A stretch of 64,000 nt of DNA, from NCBI RefSeq assembly GCF_024721115.1, contig NZ_JAMDHK010000011.1, positions 104,046-168,045 of the forward strand. The letters run 5' to 3'. The DNA is from Salipiger pentaromativorans. Lineage in GTDB: Bacteria; Pseudomonadota; Alphaproteobacteria; Rhodobacterales; Rhodobacteraceae. The notes beneath the pieces were generated by a model. That model was not told where the DNA came from. It made no database searches and saw only the letters and a list, made by a program, of their open reading frames with translations. A program made the translations under genes and the position numbers. Positions 1 to 64,000 of the stretch are shown here, in pieces; within the stretch, counting starts at the first letter, position 1; each line of letters opens with the position of its first letter.

Positions 1-468
1 CTTGGCTTTGCCCTTTGCCTTCTGCTTGCGTCCCCGGCGATGGCCGGGCGCGTCGGCGAGGCGCGCGCGCTGCTGGCCGAGGGGCGGATCGAGGAGGCGC
101 TCACGCTGCTCGATCCGGTGGCGCGGTCGGGAAATGCCGATGCCGAGGAGATGATCGGCGTCATCTACGGCATGGGGCTGGGCGGGGCCGCCGATCAGGC
201 GCGGGCCTTCGAATGGCATCAGCGCGCCGCGCTCAAGGGCCACGCCGGCGCGCAGATGTCGCTGGGCTGGTGTTACGAGCAGGGCATGGGGCTGCCCGCC
301 GCCGATCTCGCCCGCGCGTATCTCTGGTACAGCCTCGCGTCGATCGGAGGGCATCCGGACGGTGCCGGGGCCGTCGAGGCGCTGCGCGCGAAACTGGCGC
401 CGGAAGAGATCGAGAAGGCTCATGCGATGATCGCCGATTATCAGGGCTGGCTCTATCCTTACCGCTAA
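1..468 (+). CDS. Sel1-repeat (TPR-like) exported protein, 5' end outside window
   Basis: The reading frame is open from base 1, so the start codon lies upstream of the window. The first visible residues (LGFALCLLLASPAMA) look like the hydrophobic core and AxA cleavage site of a Sec signal peptide, so the protein is probably periplasmic. The mature part has Sel1-like repeats: GNADAEEMIGVIYGMGLGG followed by a second unit with GHAGAQMSLGWCYEQGMG and a third with AYLWYSLAS. Sel1 repeats form alpha-solenoids that hold protein partners; no enzyme motif is visible. An internal ATG at 40 is the last residue pair of the signal peptide and is unlikely to be the start. The next gene is convergent, ending 37 bases downstream. 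The specific role is unknown. Confidence 0.8.
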   Translation, partial: LGFALCLLLASPAMAGRVGEARALLAEGRIEEALTLLDPVARSGNADAEEMIGVIYGMGLGGAADQARAFEWHQRAALKGHAGAQMSLGWCYEQGMGLPAADLARAYLWYSLASIGGHPDGAGAVEALRAKLAPEEIEKAHAMIADYQGWLYPYR

Positions 469-504
469 GTCTGCGCGGCTTGCCGGTTTCGGGCAAGCGC
501 GGAA

Positions 505-1011
505 TCAGGGCTCTGGAACAAAGGCGCCGTAACGCCCGCCAGAGAAGATCAGCGGCTCGCCGGGCAGCGTATCGACCCGGCGCACGCGGCCGATCAGGAT
601 CGTATGGTCGCCGCCGTCATGCTCGGCCAGTTTTTCGCAGTCGAAACGCGCCAGACATCCGTCGATAAGCGGCACGCCCTCGGCGTTCGGCTGCCAGCGC
701 GCGGCGTCGAACGACTCGCCCGACCGGGCGAAGGCCTGACAGAGCGGCGCCTGGTCCGCGCGCAGGACGTGAATTGCGAAATGAGCGGCGGCCACGAAGA
801 ACGGGTAGCGCTGCGAGCGCTTCGCGGGCGACCACAGCACCAGGGGCGGATCGAGCGATACGCTGGCAAAGCTGTTCGCGGTGATCCCCAGCGGGCCGTC
901 CGGGGTGTTGCAGGTCACGATGGTGACGCCGGTCACGAACCGCCCCAGCGCGTCTCGGAAGGCACGGGGGTCGGCGGCGGCGGGATCGAAGCTCTCTCCC
1001 TGCGGGCTCAT
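505..1011 (-). CDS. Flavin reductase family protein (FMN-binding split barrel)
   Basis: The product has the flavin-reductase-like fold pattern: RDALGRFVTGVTIVT near the N-terminus, then GITANSFASVSLDPPLVLW, and a C-terminal HTILIGRV. These proteins reduce or bind FMN/FAD and often serve two-component monooxygenases; the partner is not encoded nearby. The chosen start at 1011 (MSPQGESF) gives 168 residues, the usual family length. The frame stays open to ATGs at 1146 and 1158, which would add 45-49 Arg/Pro-rich residues without family character. None of the candidate starts has a clear Shine-Dalgarno sequence, so the start is uncertain while the family is clear. It is transcribed away from the adhesin gene, and a 430-bp regulatory region separates them. 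Confidence 0.85.
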   Translation of the reverse strand: MSPQGESFDPAAADPRAFRDALGRFVTGVTIVTCNTPDGPLGITANSFASVSLDPPLVLWSPAKRSQRYPFFVAAAHFAIHVLRADQAPLCQAFARSGESFDAARWQPNAEGVPLIDGCLARFDCEKLAEHDGGDHTILIGRVRRVDTLPGEPLIFSGGRYGAFVPEP

Positions 1012-1199
1012 GCGGTCCGGTCCGGTCGTGTCGGCAATGCGTCTGGCACGCTGCGTCTCCTGTCTTGGGCGATTTGCGCCATCCTTGCCGATGTGCCGCA
1101 GAGGGTCCAGATGGGGGCGCGGCGGAGGGGTCAGGGAAACGGTCATGTCTGGTCCCAATCGGGTCGGTTGCGGCGGGGTCTGCGGCCAGCGGTATTGGG

Positions 1200-1217
1200 T
1201 GTTTCAGAAGGGTGAAA
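1200..1217. promoter_or_regulatory. Inverted repeat GTTTCA-N6-TGAAAC, possible operator
   Basis: A perfect 6-bp inverted repeat with a 6-bp spacer lies between the flavin reductase and adhesin genes. Its symmetry fits a dimeric regulator. Which of the two divergent genes it serves is unknown. Confidence 0.35.
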
Positions 1218-1282
1218 CATAAAGATGTATGTTTTCAGCATCTTATGTCTCAATTTTTGGTTGTGCTAAGCGCTGGAACTCG

Positions 1283-1302
1283 CTGTTGATTTTTGACAAC
1301 AG
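1283..1302. promoter_or_regulatory. Inverted repeat CTGTTG-N8-CAACAG
   Basis: A second perfect 6-bp inverted repeat with an 8-bp AT-rich spacer (attttTGA type) sits 140 bp before the adhesin start codon. It may be an operator or a weak hairpin. Much of the 1018-1441 region is otherwise unassigned, and no small gene with a ribosome-binding site was seen in it. Confidence 0.3.
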
Positions 1303-1387
1303 CCCCCGGATGCGGCGAGGTTTTCTGCATTCGAGCAAAATTGTCGCTGGCGAATATGGCGAAAATAAGGTAGCTGGTTACCAGAAC

Positions 1388-1420
1388 AAAAAAGCCGCCA
1401 AAAACATAATAATCGGCGGC
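1388..1420 (-). terminator. Minus-strand terminator-like hairpin just upstream of the adhesin gene
   Basis: GCCGCC (1394-1399) pairs with GGCGGC (1415-1420) across a 15-nt AT-rich loop. On the minus strand the stem is followed by a run of T (complement of the A run at 1388-1393), which is the form of a Rho-independent terminator. No annotated minus-strand gene ends here, because the adhesin gene to the right is on the plus strand. On the plus strand the same stem lies 21 nt before the ATG and could fold in the adhesin 5' leader. Confidence 0.5.
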
Positions 1421-1441
1421 CTGAGGTAGAGTGGTGTTATC

Positions 1442-4400
1442 ATGAATGCGATTGGTTTCGTAGTTCGTACCCGTGCGGGTGCGGTCTCTAAAGGTAGTGT
1501 CGGCGGCGAGGGCGAAGGGTTCCTGATCGACGCCGGAAGCGGGAACCAGGTTTCCCTCAATCTTCATCAGGCAGATGTGACGAGCTACGAGCGCTCCGGA
1601 AGCGATCTTCTGGTGACGCTGGCCGATGGCCGCGAGATCGTGCTCGAGGGCTATTTCAGCGGCGGCACGCCGGCGCAGCTTTATCTCAGTGCCGACAACG
1701 TGCTGCACGAGGTCACCTTCGTCGATAGCGGCACCGGCACGCTTTACGCGCAATACGGCAATACCGAGACCTGGGGCAAATGGAGCCCCTCCGACGACCT
1801 GCTCTTCTACGAGCGCCCCGCCGTGGTGGCCGAGGGCTATGGCGAGGAAGAGGTCAGCATGTTCGCCCCCGGTCTGCTGGGCGCGGGGATGATGGGCGGC
1901 GCCGGCATGGGCGCGGCGGTTCTGGGCGGTGCGGCCCTGCTGGGGGCCGTCGGCGGCGGCGACAGCGGCGATGGCAGCGGCGGCGGCACCGGAGGTGGTG
2001 GCGATGACGGCGGCAGCGATGGCGGCGCCTGGATCCCCCCGACCGTCAACGACGCGAATATTCCGATCGTGGTGGGCGGCACCGACGATCCGAGGATCGT
2101 GATCACCGGCACCGGCACCCCCGGATCGACCGTGACCGTCACCATCGGAACGGCCACCGGTCAGGCGGTGGTTGATTCCGACCGAACCTGGGAAGTGGTG
2201 TTCGAAGAAGACAACATCCCCGAAGACGGCACTTATGACGACGTGAACGTCACCGTGGTCGAGCCCGACGACACCGTCACCGATCTGGATGGGCCGGACG
2301 TGACCGTCGACCTGACTCCGCCGGATCTCGAGATCGTCGACGGGACCGTTTCGGTGGGCGATATCGTCAATGCCGAGGATTATCAGGACGGTGTGACCGT
2401 CGATGGCACCGCCGAGGTCGGATCGACCGTCCAGATCAATCTGGGCGATTACTCCGAGACCGTCGTCGTCGGCGATGACGGCCACTGGAGCTTTACCTTC
2501 GACGGTACGGTGGTGACCGAGGGGGAATATGTCACCGACATCACCGTGTCGGCGACCGATCCCTATGGCAACACCACGGTTGTGACCGATGCGCTCGACA
2601 TCGACACGGTGCCGCATCCGCTGACCATCGACCCGGTGGCCGGCGACGATCTGGTCAACGCGGCCGAGGCCGAAGAGGGCTTTGCCATCACCGGCACCTC
2701 GACCGCCGGCGCGACGGTGATCGTGGGCTTTGGCGATGCCACCTATGAAACGGTGGTCGGAGCCGATGGCATCTGGTCGGTTGCGGTCAGCGAAGAGGAT
2801 TTCGCCGGCGGCGAATACATCGCGGAGATCACCGCCACCACGGTGGACCGGGCGGGGAACATCTCCAGCGCCGGGGCGGAGGTGCAGATCGACACGGTGG
2901 GCGCGCTCCAGATCACCGGCACGCCGCTGACCGGGGACGATATTTTCAACGCCGAGGAATTTGCCGGCGGTGTCACGCTGACCGGCACTTCGCAGCCCGG
3001 CTCGACCGTGATGGTCGAGATCGGCGGCATGAGCCAGGAAGCGGCGGTGGCCGCCGATGGCACCTGGTCGGTCACGGTCACCGGGCTGAGCGCGGGCACC
3101 TATGTGACCGAGGCGGTGGTCACCGCCACCGATCCCTCGGGCAATGTGGAAACAGCCAGCCATTCCTTCACCGTCGATACCGAGATCTCGGTGACGCTCG
3201 ACAGCCCGATCGCGGGCGATGGGGTGGTGAATGCCAGCGAGGCAGAGGGCGGTGTGGCCCTGACCGGCAGCGCCGAGGCCGGCGCCACGGTCACCGTCGA
3301 GATCGGCGGCACCAGCTACACCACCGTTGCGACCGATGCGGGCCTTTGGAGCGTGACCGTGCCCTCCGGTGACATCGCCGGCGGCACCTATACGACCGGG
3401 ATCACCGTGAGTGCTGTGGATGTGGCGGGCAATGCCACCACGACCACCGGCACGCTCTCGGTCGATACCGAGACCAGCGTTGCCCTCACGGGCACGCCGC
3501 TGACCGGAGACGATGTGATCAACGCCCAGGAGATGGCCGGCGGGCTGACCCTGACCGGCACTGCCGAGCCCGGCGCGACCGTCATGGTTGCCGTGGCCGG
3601 TCTGAGCCAGGAGGCCTCGGTCGATGCCAGCGGCGCCTGGACCGTCACCTTCACCGGGCTGCCGAGCGGCAGCTACGACACCGAGGCGACGGTCACCGCG
3701 ACCGATGCGGCGGGCAACAGCGCGACGGCGACCCATGCGTTCGCCGTCGATACCGAGGCCGGCGTGACGCTGGATGGCGGGATCGCGGGGGATGGCGTGG
3801 TGAACGCGGTCGAAGCCGCGGGCGGCGTTGCGCTTTCGGGCAGTGCCGAGCCGGGCGCCAGCGTGGTGGTCGAGGTGGGGGGCAACAGCTACACCACCAT
3901 GGCAACCGCCTCGGGCGTCTGGACGGTGACGCTGCCGGCATCGGATATTGCCTCTGGCACCTATGGATCGGCTGTGACCGTGACGGCCACCGATGCCGCC
4001 GGCAACGTGGCCACCACGTCCGGCAGCTTTGCGGTGGATACCGAAACGGCGGTCACGCTGAACGGCGGCATCGCGGGCGACGGTGTGGTGAATGCGGCGG
4101 AAGCCGCGGGCGGGGTCGCGCTTTCGGGCAATGCCGAGCCGGGCGCCAGCGTGGTCGTCGAGGTTGCAGGCACCAGCTATACCACCACGGCCACCGGCGC
4201 CGGTGTCTGGACGGTGACGGTTCCGGCGGCGGATGTCGCGGCAGGGACCTACAGCAGCGGCGTGACCGTGACGGCCACCGATGCGGCGGGCAACGTCGCC
4301 ACCACCACCGGCGGCTTTGACGTCGATACCGAGACCGCTGTCGCGCTGTCCGCGACGCCGGTCGAGGGCGACGGCATCGTCAACGCGGCCGAGCGCGGCG

Positions 4401-6370
4401 ACGGCGTGACCCTTACCGGCACCGCCGAGCCGGGCGCGAGCGTCGCCGTGACGCTGGGCGCCGTGACCCATGCGGCCACCGTGGACGCTTCGGGCAATTG
4501 GGCGGTGAGCTTTGCCGCCTCCGAGATTCCCGAAGGCGAAACCACGCTGCCGGTCACTGCGGTCTCGACCGATGCGGCGGGCAACAGCGCGACCGCCAGC
4601 GGCGAGATCGCGGTGGATACGCTGGTGCGCAACTTTGGGATCGCCTCGACCCCGGGCGGTGCGGATGGTGTCATCAATGCCGAAGAGGCCGCCGAGGGGT
4701 TGACCCTCACCGGCACCACCGAGCCGGGCGCGAGCGTGCAGATCACGCTCAATGGCCTTGCCCGGACCGCGACCGTGGATGCGGATGGCAACTGGACGGT
4801 GACCTACAGCGCCGCCGAGCTGCCTTCGGGCGAGCAGACCGTGGCGCTGACCGCGACCTCGACCGATGCGGCGGGCAACACCGAGACGCTGACCCAGAAT
4901 GTCGTTATCGACACCGAGGCCGGGCTGCTGACCATCAGCCCCGATCCGGTGGAGGGCGACGATGTGGTCAATGCCGCCGAAGCCTCGGACGGTGTGGTGA
5001 TCACCGGCACCTCCACCCCCGGGCAGATGGTCGAGGTGACGATGGAAGGTGTCACCCACACGGTGCAGACCGGCAGCGATGGCGTCTGGGAGGCGCCCTT
5101 CTCTGCGGCAGAGATCGCACCGGGCACCTATACCGCCGAGATCACCGCGACGATCACGGATGCGGCTGGCAATACGCTGACCCGGACCGATACCGTTGCC
5201 GTGGATACCGAGGTGGTGAATTTCGCGATCTCCGACACACCGGTCGAGACCGACGATGTGGTGAACGCGGCCGAAGCCTCGGACGGGATCGTGCTGACCG
5301 GCACCACCGAACCGGGCAGCAGCGTCACCGTCACCTTCGAGGGCACGACCCGCACCGCCACCGTGGATGCCGCCGGCAACTGGAGCGCCAGCTTCACCGC
5401 CGCCGAGATCCCCGACGGGCAATACGATGCGGTGGCCGAGGTCTCGACCACCGATCCGGCGGGCAACACCGCCACGGCCTCCGCCAGCTTCGCGGTCGAT
5501 ACCTATGTGGACAGGCTTGCCACCTCGGATGAGCCGATCACCGAGGACAACGTCCTGAACGCAGAGGAGGCGCGTGCGGGCTTTACCCTGACCGGCGTCG
5601 TCGAGGCGGGGTCGACCGTCGCGGTGACCGTCGGCGGAGTGGTGCACGAGGCGACGGTGGAGGTCTCGGGCGCCTGGAGCGTGGACATCCCCGGTGCCGT
5701 GATCCCGACCGATGCCACCGCGCTTTCGATGCAGATCGAGGCGGTGGACGCCGCCGGCAACAGCAAGACCATCACCGAGAGCGTCGCGCTCGACACGGTG
5801 GCGCCGGACACGCCGGATGTGGAAAGCTATACCCGCGACCATACCGGTCTGCGCGGGATCACGCTGGAAACCGGCGAGGGCGATGTGGCGATCTCGCATG
5901 TCACCGACGAATCCGGCGCGGTGATCGAGAGCGTGGATTACGACGCCTACGACATCGCGGTGCTGGGCGAGACGGCCTATTCCTTCAAGGATGTTGTGCC
6001 GGACGGCTCGCATCTTGTGGTGACTGCCACCGACGATGCGGGCAACCTGTCGGGCACCTATCTGGTGGTCGATGACACGACCACCTCCGAGGTGACGATG
6101 ACCGGCCAGCTCGCCAATGCGCTGTCCGAGTTCAATATCGAAACGATTGATCTTCAGTTCGCCGAGGAAAGCGCACTGACGATCACCGAGGCGCAGCTTG
6201 TGGCGCTTTCGTCGCATACCGACACGCTCACGGTTGAGGGTGGCAGCGACGACAGCGTGACGATCCTCGGCGCCAGCCATGTGGGTAACGATGGCGAAGG
6301 GTACAATATTTTCTCGCTCGGTGACGCCACGCTGCGCATCGACGAGGACATTACCAACGTAGTGATCTGA
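1442..6370 (+). CDS. Giant BapA-like adhesin with tandem Ig-like repeats, type I secretion substrate
   Basis: The 1642-residue protein has three parts. Residues 1-125 match the BapA-prefix-like domain (GSGNQVSLNL, DGREIVLEGYF, ADNVLHEVTFVD). Residues 135-200 are hydrophobic, then Gly/Asp-rich (GGGTGGGGDDGG). From about residue 210 to 1450 there are 12 clear Ig-like repeats of about 97 residues, plus one divergent first unit. Each has a GDDVVNAAEA-type start, a TGTAEPGASV strand and a TDAAGN strand before a VDTE linker. The final 100 residues (LTITEAQLVAL, DSVTILGA, LRIDEDITNVVI) resemble the C-terminal secretion signal of Bap-like proteins. There is no Sec signal peptide. The next three genes encode a full type I exporter, so this is very probably its substrate, a biofilm or surface-attachment protein. 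No LapG/LapD-type release system is in the window. Confidence 0.9.
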   Translation: MNAIGFVVRTRAGAVSKGSVGGEGEGFLIDAGSGNQVSLNLHQADVTSYERSGSDLLVTLADGREIVLEGYFSGGTPAQLYLSADNVLHEVTFVDSGTGTLYAQYGNTETWGKWSPSDDLLFYERPAVVAEGYGEEEVSMFAPGLLGAGMMGGAGMGAAVLGGAALLGAVGGGDSGDGSGGGTGGGGDDGGSDGGAWIPPTVNDANIPIVVGGTDDPRIVITGTGTPGSTVTVTIGTATGQAVVDSDRTWEVVFEEDNIPEDGTYDDVNVTVVEPDDTVTDLDGPDVTVDLTPPDLEIVDGTVSVGDIVNAEDYQDGVTVDGTAEVGSTVQINLGDYSETVVVGDDGHWSFTFDGTVVTEGEYVTDITVSATDPYGNTTVVTDALDIDTVPHPLTIDPVAGDDLVNAAEAEEGFAITGTSTAGATVIVGFGDATYETVVGADGIWSVAVSEEDFAGGEYIAEITATTVDRAGNISSAGAEVQIDTVGALQITGTPLTGDDIFNAEEFAGGVTLTGTSQPGSTVMVEIGGMSQEAAVAADGTWSVTVTGLSAGTYVTEAVVTATDPSGNVETASHSFTVDTEISVTLDSPIAGDGVVNASEAEGGVALTGSAEAGATVTVEIGGTSYTTVATDAGLWSVTVPSGDIAGGTYTTGITVSAVDVAGNATTTTGTLSVDTETSVALTGTPLTGDDVINAQEMAGGLTLTGTAEPGATVMVAVAGLSQEASVDASGAWTVTFTGLPSGSYDTEATVTATDAAGNSATATHAFAVDTEAGVTLDGGIAGDGVVNAVEAAGGVALSGSAEPGASVVVEVGGNSYTTMATASGVWTVTLPASDIASGTYGSAVTVTATDAAGNVATTSGSFAVDTETAVTLNGGIAGDGVVNAAEAAGGVALSGNAEPGASVVVEVAGTSYTTTATGAGVWTVTVPAADVAAGTYSSGVTVTATDAAGNVATTTGGFDVDTETAVALSATPVEGDGIVNAAERGDGVTLTGTAEPGASVAVTLGAVTHAATVDASGNWAVSFAASEIPEGETTLPVTAVSTDAAGNSATASGEIAVDTLVRNFGIASTPGGADGVINAEEAAEGLTLTGTTEPGASVQITLNGLARTATVDADGNWTVTYSAAELPSGEQTVALTATSTDAAGNTETLTQNVVIDTEAGLLTISPDPVEGDDVVNAAEASDGVVITGTSTPGQMVEVTMEGVTHTVQTGSDGVWEAPFSAAEIAPGTYTAEITATITDAAGNTLTRTDTVAVDTEVVNFAISDTPVETDDVVNAAEASDGIVLTGTTEPGSSVTVTFEGTTRTATVDAAGNWSASFTAAEIPDGQYDAVAEVSTTDPAGNTATASASFAVDTYVDRLATSDEPITEDNVLNAEEARAGFTLTGVVEAGSTVAVTVGGVVHEATVEVSGAWSVDIPGAVIPTDATALSMQIEAVDAAGNSKTITESVALDTVAPDTPDVESYTRDHTGLRGITLETGEGDVAISHVTDESGAVIESVDYDAYDIAVLGETAYSFKDVVPDGSHLVVTATDDAGNLSGTYLVVDDTTTSEVTMTGQLANALSEFNIETIDLQFAEESALTITEAQLVALSSHTDTLTVEGGSDDSVTILGASHVGNDGEGYNIFSLGDATLRIDEDITNVVI
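2331..5800 (+). repeat. Tandem Ig-like repeat array within the adhesin gene (12 units of about 290 bp)
   Basis: Recurring codons for the (G)D(D/G)xVNAxE motif occur at about 2356, 2641, 2932, 3210, 3500, 3785, 4072, 4367, 4660, 4955, 5250 and 5542, a period near 290 bp. Units beginning near 3785 and 4072 are the most alike at DNA level, including long shared runs around gccgagccgggcgccagcgt. Such arrays expand and contract by recombination. Confidence 0.85.
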
Positions 6371-6383
6371 GTACGAGTAGACG

Positions 6384-6411
6384 TCCGGAGGCCCGGGAGC
6401 GGGCCTCCGGA
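6384..6411 (+). promoter_or_regulatory. Strong intercistronic hairpin between adhesin and TolC-like gene
   Basis: Arms TCCGGAGGCCC and GGGCCTCCGGA pair over 11 bp around a 6-nt loop, 13 bp after the adhesin stop. There is no following T run, so it is more likely to stabilise the 3' end of the adhesin mRNA, or to lower read-through into the exporter genes, than to be a full terminator. Confidence 0.6.
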
Positions 6412-6424
6412 TCCCGACATCATA

Positions 6425-7780
6425 ATGAAAATCGGGCCGTTAACGGGGGCACGGATGAGGCAGACAAGCAGGCGAAGCCTGGGCATGATCGCCGTTTTGG
6501 CGGTCTTGCCGGGGTGTATGAAGGGCACGGGCGAGGGGGTCGTCTCGCGGTTCATGGGCATGGAGCCCACCGCGACGGCGCCCGGCACCAACAGTGCCCG
6601 GCCGGTTTCGGCAAACGTGGCGGACGCATCGCCGATCATTGCGACACTTCAGGGCAGGCGCAGCGCGATCAGCCCGGGAACGCCCTATGCCCGGGTGGCC
6701 GAGGCGGTGATTGCCAGCGATGCGCGCGTTGCCGAGGCCGAGCTGCGGGTGGCACGGCTTCGGGCCGAGGCGGCGCAAAAGAACTGGCTGCCCAAGATCG
6801 GGCCCAGCGTGTCGCTGAACTCGCTCGGCGAGTTCGTGGCCGAGCTGGTGATCGAGCAGGTGCTGTTCGACAACGGCCGCAAGATCGCCGAGCGCGACAA
6901 GGCCAAGGCCGATGTCGAAGTGGCGGCGGTGGCGCTGGTCGAGGATGGCAACACGCGCGTCTTCGAGGCGCTGTCGCTGTACCTGGTCGCCGAGGAAGGC
7001 CGCGAGGCCGGGGCGCATTTCGCGCGGGCGCACAAGGATATGGCCCAATTCGAATGGGTGATGAACGAGCGGGTGGCCGGCGGCGTGTCGGATATGTCCG
7101 ACCTCAACGTGCTGCGTCAGAAGCTCGCCTCAATCATGGCGCGGCAGCAGCGCGCCGAGGAAAGCACCCGCACCGCATTGGCCGAGCTGAACGCCATGTC
7201 GTCGCGCCGGCTCGATGAGCTGCGGGGGCTGGGCGATCTGCGCGCCGCGACCGAGAACGCGCCGCTTGCGGTGCTGCGCGCCGAGGCGGAGCGCGAGGTG
7301 TCGATGGCCGAGGCCCGCATCCTGCGGGCGGGCCATCTGCCGGGGCTGGGCGCCACGGGCAGCGTCTCGAAATCCGGCGATGTGACGGGCGGGCTCGAGA
7401 TCACCACCGACTCGCTTTTCGGGCTGGGCACCATGGCCGAGCTGAACGCCATCGAGGCGGGCAAGGAAAGCGCCGACCGCCGCGTCGCGCAGGCACGCGA
7501 GACCGCCGAGCGCGAGATCGCCAGCCAGTCGCGGCAGATCGAAGCCTATCGCCGTCAATTGTCCGAGGCCCGGCTGCTGACGGTGCAGGCCAAGCAGAAC
7601 CTAGACCTCTTCCAGCGCCAATACGAAGGCGGGCAGCGCCAGGTGATGGATGTGGTGGGCGTCTACGAGACCTATGCCTCGGCGCTGGAGACCGAGATCG
7701 ACCTGCGCTATCAGGCAGCCCGCTCCGAGCTGGAGCTGGCCCGTCTCAAGGGCGCGCTTGCCGAGGGGGCGAAGATTTGA
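6425..7780 (+). CDS. TolC-family outer-membrane lipoprotein of type I secretion system
   Basis: The product is a 451-residue TolC/LapE-like outer-membrane channel. It starts with an Arg-rich segment and a hydrophobic stretch ending in the lipobox LPGC, so it is probably a lipoprotein. The body is rich in Ala/Glu/Arg helices (AEAELRVARLRAEAAQKNWLP, then EQVLFDNGRKIAERDKA), the helical-barrel pattern of TolC, with a second half ending in LLTVQAKQNLDLFQRQYEGG. It would form the exit duct for the adhesin. The start is either ATG 6425 or ATG 6455 (MRQTSRRS), the second giving a shorter and more typical signal peptide after a GGGGGC stretch. Its stop overlaps the TTG start of the ABC exporter. Confidence 0.88.
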   Translation: MKIGPLTGARMRQTSRRSLGMIAVLAVLPGCMKGTGEGVVSRFMGMEPTATAPGTNSARPVSANVADASPIIATLQGRRSAISPGTPYARVAEAVIASDARVAEAELRVARLRAEAAQKNWLPKIGPSVSLNSLGEFVAELVIEQVLFDNGRKIAERDKAKADVEVAAVALVEDGNTRVFEALSLYLVAEEGREAGAHFARAHKDMAQFEWVMNERVAGGVSDMSDLNVLRQKLASIMARQQRAEESTRTALAELNAMSSRRLDELRGLGDLRAATENAPLAVLRAEAEREVSMAEARILRAGHLPGLGATGSVSKSGDVTGGLEITTDSLFGLGTMAELNAIEAGKESADRRVAQARETAEREIASQSRQIEAYRRQLSEARLLTVQAKQNLDLFQRQYEGGQRQVMDVVGVYETYASALETEIDLRYQAARSELELARLKGALAEGAKI

Positions 7781-9984
7781 GCGGTACGCCGCTCTCGATG
7801 CTGGCGGGCCAGGCCCGCAAGGCGGCGCTGCGTGCGGTGCCACAGGATGCCCCGGCCAATACACCGGGGCCCGCGCCGCGCCATTCCGACCGGGTGCGGG
7901 CGCGCAGCGACCTGATCCGGGTGCTGGCGGGATTGCGGGGGATCGAGGCCAAGGCGCCCGACATCCTCGAGGCCTTGTCGCGTCACGAAGGCGCCGATGG
8001 CGGCATCGGCGCAAATGCGCTGCGCGCGGGGTTGACGGCGGCGGGGTTGCTGCCGGAAACGCAGGAGCCCGACAGACTGGTGCCCGGTCTCTGGCCGGCG
8101 CTGGCGCTGATGACCAACGGTCAGGCAGTGCTGGTGCTGGAGCAGGAGGCGGGCGGGCTGACGATCTACGATGCCGGCGCTCCCGGCCGCCGCGCCGAGG
8201 TGCCGCTTGGCGAGTTCGCGCCCTATTTCTCGGGAACGCTGCTGCGGGCCGAGGCGCCGGTGCAGGCGCTGTCGGAGACCCATGCCGCAACGGCGGGAGA
8301 GGCGCATTGGTTCTGGGGGCAGTTCCACCGTTTTACCCGTGCCTTCGGCGAGGTGGCGCTGGGGTCGTTTGTGGCGAATCTGCTGGCGGTTTCGGTCGCG
8401 CTGTTTTCGCTTCAGGTCTATGACCGGGTGATCCCGCATCAGTCGGAAAGCACGCTTTGGGTGCTGGCCGCCGGCGCCTTCATGGCGCTGCTGCTCGAGG
8501 CTTTCCTGAAAGTCGCGCGGTCGCAACTGCTCGACGGGGCGGGGCGGCAGATCGAGATGACCGTGCAGGAGCTGCTGATGGCGCGGCTGCTGGGGATGCG
8601 CTCGGACACGCCGGGCCGCTCGCCCGCGCAGCTTTTCTCGTCGATGCGCGAATTCGGTTCGGTGCGCGAGTTCTTTACCGCCTCCACCGTGGGGGCGCTG
8701 GCGGATATTCCCTTCATCTTTGTCTTCCTGCTGCTGGTCTGGTCCATCGCCGGGCCCGTCGTCGGGGTACTGATCCTCGGCGGCGTGCTGATGGTGCTGC
8801 CGGGGGTCTTCATGCAGAAGCGCATGATCCGCCTGACGCGGGAGATGCAGGGCGCCTCGGCCAAGCAATCGCGGCTGTTGCAGGAAACCGTGGTCGAGCT
8901 GGACACGATCAAGTCGCAGCGCGCCGAAGACCGGTTCCGCCGGCTCTGGGAAGAGCTGACGGCGGTGCAGGCGCTGAAATCCTCCGAACAGCGCCGCCTT
9001 TCGGCGATCCTCACCTTCTGGAGCCAGGGCATCCAGCAGGCCACCTATGTCACTGCGGTGATCTCCGGCACCTATCTGGTCTTCGCGGGGGAATTCACCG
9101 TGGGCTCGATCATCGCCACCGGCATCCTGACCTCGCGCACGCTGGCTCCGCTGACGCAGCTTTCCGGCATCATGGCGCGCTGGGGCAATGTCAAAGGCGC
9201 GCTCGACGGGCTCGACGGCATCGCCCATGCGGCGCAGGACCGCTCGGCCAGTCGCAGCTATCTGCGCCGAGACCACCTGCGCGGCCAGTACGAGCTGCGC
9301 GACGTGACGTTCCGCTACGATCCCGAGGGGGCCTCGGTGGTCGATCTGCAAACGCTCGCGATCCAGCCGGGGCAGACGCTTGCCATCCTCGGGGCGAACG
9401 GGTCGGGAAAATCGACCCTGCTCAAGATGCTCACCGGGCTTTATGCGCCGGCATCGGGCAAGCTGCTCATCGACGGCACCGAAATGGCGCAGATCGAGCC
9501 GCGCGACCTGCGCCGCTGCATCGGCTATCTGGGGCAGGACGTGCGGCTGTTTCACGGCACGCTGCGCGACAACCTGAACCTCTCGCTGCTCGAGCGCGAC
9601 GACGCGCGGCTTTACGAGGCGCTGGATTTCGCGGGGCTCGGGCAATATGTGAAGGCGCATCCCAAGGGGCTCGATCTCGACATCCGCGACGGCGGCGAGG
9701 GGTTGTCGGTGGGGCAGCGGCAAAGCATCGGCTGGGCGCGGCTCTGGTTGCAGGATCCCGACATCTGCCTGCTGGACGAGCCCACCGCCGCGCTTGACCA
9801 GACGTTGGAAAAGACACTGATCTCGCGGCTCGAGGGCTGGCTGAAGGGGCGCACCGCCGTCATCGCCACCCATCGCGTGCCGATCCTGGCGCTGGCCGAC
9901 CGGACCATGGTGCTGGCCCATGGCCGCCTGGCCATCGACGGGCCGCGCGACCAGGTGCTCGGCCATCTGCGCAAGGGGGCCTGA
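7777..9984 (+). CDS. Type I secretion ABC transporter (LapB-like, peptidase/permease-ATPase)
   Basis: This 735-residue inner-membrane exporter has an N-terminal C39-like domain (about 45-160) with no visible catalytic Cys/His, as in LapB/HlyB-type systems that do not cleave their cargo. A membrane domain follows at about 180-460, then an ATPase domain: Walker A GANGSGKST near 538, signature LSVGQ near 643 and Walker B CLLDEP near 665. It would power export of the adhesin. The start used is TTG at 7777, overlapping the previous stop (TTGA) and preceded by a GAGGGGGC ribosome-binding site; ATG 7798 is the alternative. Gene order adhesin-TolC-ABC-HlyD makes this a self-contained cassette. Confidence 0.92.
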   Translation: MSGTPLSMLAGQARKAALRAVPQDAPANTPGPAPRHSDRVRARSDLIRVLAGLRGIEAKAPDILEALSRHEGADGGIGANALRAGLTAAGLLPETQEPDRLVPGLWPALALMTNGQAVLVLEQEAGGLTIYDAGAPGRRAEVPLGEFAPYFSGTLLRAEAPVQALSETHAATAGEAHWFWGQFHRFTRAFGEVALGSFVANLLAVSVALFSLQVYDRVIPHQSESTLWVLAAGAFMALLLEAFLKVARSQLLDGAGRQIEMTVQELLMARLLGMRSDTPGRSPAQLFSSMREFGSVREFFTASTVGALADIPFIFVFLLLVWSIAGPVVGVLILGGVLMVLPGVFMQKRMIRLTREMQGASAKQSRLLQETVVELDTIKSQRAEDRFRRLWEELTAVQALKSSEQRRLSAILTFWSQGIQQATYVTAVISGTYLVFAGEFTVGSIIATGILTSRTLAPLTQLSGIMARWGNVKGALDGLDGIAHAAQDRSASRSYLRRDHLRGQYELRDVTFRYDPEGASVVDLQTLAIQPGQTLAILGANGSGKSTLLKMLTGLYAPASGKLLIDGTEMAQIEPRDLRRCIGYLGQDVRLFHGTLRDNLNLSLLERDDARLYEALDFAGLGQYVKAHPKGLDLDIRDGGEGLSVGQRQSIGWARLWLQDPDICLLDEPTAALDQTLEKTLISRLEGWLKGRTAVIATHRVPILALADRTMVLAHGRLAIDGPRDQVLGHLRKGA

Positions 9985-9989
9985 CGACC

Positions 9990-11171
9990 ATGGCGACCAG
10001 TTCCACCACTCTGTCCGCCCAGCTCTTTCGCGATCTTCGCGGGCCCTCCCTGACGGTCTGGCTCTGTGCCATTTCGGTCTGGGCCTTCATCCTCTGGGCC
10101 GCCTATGCCTGGGTCGACGAGATCGTGCGCGCCGAGGGGCAGATCATCTCGTCCTCGCGGCCGCAGATCATCCAGAACCTCGAAGGCGGCATTCTGTCCG
10201 AGCTTCTGGTCAAGGAAGGCGACGAGGTGTTGCGCGGCGACGTGCTGGCGCGGCTGCACGGCACCAAGTTCCAGTCTTCCGTGGACGATCTTCAGGACCA
10301 GATCACCGCTCTCGAGATTCGCCGACTGCGGCTCGAGGCGGAACTGGCGGGGGTCTCGGCATTCGACGTTCCCGCAGCTTTGGCACGGCGCAGCCCGGAC
10401 ATGGTACAGTCGGAAGGCGCGCTTCTGGCGGCGCGGCAGGACGATTTCTCGACCCGGGCCACCGGTGCGAAACGGGTGCTGGACCAGGCGTTCAACGAGC
10501 TGAAGCTGCTTGAGGATCTGCTCGACAAGAAGGTCGTGGCGCTGATCGAGGTGACCCGCGCTCGCAAGGCCTATGCCGATGCCAAGATCCGCTACGAAGA
10601 GATCGTCACGCAGACCGAGCTGACGCGGGCGACGGAGTATTCCGACACGCTGAAGGAGCTGGCAACGCTGCGCCAGAACCTCAAGGCGTCGCAGGATCAG
10701 TTGACGCGGACGGTTCTGGTCTCGCCCATGCATGGCGTGGTGAACGGGCTGAACGTCACCACCATCGGCGGCGTGGTGCGTCCGGGCGAAGAGATCATGC
10801 AGATCATTCCGATGGACGAAGAGCTTTTCGTCGAGGCGCAGGTGGCGCCCGAGAACATCGCCAATATCCGCCGCGGGCAGGAGGCGACGATCAAGCTCAC
10901 CGCCTATGATTACACGATCTACGGCACGCTCAAGGGCCGGGTCGATGTGATCTCGGCGGACACGTTCAAGGACGAGCGCCGCCCCGAGGCCGAGGCGCAT
11001 TACAAGGTGACGGTGCGGGTCGACCGTGCCGCGCTGACCGACCGGCAGGCGGGGATCGAGATCCGCCCCGGGATGCAGGCGCAGGTCGAGCTGCACACCG
11101 GGGAAAAGACCGTGCTGCAATATCTTCTCAAGCCGCTCTACAAATCCCGCGAGGCGTTCCGCGAGCCCTGA
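9990..11171 (+). CDS. HlyD-family membrane fusion protein (LapC-like adaptor)
   Basis: The 393-residue adaptor has a single N-terminal membrane segment (LTVWLCAISVWAFILWAAYAW) and a periplasmic body. A biotinyl-lipoyl-like segment (GGILSELLVKEGDEVLRGDVL) is followed by a long helical hairpin (about 100-240) and a beta-barrel region (SPMHGVVNGLNVTTIGGVV, then VEAQVAPENIANIRRGQEA). It links the ABC exporter with the TolC-like duct. It begins 5 bp after the ABC gene stop and closes the cassette; the next gene, an EamA transporter, is unrelated. Confidence 0.92.
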   Translation: MATSSTTLSAQLFRDLRGPSLTVWLCAISVWAFILWAAYAWVDEIVRAEGQIISSSRPQIIQNLEGGILSELLVKEGDEVLRGDVLARLHGTKFQSSVDDLQDQITALEIRRLRLEAELAGVSAFDVPAALARRSPDMVQSEGALLAARQDDFSTRATGAKRVLDQAFNELKLLEDLLDKKVVALIEVTRARKAYADAKIRYEEIVTQTELTRATEYSDTLKELATLRQNLKASQDQLTRTVLVSPMHGVVNGLNVTTIGGVVRPGEEIMQIIPMDEELFVEAQVAPENIANIRRGQEATIKLTAYDYTIYGTLKGRVDVISADTFKDERRPEAEAHYKVTVRVDRAALTDRQAGIEIRPGMQAQVELHTGEKTVLQYLLKPLYKSREAFREP

Positions 11172-11202
11172 GGGGTGCGCGGCTGCCCTTGCCAATCCGG
11201 GT

Positions 11203-12198
11203 ATGAAGGCGCACATCGCGGCCATGGATGTCCGGCCCAACCCGCCTCTCGCCGCCGCGCTGACGCTGCTGGCCTCCGCCTTCGTGGCGGGGACGACGTT
11301 GCTGGCCAAGATGCTCGGCACCGAGACGCTGGGCCCGCCGCTGCACCCGTTGCAGGTCAGTCAGGGGCGGTTTCTCTTCGCGCTGATGGCGTTCTCGAGC
11401 GCGGCGCTGATCCTGCGGCCGCGCCTGACCCGGCCCGCCTGGGCGACCCACACGCTGCGGGTGGTGTTCGGCTGGGGCGGGGTAAGTTTCATGTTCGCCG
11501 CCGCCGCTTTCATTCCGCTGTCCGATGCCACCGCCATCAGCTTTCTGAACCCGGTCGTGGCGATGTTGCTGGCGATCCCGCTGCTTGGCGAAAAGGTCGG
11601 GCGCTGGCGCGTCTCGGCTGCCGTGATCGCGGTGGTGGGCGCAATGGTGCTGCTGCGCCCGACCCCGGAGGCCTTTCAGCCGGCGGCGCTTCTGGCGCTG
11701 GGCGCGGCGCTGTCTCTGGGCTGCGAACTGGTGGTCATCAAGCGGCTGACGCAGCGCGAGGGGGCGTTCCAGATCCTGCTGATCAACAATCTGATCGGGG
11801 CGCTCATCGCCAGTGCCGCCGCCCTGGCGGTCTGGCAGGCGCCGACGCCGGGGCAATGGGCGGCGCTGGCCGGGCTCGGCCTGCTCATGGCCGCGGCGCA
11901 GGTCTGTTTCGTCAACGCGATCCGCCGCGCCGACGCCAGCTTCGTCTCGCCCTTCTGGTATGCCACGCTGGTCTTTGCCGCGCTCTACGACTACCTGATC
12001 TTCGCCGAGGCGCCGGACGCGGTGTCGGGCCTGGGCGCGGCGATCATCGTCGCGGGGGCGGCGCTGCTGGCCTGGCGCGAGGCGCGGCTCAGGCCTTCAG
12101 GCGCCAGCCCGTCCGGAACAGGCCCCATGCCGCTAGCAGCACCGCCGCCGTCGCCGCCAGAGCCACCAGAAAGCCAAAGCCCGGGGCCGCGTCGCTGA
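11203..12198 (+). CDS. EamA/DMT-family transporter with an unusual overlapping C-terminal tail
   Basis: The 331-residue protein has about ten hydrophobic segments in two homologous halves, the drug/metabolite transporter pattern (FIPLSDATAISFLNPVVAMLL and LGAAIIVAGAALLAW are typical EamA segments). The substrate cannot be told from sequence. The family-like part ends near LAWREARLRP at about residue 298. The remaining 33 residues are Pro/Ser-rich and are read from the strand opposite the end of the convergent ABC-2 permease gene, overlapping it by 110 bp. That tail is likely an accidental extension. ATG 11203 is used; ATG 11224 (MDVRPNPP) is also possible. Confidence 0.85.
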   Translation: MKAHIAAMDVRPNPPLAAALTLLASAFVAGTTLLAKMLGTETLGPPLHPLQVSQGRFLFALMAFSSAALILRPRLTRPAWATHTLRVVFGWGGVSFMFAAAAFIPLSDATAISFLNPVVAMLLAIPLLGEKVGRWRVSAAVIAVVGAMVLLRPTPEAFQPAALLALGAALSLGCELVVIKRLTQREGAFQILLINNLIGALIASAAALAVWQAPTPGQWAALAGLGLLMAAAQVCFVNAIRRADASFVSPFWYATLVFAALYDYLIFAEAPDAVSGLGAAIIVAGAALLAWREARLRPSGASPSGTGPMPLAAPPPSPPEPPESQSPGPRR

Positions 12199-12898
12199 CC
12201 CCCAGCATGCCGTAGCGGGCGCCGTCGATCAGGTAGAAGACCGGATTGAAGTGGGTGATCTCGTACAGCACCGGCGGCAGCGCCTCGACCGAATAGAAGG
12301 TCCCCGAGAGGAAGGCGAGCGGCGTCACGAGGAAATTCGTGATCGCGGCCATCTGGTCGAACTTCATCGCCCAGAGCCCGGCCAGCATTCCCAGCGCCGA
12401 CAGGAAGGCCGCGCCCAGCGTCACGAAGACCAGCAGGGTCAGGGGATGCGCCGGGGTCAGCCCGGTGGCGGCCCAGAGTCCCAGGGTGATCGCCAGCGCC
12501 ACCAGCAGCCCGCGCGCCACGCCGCCGGCAAGATAGCCCAGCACCAGCTCGAACGGCGCCAGCGGCGGCATCAGCGTATCGACGATATTGCCCTGCACCT
12601 TCGAGATCACGATGGAGGAGGAGGTGTTGGCAAAGGCGTTCTGGATCACCGTCATCATCAGGATGCCCGGCGCGATGAAGCTGGTGAAGGGCACGCCCAT
12701 CACATCGCCGCGCCGCGGCCCGATGGCGATGGTGAAGATCAGCAGAAACAGCCCGGCGGTCACCAGCGGCGCCAGCAGCGTCTGCGTCCAGACCGAGGTG
12801 AAGCGCAGCACCTCGCGCCGGCAGAGCGTGTAGAGCCCCAGCCAGTTGACGCGGCCAAAGCGGCGTTCGCCGGGTGTGGGGTGGGGAATATCGGTCAT
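12089..12898 (-). CDS. ABC-2 type transporter permease (YadH/NodJ-like)
   Basis: The 269-residue protein has six predicted membrane segments and the ABC-2 permease hallmarks: a cytoplasmic N-terminus (CRREVLRFTSVWTQTLLAPL), FIAPGILMMTVIQNAFANTSSSI, and FLSGTFYSVEALPPVLYEITHFNP. The family exports polysaccharides, lipids or drugs with a separate ATPase. No ATPase gene is adjacent: the upstream neighbour is the divergent gcrA and the downstream one the convergent EamA gene, so the partner must be encoded elsewhere. Its last 110 bp overlap the tail of the EamA frame. Confidence 0.9.
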   Translation of the reverse strand: MTDIPHPTPGERRFGRVNWLGLYTLCRREVLRFTSVWTQTLLAPLVTAGLFLLIFTIAIGPRRGDVMGVPFTSFIAPGILMMTVIQNAFANTSSSIVISKVQGNIVDTLMPPLAPFELVLGYLAGGVARGLLVALAITLGLWAATGLTPAHPLTLLVFVTLGAAFLSALGMLAGLWAMKFDQMAAITNFLVTPLAFLSGTFYSVEALPPVLYEITHFNPVFYLIDGARYGMLGVSDAAPGFGFLVALAATAAVLLAAWGLFRTGWRLKA

Positions 12899-12926
12899 GC
12901 GGATGCCTTTCCTCTGCGGGCTTGGC

Positions 12927-12954
12927 TTGTAACTCGGATGGCGATGACTACAAT
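12927..12954 (+). promoter_or_regulatory. Possible gcrA promoter (TTGTAA-N16-TACAAT)
   Basis: A -35-like TTGTAA (12927-12932) and a -10-like TACAAT (12949-12954) are separated by 16 bp, giving an expected start near 12961 and a leader of about 57 nt before the gcrA ATG. Confidence 0.45.
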
Positions 12955-12977
12955 AGGGCCACCCGCGGAATTTCCAG

Positions 12978-13002
12978 GCGGCCCCGCCGTGGGCCGCTTT
13001 TT
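12978..13002 (+). terminator. Terminator-like hairpin in the gcrA leader
   Basis: GCGGCCC (12978-12984) pairs with GGGCCGC (12991-12997) and five T residues follow. It stands 15 nt upstream of the gcrA start codon, between a plausible promoter and the gene, so it could attenuate gcrA transcription or end a very short leader RNA. Confidence 0.55.
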
Positions 13003-13017
13003 CAATAAGGAACAGCC

Positions 13018-13611
13018 ATGTCCTGGACCGATGAGCGCGTCGAGCTGCTGAAGAAGATGTGGGCGGAAGGCCAGTCCGCCAGCCAGATCGCCAAAGAGCT
13101 GGGCGGTGTCACGCGCAACGCCGTGATCGGCAAGGTCCATCGTCTGGGCCTGTCGAACCGCACCGGAGCGGCCGGTGGCGCCGCAGCGGCGGCCCCGGCG
13201 AAAGAGGTGAAGGCCCCGAAAGAGGCCAAGGCCAAGCCGGCTCCGAAGCCGGCCGAACCCGAGGTTGCCGCCAAGCCGCGCGAGCCCGCAGCGCCCGTGG
13301 CCGAAACGCGCCCGGCGACGCTGCCCGCGCGCAAGCAGATCATCCCGGCGGGCCAACCGCTGCCGCCGCAGCCCTCGGCCAACGAGATCAGCCCCGAGGC
13401 CTTGGCCAAGGTCAGCGAGATCGAGAAGAAGGCCAAGAAGCTGACGCTGATGGAGCTGACCGAGCGCACCTGCAAATGGCCGGTGGGCGACCCGGCGACC
13501 GAGGATTTCTGGTTCTGCGGGCTGCCGGTGCAGCAGGGCAAACCCTATTGCGAGGCGCATGTGGGCGTGGCCTTCCAGCCGATGTCCTCGCGCCGCGACC
13601 GGCGGCGGTGA
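13018..13611 (+). CDS. gcrA: GcrA cell-cycle regulator
   Basis: The N-terminus (MSWTDERVELLKKMWAEGQS, then ASQIAKELGGVTRNAVIGKV) is the well-known GcrA DNA-binding HTH. In Caulobacter GcrA binds sigma-70 holoenzyme and activates promoters with methylated GAnTC sites. A disordered Lys/Ala/Pro-rich linker covers about residues 45-130. The conserved C-terminal sigma-binding part includes LMELTERTCKWPVGDP and FCGLPVQQGKPYCEAH. At 197 residues it is of normal length. An AAGGAA ribosome-binding site precedes the ATG. A leader hairpin lies just upstream and a good terminator follows the stop. Confidence 0.96.
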   Translation: MSWTDERVELLKKMWAEGQSASQIAKELGGVTRNAVIGKVHRLGLSNRTGAAGGAAAAAPAKEVKAPKEAKAKPAPKPAEPEVAAKPREPAAPVAETRPATLPARKQIIPAGQPLPPQPSANEISPEALAKVSEIEKKAKKLTLMELTERTCKWPVGDPATEDFWFCGLPVQQGKPYCEAHVGVAFQPMSSRRDRRR

Positions 13612-13638
13612 CGCAATCGCCCCTTGGGGAACGACGAC

Positions 13639-13674
13639 AGCGGGGCGCCGGCGATGGCAGCCCCGCTTTGTTTT
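13639..13674 (+). terminator. Rho-independent terminator of gcrA
   Basis: AGCGGGGC (13639-13646) pairs with GCCCCGCT (13660-13667) around a 13-nt loop, followed by TTGTTTT. It begins 28 bp after the gcrA stop. Confidence 0.75.
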
Positions 13675-13703
13675 CCTGGGATCGGAGCAATGCAGCTTCG
13701 TGC

Positions 13704-13928
13704 TTACCAGCCCTGCATGTTGTGCCGTGGCAGGGGGGCTTGATCCGTGTGCTGCGGAAGCGCCATGTCGTGGCGCTCGGTCTCGGTGAGACGTGCCATC
13801 CTGCGCGTTTCGCGCCAGGCGCAATCACGCTGGATCAGCCAAGCCAGACCGCGCAGAGCGATGGCGACAGGGCCCGGTGACCACCGGGTGTTGGGGGGCG
13901 TGACGCTGGAAACGGTCTGGCGGGGCAT
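13704..13928 (-). CDS. Small DUF1127-like protein
   Basis: This 74-residue protein ends with a basic, short helical region (AWLIQRDCAWRETRRMARL, then TETERHDMAL) that matches the DUF1127 pattern of small Arg-rich proteins, some of which influence RNA turnover and phosphate or stress physiology in alphaproteobacteria. The start at 13928 (MPRQTVSS) is supported by an AAAGGA ribosome-binding site 8 nt upstream; the frame is open further up but without such a signal. The gene is convergent with gcrA and divergent from the next regulator. The assignment rests on the C-terminal pattern only. Confidence 0.65.
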   Translation of the reverse strand: MPRQTVSSVTPPNTRWSPGPVAIALRGLAWLIQRDCAWRETRRMARLTETERHDMALPQHTDQAPLPRHNMQGW

Positions 13929-14017
13929 CGTAAAGTCCTTTCGGGCTGAGGGGTGATCTGCCTTCCAGACTGACGTTCGAGCGCAAGAGATCCGCAAAAT
14001 TCGGCGTCAAAGTCTCG

Positions 14018-14037
14018 GCAGGTTTCGCAAAACCTGC
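14018..14037. promoter_or_regulatory. Inverted repeat GCAGGTTT-N4-AAACCTGC
   Basis: A perfect 8-bp inverted repeat with a 4-nt spacer lies in the 151-bp divergent region between the DUF1127 gene and the winged-helix/TPR regulator. It has no T run after it, so it is read as a possible operator. Confidence 0.45.
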
Positions 14038-14079
14038 GCAATACTGCTAAGCTTTCTCCGTAAATTCTGGTTTGTCATT

Positions 14080-15729
14080 GTGAATGCACTGAAATCCGAT
14101 GGTCATTTCCAACCGCGACCCATGCTGACGATCCATCTCACAGGCCCTTTCCGGCTCACAGGTGCCGGAGCTCCGGACCAGATTTCGCGCCGGGCACAGG
14201 CGATGCTGGCCTTTCTGGCGCAGCAGCCCGGCATGCGGGCCGAACGTGGGGTGCTGGCCGATCTGCTCTGGTCGGAGCGGGCGGAAGAGCAGGCACGGGC
14301 GTCGCTGCGGCAAGAGCTTTCGGTGTTGCGCAAGATGCTGCCCGAAGGTGTGTTGGATGCTGATCGCCAGCTTGTCCGGCTCGACCCCTCGCGAGTTGCG
14401 GTCGATCGTTCCGGTTTCGGAGACTTCCTGGAAGGGTTCGACCTTGCTTCGGAACGGTTTGAGGACTGGTTGCGCCAGGAGCGTTCCGCGCAAGGGGAGC
14501 AGGCGCGCGAACGGTCCATACCGGAGCTCCCGGCACGGGAAACCCGGCCCGGTCTGGCCGTGCTGCCGTTCGAGGCATTTGGAGCGGACGACAGAGATAT
14601 GTTCGCCGACGGTGTCGTCGAGGACATCACCTCCGCGCTTTCCCGTGTTCGAGGGTTTCATGTCATCGCGCGCCAGTCAGCCTTTGCGCTGAAAGGCGAA
14701 CGGCTTGATATTCCCGCCGCCGGCGCGCGGCTCGGGGTGAACTATGTCGTGGAGGGATCGGTGCGCCGGTCGGGCGACAGGGTGCGCATTGCGGTACAGC
14801 TTGTTGCGGCGCGTGATGGTCGAACGCTCTGGGCTGAACGGTTTGACGACCGTCTGGACGATCTTTTCGATCTACAGGATCGGATCGCGGCAAAGGTCGC
14901 CGGGCAGGTTGCCCCACATTTGCGGGCCGCCGAGATTGCGCGCGCCAACCGCCGGGTGCCCGAAGAACGCAGCGCCTACGAGATGACACTGACCGCGCTG
15001 CCGCATTTCTGGTCTCACCGGCGGGAAGAAACGCTCAAGGCCATCGGCTATCTGGATCAGGCGCTTGCGCATTCTCCCGACTATCTTCCCGCGCTGGCCT
15101 ATAAGTCTTGGTGTCATGCGCATCAGTGCTGCTATCTCTGGAGTGCCGACGGACATTCCGACCGCGACACGGCGCTTTCGCTGCTGGCCCGTGCGCGTCC
15201 ACTTGTGCAGGACGATGCCGCCGTTCTGGTCGCCCTTGGCGCGGTTTGCTCCATTGCAGGGAACGATTTCGAACAAGCCGAAGCCTTTGTGAACCGCGCC
15301 CTTCAGCTCGATCCGAACAATGCCTGGGGCTGGCTTCGCAAGGGTTGGAATGGGCTCTATCGCGGCAGGTTTCAGGAGGCGCTGGATGCGTTCGATCGCT
15401 GCGAACAGCTCAGCCCGCTTGACCCGTTTCACTTCAATGTCCTGTTCGGTCGCTCTGCCGTCATGCGCTCGCTGAACCGGTTCGATGAATCGATCGCCCT
15501 TGTCTATGAAGGGCTCCGGGCGGGGCCGGGAGTGACCTGGGCCTACCGCATGCTCTTCGCTACGCTCTGGATGGCTGGCCGCAAGGACGAGGCGTTGGAG
15601 GCGGGGCGGCTTTGGCGAAGCACCAATCCGGGGCTAACGCCCGAGCTAATGTCTACGCTCCTGCCCAAATGGACGCACGACCCGGAATATCTCGTTGCGC
15701 TCAAGCAGCTTTGGGAGCTCGAGGATTAG
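14080..15729 (+). CDS. Winged-helix regulator with TolB-like and TPR domains (cyclase-associated type)
   Basis: Three regions are visible in the 549 residues. About 15-110: a SARP/OmpR-like winged helix ([13 protein letters not shown], then [20 protein letters not shown]). About 160-300: a TolB-like domain ([51 protein letters not shown]) as found in adenylate cyclase and CadC-like proteins. About 310-540: TPR-like repeats. There is no nucleotide-cyclase catalytic domain and no membrane segment, so it is probably a soluble transcriptional regulator or scaffold. The first codon is GTG at 14080; ATG at 14122 (MLTIHLTG) fits the family start better. Neither has a clear ribosome-binding site. Confidence 0.75.
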
Positions 15730-15763
15730 GGCGGGGCTTTTCCGGCGCCACGATCCCGCTTAT

Positions 15764-17146
15764 ATGCCGCCCATGCAGAATCCCCCCGACCTGCGCCCGG
15801 ATCTCGCGCGCGCCCGTATCTCCGAGACGAAACGCGACGGCCAGCCGACCATCGGCATGGTCTCTCTCGGCTGTCCCAAGGCGCTGGTCGACAGCGAGCG
15901 CATCCTCACAAGGCTGCGCGCCGAGGGCTATGGCATCTCGCCCGATTACAGCGGCGCCGATGCGGTGATCGTCAATACCTGCGGCTTTCTCGACAGCGCC
16001 AAGGCGGAAAGCCTCGAGGCCATCGGCGAGGCGCTGAGCGAGAACGGCAAGGTGATCGTCACCGGCTGTCTGGGCGCCGAGCCCGAATATATCACCGGGG
16101 TGCATCCCAAGGTGCTGGCCGTCACCGGCCCGCATCAATACGAGCAGGTTCTGGACGCGGTGCATGGCGCCGTGCCGCCCTCGCCCGATCCCTTCGTGGA
16201 TCTGCTGCCGGCGAGCGGGGTGAGCCTCACGCCGCGGCATTACAGCTATCTGAAGATCTCCGAGGGCTGCAACCACGCCTGCAAGTTCTGCATCATCCCC
16301 GACATGCGCGGCAAGCTCGTCTCGCGGCCCGCGAAGGCGGTGCTGCGCGAGGCGGAAAAGCTGGTCGAGGCGGGGGTGAAGGAGCTGCTGGTGATCAGCC
16401 AGGACACCAGCGCCTATGGCACCGACTGGAGGGACCGTGAGGAGAAATTCCCGATCCTGCCGCTGGTGCGCGATCTGGGCGGGCTCGGCGCCTGGGTGCG
16501 GCTGCATTACGTCTACCCCTATCCGCATGTGCGCGATCTGGTGCCGATGATGATCGGCGCGGCCGAGGCCGGCGCGGGCAAGGTGCTGCCCTATCTCGAC
16601 ATCCCGTTCCAGCACGCCCATCCCGACACGCTGCGGCGCATGGCGCGGCCTGCGGCGGCGGCCAGAACGCTGGACGAGATCGCCGCCTGGCGGGACATCT
16701 GCCCCGACATCGTGCTGCGTTCGACCTTCATCGTCGGCTACCCGGGCGAGACCGAGGCGGAGTTCCAGACCCTGCTCGACTGGATGGACGAGGCGCAGCT
16801 CGACCGGGTGGGCTGCTTTCAATACGAGGATGTGGCGGGGGCGCGGTCGAACGCGCTGCCCGATCATGTGGCGCCCGAGATCAAGCAGGAGCGCTGGGAG
16901 CGCTTCATGGAAAAGGCGCAGGAGATTTCGGAGGCCAAGCTGGCCGCCAAGGTCGGCAGGCGGATCGAGGTCATCGTCGATCTGGTCGAGGAGGATGCCG
17001 CCACCTGCCGGACCATGGCCGATGCGCCCGAGATCGACGGCAACCTCTTCATCGACGAGGGCCACGAGCGGCTGAGCGCCGGCGACATCGTCACCGTCGA
17101 GGTGGACGAGGCCGGGGAATACGACCTTTGGGGGCGGCTGGTCTGA
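15764..17146 (+). CDS. rimO: Ribosomal protein S12 methylthiotransferase RimO
   Basis: RimO adds a methylthio group to an Asp of ribosomal protein S12. The product has the N-terminal UPF0004 domain with three cluster-binding Cys ([30 protein letters not shown]). The radical-SAM motif CNHACKFC lies near residues 168-175, and a C-terminal TRAM domain follows ([20 protein letters not shown]). [10 protein letters not shown] separates it from MiaB and MtaB. Of the nearby ATGs, 15764 and 15773 both fit; the frame extends further up without homology. It is not in an obvious operon. Confidence 0.95.
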
Positions 17147-17183
17147 CGGACGCTCACGAAAGAGCGATTCGCCGGGAGGATTC

Positions 17184-17215
17184 TTTACCGTAAGGTAAAA
17201 ATCGCCCATTTTTTT
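17184..17215 (+). terminator. Weak terminator-like structure downstream of rimO
   Basis: TTTACC (17184-17189) pairs with GGTAAA (17194-17199) around GTAA; a run of seven T follows at 17209-17215 after a 9-nt gap. The stem is AT-rich and the gap long, so the function is doubtful. Confidence 0.3.
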
Positions 17216-17244
17216 GGCGTCACCCCTGTCGATTCTGACAGTTT

Positions 17245-17258
17245 TTGATCCAGATCAA
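17245..17258. promoter_or_regulatory. Perfect FNR/FnrL-type binding site TTGATCCAGATCAA
   Basis: The site matches the FNR/FnrL consensus TTGAT-N4-ATCAA with no mismatch. It lies between rimO (ending 17146) and the end of the minus-strand luxR gene (17581), so no coding sequence starts near it on either strand. It is followed at about 75-85 bp by an extended -10 element and then by the putative small RNA. Confidence 0.7.
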
Positions 17259-17322
17259 GTGAAAAAGCTGACGTTGCGTCGCTTTCGCAAAAGTTTGCCT
17301 TGGGACAAAATCCGCCGATTTG

Positions 17323-17331
17323 TGCTATGAT
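17323..17331 (+). promoter_or_regulatory. Extended -10 element TGcTATGAT for the putative small RNA
   Basis: TG-N-TATGAT at 17323-17331 is a good extended -10. The -35 region is weak (no TTGACA at 17-18 bp), which fits a promoter that needs an activator. Expected start is near 17338. Confidence 0.45.
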
Positions 17332-17337
17332 CGGGAT

Positions 17338-17535
17338 GTTCGGTCGGGTCAGCAGGGATGGACCAATCCGGTCTATTTGATCCGATCGCGTGGAGGGGAC
17401 AGGGCCATTTCAGGCGTTGGTGTCACAGCCGCCTTTCCCACCATGCGTCCGTGATTGATCCTTTCGGGGGCAAGTGGTTTTGTATTTCTTTTCAGAGCGC
17501 TAGGAATGCTCCCGCATGTCGGGAGCATTCTTTTT
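17338..17535 (+). ncRNA. Putative small RNA, about 198 nt, possibly FNR-controlled
   Basis: No coding gene fits this stretch, yet it is bounded by an extended -10 element and a perfect Rho-independent terminator. Inside, several short stems can form: GACC-AATCC-GGTC at 17361-17373, and AGGCG/CGCCT at about 17412-17434. A short open frame from ATG 17358 runs through the terminator and has no family similarity, so a coding role is unlikely. The upstream FNR/FnrL palindrome suggests oxygen control. The 5' end is inferred; the 3' end at the T run is firmer. Confidence 0.5.
17505..17535 (+). terminator. Rho-independent terminator of the putative small RNA
   Basis: AATGCTCCC (17505-17513) and GGGAGCATT (17521-17529) form a perfect 9-bp stem with a 7-nt loop, followed by CTTTTT. 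The T run is only on the plus strand, so it does not serve the minus-strand luxR gene. Confidence 0.85.
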
Positions 17536-17580
17536 GGGGGGGCGCTCCGATGGGGCGCAGCCATTGGCGGACGGGCGCGG

Positions 17581-18465
17581 CTACAGCACCACCGTGGGGC
17601 GCAGCACGGCGCCGCCTTCGTCCATCTCGACCAGGATCTGTGCCTCGGCGTCTCCGGGGCGGTTCAGCGGATCGGGCAGCACCCCCAGCGACATGGCCAG
17701 GGCCGCGAGCTCGGCGCGCGAGGTCATTCCGGTGTTCTGCGACAGGGCGCTCAGCCGCTGGCGCACCGCCGAGACCGAGACCCGCAGCCGGTCGGCGATC
17801 TGCTTGTCCTGTAGCCCCGCGCCGATCAGTTCGAGCAGTTCGAGCTGCTTGGGGGTGATGCGGTTGCGTTCGGGGAATTCGCGGCCGAAGTGATACATGT
17901 AGCGCTGAAAGCCGGTCAGCGCGGCGGTGGTCAGCGTCCAGCCATGGGCGTTGATGATGGTCAGCATGTCGCGGCGCGAGTGATCGCCGCCGAAGGTGAT
18001 CAGTGCGGCCTGCGGCGGGGCGTTGTAGCGCAGCGGTACGGAATAGCCAGCCCGCATCCCGCGCCGCGCCGCATCCCGCAGCACCTCGACCCGGGCCTCG
18101 GGCAGCGGCTTGTATTCGTCGAGAAACTCGAGCCCCACCGCGATGGGGGTGAGGTGATCCATCGCGTGGCTGCGGAAATAGGACCAGCGCGCCAGCTCGG
18201 GGTCGCTGTTATGCGCGCTGAGCCAGGAGGCATCGTAGGAGGTGCGGATGAAGCGGGTCTTCTTCCAGTCGCGCCAGGAGCTTGCGGAAATGAGATCGAC
18301 GAAGGGAAGCTGCAATTCGCGCCCGAGGGCCACGATCAGACGCCATACCTCGAGTGAGCTCTCCGCCGTTTCCAGCCTGAGCAGGAAGCGCTGGAGGAGG
18401 TCGGGAACGTGACGCTCTGCCGCGCAGGTTTCGCGGCTCGGAGGCGTGGCATCAGGCAGTTTCAT
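17581..18465 (-). CDS. LuxR-family regulator with autoinducer-binding-like domain (orphan)
   Basis: The 294-residue protein has an N-terminal autoinducer-binding-like domain (about 20-185) and a LuxR/GerE HTH at about 202-260 (RITPKQLELLELIGAGLQDK, then QIADRLRVSVSAVRQRL). Some positions of the AHL pocket can be placed (a DPE like the DP of TraR, and GYSVPLRY), but not enough to predict a ligand. No luxI gene is in the window, so it is a candidate solo. Its start overlaps the end of the upstream HTH gene by 14 bp, so the two are co-transcribed and probably act together. A C-terminal tail after the HTH (about 30 residues) is longer than usual. Confidence 0.85.
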   Translation of the reverse strand: MKLPDATPPSRETCAAERHVPDLLQRFLLRLETAESSLEVWRLIVALGRELQLPFVDLISASSWRDWKKTRFIRTSYDASWLSAHNSDPELARWSYFRSHAMDHLTPIAVGLEFLDEYKPLPEARVEVLRDAARRGMRAGYSVPLRYNAPPQAALITFGGDHSRRDMLTIINAHGWTLTTAALTGFQRYMYHFGREFPERNRITPKQLELLELIGAGLQDKQIADRLRVSVSAVRQRLSALSQNTGMTSRAELAALAMSLGVLPDPLNRPGDAEAQILVEMDEGGAVLRPTVVL

Positions 18466-18979
18466 CCTCCAGATGCAGTTTCATGTCGATCAGCACTTTC
18501 TGAATGGCGAGGGTTTCCTTCAGCAGACGCCGGGCCTCGTTGGCCGAAATCACGCCATCCTCGATCGACTGGTGATATTCCGCCATCAGCATGGCAAAAC
18601 GCTGGCTAAGCACGACCACATCGCTGTTGATGCCGCCGCCTTCGCGCGGCGCGTTCCGGCGCTCGCTGTCGTAATGCAGCGCGATCCCCTTCAGCTCGGC
18701 CAGGGCCGAGGTGACATGCGGATAGGAGGCGGCCTCTTCGAGCGCGGCAACGGCGTCGATCGGCATGAAGCGGTCCTCATGCTCGGGGTAGTCGGAGTAA
18801 TACCGCCCCAGCGTCGCCTTGGACTTCCCTGTGAGTTTGCACGCCGGTTCGATGCCGACATCCTTCACAAGGGCTTCGGTGTGTTTCTTGAGATAACGTC
18901 CGACACTCGACATCTGCAAAGCTCTCAGCCCCTTCTGCCCCACCGTAACCGTTGGGGAACTCTCAATATCATTTCCCAT
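18452..18979 (-). CDS. Phage CII/CP76-like HTH protein, partner of the luxR gene
   Basis: This 175-residue protein shows an HTH-like stretch (VGIEPACKLTGKSKATLGRY) followed by MPIDAVAALEEAASYPHVTS, the arrangement of phage regulatory CII (CP76-like) proteins. The C-terminal part is helical (RFAMLMAEYHQSIEDGVISA, then EARRLLKETLAIQKVLIDMK). It overlaps the luxR start by 14 bp and is transcribed first. No other phage genes are nearby. The start may be ATG 18979 or ATG 18913 (MSSVGRYL), the latter with a GAGAG ribosome-binding site. Function is inferred from pattern only. Confidence 0.6.
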   Translation of the reverse strand: MGNDIESSPTVTVGQKGLRALQMSSVGRYLKKHTEALVKDVGIEPACKLTGKSKATLGRYYSDYPEHEDRFMPIDAVAALEEAASYPHVTSALAELKGIALHYDSERRNAPREGGGINSDVVVLSQRFAMLMAEYHQSIEDGVISANEARRLLKETLAIQKVLIDMKLHLEDETA

Positions 18980-19253
18980 TAAACGAGCCGGAAGGAAATG
19001 TCATTCCGATACCTGCCGGTTCGCCGGCTGTACGAGTGGCCGATGCCCAACATCGGTGCAAGGGTAAGATGGCGGCGCCCGTTCCGTGAGGCCGGGGCGG
19101 TCTGCCGTCAGGAAAAGAACTGGCGCGGTGGAGGCCGGAGACCCCCGGGGGCATGCCCCCACGGCCTGCCCATCGCGCCGCTTTTTCCGTTGGCGAAAGG
19201 ACGCAGCCTTTCCCGCTTGCGCGGCGGCGTGGGCTGCGGCATGGCTCTGCCCC

Positions 19254-19844
19254 ATGGCCAAGCTCTATTTCAACTATTCCACCATGAACGCCGGCAAATC
19301 GACCCTGCTCTTGCAGGCGGCGCACAACTATGGCGAACGCGGGATGGAGGTCTATCTGCTGACCGCCCGGCTCGACACACGGGCAGGCGAGGGGCGGATC
19401 GGATCGCGCATCGGGCTGGGGCGCCCGGCGGATACCTTCACCCCGACGGACGATCTCTTTGCGCGGCTTGCGGCGCGTCAGGCCGAGGGGCCGGTCGCCT
19501 GCGTCTTCGTGGACGAGGCGCAGTTTCTGACCGAGGCACAGGTCTGGCAACTGGCGCGGGTGGCCGACGATCTGGGGATTCCGGTGATGGCCTACGGGCT
19601 GCGGGTGGATTTCCGCGGGCAGCTTTTTCCGGGCTCGGCGGTGCTGCTGGCGCTGGCCGACACGCTGCGCGAGGTGCGCACGATCTGCCATTGCGGGCGC
19701 AAGGCGACCATGGTGATCCGCCAGGATGCCGAGGGGACGCCGGTGATCGACGGCGATCAGGTGCAGATCGGCGGCAACGAGACCTATGTCTCGCTCTGCC
19801 GCAGGCATTGGCGCGAGGCGGTGGGCGACCGGGTGCCGGAGTAG
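19254..19844 (+). CDS. tdk: Thymidine kinase (type II)
   Basis: The 196-residue enzyme phosphorylates thymidine in the salvage pathway. It begins MAKLYFNYSTMNAGKST with the P-loop near residue 15. FVDEAQFL holds the Walker B DE, and a Zn-ribbon/lasso region contains CHCGRKA and a later CRRHW. The start at 19254 is set by homology; the frame is open upstream to 19086 but that part has no family character. It lies 275 bp from the divergent HTH-luxR pair, and the intervening stretch shows only small GC-rich inverted repeats. A GGTGGGCA hairpin follows the stop. Confidence 0.95.
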   Translation: MAKLYFNYSTMNAGKSTLLLQAAHNYGERGMEVYLLTARLDTRAGEGRIGSRIGLGRPADTFTPTDDLFARLAARQAEGPVACVFVDEAQFLTEAQVWQLARVADDLGIPVMAYGLRVDFRGQLFPGSAVLLALADTLREVRTICHCGRKATMVIRQDAEGTPVIDGDQVQIGGNETYVSLCRRHWREAVGDRVPE

Positions 19845-19857
19845 GCGCGGGGCGGGC

Positions 19858-19877
19858 GGTGGGCAAGATTGCCCACC
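19858..19877. repeat. GGTGGGCA-AGAT-TGCCCACC dispersed hairpin, copy 1
   Basis: A perfect 8-bp stem with a 4-nt loop sits between the convergent tdk and pcs genes, followed by CTAC. The same element, in the form GTAGGGTGGGCA...TGCCCACC, occurs twice near 61.6 kb. Confidence 0.7.
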
Positions 19878-19883
19878 CTACGG

Positions 19884-20576
19884 TCAGGCGCGCCTTGGCA
19901 GGATCTGCTGCGCGATGCCGGCGAAGATCAGATAGAGCGAAGTGGCGACCAGCCCCCAATGCGCCCAGCTTTCGGGGTGGAAATCCACCCAGGCGGCCCA
20001 GCCGGCAAAGAAGGTCCAGGCCAGGGCCACCGGCAGCGACAGGCGCCGCCAGCGCTCTGTCCGGACGGGATGGATGAACTTCAGCGGCAGGAACATGGCC
20101 ACGGCCAGCAGCGTGACCAGCGACAGGATCACCCAGAAATTCGGCTGGATCGCGAAGAGCACCAGCACAAGCATGTTCCAGCAGCCGGGGAAGCCGTGAA
20201 AGGAATTGTCCTCGGTCTTCATCCGGCTGTCGGCGAAATACAGCGCGCTGGCGAAGGTGATGACGATGATCGCCAGCCAGCCGGTCCAGCCCGGCAGCAG
20301 CCCGGAGTGGAACAGCGCGAAGGCCGGGATGAAAACGTAGGTCAGGTAGTCGATGATCAGATCCAGCAAGACGCCGTCGAAGCGCGGCGCGTTGGTCTTG
20401 ACGTCGTATCTGCGCGCCAGCGGCCCGTCGAGCCCATCGACGAAGAACGCCACCACCAGCCACAGAAACATGACCGACCAGCGTTCCTGAGCGGCGGCCA
20501 GCAGGGCAAGCATCGCGAAGACGGCGCCGGTCGCGGTGAAGAGATGGACGAGCAGGGCCTGTGAGGTGCGTGACAT
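19884..20576 (-). CDS. pcs: Phosphatidylcholine synthase
   Basis: Pcs condenses CDP-diacylglycerol with choline to give phosphatidylcholine in the inner membrane. The 230-residue protein has about eight membrane segments and the exact Pcs form of the CDP-alcohol phosphotransferase motif: D50-G51, A54-R55, a 12-residue gap, then G68, D72 and D76. MSRTSQALLVHLFTATGA at the N-terminus and WNMLVLVLFAIQP are typical. ATG 20576 is chosen; ATG 20594 is also in frame. The gene stands alone between the tdk and PaiB-like genes. Confidence 0.95.
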   Translation of the reverse strand: MSRTSQALLVHLFTATGAVFAMLALLAAAQERWSVMFLWLVVAFFVDGLDGPLARRYDVKTNAPRFDGVLLDLIIDYLTYVFIPAFALFHSGLLPGWTGWLAIIVITFASALYFADSRMKTEDNSFHGFPGCWNMLVLVLFAIQPNFWVILSLVTLLAVAMFLPLKFIHPVRTERWRRLSLPVALAWTFFAGWAAWVDFHPESWAHWGLVATSLYLIFAGIAQQILPRRA

Positions 20577-20682
20577 GCGCGTGTCATGAAGCATCCGGGC
20601 CGCAATCGCAAACCAAGTTTGCGCGGGGAAGGCCCTTCCCGGCACCGATCCGGAGGGTTTTCCACCGTGCCCGGAGAGGCGC

Positions 20683-21303
20683 TCAGCTTTCCGGCGGGGT
20701 GCGCATGAGCTGCGCCAGCGCGGCGAGTTCCTGGCCGATACCGCCCTCGACCGCTTCGGCCGCGGCAAGGCGCCCGGGTTCGGGCTTGTTCTGGCCGAGC
20801 TTCCAGGTGCTATCGACCGTCTCGATCTCGAGCCGGAAGGGCAGGATCATGCGCAGCAGCTTGCGCTTGGCCTCGTCCGACATCTTGTCGAGCGTCCAGG
20901 GCGTCTTGGGCAGGCGGGTCTCGAAGCCGGCGGATTGCGCGGCGAGCATCGGCTCCAGCGTTTCGGTTGGCAGCGGGATCAGCCGCCCGGTCAGATGCAC
21001 CGCCACATAATTCCAGGTCGGCACCTGCTCGGGGCCCAGGGCGTACCAGTCGGGTGAGACATAGCCGTCGGGGCCGTTGACGGCGAGTCGCGCGGGCAGC
21101 GCGTCCCCCATGGCGCGGCAGATGGGGTTGGAGCGCACGAGGTGAAGATCGGCATGCGTGCCATCGGCGGAGAGCAGGAAGGGCACATGGCTGAGCAGCG
21201 GCGCGCCCTGCGTCGACACCGCCAGCGTTCCGAAGGCCCGGTCGCGGACGAAGCTCAGGCTCTGCGCTTCGGGTGTGCCGCGGAAGGTCGGGTTGGGGTG
21301 CAT
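20683..21303 (-). CDS. PaiB-family FMN-binding protein
   Basis: The 206-residue product has the three PaiB signatures: SHVPFLLSADG near residue 38, GYVSPDWY with VPTWNYVAVHLTG near 80-106, and WKLGQNKPE near the C-terminus. These split-barrel proteins bind FMN or related cofactors. Bacillus PaiB is described as a negative regulator of sporulation and protease genes, but there is no HTH, so a catalytic or cofactor role is as likely. It is 18 bp from the end of the next minus-strand gene and may be in its transcript. Confidence 0.9.
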   Translation of the reverse strand: MHPNPTFRGTPEAQSLSFVRDRAFGTLAVSTQGAPLLSHVPFLLSADGTHADLHLVRSNPICRAMGDALPARLAVNGPDGYVSPDWYALGPEQVPTWNYVAVHLTGRLIPLPTETLEPMLAAQSAGFETRLPKTPWTLDKMSDEAKRKLLRMILPFRLEIETVDSTWKLGQNKPEPGRLAAAEAVEGGIGQELAALAQLMRTPPES

Positions 21304-21321
21304 CGGGGAAACCTCCTGAGG

Positions 21322-21849
21322 TCAGCCGGTGAAAAAGGCCGAACGGGCCGCGCAGGGCTCAGCCAGCGCGCCCAGCACATGGCGGGCATTCGTCTCGGGC
21401 GCTGCGGTGCCGTCCAGCGTGAGATCGTAGCGCAGGCCGGCATGGATGCGCGCCGCGTCCTCGGCGGCGCTGCCGATACGGCGGTCGCCACGCGCCCGCT
21501 CGCGGCGGGCCAGGAGATCGGTCGGGGTGAAAAGCCCGACAAACAGCACCTGGTGCGCGCAAAGCAGGGTTTGCAACCGCCGGCGCCAGCCGGGCGTGTC
21601 GAGGATATGTTCGACGATCAGATTGCAGCCGCTGTCGGCAAAGCCCGCAAGGCTGCGATGCAGCCCCTCGAAGACCGCGGCGCGGATTTGTGGCCAGTCG
21701 CGGCGGTCGGGCGGCGGCAGGGCGCCGCCATCGCGGTAGGTGTCGAAGGAGAGCCGCAGGAACGGCGCGGGGGCTTGGGCCTGGAGCGCTTTGGCGAGGG
21801 TGGTCTTCCCGCTGCTCGACGCGCCGTGCAGGAGGACGATCACGCTCAT
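21322..21849 (-). CDS. Chloramphenicol phosphotransferase-like P-loop kinase
   Basis: The 175-residue protein opens with a P-loop (VIVLLHGASSSGKTT). It has DTYRDGG after the second strand, NLIVEHILDTPGW and a VLFVGLFTPTDLLARRERAR segment, all in the order seen in chloramphenicol phosphotransferase (CPT)-like kinases. Outside Streptomyces these are usually kinases of unknown small-molecule substrate; resistance should not be assumed. Its ATG overlaps the mtaB stop by 4 bp (ATGA), so it is translationally coupled to dapF-mtaB. Confidence 0.85.
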   Translation of the reverse strand: MSVIVLLHGASSSGKTTLAKALQAQAPAPFLRLSFDTYRDGGALPPPDRRDWPQIRAAVFEGLHRSLAGFADSGCNLIVEHILDTPGWRRRLQTLLCAHQVLFVGLFTPTDLLARRERARGDRRIGSAAEDAARIHAGLRYDLTLDGTAAPETNARHVLGALAEPCAARSAFFTG

Positions 21850-23099
21850 GCCACCAGCCGGTGGCCGTCCTGACCGGTGATCGTTGCGGTGACGATGGCC
21901 CCCTCGCTTTGCGGGCGGGTCAGCGTGACCTCGGTGAATTGCTCGGTGCGGCCCATGTCGGGGGCTTCCATCAGGATGCGATGGGTCCGGCCCTGTTGCG
22001 CGGCGAGATGCCGCGCGACCGCCGCGGCGCCCGCCGTGCGGAGCCGGGCCGCGCGTTCCTTGATCACCCGCCCGTCCACCTGCGGCATCCGGGCCGCCGG
22101 CGTGCCGGGGCGCGGCGAATAGGGGAAGACATGCAGCCAGGTCAGCGCGCAATCCTCGACCAGCTTCAGCGAGTTCTCGAAATGCGCGTCGGTCTCGGTC
22201 GGGAAGCCTGCGATGATGTCGGCGCCAAAGGTCATGTCCGGCCGCAGCTTGCGGGCCTCTTCGCTGAAGCGAATCGCGTCGTCGCGCAGATGCCGGCGCT
22301 TCATCCGCTTGAGGATCAGATCGTCGCCATGCTGTAGCGACAGGTGCAGATGCGGCATGAGGCGCGGTTCGCTGGCGATCGCCAGCATCAGGTTTTCGTC
22401 CGCCTCGATGCTGTCGATCGACGAGATGCGCAGCCGGGGCAGATCGGGCACCAGGCGCAGGATGCGCATCACGAGATCGCCCAGACGCGGTGTGCCCGGC
22501 AGATCGGCGCCCCAGCTCGTCAGATCGACGCCGGTCAGCACCACCTCGTTATAGCCAGATTGCACCAGCCGCTTGATCTGGTCCACCACGACGCCTGCGG
22601 GCACCGAGCGGGAATTGCCCCGGCCATAGGGGATGATGCAGAAGGTGCAGCGGTGGTCGCAGCCGTTCTGCACCTGAACATAGGCGCGGCTGCGGGTGCC
22701 GAACCCGTCGATCAGATGGCCGGCGGTTTCGGTCACCGACATGATGTCGTTGACCTGCACCTTCTCGGTGTCGCCGATGAAACTGCTGCTCAGGCCGGTC
22801 CAGGTCTCCGGCGCCATTTTTTCGGTGTTGCCGATGACCGCATCGACCTCGTCCATCCGGGCAAAGCTCTCGGGGTCGATCTGTGCCGCGCAGCCGGTGA
22901 CGATGACCCGCGCCTGGGGATTCTCGCGCCGCAGGCGGCGAATCTCCTGACGGGCCTTGCGCACGGCCTCGGCGGTCACCGCGCAGGTGTTGATCACCAC
23001 CGCGTCGCCCAGTCCGGCCTCTTCGGCCAGCGCCTTCATCGCCTCGGTCTCGTAGGCGTTCAGCCGGCAGCCCAGCGTGGTGAATTTCGGCGCGCTCAT
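21846..23099 (-). CDS. mtaB: tRNA t6A37 methylthiotransferase MtaB
   Basis: The enzyme adds a methylthio group to t6A37 of ANN-decoding tRNAs. The 417 residues hold the N-terminal domain with three cluster Cys ([27 protein letters not shown]) and the radical-SAM motif CDHRCTFC near 146-153. The TLGCRLN start and YGRGNSRSV identify the MtaB branch rather than MiaB or RimO. It overlaps dapF by 4 bp and the kinase gene by 4 bp, so dapF-mtaB-kinase is one tightly packed operon. Confidence 0.95.
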
Positions 23100-23926
23100 T
23101 GCGCCGCCTCCAGCCAGGCGCGGGTGAATTGCCCGTCGAAGACATGCGCTGTCGCGCCGGTCATCCAGACGCCATCCTCGCGCCAGTCGATCTCAAGCGG
23201 GCCGCCGTCCAGTTCGATGGTCACGCGGCGCCCCGTCAGCCCGCGCCGCGCGGCGGCCACAGCAGTGGCACAGGAGGACGAGCCCGAGGCCAGGGTGATG
23301 CCGACGCCACGTTCCCAGACGCGCATCCGCAGGCGGTCGGGGCCGATCAGGCTGGCCACCTGCACATTGGTGCGCTGGGGGTAGAGCGGGTGATGTTCAT
23401 GCACCGGGCCGAAACGGTCGAGATCGACAGCTTCGGCATCGGCGACGAAGAAGGTGCAATGCGGGTTGCCCATGCCGGTGGCGGTGGGGCTGCCCTCGAT
23501 GGGCAGCTCCAGCGTGTCCATTTCATGCGCAAGCGGGATCTCGTGCCAGTCGAGCTGCGGCGCCCCCATGTTCACCGAGGTCAGCCCGTTGCCGGCATCC
23601 TCGGCCAGCAGCGTGCCGCGTTCGGTGATCAGACGCAGCCGGGTCGCGCCGCTTTCGTCCATCAGGAACCGCGCGATGCAGCGCGTGGCGTTGCCGCAGG
23701 CGCCGGCGGTGGAGCCGTCGGCGTTGTAGAAGGTGAGTCGCGTATCGTCCTGTCCGGCCTCGATCAGCGCAAGCTGGTCGAAGCCGACGCCGCGATGGCG
23801 GTCGGCCACGGCGCGGGCGAGGGCCGGGGTGATCTCGATCTTTTGCGCACGCCCGTCGAGCACGACAAAGTCGTTTCCAAGCCCATGCATCTTCATGAAG
23901 GGTAGCGTATCGGGGGCGTGTTTCAT
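23096..23926 (-). CDS. dapF: Diaminopimelate epimerase
   Basis: DapF interconverts LL- and meso-diaminopimelate for lysine and peptidoglycan synthesis. The 276-residue protein has [17 protein letters not shown] at the start. The two catalytic Cys sit in GACGNATRC (near 76) and GSSSCATAV (near 218). The start at 23926 (MKHAPDTL) agrees with family length; 16 further upstream residues are open but unlikely. It is the first gene of the dapF-mtaB-kinase operon. Confidence 0.96.
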
Positions 23927-24003
23927 GCGGGGGCATATACGCGCGTTGGGGGGGCCTTTCCAGAGGTCGCGCAACTTGATGCAAGAAAAGCGCGATTCAG
24001 GGG

Positions 24004-24032
24004 TTGACCCCGCTTCGTGCTCTTTCTAGATA
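24004..24032 (+). promoter_or_regulatory. tRNA-Lys promoter (TTGACC-N17-TAGATA)
   Basis: A near-consensus -35 (24004-24009) and a -10 TAGATA (24027-24032) are spaced by 17 bp; the expected start is a few bases before the tRNA 5' end. Confidence 0.75.
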
Positions 24033-24042
24033 GCCCGCCAGT

Positions 24043-24118
24043 GGGCCGTTAGCTCAGTTGGTAGAGCAACTGACTTTTAATCAGTGGGTCGCAGGTTCGA
24101 ATCCTGCACGGCTCACCA
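24043..24118 (+). tRNA. tRNA-Lys (anticodon UUU)
   Basis: The 76-nt gene includes the CCA end. The 7-bp acceptor stem (GGGCCGT with ACGGCTC, one G-U pair), D-loop AGCTCAGTTGGTAGAGC, anticodon stem ACTGA/TCAGT with loop CTTTTAA, and T-arm GGTTCGAATCC are all present. The anticodon TTT reads lysine codons. Confidence 0.97.
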
Positions 24119-24549
24119 CTGAATCTCCAAAAAGATCAAAAAGATAAACTCCGCCGTATGCGGTGGAGGCTGGCACGCCGCCGGCGTTCGGCGCCGGTCT
24201 GGCCGGGCTACGGCTTCTGACGGCAGGCAGGCCATTTGCCGGGCGGGAGTATTTTCCCAGCGGGAGGCCTTCAACCTGATCGCGTCGGCAAAGCGCATCG
24301 CCTCCTTGCCTGAGTCGACGGTATGTCCGGGCGGCCATGACGATAGGTCGGAAAGGGCGGTCCGGCCCCTGTCGCGCGACAGCGCACACGCCGGGGTCGG
24401 ACCGGGGCCGGCGCCCAACCGGGGGGAGCTGGATGGTCGGGGCCAGCCTCGCAGCGGTCGCTCCGGGATGGGGATGACCGACCGCGTCATCCGTGCCGAG
24501 CGCCTTTCGGGCGCGCGCAGGGCGGATTCAGAGCCGTCTGCGTCGGCGA
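24119..24549. other. Region after tRNA-Lys without a convincing gene
   Basis: No open frame here has a ribosome-binding site or family similarity. A possible minus-strand hairpin (24150-24169, arms CTCCACC and GGCGGAG with one mismatch, then TTTATCTTTTT) could be a weak terminator for the upstream small exported-protein gene. No direct repeat of the tRNA 3' end was seen, so there is no sign of an integrated element. Confidence 0.4.
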
Positions 24550-24804
24550 TTAGGCGGGAAGAGGCCCGCAAGGCGGTGCCGCCATCCCGTCGAAACCTGC
24601 GGGGGTCGCCGGAAGGCGTGTGACCGGCGTCACGCCGGTCCCGGACATCGGCTGGCCGTGATGGTCCGGCGGCGCGGCCTGGGCCCGGGCAGGCCCGCTG
24701 CCCAGCCCGAGGATGAGCGCACCTGCGGCGATGGTCACACCCGCGCCGAGAAACGCGCCGGCGATGGTCATGCCGATTGCGAGGACGCGATGTTTCAAAG
24801 TCAT
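24550..24804 (-). CDS. Small exported protein of unknown function
   Basis: An AAGGAG ribosome-binding site 7 nt before ATG 24804 strongly marks this start. The 84-residue product begins MTLKHRVLAIGMTIAGAF, with a basic N-terminus, a long hydrophobic core and an ARAQA cleavage site near residue 43, so it is a Sec substrate. The mature part is only about 41 residues, Pro/Gly/Met-rich with DHHGQPM and one Cys in APPCGPLPA. The His/Met content could suit metal binding, but no family is recognised. Both sides are long gene-poor stretches. Confidence 0.65.
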   Translation of the reverse strand: MTLKHRVLAIGMTIAGAFLGAGVTIAAGALILGLGSGPARAQAAPPDHHGQPMSGTGVTPVTRLPATPAGFDGMAAPPCGPLPA

Positions 24805-25247
24805 AATGGATCTCCTTCCCGTCGCCACGCAGGCGGGTTTCAAAGCGTTTTCCGTTGGCGGTTGGCCGTCTGTCCCGCACATCGCGCCGCTCGCCTGTGA
24901 ATGGAGAGGGGATAGGATGGCGGGGATTTCGAGGTATTGATCGGGCCCGTCAGAATCTTGACGCCGCATGCCAAGGCAGAGATCACTGCTCGCGGCGGTG
25001 CGATCTGGCCTGACATGGCCGGTCCCGCAGGGGAGCGTGTGACCGGCATTTCGGCGATATTCGCGCGCAAGCTGGGGATGCGGCGCATCGCCTGCCGGAC
25101 AGGGCCGCGCTTTGCGCCTCGGTCGCGCCGGTTTCTGCCGAGGACGATTCTTCCCTGCTCGAGACCATCGCGGCAAGCGCATGGCCGAACCCGCGCCTGC
25201 AAGCGATGGGAGGGGCCGCCCTCCGGCGCCTTCCGGCAGAGCGGCGC
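24805..25247. other. 443-bp stretch without a convincing gene
   Basis: The region lies upstream of the small exported-protein gene and downstream of the PNPOx-like gene. Open frames on both strands lack ribosome-binding sites and protein-like composition. It presumably holds the promoter of the exported-protein gene; no clear -35/-10 pair was identified. Confidence 0.4.
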
Positions 25248-25874
25248 TCATCGGTCCGCGCCGGCTGAGGAGTCGCCACGGGCCGCCAGCGCAGCCTCCA
25301 GCGCCGCGATGCGGGCGTCGCGCTCGGCCAGAAGCGTTGCAACCCTGTCCAGACCGACGCGGCGGGGAATGTGCTGGGGGCAATTCACGTCCCAGGCGTC
25401 GATGTCGAACAGGATCGCGCGTTCCGGACGGCCCGTCGTCGTGTCGCCGGCAAGCCGGGCCAGCAGCGCGGGATCGTCTTCGATCACCCGGGCCCGGCCC
25501 CAGATCTTGATCCGGCGCGCGGCTTCGTAGTCGATCAGGAACAGGAACGCGCGGGTGTTCTCCGACAGGTTCCCGAGCGTCACATATTGCCGGTTGCCGG
25601 CGAAATCGGCAAAGCCGAGCCGCCGCGCGCCCAGCACCTTCAGAAAACCCTCGGGACCACCGCGATGCTGGATATAGGGGCGGCCCGCCGCGCTGGCGGT
25701 ACCGAGGAAAAGGCTCGTCTGCCGGCTGGCGAAGGCCGCCAGCTCGGGGGTGACCCGGTCCGGCCAGGGACGCTGTGCCTCGAGCCGCGCATAGCCCTCG
25801 CGCGAACCCTTGGCGCTCTGGATCCCGCGCACCGCAGGGGTAAAGGCCACGTCCATCGTGCTGTGCCCGGCCAT
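25248..25874 (-). CDS. Pyridoxamine 5'-phosphate oxidase-like flavin-binding protein
   Basis: The 208-residue protein has the split-barrel pattern of the PNPOx-like superfamily: SLFLGTASAAGRPYIQHRGG, GFADFAGNRQYVTLGNL and RIKIWGRARVIEDDP. Members bind FMN, F420 or haem; the exact cofactor cannot be told. A short C-terminal coiled segment (RVATLLAERDARIAALEAAL) is added. ATG 25874 is used. The DUF1348 gene ends 2 bp upstream, so the two are co-transcribed. Confidence 0.85.
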   Translation of the reverse strand: MAGHSTMDVAFTPAVRGIQSAKGSREGYARLEAQRPWPDRVTPELAAFASRQTSLFLGTASAAGRPYIQHRGGPEGFLKVLGARRLGFADFAGNRQYVTLGNLSENTRAFLFLIDYEAARRIKIWGRARVIEDDPALLARLAGDTTTGRPERAILFDIDAWDVNCPQHIPRRVGLDRVATLLAERDARIAALEAALAARGDSSAGADR

Positions 25875-25876
25875 GG

Positions 25877-26341
25877 TCAGAGCCCCATGTCGCTGAGCGA
25901 AGGGTGATCGTCCGGGCGCCGGCCCTGGGGCCAGTGAAACAGACGCTCCGCCGCCGCGATGGGCTGGTCGTTGATGCTTGCATGGCGCAGGGCCATCAGC
26001 CCGGCATCGTCGAATTCCCAGTTCTCGTTGCCATGGGCGCGGAACCACTGCCCGTTTGTGTCGCACCATTCATAGGCGAAGCGGACGGCGATGCGGTTGC
26101 CGGCGCAGGCCCAGAGCTCCTTGACGAGCCGGTACTCGGTCTCCTTGCGCCATTTCTCCGTCAGGAAGGCCACGATCTCTGCGCGGCCGGTCAGGAATGT
26201 ATCGCGATTGCGCCAGCGGCTGTCGGGGGTGTAGGCGCGCGAGACGGCCTCGGGGTCGCGGCTGTTCCAGGCGTCTTCGGCCAGCCGCACCTTATGCGCG
26301 GCGGTGTCCGGGGTGAACGGGGGAAGCGGGGGGCGGGTCAT
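25877..26341 (-). CDS. DUF1348 / NTF2-like protein
   Basis: This 154-residue protein has the DUF1348 pattern of the SnoaL/NTF2-like fold: [55 protein letters not shown] and a C-terminal [12 protein letters not shown]. The family forms a small cone-shaped barrel with a pocket; enzymatic activity is undefined. It sits between the AhpD-like and PNPOx-like genes, all on the minus strand and next to a divergent LysR gene, which suggests one regulated unit. Confidence 0.88.
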
Positions 26342-26401
26342 GTCGGGGTCTCCATCGGAAGGGCTGGCGACGGCCGCCGGGGCCGTCGCCAGGGCGGGGC
26401 G

Positions 26402-26950
26402 TCAGGCGGCGACGCCCTCGGCGACGGGGAAGTCGATCTCGGTCTTGGCGACCTCGTTGAGATAGTTGGTCCAGATGTTCAGCGCGACATGCTGCACGAT
26501 CTCCACGATCTGGGCGTCGTCGTAGCCGGCGGCGCGCACGGCAGCGAGATCGGCGTCGGCCACATGCCCGCGCTGCTCGGCGACCTTGACCGCGAACACC
26601 ACCGCTGCATCCGCCTTGGCGTCGGTCGAGCGGCCCTTGCGGTTGGCGGCGATTTCCTCGGGCGAGAGCTTGGCGAGATTCGCGCCCAGATAGCTATGCG
26701 CCGACAGGCAGTAGCCGCAGCCGTTGAACTGCGCGATGGCCAGCGCGATGCGCTCGCGGGTGGCGGCGGGCAGGCGGCCCTTGCCGAGCGCGCCGAAGAG
26801 CCCGAGATAGCCTTCCAGCGCGGCGGGGCTTTGGGCGGCGAGCCGGAACAGGTTCGGCGCGCTGCCGAGCTGTTTGCTCACCTGCTCGAGCAGCGGGCGC
26901 GAAGCCTCGGGCGCGGCGTCGATGGTGGCGGGAATGTCGATGCGGGACAT
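26402..26950 (-). CDS. AhpD-like / carboxymuconolactone decarboxylase-family peroxidase-related protein
   Basis: The 182-residue product carries the AhpD redox motif NGCGYCLSAH (CxxC plus His) in an alpha-helical CMD fold and ERIALAIAQF just before it. It probably acts as an alkylhydroperoxidase-type thiol reductase. ATG 26950 is preceded by AAAGGAG at good spacing. It is divergent from a LysR regulator across 119 bp that contain strong palindromes, so it is the likely main target of that regulator. Confidence 0.9.
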   Translation of the reverse strand: MSRIDIPATIDAAPEASRPLLEQVSKQLGSAPNLFRLAAQSPAALEGYLGLFGALGKGRLPAATRERIALAIAQFNGCGYCLSAHSYLGANLAKLSPEEIAANRKGRSTDAKADAAVVFAVKVAEQRGHVADADLAAVRAAGYDDAQIVEIVQHVALNIWTNYLNEVAKTEIDFPVAEGVAA

Positions 26951-27023
26951 GAGTGTCTCCTTTGCGGTTGCTGTTGCAGCGCCAACATAAGACTTCCGAT
27001 TTTGATGGGGATTGCGTAAAATC

Positions 27024-27050
27024 TGGAAGTATCCTTCCAAAATTTGGAAG
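27024..27050. promoter_or_regulatory. Overlapping palindromic operators between AhpD-like gene and lysR
   Basis: Two palindromes share sequence: TGGAAG-TATC-CTTCCA (27024-27039) and the perfect 17-mer CTTCCAAAATTTGGAAG (27034-27050). A further CTTCC half-site lies at 26992-26996. The array of GGAAG/CTTCC half-sites in a divergent promoter is what a LysR-type tetramer would bind. Confidence 0.7.
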
Positions 27051-27069
27051 CCTTTCGGAGTATGCCGGC

Positions 27070-28005
27070 ATGACCGACCGCCTCGAATCCATGACGATCC
27101 TCGTTGCCGCGGTGGAGGCGGGCAGCCTGTCGGCGGGCGCGCGCCGCCTCGGCCTGCCGCTGGCCACGGTCAGCCGGCGGGTGGCGGAGCTCGAGGAGCT
27201 TCTGGGCACGCAGCTTGTCCAGCGCTCGCCGCGCGGGCTGACGCCGACCGAACCGGGAGAGGCTTATCTCGCGGCCTGCCGCAGCATTCTGGAGCAGGTG
27301 GGAGAGGCCGAGCGCATGGCCGCGGGCGAGTTCCGCGAGCCGAAAGGGCTCTTGAGCCTGTCGGCGCCCATCGTGTTCGGGCGCCTGCATGTCCTGCCCG
27401 TGGTCGGGGATTTTCTCGAGCGTCACCCCGAGGTCGATGTCCGGCTGGAGCAGACCGACCGCCCGGTGAGTCTGACTGAGGAGCATTTCGACGCCGTCAT
27501 CCGCATCGGCGATCTGGCCGACAGCGCCCTGCGCGCGCGCCGCATCGGCGAGGTGCGCAGGCTGATCTGCGCCAGCCCGGCCTACCTCGCGGCGCGGGGC
27601 CGTCCGCAAACGCCCGAGGATCTTGCCGGGCACGATTGCATCTCGTTCGACCGCCTGCTGCCCGCCGGCCGCTGGAGCTTTGGCGAGGGGACGGCAGAGC
27701 GTCAGGTCCGCAGCCGGGCGCGCATGTCGGTCAACACGGCGGAAGCCGCCATCGCCGCGGCGGAGGCGGGGCTCGGGATCACGCGGGTCCTGTCCTATCA
27801 GGTGGCGGAGTCGGTTGCGCAGGGGCGGTTGCGGATCGTGCTGGCAGAGGAAGAACCGGCCCCCTGGCCGGTTCACATCCTCTTTCGTGCGGGAATCGTC
27901 CCGCGCAAGCTGCGGGCCTTCGTGGATTTCGCGAGCCCCCGGCTGGCTGCGGCGTTGTCGGCGCACGGGGCGCGGCTCGCGGAGGCCCCGGTGTCCGGCA
28001 CATAG
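27070..28005 (+). CDS. LysR-family transcriptional regulator
   Basis: The 311-residue regulator has an N-terminal winged HTH (MTILVAAVEAGSLSAGARRL, then LPLATVSRRVAELEELLGTQ) and a LysR substrate-binding domain (about 90-295; LSAPIVFGRLHVLPVVGDFL). It belongs to the common branch with RSPRGLTPTEPGEAYL. ATG 27070 starts the family-like part; the open frame above it crosses the operator region. It most likely controls the divergent AhpD-like, DUF1348 and PNPOx-like genes and itself. Inducer unknown. Confidence 0.93.
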   Translation: MTDRLESMTILVAAVEAGSLSAGARRLGLPLATVSRRVAELEELLGTQLVQRSPRGLTPTEPGEAYLAACRSILEQVGEAERMAAGEFREPKGLLSLSAPIVFGRLHVLPVVGDFLERHPEVDVRLEQTDRPVSLTEEHFDAVIRIGDLADSALRARRIGEVRRLICASPAYLAARGRPQTPEDLAGHDCISFDRLLPAGRWSFGEGTAERQVRSRARMSVNTAEAAIAAAEAGLGITRVLSYQVAESVAQGRLRIVLAEEEPAPWPVHILFRAGIVPRKLRAFVDFASPRLAAALSAHGARLAEAPVSGT

Positions 28006-28158
28006 CGGGGGCGGTGCTCGCTTTGCGCTGGCCGGGATCAGGCCATCGAAGGTGGGTCGCCCCTGCCGGATAGTGACAGGGCAGAGGCGCGTTTTTCCGC
28101 CACGCCAATGGGGGCCGTCCGGGGGCGGGCACCCGGTGTGACGGGGACGGGGTGGCGC

Positions 28159-31100
28159 TCAGCCCGCCGGTCTGGGCGCGGGCTCCGGCGTTTCTGGGCG
28201 TGTCCGCAGCCCGAGATCCATCAGCACGGCGATGACCGCCGGGGTCACGAAGAGCGCAAGGAAGGTGGCGGCGGAGAGACCGAAGGCAAGGCTTGCCACG
28301 ATCGGGCGCAGGAACTGCGCCTGTGTGCTGGGTTCGAACAGCAGCGGGCCGAGACCGACCACGGTGGTGAGCGAGGTCAGGAAAATCGCCCGGAACCGGT
28401 CGCGGACGGCTTCGCGCCCGGCGTCGAGCACGTCCATCCCCTGTTTCAGCCGGTCGTCGATGAAATTCACCAGCAGGATCGAGTCGTTCACCACCACCCC
28501 GGCCAGGGTCGCGAGCCCGACAAGGCTGGGCAGCGAAATCTGTAGCCCCAGCAACATATGCCCCCACATCACCCCCACGAGGCTGAGCGGGATCGCCGCC
28601 AGCACGGCGACGGTGCGCACGAAACTCTGGAGGTAGAAGGCCAGCAGCAAAAACACGCCGCCTGCCCCCAGCACCATGTTGCGCGCCAGCGAACCGCCGG
28701 TGGTCGAGGTGTCTTCGGCCTCGCCCAGAATCTGCACCGAGATGTCCGGGCGTTTCGCCGCCAGTTCGGGCAGGTAATCGGCTTTCAGCGCGGCCATCAG
28801 CTCGCGGGCGTTGGCGATGGCGGGGTTGATGGTGCCCTGCACCCGGACGCTGCGCTGCCCGTCCACCCGGTTGATCGTGGCAAAGCCGCGCGATTGCGCC
28901 ACCGTCGCCACCGCCGACAGCGGCACCAGCGCGCCGCCGGAGCTGCGGATGCGCAGGTCGAGGATGTTGGACAGCGCGACCCGGTCCGTTTCGGCAAAGC
29001 GCGCCACGACATCGAGCTCGCCCAGCTCGTCGGCGTAGCGCAGGGCGCTGTCGCCGCGGAAGGCGGCGCGCAGCTCGTTGGCGATGGTCTGCGGGGTTAC
29101 CCCCAGAGTGTTGGCGGCGGCGGTATCGAGCCGGACCAGATATTCCGGCTTGCCCGGCATCAGGTCGAAGGTCACGTCGCGCACGCCGGCGAAATCGCGG
29201 AAGAAGCGGCGTAGTTCCCGCGCGGTCGTGGCGAGATCGTCGAGGTCGGGGCCTTGCACCAGAAGGTCGATGGGTTTGCCGCCGGCGCCGCGTTCCTTGT
29301 CGGTGATGCGGAAGGCGGCCATGTCGGGCAGCCGCCCGGTCAGCGACTTCCAGCGGTCGAGCACCTCGGTCACGTCGGTGCTGCGTACACCGGCGGGCAG
29401 CAGCTTGGCGCTGACCGTGGCCATATGGGGGCCGGTCCCGGAGGCGTCGGGATTGCTGCCGTAGGTGATGGTATAGCTTTGCACCAGCGGCTGGCCGTCG
29501 GGCTGCGCGGGCGTCAGCTCGTCGTTCATCGTCTCGAGCGCCGACACCACCTTGGTCACGCGCTTTTCCGTCAGGGCGAGCGGTGCACCCTCGGCCAGCA
29601 GCAGCCGTGCCTCGACCGTGTCGCTTTCGAGCTGCGGAAAGCTCTGGTACTTGATGAAGCCGCCCGAATACGGGGCGAGCGACAGCATCACGAGGAACAC
29701 CGCGATTCCCAGCGTGGCGTAGCGAAAGCGCAGCGCAAGCGCCGCCAGCGGTACGATTGCCGCGTCGCGGAATCGCGCAAACCCGTCATTGACCGCCTGA
29801 CTGATGCGGCTCGGGCCGCTGAGCTTGCCCAGCGAGTGGCGCATATGCGCGGGCAGGATGAGAAACGCCTCGACCAAACTGATCGCCAGCACGATCAGCA
29901 GGACGATGGGGATGTATTTCAGCACCGCGCCGATGCTGCCGGCCATGAAGCCCAGCGGGCCCACGATCATGGCCGTGGTCAGGAACGAGGCGAAGACGCC
30001 CGGTCCGACCTGCCGCACGCCGTTCACTGCTGCCTCGCGCGGGGATTCCCCCGCCTCGCGTCGGCGCACGATGTTCTCCGAGATCACGATGGCATCGTCC
30101 ATCAGCAGACCCACGGCGATGAGCAGCGCCACCATCGTCATCATGTTGATCGTGTAGCCCAGCAGCTCCATGGCGAAGATCGCGCCAAGGAAGGATACCG
30201 GCAGCCCCATCGCCACCCAGAAGGACAGGCGGAAGCCGAAGAACAGCCACATCACCGCCAGCACGAGAATCAGACCCTGCGTGCCGTTCTCGGCGATGAT
30301 GCGCAGGCGGTCGGTGATATTGCTGGTGGAGTCCTGCGAGATCGCAAGCTGGATATTGCCCGGCGCCTCGGCCTGGGCCCGCGCGAGCTGCCGGTCGAGC
30401 GCGGCCTTGACCCGCAGCGCGTCCTGCGTCGCGGTCTTGTTCACCGCGACGATGGCGGCGCGTTTGTTGTCGTAATAGGCGGCCTGCGCGGGATCGTCGA
30501 AGCCCGCGGTGATCCGGGCCACATCGCCCAGAAGCAGCCTGCCGCCGGTCTCGGAGCCGGCAATCGGAATCCGCGCCAACTCGGCCGGGGTGCGCTTTTC
30601 GCCCAGAAACCGGATTGCCGCGTCGCCATCGGGGCCTTGCAGCGTGCCCGCGGGCAGGTCGAGGCTGTGCTGGGCCAGGACAGTGCCGATCTGTGCGATG
30701 TTCAGCCCGTGGCTTTGCAGCGCGACCGCGTCGAATTCCACGGCGATCTCGCGATCCGAGAACCCGCCGATTTCCACATCCGAAATCTCGGGATCGGCGC
30801 GCAGGCGTTCGGCCAGCGCCGAGGCATAGGCGAACAGGACCTGCGGGTCCTCCGGGCCGGTCACCGCGACGGAAGAGACCGAGGCCACGCGCTCGACCAC
30901 GCGCGTTACCGGGTCTTCGGCCTTGTCGGGAAAGCCGGTGACCCCGTCGATGGCGGCTTTCAGATCGTTGTGAAACCGCGTCATATCGGCGCCTTCGACG
31001 ATCTCGGCGGTGATCACGGCGGTGTTCTCGCGCGACTGGCAGGTCAGGCGCGACAGGTTCTCGACGCTGCGCAGTGGGGTTTCCGCCATGACGCAGATGC

Positions 31101-31278
31101 CGCGTTCGACCTCGGCGGGCGTGGCCCCGGGATAGGCGATGCGGATCTCTACGTCCGAGGGGGCGACCAGCGGGAAGGTGTCGCGCTGTAGCTTGGGCAG
31201 GGCCGAGAGGCCAAGCGCCAGCAGCGCGATCATCAGGATGTTGGCCGCGGTCGGGTGAAGCGCGAAAAGGCGGATCAT
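28159..31278 (-). CDS. RND-family efflux permease
   Basis: The 1039-residue inner-membrane pump has the RND layout of 12 membrane segments with two large periplasmic loops. The proton-relay pair is seen in VGLLMDDAIVISENIVRR in the fourth segment, and SGGFIKYQSFPQLESD-like text opens the second half. It exports hydrophobic or amphipathic compounds by proton antiport. It overlaps the upstream adaptor gene by 4 bp (ATGA). There is no outer-membrane factor gene beside it, so a shared TolC-type protein is probably used. Confidence 0.93.
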   Translation of the reverse strand: MIRLFALHPTAANILMIALLALGLSALPKLQRDTFPLVAPSDVEIRIAYPGATPAEVERGICVMAETPLRSVENLSRLTCQSRENTAVITAEIVEGADMTRFHNDLKAAIDGVTGFPDKAEDPVTRVVERVASVSSVAVTGPEDPQVLFAYASALAERLRADPEISDVEIGGFSDREIAVEFDAVALQSHGLNIAQIGTVLAQHSLDLPAGTLQGPDGDAAIRFLGEKRTPAELARIPIAGSETGGRLLLGDVARITAGFDDPAQAAYYDNKRAAIVAVNKTATQDALRVKAALDRQLARAQAEAPGNIQLAISQDSTSNITDRLRIIAENGTQGLILVLAVMWLFFGFRLSFWVAMGLPVSFLGAIFAMELLGYTINMMTMVALLIAVGLLMDDAIVISENIVRRREAGESPREAAVNGVRQVGPGVFASFLTTAMIVGPLGFMAGSIGAVLKYIPIVLLIVLAISLVEAFLILPAHMRHSLGKLSGPSRISQAVNDGFARFRDAAIVPLAALALRFRYATLGIAVFLVMLSLAPYSGGFIKYQSFPQLESDTVEARLLLAEGAPLALTEKRVTKVVSALETMNDELTPAQPDGQPLVQSYTITYGSNPDASGTGPHMATVSAKLLPAGVRSTDVTEVLDRWKSLTGRLPDMAAFRITDKERGAGGKPIDLLVQGPDLDDLATTARELRRFFRDFAGVRDVTFDLMPGKPEYLVRLDTAAANTLGVTPQTIANELRAAFRGDSALRYADELGELDVVARFAETDRVALSNILDLRIRSSGGALVPLSAVATVAQSRGFATINRVDGQRSVRVQGTINPAIANARELMAALKADYLPELAAKRPDISVQILGEAEDTSTTGGSLARNMVLGAGGVFLLLAFYLQSFVRTVAVLAAIPLSLVGVMWGHMLLGLQISLPSLVGLATLAGVVVNDSILLVNFIDDRLKQGMDVLDAGREAVRDRFRAIFLTSLTTVVGLGPLLFEPSTQAQFLRPIVASLAFGLSAATFLALFVTPAVIAVLMDLGLRTRPETPEPAPRPAG

Positions 31279-32618
31279 TTTTCGCCCTCTTGCGACTTGC
31301 CCTTACCTTGCCCCTGTCCGGACCCCGCAGGCGCCGCCTGACCCGTCGCCTCGGCCTTGAGCGCGGCCAGGCGGGCGCTGTCCTCGACCGGTTTCACCTG
31401 CATTCCCGGGACCGCAATGGTGGGCGAGGTGATCACCAGTTGATCGCCGGCCTCCAGCCCGCCGCCGATCACCGCGAGGTCGCCCATGGTGAAGGCAATG
31501 GAGACCTTGCGCTTTTCGAGAACATTGTCGCCGGTCACAACCAGCGCATTGCCGTCCCAGACCGCCTCTGCCGGAGCGGTGAGCAGCTCGGTCTCGGGGA
31601 CCATCAGCAGCACTTCGACAAACATGTTGCGCCGCAGGGGCGGGCGCTCGCCGGCGGCGGCCTGGCCCAGCGGGTCCTCGACGCGCACGACGACGGTCGC
31701 GCTTTGGGTGTCGCTTTCGATGGCATCGCCGACACGCACCACCTGGGCTTTCCAGGTCACGTCGTGACCGGGCGCGGTCAGCCGCACGCGGGCCTTCAGA
31801 TCCGTCACCGCAGCGCCGGGGCCCGCCAGCCGCAGCAGCGGCCCGACATGGCCCATGGGGAACTTGGCGGCGATCTCGGCCGCCTCGACGCCCTCACCCG
31901 AAAGCAGGGTCTGACCGGAGCTGACATATTGTCCCTCGGCCGCCGAAACCTCGGTGATCCGCAGATCGTAGGGAGCGCGGATCTCGGTGAATTCCAGAGA
32001 CCGCGAGACCGAGGCTTTCTGCGACAGCACCACGTCGCGCTCGGCCTTCGCCAGCCGCCGCTCGTTTTCGATCGAGGTCACCTGCGCCCGCGCCGAAAGC
32101 TCTTGTCGCCGCGCCGTGTCGAGCCCCGCCCGGGTGGCGACCCCCTGCGCGGTCAGTTGTTCCTGGCGGTTCAGCTCGGCCTGCGCCAGCGCGAGGTCGG
32201 CCTTGCCGATCTCGAGACTCGCGGCGAGGGTCTGGTCCTTCACATCCGCCGCCGCAAGCTGCGCGTCCATCTGTGCCAGCGACAGCCGCAGATCGGCGTC
32301 GTCGATGCGGAAGAGCGGCGTGTCCGCCGGCACCAGCGCCCCGGGCGCCAGATCGTCGGCCCGTGCCGAGATGTCGCCAGCGATCCGCGCGACGGCACGC
32401 CATTCGCGCACCGGCGCGACGGTGCCGTAGCCCGAGATGCGTGGCACCACCGGCATCGGCGCCATGGTCAGCACCCGCACAGGCGTGGCGGGGCGCTTGA
32501 TTTCGCTCTCCGCCGGCGGCTGCTTGAGCGTCTCGGCATAGACGAAGGCCGCCGTGCCGAAGGCTGCGGGGATGCCAAAGGCCAAAATGCGGCCGGCCCA
32601 TCTGCCCAAACCTGCCAT
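31275..32618 (-). CDS. RND efflux periplasmic adaptor
   Basis: The 447-residue adaptor begins with an N-terminal membrane anchor (RILAFGIPAAFGTAAFVYAE). A short lipoyl-like segment (YGTVAPVREWRAVARIAGDI), a helical hairpin (about 120-215) and a barrel region (IRAPYDLRITEVSAAEGQYV) follow. The C-terminus is Gly/Gln/Lys-rich. ATG 32618 has a GGGAGG ribosome-binding site; the frame continues above without homology. It is the first gene of the two-gene efflux operon. Confidence 0.9.
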   Translation of the reverse strand: MAGLGRWAGRILAFGIPAAFGTAAFVYAETLKQPPAESEIKRPATPVRVLTMAPMPVVPRISGYGTVAPVREWRAVARIAGDISARADDLAPGALVPADTPLFRIDDADLRLSLAQMDAQLAAADVKDQTLAASLEIGKADLALAQAELNRQEQLTAQGVATRAGLDTARRQELSARAQVTSIENERRLAKAERDVVLSQKASVSRSLEFTEIRAPYDLRITEVSAAEGQYVSSGQTLLSGEGVEAAEIAAKFPMGHVGPLLRLAGPGAAVTDLKARVRLTAPGHDVTWKAQVVRVGDAIESDTQSATVVVRVEDPLGQAAAGERPPLRRNMFVEVLLMVPETELLTAPAEAVWDGNALVVTGDNVLEKRKVSIAFTMGDLAVIGGGLEAGDQLVITSPTIAVPGMQVKPVEDSARLAALKAEATGQAAPAGSGQGQGKGKSQEGEK

Positions 32619-32743
32619 CGCTGCTCGCCTCCCGGTTACATTGCGACTGTTGAATGAGAGTAGAAAACAGCCTGGCTCCGGGAATGGCAATCACGTTGTT
32701 GCGATCTTTCGGCAGCGGCGCCGGTGCCGCATGCTGGGCGGGG

Positions 32744-33520
32744 TCAGCGGTTGCGGAACGCCGGCGGGCGTTTCTCGGCAAAGGCGGTCATGCCTTCCTT
32801 GCGGTCCTCGAGGGCAAAAGTCGCGTAAAGCAGCCGCCGCTCGACATAGAGCCCTTCCTGTAGATGGGTCTCGTAGGCTTTGCTGACCGCTTCCTTTGCC
32901 AGTTGCATCACCGGGCGCGAGCGTTTCGCCAGGGTCTTGGCCAGCGTCATGGCCTCTGTCACATGATCTCCCGCCGCGACCACGCGGCTGACCAGCCCCA
33001 TGGCCAGCGCCTCTTCGGCCGACAGGGCGCGGCCGCTCATGATCATGTCCATGGCCACGGCTTTCCCGACGATTCTGGTCAGCCGCTGTGTGCCGCCGGC
33101 GCCGGGAATGATGCCGATGGCGGTTTCCGGCAGGGCAAAGCGCGCGGTTTCCGAGGCGATGACGATGTCGCACATGAGCGCCAGTTCGCAGCCGCCGCCA
33201 AGTGCGTGGCCCGAGACCGCCGCGAGGGTAGGCTTGCGCACCCGCGCCAGCCCTTCCCAGGTGGCGGTAATGAAATTCTCTTCATAGACTTCGGCAAAGC
33301 TCTTGTCGGCGATTTCCTTGATGTCGGCACCGGCGGCAAAGGCGCGGTCCGAGCCGGTGACGACCAGAGCGCCGATCGCGGGATCGGCATCGAAGGCTGC
33401 GGCAGCCGCCGAGATTTCGGCGGTGATCTGGCGGTTGAGCGCGTTCAGCGCCTCAGGGCGGTTCAGGGTGATCAGACCGACGGGGCCGTCGGTGGAGACA
33501 AGAATGCAGTTGTAGCTCAT
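32744..33520 (-). CDS. badK: Enoyl-CoA hydratase, probable cyclohex-1-ene-1-carboxyl-CoA hydratase (BadK-like)
   Basis: This 258-residue crotonase has both catalytic Glu positions, in HALGGGCELALMCD and in ALPETAIGIIPGAGGTQRLT, and the AAGADIKEI oxyanion strand. In the cyclohexanecarboxylate pathway BadK hydrates cyclohex-1-ene-1-carboxyl-CoA to 2-hydroxycyclohexane-1-carboxyl-CoA. The general hydratase assignment is secure; the BadK role is inferred from the badH, badI, aliA and aliB genes in the same island. It follows the dehydrogenase gene by 7 bp and shares its promoter, which carries one of the GTAAATATATTG sites. Confidence 0.8.
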   Translation of the reverse strand: MSYNCILVSTDGPVGLITLNRPEALNALNRQITAEISAAAAAFDADPAIGALVVTGSDRAFAAGADIKEIADKSFAEVYEENFITATWEGLARVRKPTLAAVSGHALGGGCELALMCDIVIASETARFALPETAIGIIPGAGGTQRLTRIVGKAVAMDMIMSGRALSAEEALAMGLVSRVVAAGDHVTEAMTLAKTLAKRSRPVMQLAKEAVSKAYETHLQEGLYVERRLLYATFALEDRKEGMTAFAEKRPPAFRNR

Positions 33521-33527
33521 GGCGGCC

Positions 33528-34550
33528 TCAGGCGATGCGGATCAGGATCTTGCCCATGCGGGCAGGGGTTTCGAGATGGTCGAAGGCGTCGGGAACATCG
33601 GCGAGCGCGAAGGCCCGGTCGATGAGCGGTTCAAAGCCGCCGGTTTCCCAGGCCCGGATCAGGCGGCGGAATTCTTCCATCGAGCCCATGGTGGCGCCAT
33701 GTACCGATAGCTGCCGGACAAAGAGCCGTTGCAGATCGGCAGAGGGATGCGCGCCGGTTGTGGCGCCGCAGGTCACCAGATGCCCGCCGCGCGCCAGACT
33801 GCGCAGGGAGGCGCCCCAGGTCGCTTCGCCGACATTGTCCACGACCAGATCGGCGCCTTCGCCGTCGGTCAGGGCGGCGATGGCCTCGGGCAGGTTCTGG
33901 GTGCGATAATCGATCGTCTCGATGCCGAGCGCGCGGAAATGCGCGCCTTTGTCGGTGCCGCTGGTGGTGGCAATGACCCGGGCGCCCGCCATCCGGGCCA
34001 GTTGTACGGCGGCATAGGCGACGCCACCGCCCGCGCCCTGGACCAGCACCACCGAACCGGGCCCCACGGGGGCCTTGCCGAAGACCATGCGCCAGGCGGT
34101 GAGATAGGCCACACCCAGCACCGCAGCCTGGTCCATGTCGGCCTCCGGCGCGAGGCGGATCAGCGATCTTGCCGGCAGGACGACCTCTTCGGCGAAACTG
34201 CCGTGGCGGTGTTCTCCGAGGATGCGGGCGGTCCGGCAAAGCGGCTGGTCGCCGGCCAGGCAGGCGCGGCAGGTGCCGCAGAACTCATAGGGGTACAGAA
34301 TGACCTTGTCGCCAGGGGCGAGGTCGGGCCGTCCCGGGGCTGAAATCAGCTCTCCGGCGCCGTCTACCCCCATGATCAACGGCAGATCATGGGTGATGCC
34401 GGCGCCGCTGTCGCGCATGTAGAGATCGACGCGGTTGACCGAGGCGGCGCGCATCCGCACGCGCGCCCATCCGGGCGGGCATTCGGGCGAGGGCATCTCG
34501 CGCAGCGCGACGCCCGCCTTGCCCCGCTGGTGCAGAACGATGGCTTTCAT
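33528..34550 (-). CDS. Medium-chain dehydrogenase/reductase with structural zinc site
   Basis: The 340-residue MDR protein has a GroES-like N-terminal domain, a Rossmann motif (VLVQGAGGGVAYAAVQLA) and a structural-zinc lobe with four Cys (CGTCRACLAGDQPLC, near 91-105). The catalytic-zinc ligands of alcohol dehydrogenases are missing: the usual Cys is replaced in SVNRVDLYMRD and the GHE motif by MGVDGAGE. It is therefore closer to quinone-oxidoreductase-like reductases. It is the first gene of the minus-strand unit with badK, under the divergent promoter shared with an acyl-CoA dehydrogenase gene. A role on an alicyclic or enone CoA ester is possible but not shown. Confidence 0.8.
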   Translation of the reverse strand: MKAIVLHQRGKAGVALREMPSPECPPGWARVRMRAASVNRVDLYMRDSGAGITHDLPLIMGVDGAGELISAPGRPDLAPGDKVILYPYEFCGTCRACLAGDQPLCRTARILGEHRHGSFAEEVVLPARSLIRLAPEADMDQAAVLGVAYLTAWRMVFGKAPVGPGSVVLVQGAGGGVAYAAVQLARMAGARVIATTSGTDKGAHFRALGIETIDYRTQNLPEAIAALTDGEGADLVVDNVGEATWGASLRSLARGGHLVTCGATTGAHPSADLQRLFVRQLSVHGATMGSMEEFRRLIRAWETGGFEPLIDRAFALADVPDAFDHLETPARMGKILIRIA

Positions 34551-34572
34551 GGTTGTCCTCCCAGGTAATAAT

Positions 34573-34584
34573 GTAAATATATTG
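34573..34584. promoter_or_regulatory. GTAAATATATTG site 1, putative MarR/BadR operator
   Basis: The 12-mer lies 22 bp upstream of the MDR start codon and continues as CCTTAATATGG, forming the palindrome ATATT-N5-AATAT. Identical 12-mers occur at 34679 and 36492. Confidence 0.65.
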
Positions 34585-34678
34585 CCTTAATATGGCAAGA
34601 CTCTACTATTCTTCGTGGGTCTAGATAGATTTTTAAGGTGAAAATTGAGATTGATCTTACTGAGTCCGGGATTTATAA

Positions 34679-34690
34679 GTAAATATATTG
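34679..34690. promoter_or_regulatory. GTAAATATATTG site 2, putative MarR/BadR operator
   Basis: This copy ends 20 bp before the GTG start of the acyl-CoA dehydrogenase gene. With flanks it reads AGTAAATATATTG, two bases, then ATAAAAT, the same as site 3 at all positions except the two middle bases. Confidence 0.65.
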
Positions 34691-34710
34691 CTATAAAATG
34701 GGAGGGTTTT

Positions 34711-35877
34711 GTGGCGTTGGATTCCGACACGCTTGCGCAGCTTTGCGCAACCTTGCGTCGCTTTGTCGATGAGCAGCTGATCCCGGCCGAGGCCGAGGTT
34801 TCGGAAACGGATGCGATCCCGGATCGCCTCTTGATGCAGATGCGCGACCTGGGTCTGTTCGGCCTGACCGCGCCCGAAAGCTATGGCGGGCTGGGCCTGA
34901 CCATGGAGGAAGAGGTCATGGCGGTGTTCGAGCTGGGGCGCGCGGCCCCGGCGTTCCGCTCGGTCTTTGCCACCAATGTGGGGATCGGGATGCAGGGCAT
35001 CGCCATCGACGGGACCGACGCGCAGAAGGCAGCCTATCTTCCTCGGCTCGCCTCGGGCGAGTTGATCGGCTCCTTTGCGCTGACCGAGCCGGATGTCGGG
35101 TCGGATGCGGGCGCGGTGAAGGCCACGGCGCGCCGGGAGGGGGACAGCTATGTCCTGAACGGAACCAAGCGGTTCATCACCAATGCGCCCTATGCGGGGC
35201 TGTTCACCGTGATGGCGCGCACCGATCCCGACAGTCGGGGGGCGGCTGGCGTATCGGCCTTTGCGGTCGAGGCGGGGACGCCCGGCCTGTCCACCGGCAA
35301 GCCGGAGAAGAAGATGGGTCAGCAGGGCGCTCATGTCTGCGACGTGATCTTCGAGGAGTGCCGGGTGCCGGCCTCGGCCCTGATCGGCGGCGTCGAGGGG
35401 CAGGGCTTCAAGACGGCGATGAAGGTGCTCGACAAGGGCCGGCTGCATATCGCGGCGGCCTGCGTCGGGCTGTCGGAGCGGATCATCGACGACATGCTCG
35501 ATTACGCGGTGACCCGCCGGCAGTTCGGCAAGAGCCTGGCGGAGTTTCAGCTTGTGCAGGCGATGTGTGCCGACTCGCGGGCCGAGGCCTACGCCGCGCG
35601 CTGCATGGTGCTGGACGCGGCGCGCAAGCGCGACGCCGGGCAGGACGTGAGTGTCGAGGCGTCCTGCGCCAAGATGTTCGCCTCGGAAGCGGTGGGGCGG
35701 ATCGCCGACCGCAATGTGCAGGTGCATGGCGGCAACGGCTATATCCGCGAATATCGGGCCGAGCAGTTGTTCCGCGATGCGCGGCTGTTCCGGATCTATG
35801 AGGGCACCACGCAGATTCAGCAGATCATCATCGCCAAGGCCATGGTTGCCCAAACGCGGGTGCGTTTGGGGCTTTGA
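34711..35877 (+). CDS. Acyl-CoA dehydrogenase (canonical)
   Basis: The 388-residue FAD enzyme has the ACAD signatures: FALTEPDVGSDAGAVKATA, the FITNAPYAGLF strand, RQFGKSLAEFQLVQAM, and the catalytic-base motif IYEGTTQIQQII at the C-terminus with its Glu in place. It introduces an alpha-beta double bond in an acyl-CoA. The chosen start is GTG 34711 (VALDSDTL), preceded by GGGAGGG at good spacing; the open frame above it starts at a TTG and overlaps operator site 2. In the island it may act on pimeloyl-CoA, on a later beta-oxidation intermediate, or on cyclohexanecarboxyl-CoA. It is divergent from the MDR-badK unit. Confidence 0.9.
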   Translation: MALDSDTLAQLCATLRRFVDEQLIPAEAEVSETDAIPDRLLMQMRDLGLFGLTAPESYGGLGLTMEEEVMAVFELGRAAPAFRSVFATNVGIGMQGIAIDGTDAQKAAYLPRLASGELIGSFALTEPDVGSDAGAVKATARREGDSYVLNGTKRFITNAPYAGLFTVMARTDPDSRGAAGVSAFAVEAGTPGLSTGKPEKKMGQQGAHVCDVIFEECRVPASALIGGVEGQGFKTAMKVLDKGRLHIAAACVGLSERIIDDMLDYAVTRRQFGKSLAEFQLVQAMCADSRAEAYAARCMVLDAARKRDAGQDVSVEASCAKMFASEAVGRIADRNVQVHGGNGYIREYRAEQLFRDARLFRIYEGTTQIQQIIIAKAMVAQTRVRLGL

Positions 35878-35921
35878 TCGCTGCGGGCCGGGGGGTCCCG
35901 GCCTGCGGATCCTGGCGGCGG

Positions 35922-36431
35922 CTATTCGGCCGCCTTTTTCTCGGTGTGGTTCTCGGGGTCGATCGCCTTGAAGTTGCGCAGCATCTTGTCGAGGTAGTGG
36001 ATCATGTGGATCCGGTCCTCGGTGGAAAAGCCGCGCAGTGCGTCGTCGTAATAATCCGAGATGACCGGGCGCATGTTCTCGTCCCAGAGGCTGCGGCCCT
36101 TTGCGGTCAATCGGATCAGCCGCGAGCGGTTGTCGTTCTGGTCCACCGCGCGCTCGATGTAGCTGAGGGTTTCCAGCCGGGTCAGCACGCCGGTCAGGTT
36201 CTGCCGGCTGACCAGCAGGAAGGTTGCGAGGTCGCCCACCGCCACGCCACTTTCGAACTCGGGCCGCGTGAGGGCTCCCAGTACCGCCCATTGCTGGGTG
36301 GTGATGCCGTAGTCGTCCAGCGCCCGCGTGCCCGTCTTGTGCAGCATGTTTGCGCATTGATAGAGGCGAAAGAAGAGCCGGTTGCTGAGCTGCGGCCCGA
36401 GATCCCCCCAATTTTCGCTCTCTTGCGTCAT
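35922..36431 (-). CDS. badR: MarR-family regulator, BadR-like
   Basis: The 169-residue protein has the MarR winged helix: LDDYGITTQQWAVLGAL, GDLATFLLVSRQNLTGVLTR, and the wing RAVDQNDNRSRLIRLTAKG. It is the only regulator gene in the island and is divergent from badH, with operator site 3 in between. In R. palustris the MarR protein BadR controls the cyclohexanecarboxylate genes and is reported to respond to 2-ketocyclohexane-1-carboxyl-CoA; the same role here is inferred from context. ATG 36431 (MTQESENWG) is chosen; the frame also has a TTG at 36467. Confidence 0.85.
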   Translation of the reverse strand: MTQESENWGDLGPQLSNRLFFRLYQCANMLHKTGTRALDDYGITTQQWAVLGALTRPEFESGVAVGDLATFLLVSRQNLTGVLTRLETLSYIERAVDQNDNRSRLIRLTAKGRSLWDENMRPVISDYYDDALRGFSTEDRIHMIHYLDKMLRNFKAIDPENHTEKKAAE

Positions 36432-36491
36432 GCCCGGCACTTTGCGGCCAGCCCGGGAGAAGGTCAAGATGCGCTGCGCGTGCGAAATAAA

Positions 36492-36503
36492 GTAAATATA
36501 TTG
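36492..36503. promoter_or_regulatory. GTAAATATATTG site 3, putative MarR/BadR operator
   Basis: The site lies 60 bp before the marR start codon and 132 bp before badH, so it could serve autoregulation and control of the badHI-transporter operon. Confidence 0.65.
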
Positions 36504-36635
36504 ACATAAAATCCTCTCTCCATCATGTTTCGAGTCAGGGAGGCCGTCCAGAGAGTGGATAAGGCGATTCGACGAAAATATGGGTAAATTCCCATTTTTC
36601 GGCTGGATGCCTGCGGCCTTGGAACTGGAAAGGAG

Positions 36636-37412
36636 ATGGCGTTGCGTGGCCTGAGTGGGAAAGTAGTTGTCGTAACTGGTGGCGGCGGGGGAATTGGCTC
36701 GGCGACCTGCCTGCGCTTTGCGGCCGAAGGGGCACGGGTGATCGTCGCCGATATCGGCGCGGAGGCGGCGGAAAAGATCGCCGCGCAGATCCGTGCAGAG
36801 GGCGGCGAGGCGCAGGCATTGCAGGTCGATCTGACCGACTATGAGGCAAGCTGCGCGGCCGTGGCACGCGCCGAGGCCGAGGTCGGCCCCATCGACATTC
36901 TGGTCAACAATGTGGGCTGGGATCTGTTCGTGCCCTTCCTGAAATCCGAGCCGGATTTCTGGAGCAAGATCATCGACATCAACCTGCGCGGCGTTCTCAA
37001 CATCACCAAGCCGGTGCTGGCCTCGATGGTTGCGCGCAAGGCGGGCGGCCGCGTGGTCTCGATCGGTTCCGACGCCGGGCGTGGCGGGTCATCGGGCGAG
37101 TCGGTCTATGCCGCCTGCAAGGCGGGGGTGATCGCCTTCATGAAGACGCTGGCGCGCGAACATTCGCGTCAGGGCATCACCTTCAACACGGTCTGCCCCG
37201 GCGTCACCGAGACGGCGATGCTCGAGAGTTTCATGGAGGCTGCGGGGGACAAGGAAAAGCTGCGCACGGCCTTTACCCGCGCGGTGCCGATGGGGCGGAT
37301 GGGCCGCCCCGACGATTTGCCCGGCGCGATCCTGTTCCTGTCGAGCGACGATGCCGCCTTTATCACCGGTCAGGTGATTTCGGTATCCGGCGGCCTGACC
37401 ATGCACGGCTGA
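36636..37412 (+). CDS. badH: SDR, probable 2-hydroxycyclohexanecarboxyl-CoA dehydrogenase (BadH-like)
   Basis: The 258-residue short-chain dehydrogenase has the NAD motif VVVTGGGGGIGSATCLRF, NNVGWDLFVPF in place of NNAG, the catalytic Ser in SIGSDAGRGGSSGES and the Tyr-Lys pair in VYAACKAG. BadH oxidises 2-hydroxycyclohexanecarboxyl-CoA to the 2-keto compound. The role is supported by the adjacent badI gene, 10 bp downstream, as in R. palustris. The AGGAG ribosome-binding site (36631-36635) directly abuts the ATG; a TTG at 36642 would be better spaced, so the true start may be two codons later. Confidence 0.85.
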   Translation: MALRGLSGKVVVVTGGGGGIGSATCLRFAAEGARVIVADIGAEAAEKIAAQIRAEGGEAQALQVDLTDYEASCAAVARAEAEVGPIDILVNNVGWDLFVPFLKSEPDFWSKIIDINLRGVLNITKPVLASMVARKAGGRVVSIGSDAGRGGSSGESVYAACKAGVIAFMKTLAREHSRQGITFNTVCPGVTETAMLESFMEAAGDKEKLRTAFTRAVPMGRMGRPDDLPGAILFLSSDDAAFITGQVISVSGGLTMHG

Positions 37413-37422
37413 GGAAGGCCCG

Positions 37423-38205
37423 ATGGATTATACCGATATTCTCTACGAACTGCGCGGCGGTGCCGCCTGGATCACCATCAACCGCGCGGACAAGTACAAC
37501 GCCTTTCGCGGTCAAACGGTGGATGAGCTGATCGACGCGTTCCAGCGTGCCGGCTGGGACCGCGAGGTGGGCGTGATCGTGCTGACCGGCGCGGGGGACA
37601 AGGCGTTCTGCACCGGCGGCGATCAGTCGGCCCATGACGGGCAATACGACGGGCGCGGGGTGATCGGCCTGCCCATCGACGAGTTGCAATCGCTCATCCG
37701 CGATGTGCCGAAGCCGGTGATCGCGCGGGTGAACGGCTTTGCCATCGGCGGCGGCAACGTGCTGGCGACGATCTGCGATCTGACCATTGCCTCGGACAAG
37801 GCGCAGCTCGGTCAGGTTGGGCCCAAGGTCGGTTCGGTCGATCCGGGGTTTGGCACGGCCTATCTCGCGCGGATCGTTGGCGAAAAGCGTGCCCGCGAGA
37901 TCTGGTACATGAACCGCCGCTACACCGCCGCCGAGGCGATGGAGATGGGGCTGGTCAATGTGGTGGTGCCGCATGACGAGCTGGATGCCGAGGTCGACCG
38001 CTGGGTGGCCGAGCTGATGGAGCGTTCGCCCACCGCCATCGCGCTGGCCAAGGTCTCGTTCAACGCCGACAGCGAGAACATCCGGGGCATCTCGGCCATG
38101 GGGATGCGGGCACTCAGCCTCTACTACGACACGGACGAGAGCAAGGAGGGCGGCATCGCTTTCCGCGAGAAGCGCAAGCCGGATTTCAGGAAATTCGGGA
38201 AGTGA
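37423..38205 (+). CDS. badI: 2-Ketocyclohexanecarboxyl-CoA hydrolase (BadI-like ring-cleaving crotonase)
   Basis: BadI hydrolyses 2-ketocyclohexanecarboxyl-CoA to pimeloyl-CoA, opening the ring. The 260-residue product closely follows the BadI pattern as remembered: YNAFRGQTVDELIDAFQRAG, DKAFCTGGDQSAHDGQYDG, VNGFAIGGGNVLATICDL and QVGPKVGSVDPGFGTAYLAR. This GDQSAHDG/VGSVDPGFG combination separates it from ordinary enoyl-CoA hydratases and from MenB, to which it is related in mechanism. It is the most specific pathway marker in the window and follows badH immediately. Confidence 0.92.
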   Translation: MDYTDILYELRGGAAWITINRADKYNAFRGQTVDELIDAFQRAGWDREVGVIVLTGAGDKAFCTGGDQSAHDGQYDGRGVIGLPIDELQSLIRDVPKPVIARVNGFAIGGGNVLATICDLTIASDKAQLGQVGPKVGSVDPGFGTAYLARIVGEKRAREIWYMNRRYTAAEAMEMGLVNVVVPHDELDAEVDRWVAELMERSPTAIALAKVSFNADSENIRGISAMGMRALSLYYDTDESKEGGIAFREKRKPDFRKFGK

Positions 38206-38244
38206 CGCGCTGACATTCCATCAAGCAAACTAGGGAGGAAGTTC

Positions 38245-39480
38245 ATGCTTGAGAAGACACAGGGCCGCAGGACGGCCATCGCTGCCGCGTTTCTGGCGCT
38301 GACCCTTGGAGGAGGGGCAAGTGCCGAAGGCGCGGCCGTCAAGGTGGGCTTTGCCGCCGATCTGACCGGTGCCTGTGCGGCATTGGCCGAGGACGGGCTG
38401 AACGGGGCGACACTCGCGGCCGCAGAGCTGAACGATGCGGGCGGCATTCTGGGCCGCCCGGTCGAATTGATCGTGCGCGACACCCAGACCAAGCCCGACG
38501 AGGGTGCCAAGGTGGCACGCGAGCTGATCACCGACGAAGCGATCGACGTGCTGACCGGGGTCTGTTCCTCGGCGGTGATGCTGGCCGAAAGCGCCGTCTC
38601 CAAAGAGCTGAAGACGCCGTTCTATGCTGCCATCGGCTCGACCCAGCGTGCCAATATCGAGCTGTTCCAGCCCTATTTCTGGCAGGTGCAGGCCAACGCC
38701 ACGATGGAGGCCTATGCCGCCGCCGAATATGTCGCCAAGAAAGCCGATTGGAAACGCATCTCGACCCTAGGGTCGGATTACGAATGGGGGCACACCTCGG
38801 TGGCGGCCTTCACCGAACGGCTGAAGGAACTGCACCCGGACGTGGAATTCGCCGATCCGATCTATGCCAAGGTCGGCGAGACCGCGATGGCGCCCTACAT
38901 CACCGCCACGCTCGCGCAGCGCCCGGACGCGGTCTATGCGCCGCTCTTCGGCCCGTCGCTCAGCGCGGTTCTGAAACAGGGCCAGGGGTTCGGCTTTTTC
39001 CAGCGCAGCGCGCTGGTCACGCTGATGACCGTCGATACGCTGCAATCGCAGGGCGCCGCGATGCCCGACGACAATGTCTTCGGTATCGCGCGTGCACCCT
39101 TCTTCGCGCTCGAGCAGACGCCGGAGGTCACCGCCTTCATCGACAGCTACCGGGCGGCGTTCGGGGAATATCCCACCGACTGGGCGATCAGCGCCTATGA
39201 CGGGCTGAAGTTCTATGCCGCCGCCGCGGAACATGCGGGCACGGTCGAGGCGGAGCCGCTCATCGCGGCGGTGGGCGAGATCACCTATGACGGGCTGCGC
39301 GAACGCGGGCTTCGGGTGCGCGCGCTCGACGGGCAGATGAACGCGCCGAGCTATGTCGGCAAGGCATCCCGCGTCGAGGGTTACGCCTTCCCGATCCTGA
39401 CCGAAGTGGAAAAGTTCGACGGTGCGCCGCTGATGCCGGCCGAGGAGTTCATCCTCAAGGCCCGCGCTGCCGCGCAGTAA
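38245..39480 (+). CDS. Branched-chain-amino-acid-type ABC transporter substrate-binding protein
   Basis: The 411-residue protein has a Sec signal peptide (RRTAIAAAFLALTLGGGASA) and the type I periplasmic-binding fold of the LivJ/UrtA group (GFAADLTGACAALAEDGLNG, NDAGGILGRPVELIVRDTQT). An AGGGAGGAAG ribosome-binding site precedes the ATG. Binding proteins of this class in aromatic-compound operons capture aromatic or alicyclic acids, so cyclohexanecarboxylate-type acids are the favoured ligand, by context only. It lies 39 bp after badI in the same orientation, and a hairpin follows before the permease genes. Confidence 0.9.
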   Translation: MLEKTQGRRTAIAAAFLALTLGGGASAEGAAVKVGFAADLTGACAALAEDGLNGATLAAAELNDAGGILGRPVELIVRDTQTKPDEGAKVARELITDEAIDVLTGVCSSAVMLAESAVSKELKTPFYAAIGSTQRANIELFQPYFWQVQANATMEAYAAAEYVAKKADWKRISTLGSDYEWGHTSVAAFTERLKELHPDVEFADPIYAKVGETAMAPYITATLAQRPDAVYAPLFGPSLSAVLKQGQGFGFFQRSALVTLMTVDTLQSQGAAMPDDNVFGIARAPFFALEQTPEVTAFIDSYRAAFGEYPTDWAISAYDGLKFYAAAAEHAGTVEAEPLIAAVGEITYDGLRERGLRVRALDGQMNAPSYVGKASRVEGYAFPILTEVEKFDGAPLMPAEEFILKARAAAQ

Positions 39481-39488
39481 CGGCAGGA

Positions 39489-39513
39489 GCCCCGGAGCGC
39501 GGTGCTCCGGGGC
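39489..39513 (+). promoter_or_regulatory. Intercistronic hairpin after the substrate-binding protein gene
   Basis: GCCCCGGAGC and GCTCCGGGGC form a 10-bp stem with a 5-nt loop, 8 bp after the stop. There is no T run. Hairpins at this place in ABC operons usually protect the binding-protein mRNA and give it higher expression than the permease genes. Confidence 0.65.
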
Positions 39514-39532
39514 CAGCCACAGGAGTTTCCGG

Positions 39533-40405
39533 ATGATCCTGATCCAGCTCGTCAACGGGCTCATGGAAGGCATGACGCTGTTCCTGATCGCCTCGGGCCT
39601 GACGCTGATCTTTGGTGTGACCCGCATCATCAACTTCGCGCATGGCTCGCTCTTCATGTTGGGCGCCTTCGTGACCTATGAACTGGTGCCGCTGATCGGC
39701 CCCGGCACGCTCTGGGGGTTCTTTGCCGCGGTGCTGCTGGCGGGGCTGGCGGTGTCGCTGCTGGGGATGCTGTTCGAGATGCTGGCGCTGCGGCGCATCT
39801 ACGGCGCGGACGGGCTCATGCAGCTTATCGTCACCGTGGCGCTGGTGCTGATCCTGCGCGATGTGGTGCGGATGATCTGGGGGCCGAACAGCCTGAGCGT
39901 GCCGATGCCCGACCGGCTGATGGGCGCGCTTCAGATCGGCGACAGCTATTTCCCGCTCTTCCCCATCGCGGTGTTCCTGGCCGGGCTTGTGGTGGTGGTG
40001 GCGATGATCTGGGTGATCTATTTCACCCGCGCCGGCATCCTGCTGCGCGCCGGCACCGACGACCGCGGCATGGTCGCGCTATGCGGCGTGAACGAGCGTC
40101 TGATCTTTACCGCCGTCTTTGCCGCCGGCGCCTTTCTGGCGGGGCTCGCGGGCGGGCTCGCCGCACCCTATGGCGAGGTGAACCACCTGCTCGATACCAC
40201 GGTGATCGTCTCGGCCTTTATCGTCTGCGTGATCGGCGGGCTGGGCAATCTTTATGGTGCATTGGCGGGCGCGCTGCTCGTCGGGCTCACCAAGGCCATT
40301 GGCGTGATGTATTTTCCGCGCCTCTCGATGGTGCTGATCTTTCTGATCATGGCGCTGATCCTGATCGCCCGCTCGATGGGCCGGCAGGGGGGGACCGCGC
40401 GATGA
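39533..40405 (+). CDS. ABC transporter permease, LivH type
   Basis: The 290-residue membrane protein has about eight hydrophobic segments and LivH signatures (MEGMTLFLIASGLTLIFGVT, RIINFAHGSLFMLGAFVTYE, then FIVCVIGGLGNLYGALAGAL with the EAA-like loop). It forms the import channel with the LivM-type subunit. The ATG at 39533 follows an AGGAG ribosome-binding site. Its end overlaps the next gene by 4 bp. Confidence 0.92.
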   Translation: MILIQLVNGLMEGMTLFLIASGLTLIFGVTRIINFAHGSLFMLGAFVTYELVPLIGPGTLWGFFAAVLLAGLAVSLLGMLFEMLALRRIYGADGLMQLIVTVALVLILRDVVRMIWGPNSLSVPMPDRLMGALQIGDSYFPLFPIAVFLAGLVVVVAMIWVIYFTRAGILLRAGTDDRGMVALCGVNERLIFTAVFAAGAFLAGLAGGLAAPYGEVNHLLDTTVIVSAFIVCVIGGLGNLYGALAGALLVGLTKAIGVMYFPRLSMVLIFLIMALILIARSMGRQGGTAR

Positions 40406-41370
40406 CCGATCCGAAAACCCTTTGGGCAGCGGTCTCGCGCGCCGCGCTGAACTGGAAGCTGCTGGTCCCGCTGGCTGTTGCGCTCGAGCTTTTCAACCGG
40501 TTGTCGCCCGCTTCCAGCTCGACCCTGCTGACCGAGGTGGCGATTCTCGCGCTCTTCGCCACCTCGCTGAACCTGCTGATGAGCTTCGGCCATATGGTTT
40601 CGTTCGGGCATGCCGCCTATTTCGGGCTGGGGGCCTACGGGTTCACGCTGGCGGTGACGCGCGGCGGGCTGGCGCCCGAGATGGCGCTGCTGGTCGGGCC
40701 GCTGGCGGCCGCGCTGGGCGGGCTGGTATTCGGGGCGCTCTGTGTGCGCCTGACCGAGATCTATTTCGCCATGCTGACGCTCGCCTGCGCGCAGATCACT
40801 TATACGGTGCTGTTCCAGTGGTACGATGTCACCGGCGGCGACACCGGCATCACCGGCTTCATGATCCCGCGTCTGGGTCTGTCCGAAACCGGCTATGCCA
40901 GCCTGGTGCTCGGTCTGGTGGCGCTGGCGCTGCTGGCGCTCTGGATGATCGTCAAATCGCCCCTGGGGCTGATGATCCGCGCGGTGGGGCAAGACCGCGC
41001 CCGAGCCGAGGCTCTGGGCCTCGCGGCCCGCAGGGTGCAGCTTGTGGCCTTTGTCATCGCGGCGTTCTTCGCGGGGATTGCAGGCACGCTCTATGCGGTG
41101 CTGCACGGGTCCGCCTTTCCCGACTACGCGGGGCTCGGGCTGACGCTCGACGGGCTGATCATGGTGGTCCTGGGCGGGCTCAACAGTTTTGCCGGCGGCA
41201 TCTGGGGCGCGGTGATCTACGAGATGCTGTCCAATTTCGTGCCGAAGTTCATCCACCAGTGGGAGCTGGTTCTGGGGCTGCTGCTGCTCGGCATCTGTCT
41301 GGCCATGCCGCACGGGTTTGCCGGGCTGCTCGCTCGGCTGGGCTGGCGCGGCGGCAAGGGGGAGAAATAG
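40402..41370 (+). CDS. ABC transporter permease, LivM type
   Basis: The 322-residue permease has LivM features: LFATSLNLLMSFGHMVSFGH, AAYFGLGAYGF, TEIYFAMLTLACAQI and RAVGQDRARAEALGLAARRV in the coupling loop. It pairs with the LivH-type subunit. The ATG overlaps the stop of the previous gene (ATGA), and the first ATPase gene starts 1 bp after its stop. Confidence 0.92.
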   Translation: MTDPKTLWAAVSRAALNWKLLVPLAVALELFNRLSPASSSTLLTEVAILALFATSLNLLMSFGHMVSFGHAAYFGLGAYGFTLAVTRGGLAPEMALLVGPLAAALGGLVFGALCVRLTEIYFAMLTLACAQITYTVLFQWYDVTGGDTGITGFMIPRLGLSETGYASLVLGLVALALLALWMIVKSPLGLMIRAVGQDRARAEALGLAARRVQLVAFVIAAFFAGIAGTLYAVLHGSAFPDYAGLGLTLDGLIMVVLGGLNSFAGGIWGAVIYEMLSNFVPKFIHQWELVLGLLLLGICLAMPHGFAGLLARLGWRGGKGEK

Positions 41371-41371
41371 G

Positions 41372-42117
<746 letters not shown>

Positions 42118-42118
<1 letters not shown>

Positions 42119-42825
42119 TGCTGCGAATTTCCGGACTTCAGGCCGCCTATGGCAAGGCGGAGGTTCTGCACGGCATCGACCTCGAGGTCGCGCCGGGCGA
42201 GGTGGTTTGCCTGATCGGCCGCAACGGGGTCGGCAAGAGTTCGACCATGAAGTCGATCGTGCGCGACCAGATCGCGGTGACCGGCGGCGATATTCTGTTC
42301 GAGGGCCGGTCGCTGGCACGAATGCGCCCGCATGACGTGATCCGCCGCGGCGTGGGCTATGTGCCCGAGGACCGGCGCGTCTTTGCCTCGCTCTCGGTTC
42401 TGGAAAACCTGCGCGTGCCGCGCCCGGTGCGGGCGCAGGACCGCCGCCGCTGGACCGTCGAGGAGGTGTTTCAGCTTTTCCCGCAGCTTCACGATTACCG
42501 CAACCGCAAGGCCGGGGTGATGAGCGGCGGCGAGCAGCAGATGCTCTCGGTCGCGCGCGCCCTGCTGACCTGCCCCAAGCTGTTGCTGCTCGACGAGCCG
42601 CACGAAGGGCTGGCGCCCAAGATCGCCGAGGAGGTGGTGGATGCCATCGTCGAGCTGAAGCGCGAGGGCGTGTCGATGGTGGTGTCCGAGCAGGCGCTCA
42701 ACACGATCCGGCGCTGTGCCGACCGGGTCTATGTGATCGACCGGGGGGTGACCGTGTGGAGCGGCACCGTCGAGGGCTTTTACGCCGACCCGGAGATCAC
42801 CCGCAAATATCTGATGGTTCAATAG
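42118..42825 (+). CDS. ABC transporter ATPase, LivF type
   Basis: The 235-residue ATPase has Walker A GRNGVGKSSTMK near residue 36, GVGYVPEDRRVFASLSVLEN (a LivF hallmark), signature MSGGEQQMLSVARAL and Walker B LLLLDEPHEGLAP. The start overlaps the LivG-type stop. The aliB-like gene follows 13 bp later, so the transporter and catabolic genes appear to be one transcript. Confidence 0.93.
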
Positions 42826-42838
42826 CGAAAGGCAGGCG

Positions 42839-43999
42839 ATGTATCCGACCATTTTCGATACCGAGGAACTGACCGCCCTGCGCGATCTCGCGCGCAAATT
42901 TGCCAGCGAGAAACTCGCGCCCGGCTATCAGGACCGGGAGAGCAGCGGCGCTTTCGGGGCCGATCTGCTGCGTGAGATGGGCAGCCTAGGGCTGATCGCG
43001 CCCGAGCTGCCCGAAGAGTTCGGCGGCCTCGGTGCCGGTTCGATCTATTCGGGGGTGATCATCGAGGAAATCGGCCGTGCCGATTTCAACTTCGGCTATG
43101 TGAACATTCTCGCGTCGCTGAACGGTCAGATCCTGGCCAATTTCGCCAACCCCGAAATCAAGCGCCACTGGCTGCCGAAACTGATCGCCGGCGAGCTGAT
43201 GGTTGCCATTGCGCTGACCGAGCCGCGTGGCGGCTCGGACGCGGCCAGCCTCGGGCTGCGCATGGAGCGCGACGGCGACCACTACGTGCTGAACGGCGAA
43301 AAGACCTCGATCTCCGCCGCCGATCAGGCGGCCGGCGCGGTGGTCTTTGCCCGCACCGGCAGACCCGAGGACAAGGCGCGCGGCATCTCGGCGATCTTCG
43401 TGCCGATGGACACGCCCGGCCTGTCGACCACGCGGTTCACCGATCTCGGCCAGCACGCCATCGGGCGCGGCTCGATCTTCTTCGACAATGTGCGCGTGCC
43501 CGCCGATCATCTGCTGGGCGACGAGGGCAAGGGCTTTGTGCAGGTCATGCAGGGCTTCGATTTCTCGCGCTCGCTGATCGGCCTGCAATGCCTCGGCACC
43601 GCGCGGCAGTCGCTGGACGAAACCTGGGCCTATATCGGCGAGCGCAAGGCCTTCGGCAAACCTTTGGGGGCCTTCCAGGGCATCAGCCATCAGCTTGCCG
43701 ATTTCGACACCCGGGTCGAGGGCGCGCGGCTTTTGTCGCTCAATGCGCTCTGGCTCAAGGACAACGGTCTGCCACATGTGGCCGAGGCCGCCATGGCGAA
43801 ATGGTGGCCGCCGCTGCTGGCCTATGAGGCGGTGCATGCCTGCCTGCTGATCCACGGCCATGCCGCCTATTCCAACGAGCTGCCCTTCGAGCAGCGGCTG
43901 CGCGACGTGCTTGGCCTACAGATCGGGGACGGCACCGCGCACATCATGAAAAACATCATCGCCCGGGAACGGGCCGGTCGCGCCGCCGTCGCCGGCTGA
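42839..43999 (+). CDS. aliB: Acyl-CoA dehydrogenase, probable cyclohexanecarboxyl-CoA dehydrogenase (AliB-like)
   Basis: The 386-residue ACAD has IALTEPRGGSDAASLGLRME, KAFGKPLGAFQGISHQLAD and a C-terminal helix with QIGDGTAHIMKNII. The usual catalytic Glu of the xEGT motif is Asp here, and the alternative base position used by isovaleryl-type enzymes (GFDFSRSL) is Ser. AliB forms cyclohex-1-ene-1-carboxyl-CoA. This gene is preferred over the other ACAD as aliB because it is directly followed, 22 bp on, by the CoA-ligase gene, as aliA and aliB are paired in R. palustris. Confidence 0.82.
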   Translation: MYPTIFDTEELTALRDLARKFASEKLAPGYQDRESSGAFGADLLREMGSLGLIAPELPEEFGGLGAGSIYSGVIIEEIGRADFNFGYVNILASLNGQILANFANPEIKRHWLPKLIAGELMVAIALTEPRGGSDAASLGLRMERDGDHYVLNGEKTSISAADQAAGAVVFARTGRPEDKARGISAIFVPMDTPGLSTTRFTDLGQHAIGRGSIFFDNVRVPADHLLGDEGKGFVQVMQGFDFSRSLIGLQCLGTARQSLDETWAYIGERKAFGKPLGAFQGISHQLADFDTRVEGARLLSLNALWLKDNGLPHVAEAAMAKWWPPLLAYEAVHACLLIHGHAAYSNELPFEQRLRDVLGLQIGDGTAHIMKNIIARERAGRAAVAG

Positions 44000-44021
44000 G
44001 CGCAAAACGGGAGGAGGACCC

Positions 44022-45677
44022 ATGCAATTCGATGCCGTTCTGATCGAGCCGCGCCGCAAGCAGATGGAAGAGGCGGGTTTCTGGCCGGGCAAGACGCTGC
44101 TCGACTATTTCGAGGCCTGTCTGGCAAGCGAGCCCGATGCCCTAGCCCTGACCAGCTTTGTGGTGGCCAGCGGTGCACGCCGTGACCTGACCTGGGCCGA
44201 GATCGACGCCCTGTCCTGGCGCGCGGCCGAGGGGCTGCGCCACCTCGGGCTGGGCAAGGACGATGTACTGGCCTGCCAGCTTCCCAACAGTTGGGAATTC
44301 ATCGTGCTTTACATCGCCTGCCGCAAGCTGGGGATCGTCTTCAACCCGGTGATGCCGATCTTCCGCGAGCACGAGCTGCTGTTCATGCTGCGGCATGGCG
44401 AGGCCAAGGCCTTTGTCGTGCCCAAACTGTTCCGCGGCTTCGATCACGAGGCGATGGCCGAGGCCATGCGCCCCGACCTGCCCGACCTCGCGCATGTCAT
44501 CGTCGCCGGGGGCGAGGGGGCGAATGCCTTCGATACGCTGCTGCTCGATCCCGAATTCGAGCCGGGACTGGAACTGCACGAGCTGTCGCAGCATCTGCGC
44601 GGCGATGCCAATGACGTCTGCCAGTTGATCTATACCTCGGGCACCACGGGCGAGCCCAAGGGCGTGATGCACACCGCCAACACGATGTATTCCAACCTCG
44701 TGGCCTATGCCGACCGGTTGGGGCTCGGGGCGCAGGACATCGTGCTCATGGCCTCGCCGATGGCCCATCAGACGGGGTTCATGTACGGGTTTCTGATGCC
44801 GGTGATGCTGGGTGCCCGCATGGTCCTGATGGATAGCTGGGACAAGGATCTGGCCGCGCGGCTCATCGCCGAGGAGCGCATCAGCTTTACCATGGCCTCG
44901 ACGCCCTTCCTGATGGATCTCTCCAACGCGGTGGCAGAGACGGGCGCCGACAGCTCCTCGCTGCGGATCTTCCTCTGCGCCGGCACCGCCATCCCCGGCC
45001 CGCTGGTGGAGCGGGGGCAGAGTGTGCTGGGGGCCAAGATCATCTCGGCCTGGGGCATGACGGAAAACGGTGCGGTGACCCTCGTTGCGCCGGAGGATCC
45101 CGACGAGCGTTCGGTGCACACCGACGGCTTCCCGCTGCCGGGAGTCGAGTTGCAGATCCGTGGCGCGGAGGGTGAGCTGCTGGGCCATGGTCAGGAGGGC
45201 GAGCTGTATGTGCGCGCCTGTTCGAATTTCGCGGGCTATCTCAAGCGTCCGCAGTGGAACAACACCGATGCGGAGGGCTGGTTCGACACCGGCGACATCG
45301 CGCGCATGGATGCGCAGGGCTATATCCGGATCTGCGGGCGCTCCAAGGATGTGATCATCCGGGGGGCCGAAAACATCCCCGTGGTCGAGGTCGAGGCGCT
45401 GCTCTACAAACATCCGGCGGTGCATCAGATTGCCATCGTCGCCTATCCCGACGACCGTCTGGGAGAACGGGCCTGCGCGTTTGTGGTGCCGAAGCCGGGG
45501 CAGCGCTTCGATTTCGACGCGATGGTGGCCTTTCTCGATACGCAGCATCTGGCGCGCCAATATTACCCCGAGCGGCTCGAGATCCGCGACAAGCTGCCTG
45601 CGACCGCCTCGGGCAAGATCCAGAAATTCGCGCTGCGCAACGAGCTCAAGGCGGAATACGAGGCGTTGCAGGCATGA
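44022..45677 (+). CDS. aliA: Acyl-CoA ligase, probable cyclohexanecarboxylate-CoA ligase (AliA-like)
   Basis: The 551-residue AMP-forming ligase has the P-loop-like motif YTSGTTGEPKG near 204-214, SAWGMTENGAV near 345, the hinge region GYIRICGRSKDVIIRGAENI, and the catalytic Lys in TASGKIQKF near 532. It activates a carboxylic acid to its CoA ester. The N-terminal pattern (RRKQMEEAGFWPGKTLLDYF) fits the AliA/cyclohexanecarboxylate-CoA ligase group. An aGGAGGA ribosome-binding site precedes the ATG. The next gene overlaps its stop (ATGA). Confidence 0.85.
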   Translation: MQFDAVLIEPRRKQMEEAGFWPGKTLLDYFEACLASEPDALALTSFVVASGARRDLTWAEIDALSWRAAEGLRHLGLGKDDVLACQLPNSWEFIVLYIACRKLGIVFNPVMPIFREHELLFMLRHGEAKAFVVPKLFRGFDHEAMAEAMRPDLPDLAHVIVAGGEGANAFDTLLLDPEFEPGLELHELSQHLRGDANDVCQLIYTSGTTGEPKGVMHTANTMYSNLVAYADRLGLGAQDIVLMASPMAHQTGFMYGFLMPVMLGARMVLMDSWDKDLAARLIAEERISFTMASTPFLMDLSNAVAETGADSSSLRIFLCAGTAIPGPLVERGQSVLGAKIISAWGMTENGAVTLVAPEDPDERSVHTDGFPLPGVELQIRGAEGELLGHGQEGELYVRACSNFAGYLKRPQWNNTDAEGWFDTGDIARMDAQGYIRICGRSKDVIIRGAENIPVVEVEALLYKHPAVHQIAIVAYPDDRLGERACAFVVPKPGQRFDFDAMVAFLDTQHLARQYYPERLEIRDKLPATASGKIQKFALRNELKAEYEALQA

Positions 45678-46444
45678 GCACCGCCTGTCTCGCGACGCCC
45701 CGGGCCGTCGTCACCGGGGCGGGTGGCCCGATGGGGCACGCGGTCGCGCGGCGTCTGCTCGAGGCGGGCGCGCGCGGGGTGGCGCTGACCGACATCTCGG
45801 GCCGCCGGCTGGAGGGGACGGTCGCGGCCCTGCGTGGGCAGTTTCCGAAGGCGCAGATCGTGGCACAGCGTGGCGACGTGACCGATGCCGGTGAGGCCGG
45901 GGACTTTGCCGCGATGGCGCTCGAGGCGCTCGGCGGGATCGACGTTCTGGTGAATACGGTGGGCGGGCTGCGCTCGGACCGGCTTTATACGCCGCTGCTC
46001 GAGATGGACGAGGCGCAGTGGCGGGCGACCTTCGATCTGAACCTCATGGGGGCGTTCCACCTGATCCGCGCCTTCGCGCCGGGCATGCGGGCGCAGGGTG
46101 CCGGGCGGATCGTCAATTTTGCCACCATCGTCTTTGGGGGCGAATATGGCCAGGCCGATTATGCCGCCGCCAAGGCGGCGGTGGCGTCGCTCACCCGCTC
46201 GCTCGCTGCCGAGCTGGCGCCGCATGTCACCGTCAACGCGGTGGCGCCTGGGCTGACCCGCACCTCGGTCACCGAGACCATTCCCGCCGAAGAGGCCGCG
46301 CGCCTGACCGCGCTCGCCTTCAACCGCCGCATGGCCGAGCCCGAGGAGATCGCCGAGGCGGTCGCCTTCTTCGCCAGCGAGCCCGCCCGTTTCGTCACCG
46401 GCGAGATCATGGCGGTCTCGGGCGGCATTCATCCGCATCTCTAG
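45674..46444 (+). CDS. Second SDR-family oxidoreductase of the island
   Basis: The 256-residue SDR has the NAD motif VTGAGGPMGHAVARRL, NTVGG in place of NNAG, and YAAAKAA as the Tyr-Lys pair. The strand that normally holds the catalytic Ser reads NFATIVFGG: the aligned position is Thr (or Ala, depending on a 1-residue gap), so activity may be changed. It overlaps the aliA-like stop by 4 bp and is followed by the fused hydratase/dehydrogenase gene. It may oxidise a hydroxyacyl-CoA other than the BadH substrate, for example a substituted or trans isomer. Confidence 0.85.
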   Translation: MSTACLATPRAVVTGAGGPMGHAVARRLLEAGARGVALTDISGRRLEGTVAALRGQFPKAQIVAQRGDVTDAGEAGDFAAMALEALGGIDVLVNTVGGLRSDRLYTPLLEMDEAQWRATFDLNLMGAFHLIRAFAPGMRAQGAGRIVNFATIVFGGEYGQADYAAAKAAVASLTRSLAAELAPHVTVNAVAPGLTRTSVTETIPAEEAARLTALAFNRRMAEPEEIAEAVAFFASEPARFVTGEIMAVSGGIHPHL

Positions 46445-46453
46445 AGGCTCCTC

Positions 46454-48511
46454 ATGTCCGATCCGGTTCGTTTTTCTCTCGAGGGTACGGTGGCGCGGAT
46501 CGTCATCGACAACCCGCCGGTCAATGTGCTGTCGCAAGCGGTGCGCAGGGGGCTGATGGCGGCATTCGACGCCGCCGAGACCTCGGGTGCCAAGCGGGTG
46601 GTGCTGAGCGGGGCAGAGCGCGCCTTTGTGGCCGGGTCCGACACGCGGGAGTTCGATCTCCCGCCGCAGCCGCCCTATCTGCCCGATATCTTCGCCCGGA
46701 TCGAGGCGTTCCCGCTGCCCGTCGTCGCCGCGATCAATGGCGCGGCGCTGGGGGGCGGGCTGGAACTGGCGCTGGTCTGCGCCGCGAGGGTGGCGGTGCC
46801 CGGCGCGCAGTTGGGGATGCCCGAGGTGACGCTGGGCGTGGTGCCGGGGGCCGGCGGCACGCAGCGGTTGCCACGGCTGATCGGCTTTGGCGCGGCGCTG
46901 TCGCTGATCTCGGAGGGCCGGGTGATCGGCGCCACCGAGGCGCGGGAGCTGGGATTGGTCGATCTCCTTGCGGCGGATGCCGCAGACGAGGCGGCGCGGC
47001 TTGTCCTGCCGGACCGAGCCGCGACCGGGGCGATGCCTGCTCCGCCGCGCGATGCCGATGCGGTCGAGACCGCCCGTACCCGTGCGGCGCGGCGCGCCCG
47101 CGACCAGATCGCGCCGCAAAAGGCCATCGACCTGGTCGATGCGGCGACGCGCCTGCCCCTGAAGGAGGGGTTGGCGCTGGAGCGCGAGACCTTTCTCACC
47201 CTCAAGACCTCCGATCAGGCGGCGGCGCTGCGGCATGTGTTCTTTGCCGAGCGCGCGGCGATGGCGCGGGGCCGCAAGGGCGGCGCGGCCATCGAGACCG
47301 CCGTCGTGGTGGGCGGGGGCACGATGGGAAGTGCCATTTCCTATGCATTGGCGCAGGGCGGAACGACCGTCGCGCTGGTGGAAACCGATACGGCTGCGGT
47401 CGAGCGCGCGCGAACAGTGATCGCGGGGCTCTATGCCGAGGCCGTGGCGCGCGGCAAGCTCTCCTCTGGCGCGGCAGATGCCGCGTTAGCCGCGCGCCAT
47501 TCTTTTCATGTGGGCTATGACGACCTGCCGCCGGCGCAGATTGCCATCGAGGCGGTGGTCGAGGATCTGACGGTCAAGCGGCAGGTCTTTGCCGCGCTCG
47601 ACGCGGCGCTGCCGCCGGACACGATCCTGGCCACCAACACCTCCTATCTCGACCCGAACGCCATTGCCGAGGGGCTGCGCAACCCCGAGCGGTTTCTCGG
47701 CCTGCATTTCTTCTCGCCGGCGCATGTGATGAAGCTGGTCGAGGTGATCCGTGCCGGCGAGACGTCGCCGGAAACCCTGGCCACCGTGCTGCGGCTCGCA
47801 GGGCGGCTTCGCAAGATCCCGGTGCTGGCGGGGGTCTGCGACGGGTTCATCGGCAACCGCATCCTCACCGGCTACCGCCAGATCTGCGATGTGATGCTGC
47901 TCGAGGGCTGTCTGCCTGCGCAGGTCGATGCGGCGATGCGCGATTTCGGCATGGCGATGGGCCCATACGAGGTGCAGGACCTTTCCGGACTCGACATTGC
48001 CCATGCCAACCGCAAGCGGCTGGGCTGGGCAGAGCGGACGGATCTCCGCTATGTGCCCATCGCCGACCGGATCGTCGAGGAGACCGGCCGCCTCGGGCGC
48101 AAGACCGGTGCCGGCTGGTACGACTATGCCGGGGGCGAGGCGCAGCGCGCGCCGTTGATCGAGGCGATGGTCATCGAGGCGAGCGCGCGTGCCGGCCTGA
48201 CGCGGCGCGCTTTCACGGATGCGGAGATTGCCGAGCGTGCCAGCGCCGCAATGATCGTGGAAGGGCTGCGCATTCTCGAGGAAGGGATCGCCGCAGACGC
48301 CGCAGACATCGACCTTGTGATGGTGCATGGCTATGGCTTTCCGCGCTGGCGGGGCGGGCCGATGCATCTGGCCGAACGCACTGGCCTGCCGGAGATCCTG
48401 GCCCGGATTGCGGGCTATGCCGCCGCCGACCCGCTGTCCTGGTCGGTGCCCGGAAATCTGCGCCGGGCGGTTGCCGGGGGGCAGGGGCTGGAGGCAGTGA
48501 GGACAGACTGA
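46454..48511 (+). CDS. Fused enoyl-CoA hydratase / 3-hydroxyacyl-CoA dehydrogenase (FadJ/PimF-like)
   Basis: The 685-residue bifunctional beta-oxidation protein has a crotonase domain (about 1-190: NGAALGGGLELALVC, LGMPEVTLGVVPGAGGTQRL), a linker, an NAD-binding domain (AVVVGGGTMGSAISYALAQG near 285) and two C-terminal 3HCDH domains (LHFFSPAHVMKLVEVIRAGE, GFIGNRILTGYRQ). In R. palustris PimF does this step on pimeloyl-CoA; the same use here is inferred. It is 9 bp downstream of the SDR gene. No thiolase gene follows. Confidence 0.9.
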   Translation: MSDPVRFSLEGTVARIVIDNPPVNVLSQAVRRGLMAAFDAAETSGAKRVVLSGAERAFVAGSDTREFDLPPQPPYLPDIFARIEAFPLPVVAAINGAALGGGLELALVCAARVAVPGAQLGMPEVTLGVVPGAGGTQRLPRLIGFGAALSLISEGRVIGATEARELGLVDLLAADAADEAARLVLPDRAATGAMPAPPRDADAVETARTRAARRARDQIAPQKAIDLVDAATRLPLKEGLALERETFLTLKTSDQAAALRHVFFAERAAMARGRKGGAAIETAVVVGGGTMGSAISYALAQGGTTVALVETDTAAVERARTVIAGLYAEAVARGKLSSGAADAALAARHSFHVGYDDLPPAQIAIEAVVEDLTVKRQVFAALDAALPPDTILATNTSYLDPNAIAEGLRNPERFLGLHFFSPAHVMKLVEVIRAGETSPETLATVLRLAGRLRKIPVLAGVCDGFIGNRILTGYRQICDVMLLEGCLPAQVDAAMRDFGMAMGPYEVQDLSGLDIAHANRKRLGWAERTDLRYVPIADRIVEETGRLGRKTGAGWYDYAGGEAQRAPLIEAMVIEASARAGLTRRAFTDAEIAERASAAMIVEGLRILEEGIAADAADIDLVMVHGYGFPRWRGGPMHLAERTGLPEILARIAGYAAADPLSWSVPGNLRRAVAGGQGLEAVRTD

Positions 48512-48640
48512 TGACCGGGCGCCGCGTCCCGGTCGCGGATGTCGGGCGGGACCGCTGGCATTCGCGCCAAGCCGGCGTCAGAATAGGCGGGCTGCCCCGC
48601 GTCGAGGGCGGCGGCGGTTCGAGGCGACGCGAGGGAACCC

Positions 48641-49081
48641 ATGGACGAGTATTTCGAGTGCACACGGCGGGTCGGCTTCGGCGACTGCGACCCGGCACAG
48701 ATCGCCTATACCGGGCGCATCGCCAATTTTGCGCTCGATGCGCTGGATGCGTTCTGGGAGGATCTTCTGGGCGGCGAGGGCTGGTTTCAGATGAATGCCG
48801 AGGGCGGTTACGGGCTGCCCTTCGTGCGCATCGAATACGATTTCAAAAGCCCGATCGTTCCGGGGGCTCCGCTGTTCCTTCAGGTCTGGCCGGTTCGGCT
48901 GGGGACAAGCTCGGTGACCATGGCGGTGCGCGGCGTGCATCGCGGGGCGGTGTGTTTCGAGGCGCAATTCGTCTCGGTCTTCACCGACCGGGCGAGCTTT
49001 GCCAAGATCGCGGCGCCGGATCATGTCCGCGCCGCGCTGCTGCGGAGCTATCCGGCCATCGCCGACGCGGTGTCTCCCTAA
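48641..49081 (+). CDS. 4-Hydroxybenzoyl-CoA thioesterase-like hotdog protein
   Basis: The 146-residue single-hotdog protein carries RVGFGDCDPAQIAYTGRI, very close to the active-site strand of Pseudomonas 4-hydroxybenzoyl-CoA thioesterase with its Asp in place (GDCDPA), and FVRIEYDFKSPIVPGAPL. It would hydrolyse aromatic or alicyclic acyl-CoA esters and release trapped CoA. GAGGG 6 nt before the ATG supports the start. It is separated from the fused beta-oxidation gene by 129 bp with no gene in it, and is the last gene of the island. Confidence 0.85.
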   Translation: MDEYFECTRRVGFGDCDPAQIAYTGRIANFALDALDAFWEDLLGGEGWFQMNAEGGYGLPFVRIEYDFKSPIVPGAPLFLQVWPVRLGTSSVTMAVRGVHRGAVCFEAQFVSVFTDRASFAKIAAPDHVRAALLRSYPAIADAVSP

Positions 49082-49103
49082 CGGGCAGGGCCGTGCCGGC
49101 GTA

Positions 49104-49859
49104 TCATTCGAAACAGGCGGCCCGGCCGTCGCGGGCGATGGTGGCGGCGCCATCGCGGATCTGGGCCGCGCGGCGCTGCACAAAACCCGACGGGCGCGAG
49201 GCCGAGCGTCCCTTGGGGTCGGGCAGGATCGCCGCCAGGCGTGCGGCCTGTGTCGCCGAGAGCGCCTCGGGGCCGACACCGAAATAGTGCCGCGCGGCGG
49301 CTTCCACGCCAAAGACGCCCTCGTCGAATTCGGCGATGTTGAGATAGACCTCGAGGATGCGTCGTTTCGACCAGAGCGCCTCGACCGCCGGGGTGATCAG
49401 CGCCTCCAGCGCCTTGCGGATCCAGCTGCGTCCCTGCCAGAGATAGACGTTCTTGACGACCTGCTGGCTGATCGTCGAGGCGCCGCGATTGCCGCCCTCG
49501 GCGATGGCGGCGCGGATCGCGCGCATGTCGAACCCCCAATGGGTGCAGAAATTGGCATCCTCGGCGGCCACGACCGAGCGCAGCATGACCGGCGCGATCC
49601 CGGCGGCATCGACCCAGTGCTGATCCACCCGCTGACCCAGCCGCTGACCTTCGGACCACATGGTCCAGGTGGTGGGCGGGTTCAGGACCTTGTAGGTCAG
49701 CACGCAGAAGAGCAGCACCGCCACCGCCGCGAGGGTCAGCCGCAGTGCCTGCCGCGTCAGCCAGCGCATCGGCCGGAACCGCCGGCGCGGTGCCGCGACC
49801 GCCTCGCGCAGCTCCTTGGTCTTTGCCGGTTTCTTCGATGTTTTTGCTGCCCGCGCCAT
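49104..49859 (-). CDS. mtgA: Monofunctional peptidoglycan glycosyltransferase
   Basis: MtgA polymerises lipid II into glycan strands. The 251-residue protein has a basic N-terminus, one membrane segment (LTLAAVAVLLFCVLTYKVL) and a GT51 domain with the catalytic Glu in AAEDANFCTHWGFD near 98, then GGNRGASTISQQVVKNVYLW and KRRILEVYLNIAEFDEGVFG. No transpeptidase domain is present. ATG 49859 gives normal family length. It is convergent with the thioesterase gene. Confidence 0.94.
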   Translation of the reverse strand: MARAAKTSKKPAKTKELREAVAAPRRRFRPMRWLTRQALRLTLAAVAVLLFCVLTYKVLNPPTTWTMWSEGQRLGQRVDQHWVDAAGIAPVMLRSVVAAEDANFCTHWGFDMRAIRAAIAEGGNRGASTISQQVVKNVYLWQGRSWIRKALEALITPAVEALWSKRRILEVYLNIAEFDEGVFGVEAAARHYFGVGPEALSATQAARLAAILPDPKGRSASRPSGFVQRRAAQIRDGAATIARDGRAACFE

Positions 49860-50125
49860 GGCACCAGACTTACACAGCGCAATCGCCGGGGGAAAGCGTT
49901 CGACATGCACAAGGCCCGGTTCGCCTGCGCGCGCCGGGCCTTGGCCGCCCCTGTGGAACGGGACGTTCCTCAGCACTTGCAACCGAACTCCACGTCTCGT
50001 TCGTACCAGACATTTTCGGAACAATTCCTTTATCGCCGCCAAATCGGGTCGTACCGCGCGCAGAATGTGGCGTGTTCATGATTTCTTGACCTTAACGTCA
50101 GCTTTGCCGCCGCGCCAAAAGCAAA
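49860..50125. other. Intergenic region between mtgA and the gltB terminator
   Basis: About 266 bp upstream of mtgA and downstream of gltB. Open frames on both strands lack ribosome-binding sites and family similarity. The mtgA promoter is expected here, but no convincing -35/-10 pair stood out. Confidence 0.4.
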
Positions 50126-50149
50126 ACGCCCGGAGGAAGCTCCGGGCGT
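50126..50149 (-). terminator. Rho-independent terminator of gltB
   Basis: ACGCCCGGAG and CTCCGGGCGT form a 10-bp stem with a GAAG loop on the plus strand; on the minus strand, the gltB direction, the stem is followed by TTTGCTTTTGG. It lies 22 bp past the gltB stop. Confidence 0.8.
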
Positions 50150-50171
50150 TCGCGTCCGTCGGGGACGGATC

Positions 50172-53100
50172 TTATTCGGCGGGCATCGCCAGGCTGGTGT
50201 CGATCCCAAGGGAATGCGGGAGCTTGTCCAGCATTTCCTTCGGGCAAACCTGCAGGAAGTGGACCTTCTCCAGCTCCCAGTGTTGCAGGATGTCCTGACC
50301 CTTGCGGCTCTTGGTCTCGGCCACATGGCGTTCGATCAGCTCCTTGAGCTCCGCTTCCCAGGCCTCGACGGTCACCGGGCAGGTCACCAGGCTTTCCATA
50401 TTCATCATGTCCGCCGCTTCGCCCTTGGGGTCGTAGAGATAGGCCATGCCACCGGTCATGCCGGCGCCGAAGTTCGCGCCGATCGGGCCGAGGATCACCG
50501 CCACGCCGCCGGTCATGTATTCGCAGCCGTTCGAGCCGCAGCCCTCGACCACCACCTTGGCGCCCGAGTTCCGCACCGCAAAGCGCTCGCCCGCGCGGCC
50601 TGCGGCGAAGAGATAGCCATCGGTCGCGCCGTAAAGCACGGTGTTGCCGATGATCGTGTTCGCCTCGGCCTTGAGCGGCGACATCATCGGCGGACGGACC
50701 ACGATCATCCCGCCCGAGAGCCCCTTGCCGACATAGTCGTTGGCATCGCCCGAGACCTCGATCTTCAGGCCCGGCGCCGCGAAGGCCCCCAGCGACTGGC
50801 CGGCGGAGCCGGTCAGCTTCACATGCAGGTGGTCGGGCTGGAGCGCGTTGCGCATGCCGAATTTCGACACGATATGCGACGAGGTCCGCGTGCCCACCGT
50901 CCGGTGCGTGTTCTGCACCGCGTAGGAAAGCTGCATCTTCTCGCCGTCCTCGAGGAAGCGGTGGCCGTCGCGCACGATTTCCGCATCGAGCGTATCGGGC
51001 ACCGCGTTGCGGTCCTTGTTGCGGTCATAGACGATGTCGTCGGCCCCATCCACGCGGATCAGCAGCGGGTTGAGGTCGAGATCGTCGAGATGCTCGGCGC
51101 CCCGGCTGACCTGACGCAGCAGGTCGGCGCGGCCGATCACGTCGTTCAGGCTGCGCGCGCCGATGGAGGCGAGGATCTCGCGCACCTCGGTGGCGTAGAA
51201 GGTGATGAGATTCACCACCTTGTCGGCATTGCCGGTGAACTTGGCGCGCAGGCTTTCGTCCTGGGTGCAGACGCCCACCGGGCAGGTGTTCGACTGGCAC
51301 TGACGCACCATGATGCAGCCCATGGCGATCAGCGCGGCAGTGCCGATGCCGAACTCCTCGGCGCCCATCATGGCGGCCATGACGATGTCGCGCCCGGTCC
51401 GCAGACCGCCATCGGTGCGCAGCGTCACCCGGTCGCGCAGCTTGTTCATCGCCAGAACCTGATGCGCCTCGGTCAGCCCCATCTCCCAGGGCAGGCCGGC
51501 GTATTTGATCGAGGTCGAGGGCGAGGCCCCGGTGCCGCCGTTATGGCCCGAGATCAGGATCACGTCGGCCTTGGCCTTGGCCACGCCCGCCGCGATGGTG
51601 CCGACGCCCGAGGACGCCACCAGCTTCACCGTCACCTTGCAGCGCGGGTTGATCTGCTTGAGGTCGTAGATGAGCTGGGCCAGATCCTCGATCGAGTAGA
51701 TATCGTGGTGCGGCGGCGGCGAGATCAGCGTCACGCCCTTGGTCGAGTGCCGCAGACGCGCGATCAGATCGGTCACCTTCATGCCGGGAAGCTGGCCACC
51801 CTCGCCGGGCTTGGCGCCCTGGGCCACCTTGATCTCAAGCTCTTCGCAGTGGTTGAGGTATTCGGCGGTCACGCCGAAACGCCCCGAAGCCACCTGCTTG
51901 ATCTTGGCCGACGGGTTGTCGCCATTGGGCTCGGGCACGAAATGTGCCGGATCCTCGCCACCCTCGCCGCTGTCGGACTTGGCGCCGATGCGGTTCATCG
52001 CGACGTTCAGCGTCTTGTGCGCCTCGGGCGACAGCGCGCCCAGCGACATGCCCGGCGTGACAAAGCGCTTGCGGATCGAGGTGATGCTTTCCACCTCCTC
52101 GATGGGGATGGCCTTGCCGATGGGCTTGATGTCGAGCAGGTCGCGCAGATGGATCGGCGGGTTCGCCCGCATCGCCTTGGAATAGGTCTTCCACAGCTCG
52201 TAGCTGGCCTTGTTGCAGGCCGCTTGCAGCAGGTGCATCGTCTGCGCGCCCCAGGCATGGGTCTCGCCCGATTTCCGCGCCTTGTAGAAGCCGCCGATGG
52301 GCAGCACGTCGCGCCCGCCGCCAAAGCCCAGCTTGTGGATCTCTTCCGTCTTCTGCTGGATGCCATGCACACCGATCCCCGAGATCCGGCTGAGCATGCC
52401 GGGGAAATACTCGGCCACCATGGCCCGGCTGAGGCCCACCGCCTCGAAGTTCAGGCCGCCGCGATAGGAGGAGATCACCGAGATGCCCATCTTGGACATG
52501 ATCTTGAGCAGACCCTGGTCGATGGCCTCGCGATAGCGCGCCACGTTCTCGGTCAGCGAGCCGTCGAGCAGGCCGCGCTCGATGCGGTCCGCAAGGCTGT
52601 CCTCGGCGAGATAGGGGTTCACGATGGTTGCGCCGCAGCCCACCAGCACCGCGAAATAATGCGGGTCGATGCATTCGGCCGAGCGCACGCCCAGCGAACA
52701 GAAGGTCCGCAGGCCCTTCTTGGTCAGCCAGCTATGCACGGCGGAGGTGGCCAGGATCATCGGCATCGCCACCTTGTCCTCGGACTGGTGCTGATCGGTC
52801 AGCACCAGATGGCCGCCGCCCGAGCGCACCGCGTCCTCGGCTTCGGCGCGGATCCGGTTCAGCCCCTCGCGCAACGCGCCCTCGCCGCCATCGGCGGGGA
52901 AGGTGCAGTCGATTTCGACCAGACCGGCATTGAAATGCGTGATCAGCTCCGCGAACTGGGCATTGCCGACAAAGGGGCTGTCCAGCACCAGGATCTCGGT
53001 CTGTGCCGAGCTTTCGTCGAGCACGTTCTTGAGATTGCCGAAGCGCGTCTTCAGCGACATCACCCGGAACTCCCGCAGCGAGTCGATCGGCGGGTTGGTC

Positions 53101-54713
53101 ACCTGAGAGAAGTTCTGCCGGAAGAAATGGCTCAGCGGGCGGTATTTCTTGGACAGAACCGCCGAGGGCGTGTCGTCGCCCATCGAGGCCAGCGCCTCCT
53201 TGCCGTCCTCGGCCATGGGCGAGAGGATCTGCTCCAGCTCCTCGATGGTGTAGCCCGCGGCGATCTGGCGCTTGCGCAGCTCGGCGCCCGAGAAGAGCGG
53301 CTTCTCGGTGATCCCGGCCAGCGCCTCGTCCAGATCGGTGATCTTGCCGACCCATTCGCCGAAGGGCTGGCTGGCGGCCAGACGGTCCTTGATCTCGGTG
53401 TCGTGGTAGAGCTTGCCCTCTTCCATATCCACCGCGATGATCTGGCCCGGTCCCAGCGCGCCTTTTTCCCGTACCGTGGCCTCATCGACCGGCACCATGC
53501 CCGCCTCCGAGCCCGCGATGAGCAGGTCGTCACCCGTCACCACATAGCGCATCGGGCGCAGACCGTTGCGGTCGAGCCCGCCGCAGACCCAGCGGCCATC
53601 GGTCATCGCCAGCGCGGCGGGGCCGTCCCACGGCTCCATCACCGAGTTCACATAGGAATACATGTCGCGCCAGGCCTGCGGCAGCTCCACCGCCTGTTTG
53701 GACCACGACTCGGGGATCAGCATGGTTTTCGCCATCGGCGCGTTACGCCCGGCGCGCACCAGCACCTCGAACACCGCGTCGAGCGCGGCGCTGTCAGACG
53801 CGCCGTTTGCGATGATCGGCTTGATGTCCTCGGCCATCTCTCCAAAGGTCGCCGAGGCCATGCGGATCTCGTGGCTCTTCATCCAGTTGGAGTTGCCCTT
53901 GATCGTGTTGATCTCGCCGTTATGCGCCAGCATGCGGAAGGGCTGCGCCAGCCACCATTGCGGGAAGGTGTTGGTCGAATAGCGCTGGTGATAGATCGCG
54001 AAGGCCGAGACGAAACGCTCGTCCTGCAGGTCGGGATAGAACTCCGACACCTGCTCGGCCAGCATCATGCCCTTGTAGATGATCGAGCGGCAGCTCAGCG
54101 AGGCGATATAGAGCTCGTTGATGCCGGCGGCCTGCGCCGCCTTCTCGATGCGGCGGCGGATGACGTAGAGCTCGCGTTCGAATGTCTCCTCATCGACGCC
54201 CTTGGCGTTCGAGATCAGGATCTGCTCGATCTCGGGGCGTGTCGCGTTGGCCTTCTCGCCCAGGCAATCGACGCTTACCGGCACATGGCGCCAGCCATAG
54301 ATGTAGTGGCCCATCCGCAGGACTTCGGTTTCCACGATGGTCCGGCAGGTCTCCTGCGAGGTGAAGTTCGTGCGCGGCAGAAAGACCTGACCCACGGCCA
54401 TCAGCTCGTCCTTGCGCGGCGCGTGGCCGGTGCGGTCGATCTGATCGTAGAAGAAGGCCACGGGGATCTGCACATGGATGCCCGCGCCGTCGCCGGTCTT
54501 GCCGTCGGCATCGACCGCGCCGCGGTGCCAGATCGCCTTGAGCGCGGTGATGCCCGCCTCGACCACCTTGCGCGACGGCTTGCCGTCGATGGAGACCACA
54601 AGGCCCACGCCGCAGGAGGAATGCTCATGCTCCTCGCGGAACATGCCGTTCTCTTCCATCCATTTGCGCTTGGCCTCTTCGGCGGCGACCCAGGCTTGAT
54701 CATATTTGGTCAT
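50172..54713 (-). CDS. gltB: Glutamate synthase (NADPH) large subunit
   Basis: GltB releases ammonia from glutamine and adds it to 2-oxoglutarate. The 1513-residue protein has a 33-residue propeptide, then the catalytic Cys of the class II amidotransferase domain (HSSCGVGLV, Cys34). The central domain and the FMN/synthase domain follow ([20 protein letters not shown]). The [3Fe-4S] ligands are in [20 protein letters not shown] near 1131-1147. The C-terminal GXGXG beta-helix is present ([19 protein letters not shown]). A GGAGG ribosome-binding site precedes the ATG. gltD lies upstream but is separated by a GFA-family gene. Confidence 0.97.
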   Translation of the reverse strand: [1513 protein letters not shown]

Positions 54714-54795
54714 GGCATTGCACCTCCATGCGGGGCCGCATCGCGCGGCCGGTTGTTCAGGTCCGGCGCGTGGCGCCGGGAAAATCCGTCTCGGG

Positions 54796-55233
54796 TCAGG
54801 CGCCGTCCACCTGGACCCCGTATTTCGTCAGCGTCTCGGCGCGGGTCATGCGCGGGTGATCGCCGGTCAGCGCCCAGCAATCGGGCTTCTGATCGACAAA
54901 GATCTCGCGCTGCATCTCCAGCCCGTCGGCATTGTCGAGCGTGCCGATGGTCACCTCATAGTCGCCGCTGCCGTCCACGCCCTTGTCATAGCGATACCAG
55001 AGCACCGAGCCGCACTGGCCGCAGAATTCGCGGCTTGCCCATCCCGAGGAGCGGAAGGCGCGGATATGCTCCGCCCCCTCCAGCACCATGTCGGCGACCG
55101 GCACGGTCACCGCAAACAGCGCAGAGCCGGCCCAGCGCTGGCACTGCTCGCAATGGCACACACCGAAGCTGCCCAGCGATTTCGCGGTGTAGCGCACCGC
55201 GCCGCACAAACATCCGCCCGTTCGTTCCGTCAT
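54796..55233 (-). CDS. GFA-family (CENP-V/GFA) zinc protein between gltD and gltB
   Basis: The 145-residue product has the Cys-rich zinc sites of the GFA family: GGCLCGAVRYTAKS, VCHCEQCQRWAGSALF and FCGQCGSVLWYR. The family was named for glutathione-dependent formaldehyde activation, but most members have unknown substrates. ATG 55233 (MTERTGGCL) is chosen. The gene is on the same strand as gltD (114 bp upstream) and gltB (82 bp downstream), so it lies inside the glt transcription unit unless it has its own promoter. Confidence 0.88.
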   Translation of the reverse strand: MTERTGGCLCGAVRYTAKSLGSFGVCHCEQCQRWAGSALFAVTVPVADMVLEGAEHIRAFRSSGWASREFCGQCGSVLWYRYDKGVDGSGDYEVTIGTLDNADGLEMQREIFVDQKPDCWALTGDHPRMTRAETLTKYGVQVDGA

Positions 55234-55347
55234 GGCATCCCGCTTTCCGGAAGGCGCGGCGCCCGCCACGCGCCTGCGCTTTCATCTTTCTTCAAATACT
55301 CACGGCACCGTGCTCGCCGCAGATGCGGCATTGGGCATGGGCGCCGT

Positions 55348-56784
55348 TCATTCCGCAGCGATCGCGGCCTGCTTGTCGAAGTCCTGGAGCACATGCTCGG
55401 CACAGTCGCGCCCGTCGCGGATCGCCCAGACCACAAGGCTGGCGCCGCGCACGATGTCGCCCACCGCATAGACGCCGGGCAGGCCGGTGCGGCCGCTGGT
55501 GAACTCGGCCTTCACGGTGCCCCAGCGGGTCACTTCCAGCTCGGGCGCGCCCCAGAGCGTCGGCAGCTCCTCGGGCTCGAAGCCAAGCGCCTTGATCACC
55601 AGATCGGCGGGTTCTTCGTAATCGCTGCCCTCGATGATCTCGGGCGACTGGCGGCCCGAAGCGTCGGGCAGGCCCAGACGCATCTTCTGCACCAGAACGG
55701 CGCTCACCGGTTCGCCCTTGAAGCCCTGCGGTGCGGTCAGCCATTCGAACTGCACGCCCTCTTCCTCGGCATTCTGCACCTCGCGCTGCGAGCCCGGCAT
55801 GTTGGCGCGGTCGCGGCGGTAGAGGCACTTGACCGAGGTCGCGCCCTGACGGATCGCGGTGCGCAGGCAGTCCATGGCGGTGTCGCCGCCGCCGATCACC
55901 ACGACGCGCTTGCCCTTGGCGTTCAGCTCGCCGCTGTCGAACTCGGGCACGGAATCGCCGAAATTGGCGGCGCGGTTGGAGGCGGTCAGATAGTCCAGAG
56001 CCTTGACGATCCCGGTCGCGCCCGAACCCGGGCCGCGCAGATCGCGGGATTTGTAGACGCCGGTGGCGATGATCACCGCATCGTGCTGGTCGCGGATCTC
56101 CTCAAAGGACATATCCACGCCGACATTGCAGTTCATCACAAAGCGCACGCCGCCGTCCTCGAGCTGCTTGATGCGGCGCATGACCACATCCTTCTCGAGC
56201 TTGAAGCCGGGGATGCCGTAGGTCAGCAGCCCGCCGCCGCGGTCGTAACGGTCATAGACCGTCACCTGCACACCGGCACGGCGCAGCATATCCGCCGCCG
56301 CCAGACCGCCGGGGCCCGCGCCGATGACGCCGACGCTTTCCTTGCGCTCCGTCTTGGGCGCGGCGGGGGTGACCCAGCCTTCTTCCCAGGCGGTGTCGGT
56401 GATGTATTTCTCGACCGAGCCGATGGTCACGGTGCCATGGCCCGATTGTTCGATCACGCAATTGCCTTCGCAGAGACGGTCCTGCGGACAGATGCGGCCG
56501 CAGATCTCGGGGAAGGTGTTGGTCGCCTGGCTGATCTCATAGGCTTCCTGAAGCCGGCCCGTCGCCGTCAGGCGCAGCCAGTCGGGAATGTTGTTGTGCA
56601 GCGGGCAATGGCTTTGACAATAGGGCACGCCGCATTGCGAGCAGCGGCTGGCTTGCTCGGTCGCCTTGGCGTCGGCAAATTCGGCATAGATCTCGTCAAA
56701 GTCCTTGTTGCGGACGGACGCGTCGCGCTTCTCGGGCATGTCCCGCGCGATCTTCACGAATTTGAGCATCGGCTGCTTCGCCAT
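55348..56784 (-). CDS. gltD: Glutamate synthase (NADPH) small subunit
   Basis: GltD passes electrons from NADPH via FAD and two [4Fe-4S] clusters to GltB. The 478 residues hold the N-terminal Cys-rich cluster region (CSQCGVPYCQSHCPLHNNIP, CGRICPQDRLCEGNCVIEQ), the FAD motif VIGAGPGGLAAADMLRRAG near 150 and the NADPH motif VVIGGGDTAMDCLRTA near 285. The ATG at 56784 is clear. It is divergent from uppP over 226 bp of fairly AT-rich sequence that should contain both promoters. Confidence 0.96.
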   Translation of the reverse strand: MAKQPMLKFVKIARDMPEKRDASVRNKDFDEIYAEFADAKATEQASRCSQCGVPYCQSHCPLHNNIPDWLRLTATGRLQEAYEISQATNTFPEICGRICPQDRLCEGNCVIEQSGHGTVTIGSVEKYITDTAWEEGWVTPAAPKTERKESVGVIGAGPGGLAAADMLRRAGVQVTVYDRYDRGGGLLTYGIPGFKLEKDVVMRRIKQLEDGGVRFVMNCNVGVDMSFEEIRDQHDAVIIATGVYKSRDLRGPGSGATGIVKALDYLTASNRAANFGDSVPEFDSGELNAKGKRVVVIGGGDTAMDCLRTAIRQGATSVKCLYRRDRANMPGSQREVQNAEEEGVQFEWLTAPQGFKGEPVSAVLVQKMRLGLPDASGRQSPEIIEGSDYEEPADLVIKALGFEPEELPTLWGAPELEVTRWGTVKAEFTSGRTGLPGVYAVGDIVRGASLVVWAIRDGRDCAEHVLQDFDKQAAIAAE

Positions 56785-57010
56785 GTTCCTGGGTCTCCGA
56801 ACAAGTCCTTGGGTCGCGCTTCCATACTGAAAGCGAAACTGAAATAAAAGTCAGAAAGAGTGACCTATATTCGCTTTATTTGCCACCGCCGCCGGTGTGA
56901 GCAGCATGTTTTTGCGAAAATTGGGTAACAATCCGGACCTATTTGCTGCTTTTCCCCAATAAAATAGAGCGTTATAGAGGTTCGGTGAGCCTAGCTGGAG
57001 GTTTGTGCCC

Positions 57011-57814
57011 ATGCCAATGCTGCAATTGATCCTTTTGGCTCTGGTTCAAGGCATTACCGAGTTTTTGCCCATTTCTTCGTCAGGTCACCTGATTCTTTTA
57101 CCGAATCTCACCGGAATGGCGGATCAGGGGCAGGCCATCGACGTGGCGGTGCATGTCGGTACGCTGGCTGCGGTGGTCTTGTATTTCTGGCGCGATGTGA
57201 AGGTGGCTGCGCTGGGCACGCTGGCGCTCCTGCGCCGCGATTACGCCGCGCCGGGCGCGCGGCTGGCGCTGGGGCTCGCCATCGCCACGGTGCCCGTGGT
57301 GATCTTCGGTCTCATCCTCAAGCTCACGGGGCTGGACGAGGCGCTGCGTTCGGTCGCGGTGATCGGCTGGACGATGCTGGGCTTCGGGATCGTGCTTTAC
57401 TGGGCGGACCAGAAGGGTCCCGAGATCCGCAACGAAGAGGACTGGGGTCCGCTGGATGCGCTGAAGATGGGGCTTTGGCAGGCGGTGGCGCTGATCCCGG
57501 GCACGTCGCGCTCGGGCATCACCATCACCGGCGCGCGGGCGATGGGCTATAACCGGCACGACGCGGCCAAGATCTCGATGCTGATGTCGATCCCGACCAT
57601 TTTCGCCTCGGGCGTGCTGCTCGGTGCCGAGGTGATCGCCGATGCCGACATGCAGCTTGCCCGGGATGCGGCGATCGGGGCGGTCTTTGCCTTTGCCGCG
57701 GCACTGGCGGCGCTGTCGCTGATGATGCGTCTGCTGCGGTCGGTAAGCTTCACCCCCTATGTGATCTATCGGATCGTCCTCGGGGTCGGCCTGCTCTGGT
57801 ACGCCTATTCGTGA
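57011..57814 (+). CDS. uppP: Undecaprenyl-diphosphatase
   Basis: UppP recycles the undecaprenyl carrier for cell-wall synthesis. The 267-residue membrane protein has both signature motifs: LVQGITEFLPISSSGHLIL near the N-terminus and LIPGTSRSGITITGARAMGY in the middle, with about eight membrane segments. GGAGG at 56997-57001 is 9 nt from ATG 57011, which decides this start over GTG 57005 and ATG 57017. Confidence 0.96.
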   Translation: MPMLQLILLALVQGITEFLPISSSGHLILLPNLTGMADQGQAIDVAVHVGTLAAVVLYFWRDVKVAALGTLALLRRDYAAPGARLALGLAIATVPVVIFGLILKLTGLDEALRSVAVIGWTMLGFGIVLYWADQKGPEIRNEEDWGPLDALKMGLWQAVALIPGTSRSGITITGARAMGYNRHDAAKISMLMSIPTIFASGVLLGAEVIADADMQLARDAAIGAVFAFAAALAALSLMMRLLRSVSFTPYVIYRIVLGVGLLWYAYS

Positions 57815-57823
57815 GAAAAGAAA

Positions 57824-57852
57824 TGGCCCCGGAGTTGGGACCTCCGGGGCCA
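57824..57852. terminator. Strong hairpin between uppP and rlmH
   Basis: TGGCCCCGGAG and CTCCGGGGCCA form an 11-bp stem with a 7-nt loop, 9 bp past the uppP stop. The T-rich side (TTTCTTTTCT) is on the minus strand, so it best fits termination of the rsfS-rlmH transcript, 200 bp after rlmH, but it probably also ends uppP. The rest of 57853-58054 shows no gene. Confidence 0.65.
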
Positions 57853-58054
57853 GGAACGCGCCAGTCCGGTTGCAGCCGGAAAAGGCTGTCGGGGACAGGG
57901 TGGACCGGCACGTCTGCGCGTGTCGTATAGGCAGCGCGACAGCGCGTCGGAATCGTGCTAAATCAAGGGGATCTGCCTTGGCAATGGCGCGGTGTTTCCG
58001 CTAGCGAAAACCCGCCGCAAGCCGCTGCCTGCCGGGCGGAATCCCGCCGAGTTT

Positions 58055-58525
58055 TCAGGCCCGGTGATAGGGCGCGCCGGCGAGGATCGAGGCGGCGCGA
58101 TAGAGCTGTTCGGTCAGCATGACCCGCACCAGCATATGCGGCCAGACCATTTGCCCGAAGGACAGGGCCATATCCGCCTGGGCCCGCAGCGCCGGGTCGA
58201 TCCCGTCGGCGCCGCCGATGACAAAGGCCATGTCCTGCGCACCGTCATCGCGCCAGCGCGCCAGGGTCTGGGCGAAATCGGGCGAGGGCATCTGCCGCCC
58301 GCGCTCGTCCATCACGCAAAGCCGGGCGCCCGCGGGCAGGGCGCGGCGCAGAAGGTCGGCCTCGGCCGCCATGCCGCCGCCCTTGCGGTCATCGACCTCG
58401 GTCACGCGCGCCGGGCCCAGCCCCAGCGCCCGCCCGGTCCGGTCGAAGCGTTTGAGATAATCGTCCACAAGTTCGCGCTCGGGGCCCGCCCGAAGGCGCC
58501 CCACGACGCAAAGATGTACCCGCAT
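58055..58525 (-). CDS. rlmH: 23S rRNA pseudouridine-1915 N3-methyltransferase
   Basis: RlmH methylates pseudouridine 1915 in helix 69 of 23S rRNA. The 156-residue SPOUT protein has FVIGGADGIDPALRAQADM and the C-terminal LTEQLYRAASILAGAPYHRA, the family hallmark. It starts 9 bp after rsfS, the usual partner gene. Confidence 0.96.
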   Translation of the reverse strand: MRVHLCVVGRLRAGPERELVDDYLKRFDRTGRALGLGPARVTEVDDRKGGGMAAEADLLRRALPAGARLCVMDERGRQMPSPDFAQTLARWRDDGAQDMAFVIGGADGIDPALRAQADMALSFGQMVWPHMLVRVMLTEQLYRAASILAGAPYHRA

Positions 58526-58534
58526 GAGACCGCG

Positions 58535-58906
58535 TCAGGTCGCGGTCTGCGCGGTCTTGCCCAGGGGCATCCACATCTTTTCGAGCTGGTAGAACTCGCG
58601 CACTTCCGGGCGGAAGACGTGGACGATCACATCGCCCGTGTCGATCAGCACCCAGTCGCCGGTTTCCTGGCCTTCGGATTTCGAAAGCACACCCAGCTCA
58701 TGTTTCAGGTCCTCGACCAGTTTCTCGGCGATCGCCACCACCTGGCGCGACGAGCGGCCCGAGCAGATCACCATGTGATCGCAGACAGAGGTCTTGCCGC
58801 GCAGGTCGATCTGCACGACATCTTCGGCCTTGTTGTCATCGAGGCTTTTGAGGACAGTCGCGAGAATCATCTCGCTGGTGACCTCGGATTGGGGCAGGCC
58901 GGTCAT
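58535..58906 (-). CDS. rsfS: Ribosomal silencing factor RsfS
   Basis: RsfS binds ribosomal protein L14 and blocks subunit joining under starvation. The 123-residue protein has VVQIDLRGKTSVCDHMVICS, GRSSRQVVAIAEKLVEDLK, and GDWVLIDTGDVIVHVFRPEV with the typical EFYQLEKMW end. It is co-transcribed with rlmH. The 261 bp above it hold the promoter region and no visible gene. Confidence 0.95.
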   Translation of the reverse strand: MTGLPQSEVTSEMILATVLKSLDDNKAEDVVQIDLRGKTSVCDHMVICSGRSSRQVVAIAEKLVEDLKHELGVLSKSEGQETGDWVLIDTGDVIVHVFRPEVREFYQLEKMWMPLGKTAQTAT

Positions 58907-59167
58907 CGGCGCCCCCGGCTCTGCGGCACCGGCCGCATTCGCAGTAAGTGACAGGACATCGTCCTCCTTCTAGACAAGCGCCGAATGCCACCCCGGCGCC
59001 GGGCGTGCTTAAAAGATAACACCGGAAGTGTGAAATCTCAATGATTGCGCCTGTCGCGGCGCCTCCCATACGGGCGGATTGCGGGCCTTTCGCCTGAATC
59101 CGAAGCAGAGTCAAAGCCTTCTTTGACGTGAGAAATGGTCGTTCTCCGACGGCTCCGGCGTTTTGAA

Positions 59168-61504
59168 TCAGGCGCCGTAGGGAATCCACACCGTCTGGAC
59201 CTCGGTCGCGGCCTCCAGGAAGTCGCGCCCCTCGCCCTCGGCGCCCATCCAGTCGCGGGCCAGGCCGTTGTTGACCCAGCTCCGTTTCAGGTTGCCCGCC
59301 GCGCCGCGTTCGATCACGGCGGAAAGGTCGGCGCCGGAGAAGCTCCAGACCGCGTCGATGTCCATGTGGCTGGCAAGCGTCGGTGCCAGCTCGGCATGGC
59401 TGCCGGTAAGGATATTGACCACGCCGCCCGGCACGTCCGAGGTGTCGAGCACCTGATAGAAATCGGTGGCGGTCAGCGGGAAGGGCTCGGAGGCGGCCAG
59501 CACCACGCGGTTGCCCATCGCAATAGCCGGCGCCATCAGCGAGACGAGGCCCAGCAGCGGCAGTGCGTCGGGGCAGAGCGCACCGATCACGCCGCAGGGC
59601 GCGCGCATCGCCAGCGCCGCGCCGCGCATCGGCACCGACGCCACGCGCCCGTCGAACTTGTCGGCCCAGGCCGCATAGGTGAAGAGCCGGTCGACCGAGG
59701 CCGCGACCTCCTTCGCGCCCGAGCGCCCGCCGGTCATCCGGTCGATACCGGCGGCGAACTCCTCCGCCCGCGCCGAGAGGTTCTCGCCGATGTAATAGAT
59801 CACCTGCGCGCGATTGTGCGCCGTGGCCCCGGCCCAGCCCGCCGCGCCGCGCGCCGCCTCGACGGCGTTGCGGATGTCCTTGCGCCCGGCAATCGGGGCC
59901 TGACCGATGAGCTTGCCGCGCTTGTCATAGATAGTGCGGGCATAGCCGCCATCCGGGCGCGCCTGCTTGCCGCCGATATAGAGCTTGGCGGTGCGGTCCA
60001 CCGGCTGCGGCTCGGTCTCGTCGCCGGCAAATGCGGCAACGGGTTTCAGCGGCTTCGGTTTCGCGGCGGGCCGGGTGTAGGCGCCGAGCCCCTCCCAGCC
60101 GCCCTCGCGCCCAAAGCCGCTTTCGCGCAGCCCGCCAAAGGGGGCGGCGGCGTCGAACATATTGCTGCCGTTGATCCAGACCACCCCGGCGGCCAGCTTG
60201 GGCGCGATGTCGAGCGCGGTGTTGATGTTCTCCGACCAGACGCTCGCGGCGAGCCCGTAGCGCGTGTTGTTGGCCATCTCCACCGCCTCGGAGGGCGTGC
60301 GGAAACTGGCGCTCACCAGCACCGGGCCAAAGATCTCGTCCTGCATCAGCGCCGAGGCGGGCGACAGGCCGGAAATCAGCGTCGGAGGGTAGAAGCAGCC
60401 CTCTGGGCAGGTGCCGGCGCGATAGGTCTCGCCCTCGTCGTTCGCCTCGACCATGGCGGTAATACGGGCCTTCTGCACCGGATCGACGATGGCGCCCACG
60501 TCGATGCATTTGTCGAGCGGATCGCCGACGCGCAGCTTGTCCATGCGGGCGCGCAGCTTGTCGTGAAAGCGCCCGGCGATGCCCTCCTGCACCAGCAGGC
60601 GCGAGCCCGCGCAGCAGACCTGTCCGCCGTTGAGCCAGATCGCATCCACCAGCCCCTCGACCGCGCTGTCGAGATCGGCATCCTCGAAGACGATATAGGG
60701 CGACTTGCCGCCCAGCTCGAGCGTCAGCGCCTTGCCGCTGCCCGCCGTCGCTTCGCGGATCCTGCGGCCCACCTCGGTCGAGCCGGTAAAGGCGATCTTG
60801 TCCACCTCCGAGTTGACGAGCATCTCGCCCACCGCACCGTCGCCGGTAACGATATTGACCACACCCTTGGGCAGCGCGGCCTGACGGCAGATGTCGGCAA
60901 AGAGCAGCGCGGTGAGCGAGGTCCATTCGGCGGGTTTCAGCACCACCGTGTTGCCCATGGCCAGCGCCGGGGCGATCTTCCACGCCAGCATCAGCAGCGG
61001 GAAGTTCCACGGCACGATCTGGCCGCAGACGCCCAGCGGCGCGCGGCCCGGCAGCGCGCTTTCCATCAGCTGGGCAAAGCCCGCGTGGTGGTAGAAATGC
61101 CGCGCCGCGAGGGGCAGGTCGATGTCGCGGCTTTCGCGGATCGGCTTGCCGTTGTCGAGCGTCTCCAGCACCGCGAAGAGGCGGGCGTGTTTCTGCAACA
61201 GCCGCGCCAGCGCGTAGAGATGGCGCGCCCGGCCCTTGCCGCCGAGCCGAGCCCACTTGCCCTGTGCCGCGCGGGCGGCGGCAACGGCGGCATCGACATC
61301 GGCCTGGGTTGCCTGGGTGAGCGTTGCCAGCACCTCGCCGGTGGCGGGGTTGCGGCTCTCGAAGCCTGCGCCGGGGGCGGTGAAGCTGCCGTCGATGAAA
61401 TGGCCGAAACGGTCGCCCTGATCGACCAGCCAGGCCAGCGCCTCGGCGGCGCTTTCGGGGGCAGGGCCGTAATCCATGGTTTCGAAGATCTCTTTCACAC
61501 TCAT
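59168..61504 (-). CDS. ALDH16-type two-domain aldehyde dehydrogenase
   Basis: The 778-residue protein contains two ALDH-like halves. The first (about 20-470) is complete: [40 protein letters not shown], the catalytic Cys in [14 protein letters not shown] near 294, and EIFGPVL. The second (about 490-778) has an NAD-domain-like part ([34 protein letters not shown]) but no catalytic Cys/Glu, and is shortened. This is the ALDH16 architecture, for which a bacterial structure is known from the rhodobacterial genus Loktanella. ATG 61504 gives the family start; 11 residues upstream are also open. Confidence 0.9.
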
Positions 61505-61611
61505 GGGACGGGCACTCCTCCGGGCACGGTTTGGCACATCTTAGAAGCCGCCCCGGCGCCCCGCAACAGCGGCCTTGAGCGCGCCGCCGGTCGTGCCGTC
61601 ACGGAAGGTAG

Positions 61612-61630
61612 GGTGGGCAATTTGCCCACC
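61612..61630. repeat. GGTGGGCAA-T-TTGCCCACC hairpin, copy 2
   Basis: A perfect 9-bp inverted repeat with a single central base, preceded by GTAG. It lies in the 173-bp gap between the ALDH16 and PBP1a genes, 19 bp from copy 3. Confidence 0.7.
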
Positions 61631-61648
61631 GTGCGCGCGATTTCGTAG

Positions 61649-61668
61649 GGTGGGCAATCCTGCCCACC
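61649..61668. repeat. GGTGGGCA-ATCC-TGCCCACC hairpin, copy 3
   Basis: The same stem as copies 1 and 2 with a 4-nt loop, again after GTAG, ending 10 bp before the end of the PBP1a gene. Confidence 0.7.
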
Positions 61669-61677
61669 GCACGGGCC

Positions 61678-63852
61678 TCAGTTGCGCGGGCCGAGCAGGT
61701 CGCGCAGCACCTGCTGGATCAGGTTGTCGCGCCGTTGCCGCTCGGGATCGGCCTGCTCATGGCGCGGCTGTTCCTGTACCACCTGAGGCTCGGGGCGCGC
61801 CGGTGCGATCGCGGGTAGCGGGGTGATCGGCAGCCCGTCGTTCACCCGCGCCATGGTCTCGCGCCAGATGTCGGCGGGCAGCCCGCCACCGGTCACGCCC
61901 TTGAGCGGCGAGTTGTCGTCATTGCCCATCCAGACGCCGGTCACGTAATCGGCGGTGAAGCCGATGAACCAGCCGTCGCGGCTGTCCTGGCTGGTGCCGG
62001 TCTTGCCCGCCGCGGGGCGGCCGTCGGGAAGCTGCGCACGGCGCCCGGTGCCTTCGGAAATCACCTTTTCCAGCATCCAGGTAAGCTGCCCGGCCGCCTC
62101 GGGCTGGATCACCCGTTCGCGGATGCCGCCGCCGGTGCCCATCAGCGGCGTGTCGTCGCCCTTGAGGCGCAGCTCCTTGAGCCCGTAGGGCGTTACCGCC
62201 GAGCCGCCGTTGAGAAAGCCCGCATAGGCGCCCGTCATTTCCAGCAGCGAGGCTTCGGAGGTGCCGAGCGCCATGGCCGGGGTGTCGTTCAGCTCGGACT
62301 GGATGCCGAATTCATAGGCCACCTTGTGCACCAGATCGCGGCCCACGCTTTCCGAAATCTTGATCGCCGGAATGTTCAGCGAATTCTTCAGCGCGTCGGT
62401 CAGCGTGACCCGGCCCTTGAAATTGTTCGAATAGTTCTTGGGACACCACTGGCCGGAGCCGGGGATATTCATGCAGAAGGGCTCGTCCACCACCGTGTCA
62501 TAGGGCGAATAGCCCAGTTCCAGCGCCGTGGCGTAGATGAAGGGCTTGAAGGACGAACCTGTCTGCCGCTTGGCCTGGGTGGCGCGGTTGAACACGCCCG
62601 AGACGCCGGTCTTCTTGCCGCCGACCATGGCGCGCACGGCGCCATCCGCCGACATCACCACGATGGCCGCCTGCACGACCGATCCGGGCTTCGTGACCTT
62701 TTCGGCATAGACCTTGTTCATCGCCGCTTCGGCGGCGCGCTGAAGCTTGGGGTCGAGCGTGGTCTGGATCACCACATCCTCGGTGGTGCCGCTGGTAAAG
62801 AACTCCGGGCCGGTCGACATCACCCAGTCGGCGAAATAGCCGCCCAGCCGCCGCTCGGCCTCTTCCGAGAGCGTGGCGGGGTTGGTCTGCGCGGTCTTTT
62901 CCTGCTCTGGCGTCAGGTAGCCCTGTTCGCGCATCAGCCGCAGCACCGTGGCGGCGCGCGCCTGCGAGCGTTCCAGATCGTTGGTCGGCGCCAGCGAGGA
63001 GGGTGCGGTCAGCAGCCCGGCGAGGATCGCTGCCTGCTGCGGGTTCAGCTCGCCCGCGTGTTTGCTGAAATAGCGCTGCGAGGCGGCCTCGGCGCCATAG
63101 GCGCCGGCGCCCATATAGGCGCGGTTGAGATAGATCGAGAGGATCTGGTCCTTGGTGTATTTCGCCTCCATCGCCATGGCGTAGAGCGCTTCCTTGCCCT
63201 TGCGCACGAGCGAGGACTGGCGGCAGTCGGAGACGTAATCCGCTTCGCTCTTCCAGGCCTTGGGGTCGTATTCGACGCCGAGGCAGAGCAGCTTGGCGGT
63301 CTGCTGCGTGATGGTCGAGCCGCCATGGCCCGAAAGCGGGCCTCGCCCTTCGGACAGGTTGATGCGGATAGCGCTGGCGACGCCGCGCGGGGAGACGCCG
63401 AAATGATAGTAGAAGCGCTTGTCCTCGGTGGCGATCACCGCGTTCTTCAGATGCGGGCTCACGCTGTCGGCGGTCACTGCACCGCCGAACTGGTCGCCGC
63501 GCCAGGCAAAGATCGCGCCGCTGCGGTCGAGCAGCGTGACCGAACCGCGCGCGCGCCCGTCGAGCAGGGCCTCGAACGGCGGCAGCGCGGTGTAGAAATA
63601 GCCGACACCCAGCGCCAGAAGCAGCGCAACCACCGCCGTGATGCGCCAGGTGATGCGCCAGATCAGGCCAAAGACCCAGCGGAACAGGCCCAGCACAAAG
63701 GCGACGACGGGGTTGCGGCGCGCCGCAGCCTTCCGGCGCGGAGCCGGTTTGGACGCCTGTTTCGGCTTTGATTTCTTGGGCTTCTGGGCGGTGGTCTTGG
63801 GGTAGCGGCGCTCTGCCACCAACCGGCCCTTGCCCCGGCCTGAATCACTCAT
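61678..63852 (-). CDS. Class A penicillin-binding protein (PBP1a-like)
   Basis: The 724-residue enzyme makes and cross-links peptidoglycan. A basic Lys/Arg/Pro-rich cytoplasmic N-terminus (about 1-60) precedes a membrane segment (ITAVVALLLALGVGYFYTAL). The GT51 domain has AVIATEDKRFYYHFGVSPRG near 140 and GGSTITQQTAKLL. The transpeptidase domain has the active-site Ser in TGSSFKPFIYA near 430 and KTGTS near 614. ATG 63852 is used, as the 21 residues above it lack family character. The last 148 bp of the window hold its upstream region. Confidence 0.94.
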   Translation of the reverse strand: MSDSGRGKGRLVAERRYPKTTAQKPKKSKPKQASKPAPRRKAAARRNPVVAFVLGLFRWVFGLIWRITWRITAVVALLLALGVGYFYTALPPFEALLDGRARGSVTLLDRSGAIFAWRGDQFGGAVTADSVSPHLKNAVIATEDKRFYYHFGVSPRGVASAIRINLSEGRGPLSGHGGSTITQQTAKLLCLGVEYDPKAWKSEADYVSDCRQSSLVRKGKEALYAMAMEAKYTKDQILSIYLNRAYMGAGAYGAEAASQRYFSKHAGELNPQQAAILAGLLTAPSSLAPTNDLERSQARAATVLRLMREQGYLTPEQEKTAQTNPATLSEEAERRLGGYFADWVMSTGPEFFTSGTTEDVVIQTTLDPKLQRAAEAAMNKVYAEKVTKPGSVVQAAIVVMSADGAVRAMVGGKKTGVSGVFNRATQAKRQTGSSFKPFIYATALELGYSPYDTVVDEPFCMNIPGSGQWCPKNYSNNFKGRVTLTDALKNSLNIPAIKISESVGRDLVHKVAYEFGIQSELNDTPAMALGTSEASLLEMTGAYAGFLNGGSAVTPYGLKELRLKGDDTPLMGTGGGIRERVIQPEAAGQLTWMLEKVISEGTGRRAQLPDGRPAAGKTGTSQDSRDGWFIGFTADYVTGVWMGNDDNSPLKGVTGGGLPADIWRETMARVNDGLPITPLPAIAPARPEPQVVQEQPRHEQADPERQRRDNLIQQVLRDLLGPRN

Positions 63853-64000
63853 ATCGCTCTGCCCGGTATTCTTGTCTTTTGCCGCAGAATAACGGCTTTC
63901 GGCGTGGTTGTACAACTCTGCTTCACTGCGCCCATCTTTCTATGTTGTTGAAGAAAATAGGTTTTGCTGATCCGGATGCGATACCGCGGGGTGTTTGGGG

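Follow-up and report, generated by a model that had tools for sequence, protein, structure and literature searches.

Cyclohexane carboxylates represent naphthenic acids, toxic constituents of oil-sands water. In Aromatoleum, deletion of badHI under oxic and anoxic conditions showed that bad-ali genes function in cyclohexanecarboxylate degradation, and the main text of that study describes badK as absent from many bad-ali clusters and badKHI clusters, which lack aliAB and badR, as proposed for monoterpenes (PMC9795900). The clusters of R. palustris and Aromatoleum sp. CIB, as described in the same text, have aliA, aliB, badK, badH and badI in common with the island reported here. As in the island, marR is divergent from badH in R. 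palustris, and an AabA-type dehydrogenase lies within the cluster in Aromatoleum and several other proteobacteria (PMC9795900, main text). Relative to these two published clusters, so far as that text describes them, only the island has an ABC importer between badI and aliB together with extra MDR and SDR genes; it also has a structured badH leader and no thiolase in the cluster. What is known here is the bad-ali pathway; what varies is the addition of an integrated importer, a candidate regulon spanning three promoters and a new leader element, of which the importer and the leader deserve attention.

The island lies in the window, by which we mean the whole 64,000-nucleotide stretch of Salipiger pentaromativorans DNA that was analysed. 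The island is a bad-ali cluster that probably imports cyclohexanecarboxylate-type acids by its own ABC transporter and would convert them via CoA esters to pimeloyl-CoA. We infer that the substrate is cyclohexanecarboxylate or an analogue; the label 'naphthenic-type' is a guess. Enzymes were called by curated NCBIfam equivalog cut-offs and domains by Pfam, which gave the following catabolic genes:

32744..33520, minus strand: BadK-like enoyl-CoA hydratase (homologue of at least 50% identity in 30 of 80 badI loci)
33528..34550, minus strand: MDR-family oxidoreductase (ADH_N and ADH_zinc_N domains)
34711..35877, plus strand: second acyl-CoA dehydrogenase (ACAD; Acyl-CoA_dh domains), likely an AabA-like pimeloyl-CoA dehydrogenase by its position and the main text of PMC9795900
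36636..37412, plus strand: BadH-like 2-hydroxycyclohexanecarboxyl-CoA dehydrogenase
37423..38205, plus strand: BadI, 2-ketocyclohexanecarboxyl-CoA hydrolase (ring opening)
42839..43999, plus strand: AliB, cyclohexanecarboxyl-CoA dehydrogenase
44022..45677, plus strand: AliA, cyclohexanecarboxylate-CoA ligase
45674..46444, plus strand: second SDR (adh_short_C2 domain)
46454..48511, plus strand: FadB-like hydratase/3-hydroxyacyl-CoA dehydrogenase fusion (ECH_1, 3HCDH_N and 3HCDH domains; 20 of 80 badI loci), likely for pimeloyl-CoA beta-oxidation
48641..49081, plus strand: hotdog (4HBT) thioesterase (4HBT_2 domain; 5 of 80 badI loci)

Three of these enzymes exceeded their NCBIfam cut-offs: AliA (TIGR03208, 812.4 bits against 792.3), AliB (TIGR03207, 605.1 against 575.35) and, narrowly, BadI (TIGR03210, 474.7 against 467.6). 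The initial annotation had set beforehand the question of whether BadI groups with MenB or ordinary hydratases. Asked by profile, this left the BadI call standing: three MenB models gave 340.7, 310.7 and 232.9 bits, all under the MenB cut-offs, and an identity as MenB or an ordinary hydratase was ruled out. The closest BadI proteins include those of Xanthobacter, Chelatococcus and Sinirhodobacter. BadH scored 371.7 bits with TIGR03206, under the cut-off of 431.2, and this model ranked first of 228 families with a lead of about 153 bits; its gene occupies the badI-adjacent slot, and a badH homologue was found in 72 of the 80 badI loci. For the BadK-like hydratase no dedicated NCBIfam model passed, the best being PRK05862 (372.1 bits, under its cut-off of 396), and neither the second ACAD nor the MDR oxidoreductase had an NCBIfam equivalog above cut-off. 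GTG 34711 is the probable start of the second ACAD, and comparison with relatives suggests a badH start at TTG 36642 over ATG 36636. All the genes named in the initial annotation were thus present, those other than badI, aliB and aliA by Pfam domains or best families, although the layout it gave needs correction in that badK and the MDR gene lie on the minus strand. The gene order is repeated in many relatives and is therefore not due to chance; the cluster also occurs in the Paracoccus strains P. versutus DSM 582 and P. pantotrophus DSM 11072.

In the mechanism that we propose, the binding protein would pick up the ring acid in the periplasm for import by the five-gene transporter, after which AliA would form the CoA ester of the acid. 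AliB, BadK and BadH would oxidise this ester to the 2-keto ester, and BadI would open the ring to give pimeloyl-CoA. We regard as unlikely an alternative in which the enzymes serve mainly a substituted or unsaturated ring acid (hydroxylated, alkylated or terpene-derived), with the MDR and SDR enzymes making or removing the substituent and cyclohexanecarboxylate a side substrate. Such a role would fit the recurrence of the MDR gene in 23 and the second SDR gene in 19 of the 80 badI loci, the proposal of badKHI clusters for monoterpenes noted above, and the MDR gene itself, which lies behind a candidate operator, lacks an equivalog and has as its nearest PDB sequences alcohol dehydrogenases with substrate unstated (the nearest being 2eih). 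However, the models that AliA and AliB exceed are those for cyclohexanecarboxylate enzymes, and terpene-linked clusters lack aliAB and badR, whereas the full set in the island is the one proven for cyclohexanecarboxylate according to the main text of PMC9795900.

One round of beta-oxidation of pimeloyl-CoA would follow, run by the second ACAD together with the FadB-like fusion, and the last steps would fall to a pcaF-type thiolase and a glutaryl-CoA dehydrogenase whose genes lie outside the island. We found no thiolase gene in the island; the aab lower-pathway gene set is therefore incomplete, and we did not class the island as an aab cluster. Of 35 loci compared, 7 have a related thiolase ORF after the FadB gene; all three that were tested show Pfam thiolase domains, and the one scored by NCBIfam (in locus L017) was above the pcaF cut-off. 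In this genome the best-matching thiolase gene lies away from the island (G000:C22:127223-128422; 67% identical); it passes the pcaF cut-off and is adjoined by two ORFs with no pathway match. A cluster on Salipiger abyssi plasmid pPABY2 has the order of the island (badK-like, ACAD, MarR, badH-like, badI, aliB, aliA, SDR and FadB-like) and, as in the island, an acyl-CoA thioesterase annotated at its end. Unlike the island, it includes pcaF, a glutaryl-CoA-dehydrogenase-like gene and etfBA within the run, has a TRAP binding-protein gene beside badK, and is without the ABC cassette and MDR gene in this stretch. The extra ACAD in the S. abyssi cluster resembles glutaryl-CoA dehydrogenases of solved structure (632 bits to 3eom), and an 83% homologue of it is present in this genome, unlinked to the island. 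A pcaF-type thiolase and this homologue are encoded elsewhere, so unlinked genes could plausibly complete the lower pathway and allow the alicyclic acid to be degraded to glutaryl-CoA and further. At the entry to the pathway, the earlier suggestion that the substrate is already alicyclic fits the absence from the genome of PF06050, the 2-hydroxyglutaryl-CoA dehydratase D (BcrB-BcrC type) domain, in a search for that domain alone.

Between badI and aliB, Pfam domains identified a complete HAAT/Liv-type importer set:

38245..39480, plus strand: importer binding protein (SBP), periplasmic (Peripla_BP_6 domain; fold matches, separate sequence family)
39533..40405, plus strand: importer permease 1 (BPD_transp_2, 129.1 bits)
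40402..41370, plus strand: importer permease 2 (BPD_transp_2, 133.5 bits)
41372..42118, plus strand: importer ATPase 1 (ABC_tran and BCA_ABC_TP_C domains)
42118..42825, plus strand: importer ATPase 2 (ABC_tran domain)

An ABC cassette lies directly 3' of badI in 13 of the 80 badI loci. In 12 of these 13 the cassette is complete and followed by aliB, which begins within 26 bp in 11 of the 12. This fixed position in relatives strengthens the initial annotation's idea of a dedicated importer, for which we found no counterpart in the open-licence PMC literature on uptake of cyclohexane carboxylates; the main text of PMC9795900 contains no word beginning with transport, uptake or importer. In 23 cassette-less loci measured, the badI-aliB gap was 55-357 bp, too short for a replacement importer. 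Of the 35 loci compared, 4 are flanked by a DctM-like gene and 6 by a different Liv-type SBP (Pfam check on one each). Among 295 family genomes (up to 6 candidates scored per genome) the island SBP was found in its own genome only.

A rival view, which seems to us rather doubtful, is that the cassette imports amino acids or aromatic acids in general and has no closer tie to the pathway than a shared operon. The predicted structure of the SBP (pLDDT 92.4) is nearest to the solved fold 3i45 and then, among others, to binders of 4-hydroxybenzoate and vanillate (ligands as given in PDB titles), which we count in favour of the dedicated reading. On the side of a general importer, amino acid and urea binders have the same fold. 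The HbaEFGHI importer of R. palustris is not known to lie within a badI-aliB operon. Its RPA0668 (hbaE), 18% identical to the island SBP, binds benzoate-type acids according to the text of PMC3223731, which accords with an aromatic ligand. Relatives at other kinds of locus point the same way. A plasmid search made independently of badI (72,556 records, E up to 1e-40) returned two SBP relatives, one of them 37.6% identical and encoded some 7 kb away from tfdA on pJP4. Up to 4 candidates were scored per genome among 385 genomes of the class, and the SBP was found in two, this genome and one with a 41% relative that adjoins a different CoA ligase and has no badI in the surrounding 4.2 kb. Against a general importer, however, each of the 13 SBPs with 45% identity or more in the 80 loci, themselves chosen by badI, lies directly after badI. 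The only close relative in the plasmid search, 84% identical, is about 120 bp or less from badI on P. pantotrophus pPAN3. The family also stands apart in sequence: of 116 listed proteins, including that of the window, 108 share at least 48% identity and the other 8 share 30-33% (7998 best candidates scored). We therefore retain the dedicated importer as the preferred reading, in which an operon-fixed binding protein would be a direct uptake candidate for a pathway with known catabolic genes.

The initial annotation missed three candidate operators and the structured leader, which lie around the regulator gene and the promoters of the island:

35922..36467, minus strand: MarR-type regulator, BadR-like (start may be ATG 36431; MarR_2 39.3 and MarR 28.1 bits, both above gathering scores)
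34573..34584, plus strand: candidate BadR-like operator 1, GTAAATATATTG, 22 bases before the MDR-badK unit; conserved in relatives
34679..34690, plus strand: candidate BadR-like operator 2, GTAAATATATTG, 20 bases before the second ACAD
36492..36503, plus strand: candidate BadR-like operator 3, GTAAATATATTG, between marR and badH, 24 bases before marR (60 if the start is 36431)
36535..36638, plus strand: conserved structured leader of the badH transcript (covariance models R1 and R2 and pair counts)

The marR gene, on the minus strand, is divergent from badH on the plus strand. Exact copies of GTAAATATATTG occur three times in the 5.28-Mb genome, all at the three promoters of the island, whereas the reversed control has none; the two one-mismatch copies are both on other contigs. 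With up to two mismatches, the window holds six matches against 0.17 expected. The site or variants of it precede badH in relatives. We compared 23 clusters, comprising the window and the 22 loci having both regions, and in 19 the MDR (or badK)/ACAD intergenic region contains a copy with at most two mismatches to the cluster's own badH site (p of 0.025 or less by mononucleotide shuffles); L016, L057, L075 and L089 have no such copy. The operator reported for BadR in most Gram-negative clusters, CAAN4TTG, has no exact match in the marR-badH intergenic region. It was rejected as the operator here, with 5 matches in the window against 7.35 expected and 0 in promoters. The intergenic site is instead a one-base variant of the published BadR operator, and we therefore call the regulator BadR-like and not BadR. 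Where published clusters have CAATnnATTG (PMC9795900, main text), the island has AAATATATTG. In L036, L061, L062 and L080 the sites include CAATATATTG, in agreement with the published motif, so the form found in the island's clade differs by a one-sided change of C to A. The MarR proteins of the groups with CAATATATTG-type and variant sites have very similar recognition-helix stretches. In Aromatoleum, BadR is intolerant of a change in the first base and its operators overlap -35 boxes, according to the main text of PMC9795900; here, a -35-like TTGACA (36501-36506) overlaps the badH-side site. From these sequence matches we infer that the MarR protein may bind the three candidate sites. It would then act like BadR, shutting three promoters until a CoA ester of the pathway releases it.

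The leader, of about 104 nt, begins near CAGGGAGGC and lies between the promoter and badH. Its predicted fold in the window has an energy of -39.4 kcal/mol (z -2.13; 3 of 200 shuffles were as good). An unfitted MAFFT alignment of six close relatives has a fold with an outer stem, a small hairpin and a long hairpin, and a ten-sequence alignment (A3, RNAalifold) has a related fold without the small hairpin. A covariance model built from the six was run over 954,860 bases of loci and gave 12 matches, every one at a badH leader; they comprise the six training sequences, three clear matches (E 3.5e-8 to 2.9e-6) and three weak ones (E 0.11-0.93). In the genome that carries the island, this model picked up the leader and a single weak match elsewhere (14.7 bits, E 3.5). 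The alignment of these twelve members, fitted to the model, has double changes in 19 of 27 pairs against 10.0 in shuffles (0/500), and RNAalifold's own fold of the twelve has them in 13 of 17 pairs. When the three weakest members were left out, 12 pairs had double changes against 7.2 in shuffles (3/1000), and the count of cells was 26 against 10.9 (0/1000). Like riboswitches and cis-regulatory leaders, the badH leader is structured, has compensatory changes and is tied to one operon; unlike them, it matches no Rfam family at gathering scores.

We give little weight to the possibility that the leader is a DNA-level inverted repeat or accidental stem with no functional RNA. It would account for the modest z-score in the window and for the four of nine members outside the first six (L016, L017, L020 and L025) whose folds are no better than mononucleotide shuffles (z near 0), and alignments A5 and A6 are fitted to the model. 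In the unfitted alignments, however, double-change cells exceed those of shuffles, with 13 against 6.5 for the six relatives (1/500) and 20 against 8.4 for A3 (0/500); the corresponding pair counts were 6 against 4.9 (150/500) and 8 against 6.0 (61/500). RNAalifold's own prediction for A5 also has the same three stems, and leader matches occur solely at badH across 1.3 Mb of loci. A conserved fold and covariation mark the leader as a structured RNA, and we read it as a real, lineage-restricted RNA element, which may provide control after initiation or protection of the long transcript. If functional, it would be an unrecognised control layer in an alphaproteobacterial catabolic operon. Masking of the RBS was rejected, the RBS being unpaired in the predicted fold, and a scan of the leader plus strand gave no terminator-like site. 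That the leader is a new metabolite-sensing RNA class for an alicyclic acid or CoA ester, exerting double control with a BadR-like repressor on a transcript that carries the first dedicated cyclohexanecarboxylate importer, appears distinctly improbable. The leader comes with a covariance model and a member set. From the twelve we built a second model, which gave 15 matches in 1.33 Mb of loci, all 15 at badH; L072, L025 and L027 are the additions (E 0.0046-1.5). At E up to 0.001, it matched 3 of 394 family genomes, each at the badH of a bad-ali locus; these are this genome and two repeats of leaders already among the members.

The BadI tree (31 rows) resolved into two lineages (100/97) that did not follow the BadH tree. 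One was common to the ring-opening hydrolase of the window and to divergent Xanthobacter clusters, the BadH of which stands at about 60%. The other contained the Gemmobacter lutimaris and Paracoccus versutus clusters, although these are near the window in their remaining genes. Because the BadI lineages cut across the BadH tree in this way, badI seems, from these sequence comparisons, to have been exchanged between operons.

Loci bearing on a probable badI exchange (BadI versus BadH trees)
37423-38205, plus strand: badI of the window
L031, L036, L077, L081 and L084: further badI loci

In relatives that lack the five-gene ABC cassette, TRAP-type transporter genes were found near badK, which suggests that importer types (TRAP versus ABC cassette) may swap among clusters.

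TRAP-type transporter genes in clusters without the ABC cassette
L104 (Salipiger abyssi pPABY2), 1-910: DctP by annotation
L050, 4027-7018: DctM and DctP domains

Relatives of the importer binding protein also occurred elsewhere. The 2,4-D plasmid pJP4 (L102 11839-15731) encodes one with 37.6% identity, accompanied by two permeases and one ATPase, upstream of IS1071 and approximately 7 kb from tfdA. Another genome, G656 (L098/L101), encodes a 41% relative with permeases alongside; the adjoining acyl-CoA ligase differs from AliA (30%), and badI was not found in the 4.2 kb examined around it.

Within the island, the MDR-family oxidoreductase (33528-34550, minus strand) keeps a four-cysteine stretch, CGTCRACLAGDQPLC. 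Its catalytic-zinc ligand positions look replaced, as they are in double-bond reductases. A T-tailed, terminator-like hairpin (35917-35934) lies between the convergent genes for the second acyl-CoA dehydrogenase and the MarR regulator, with 1.8 such sites expected by chance in the scanned region. Just past badK, the minus strand carries an RND efflux permease and adaptor (28159-32690).
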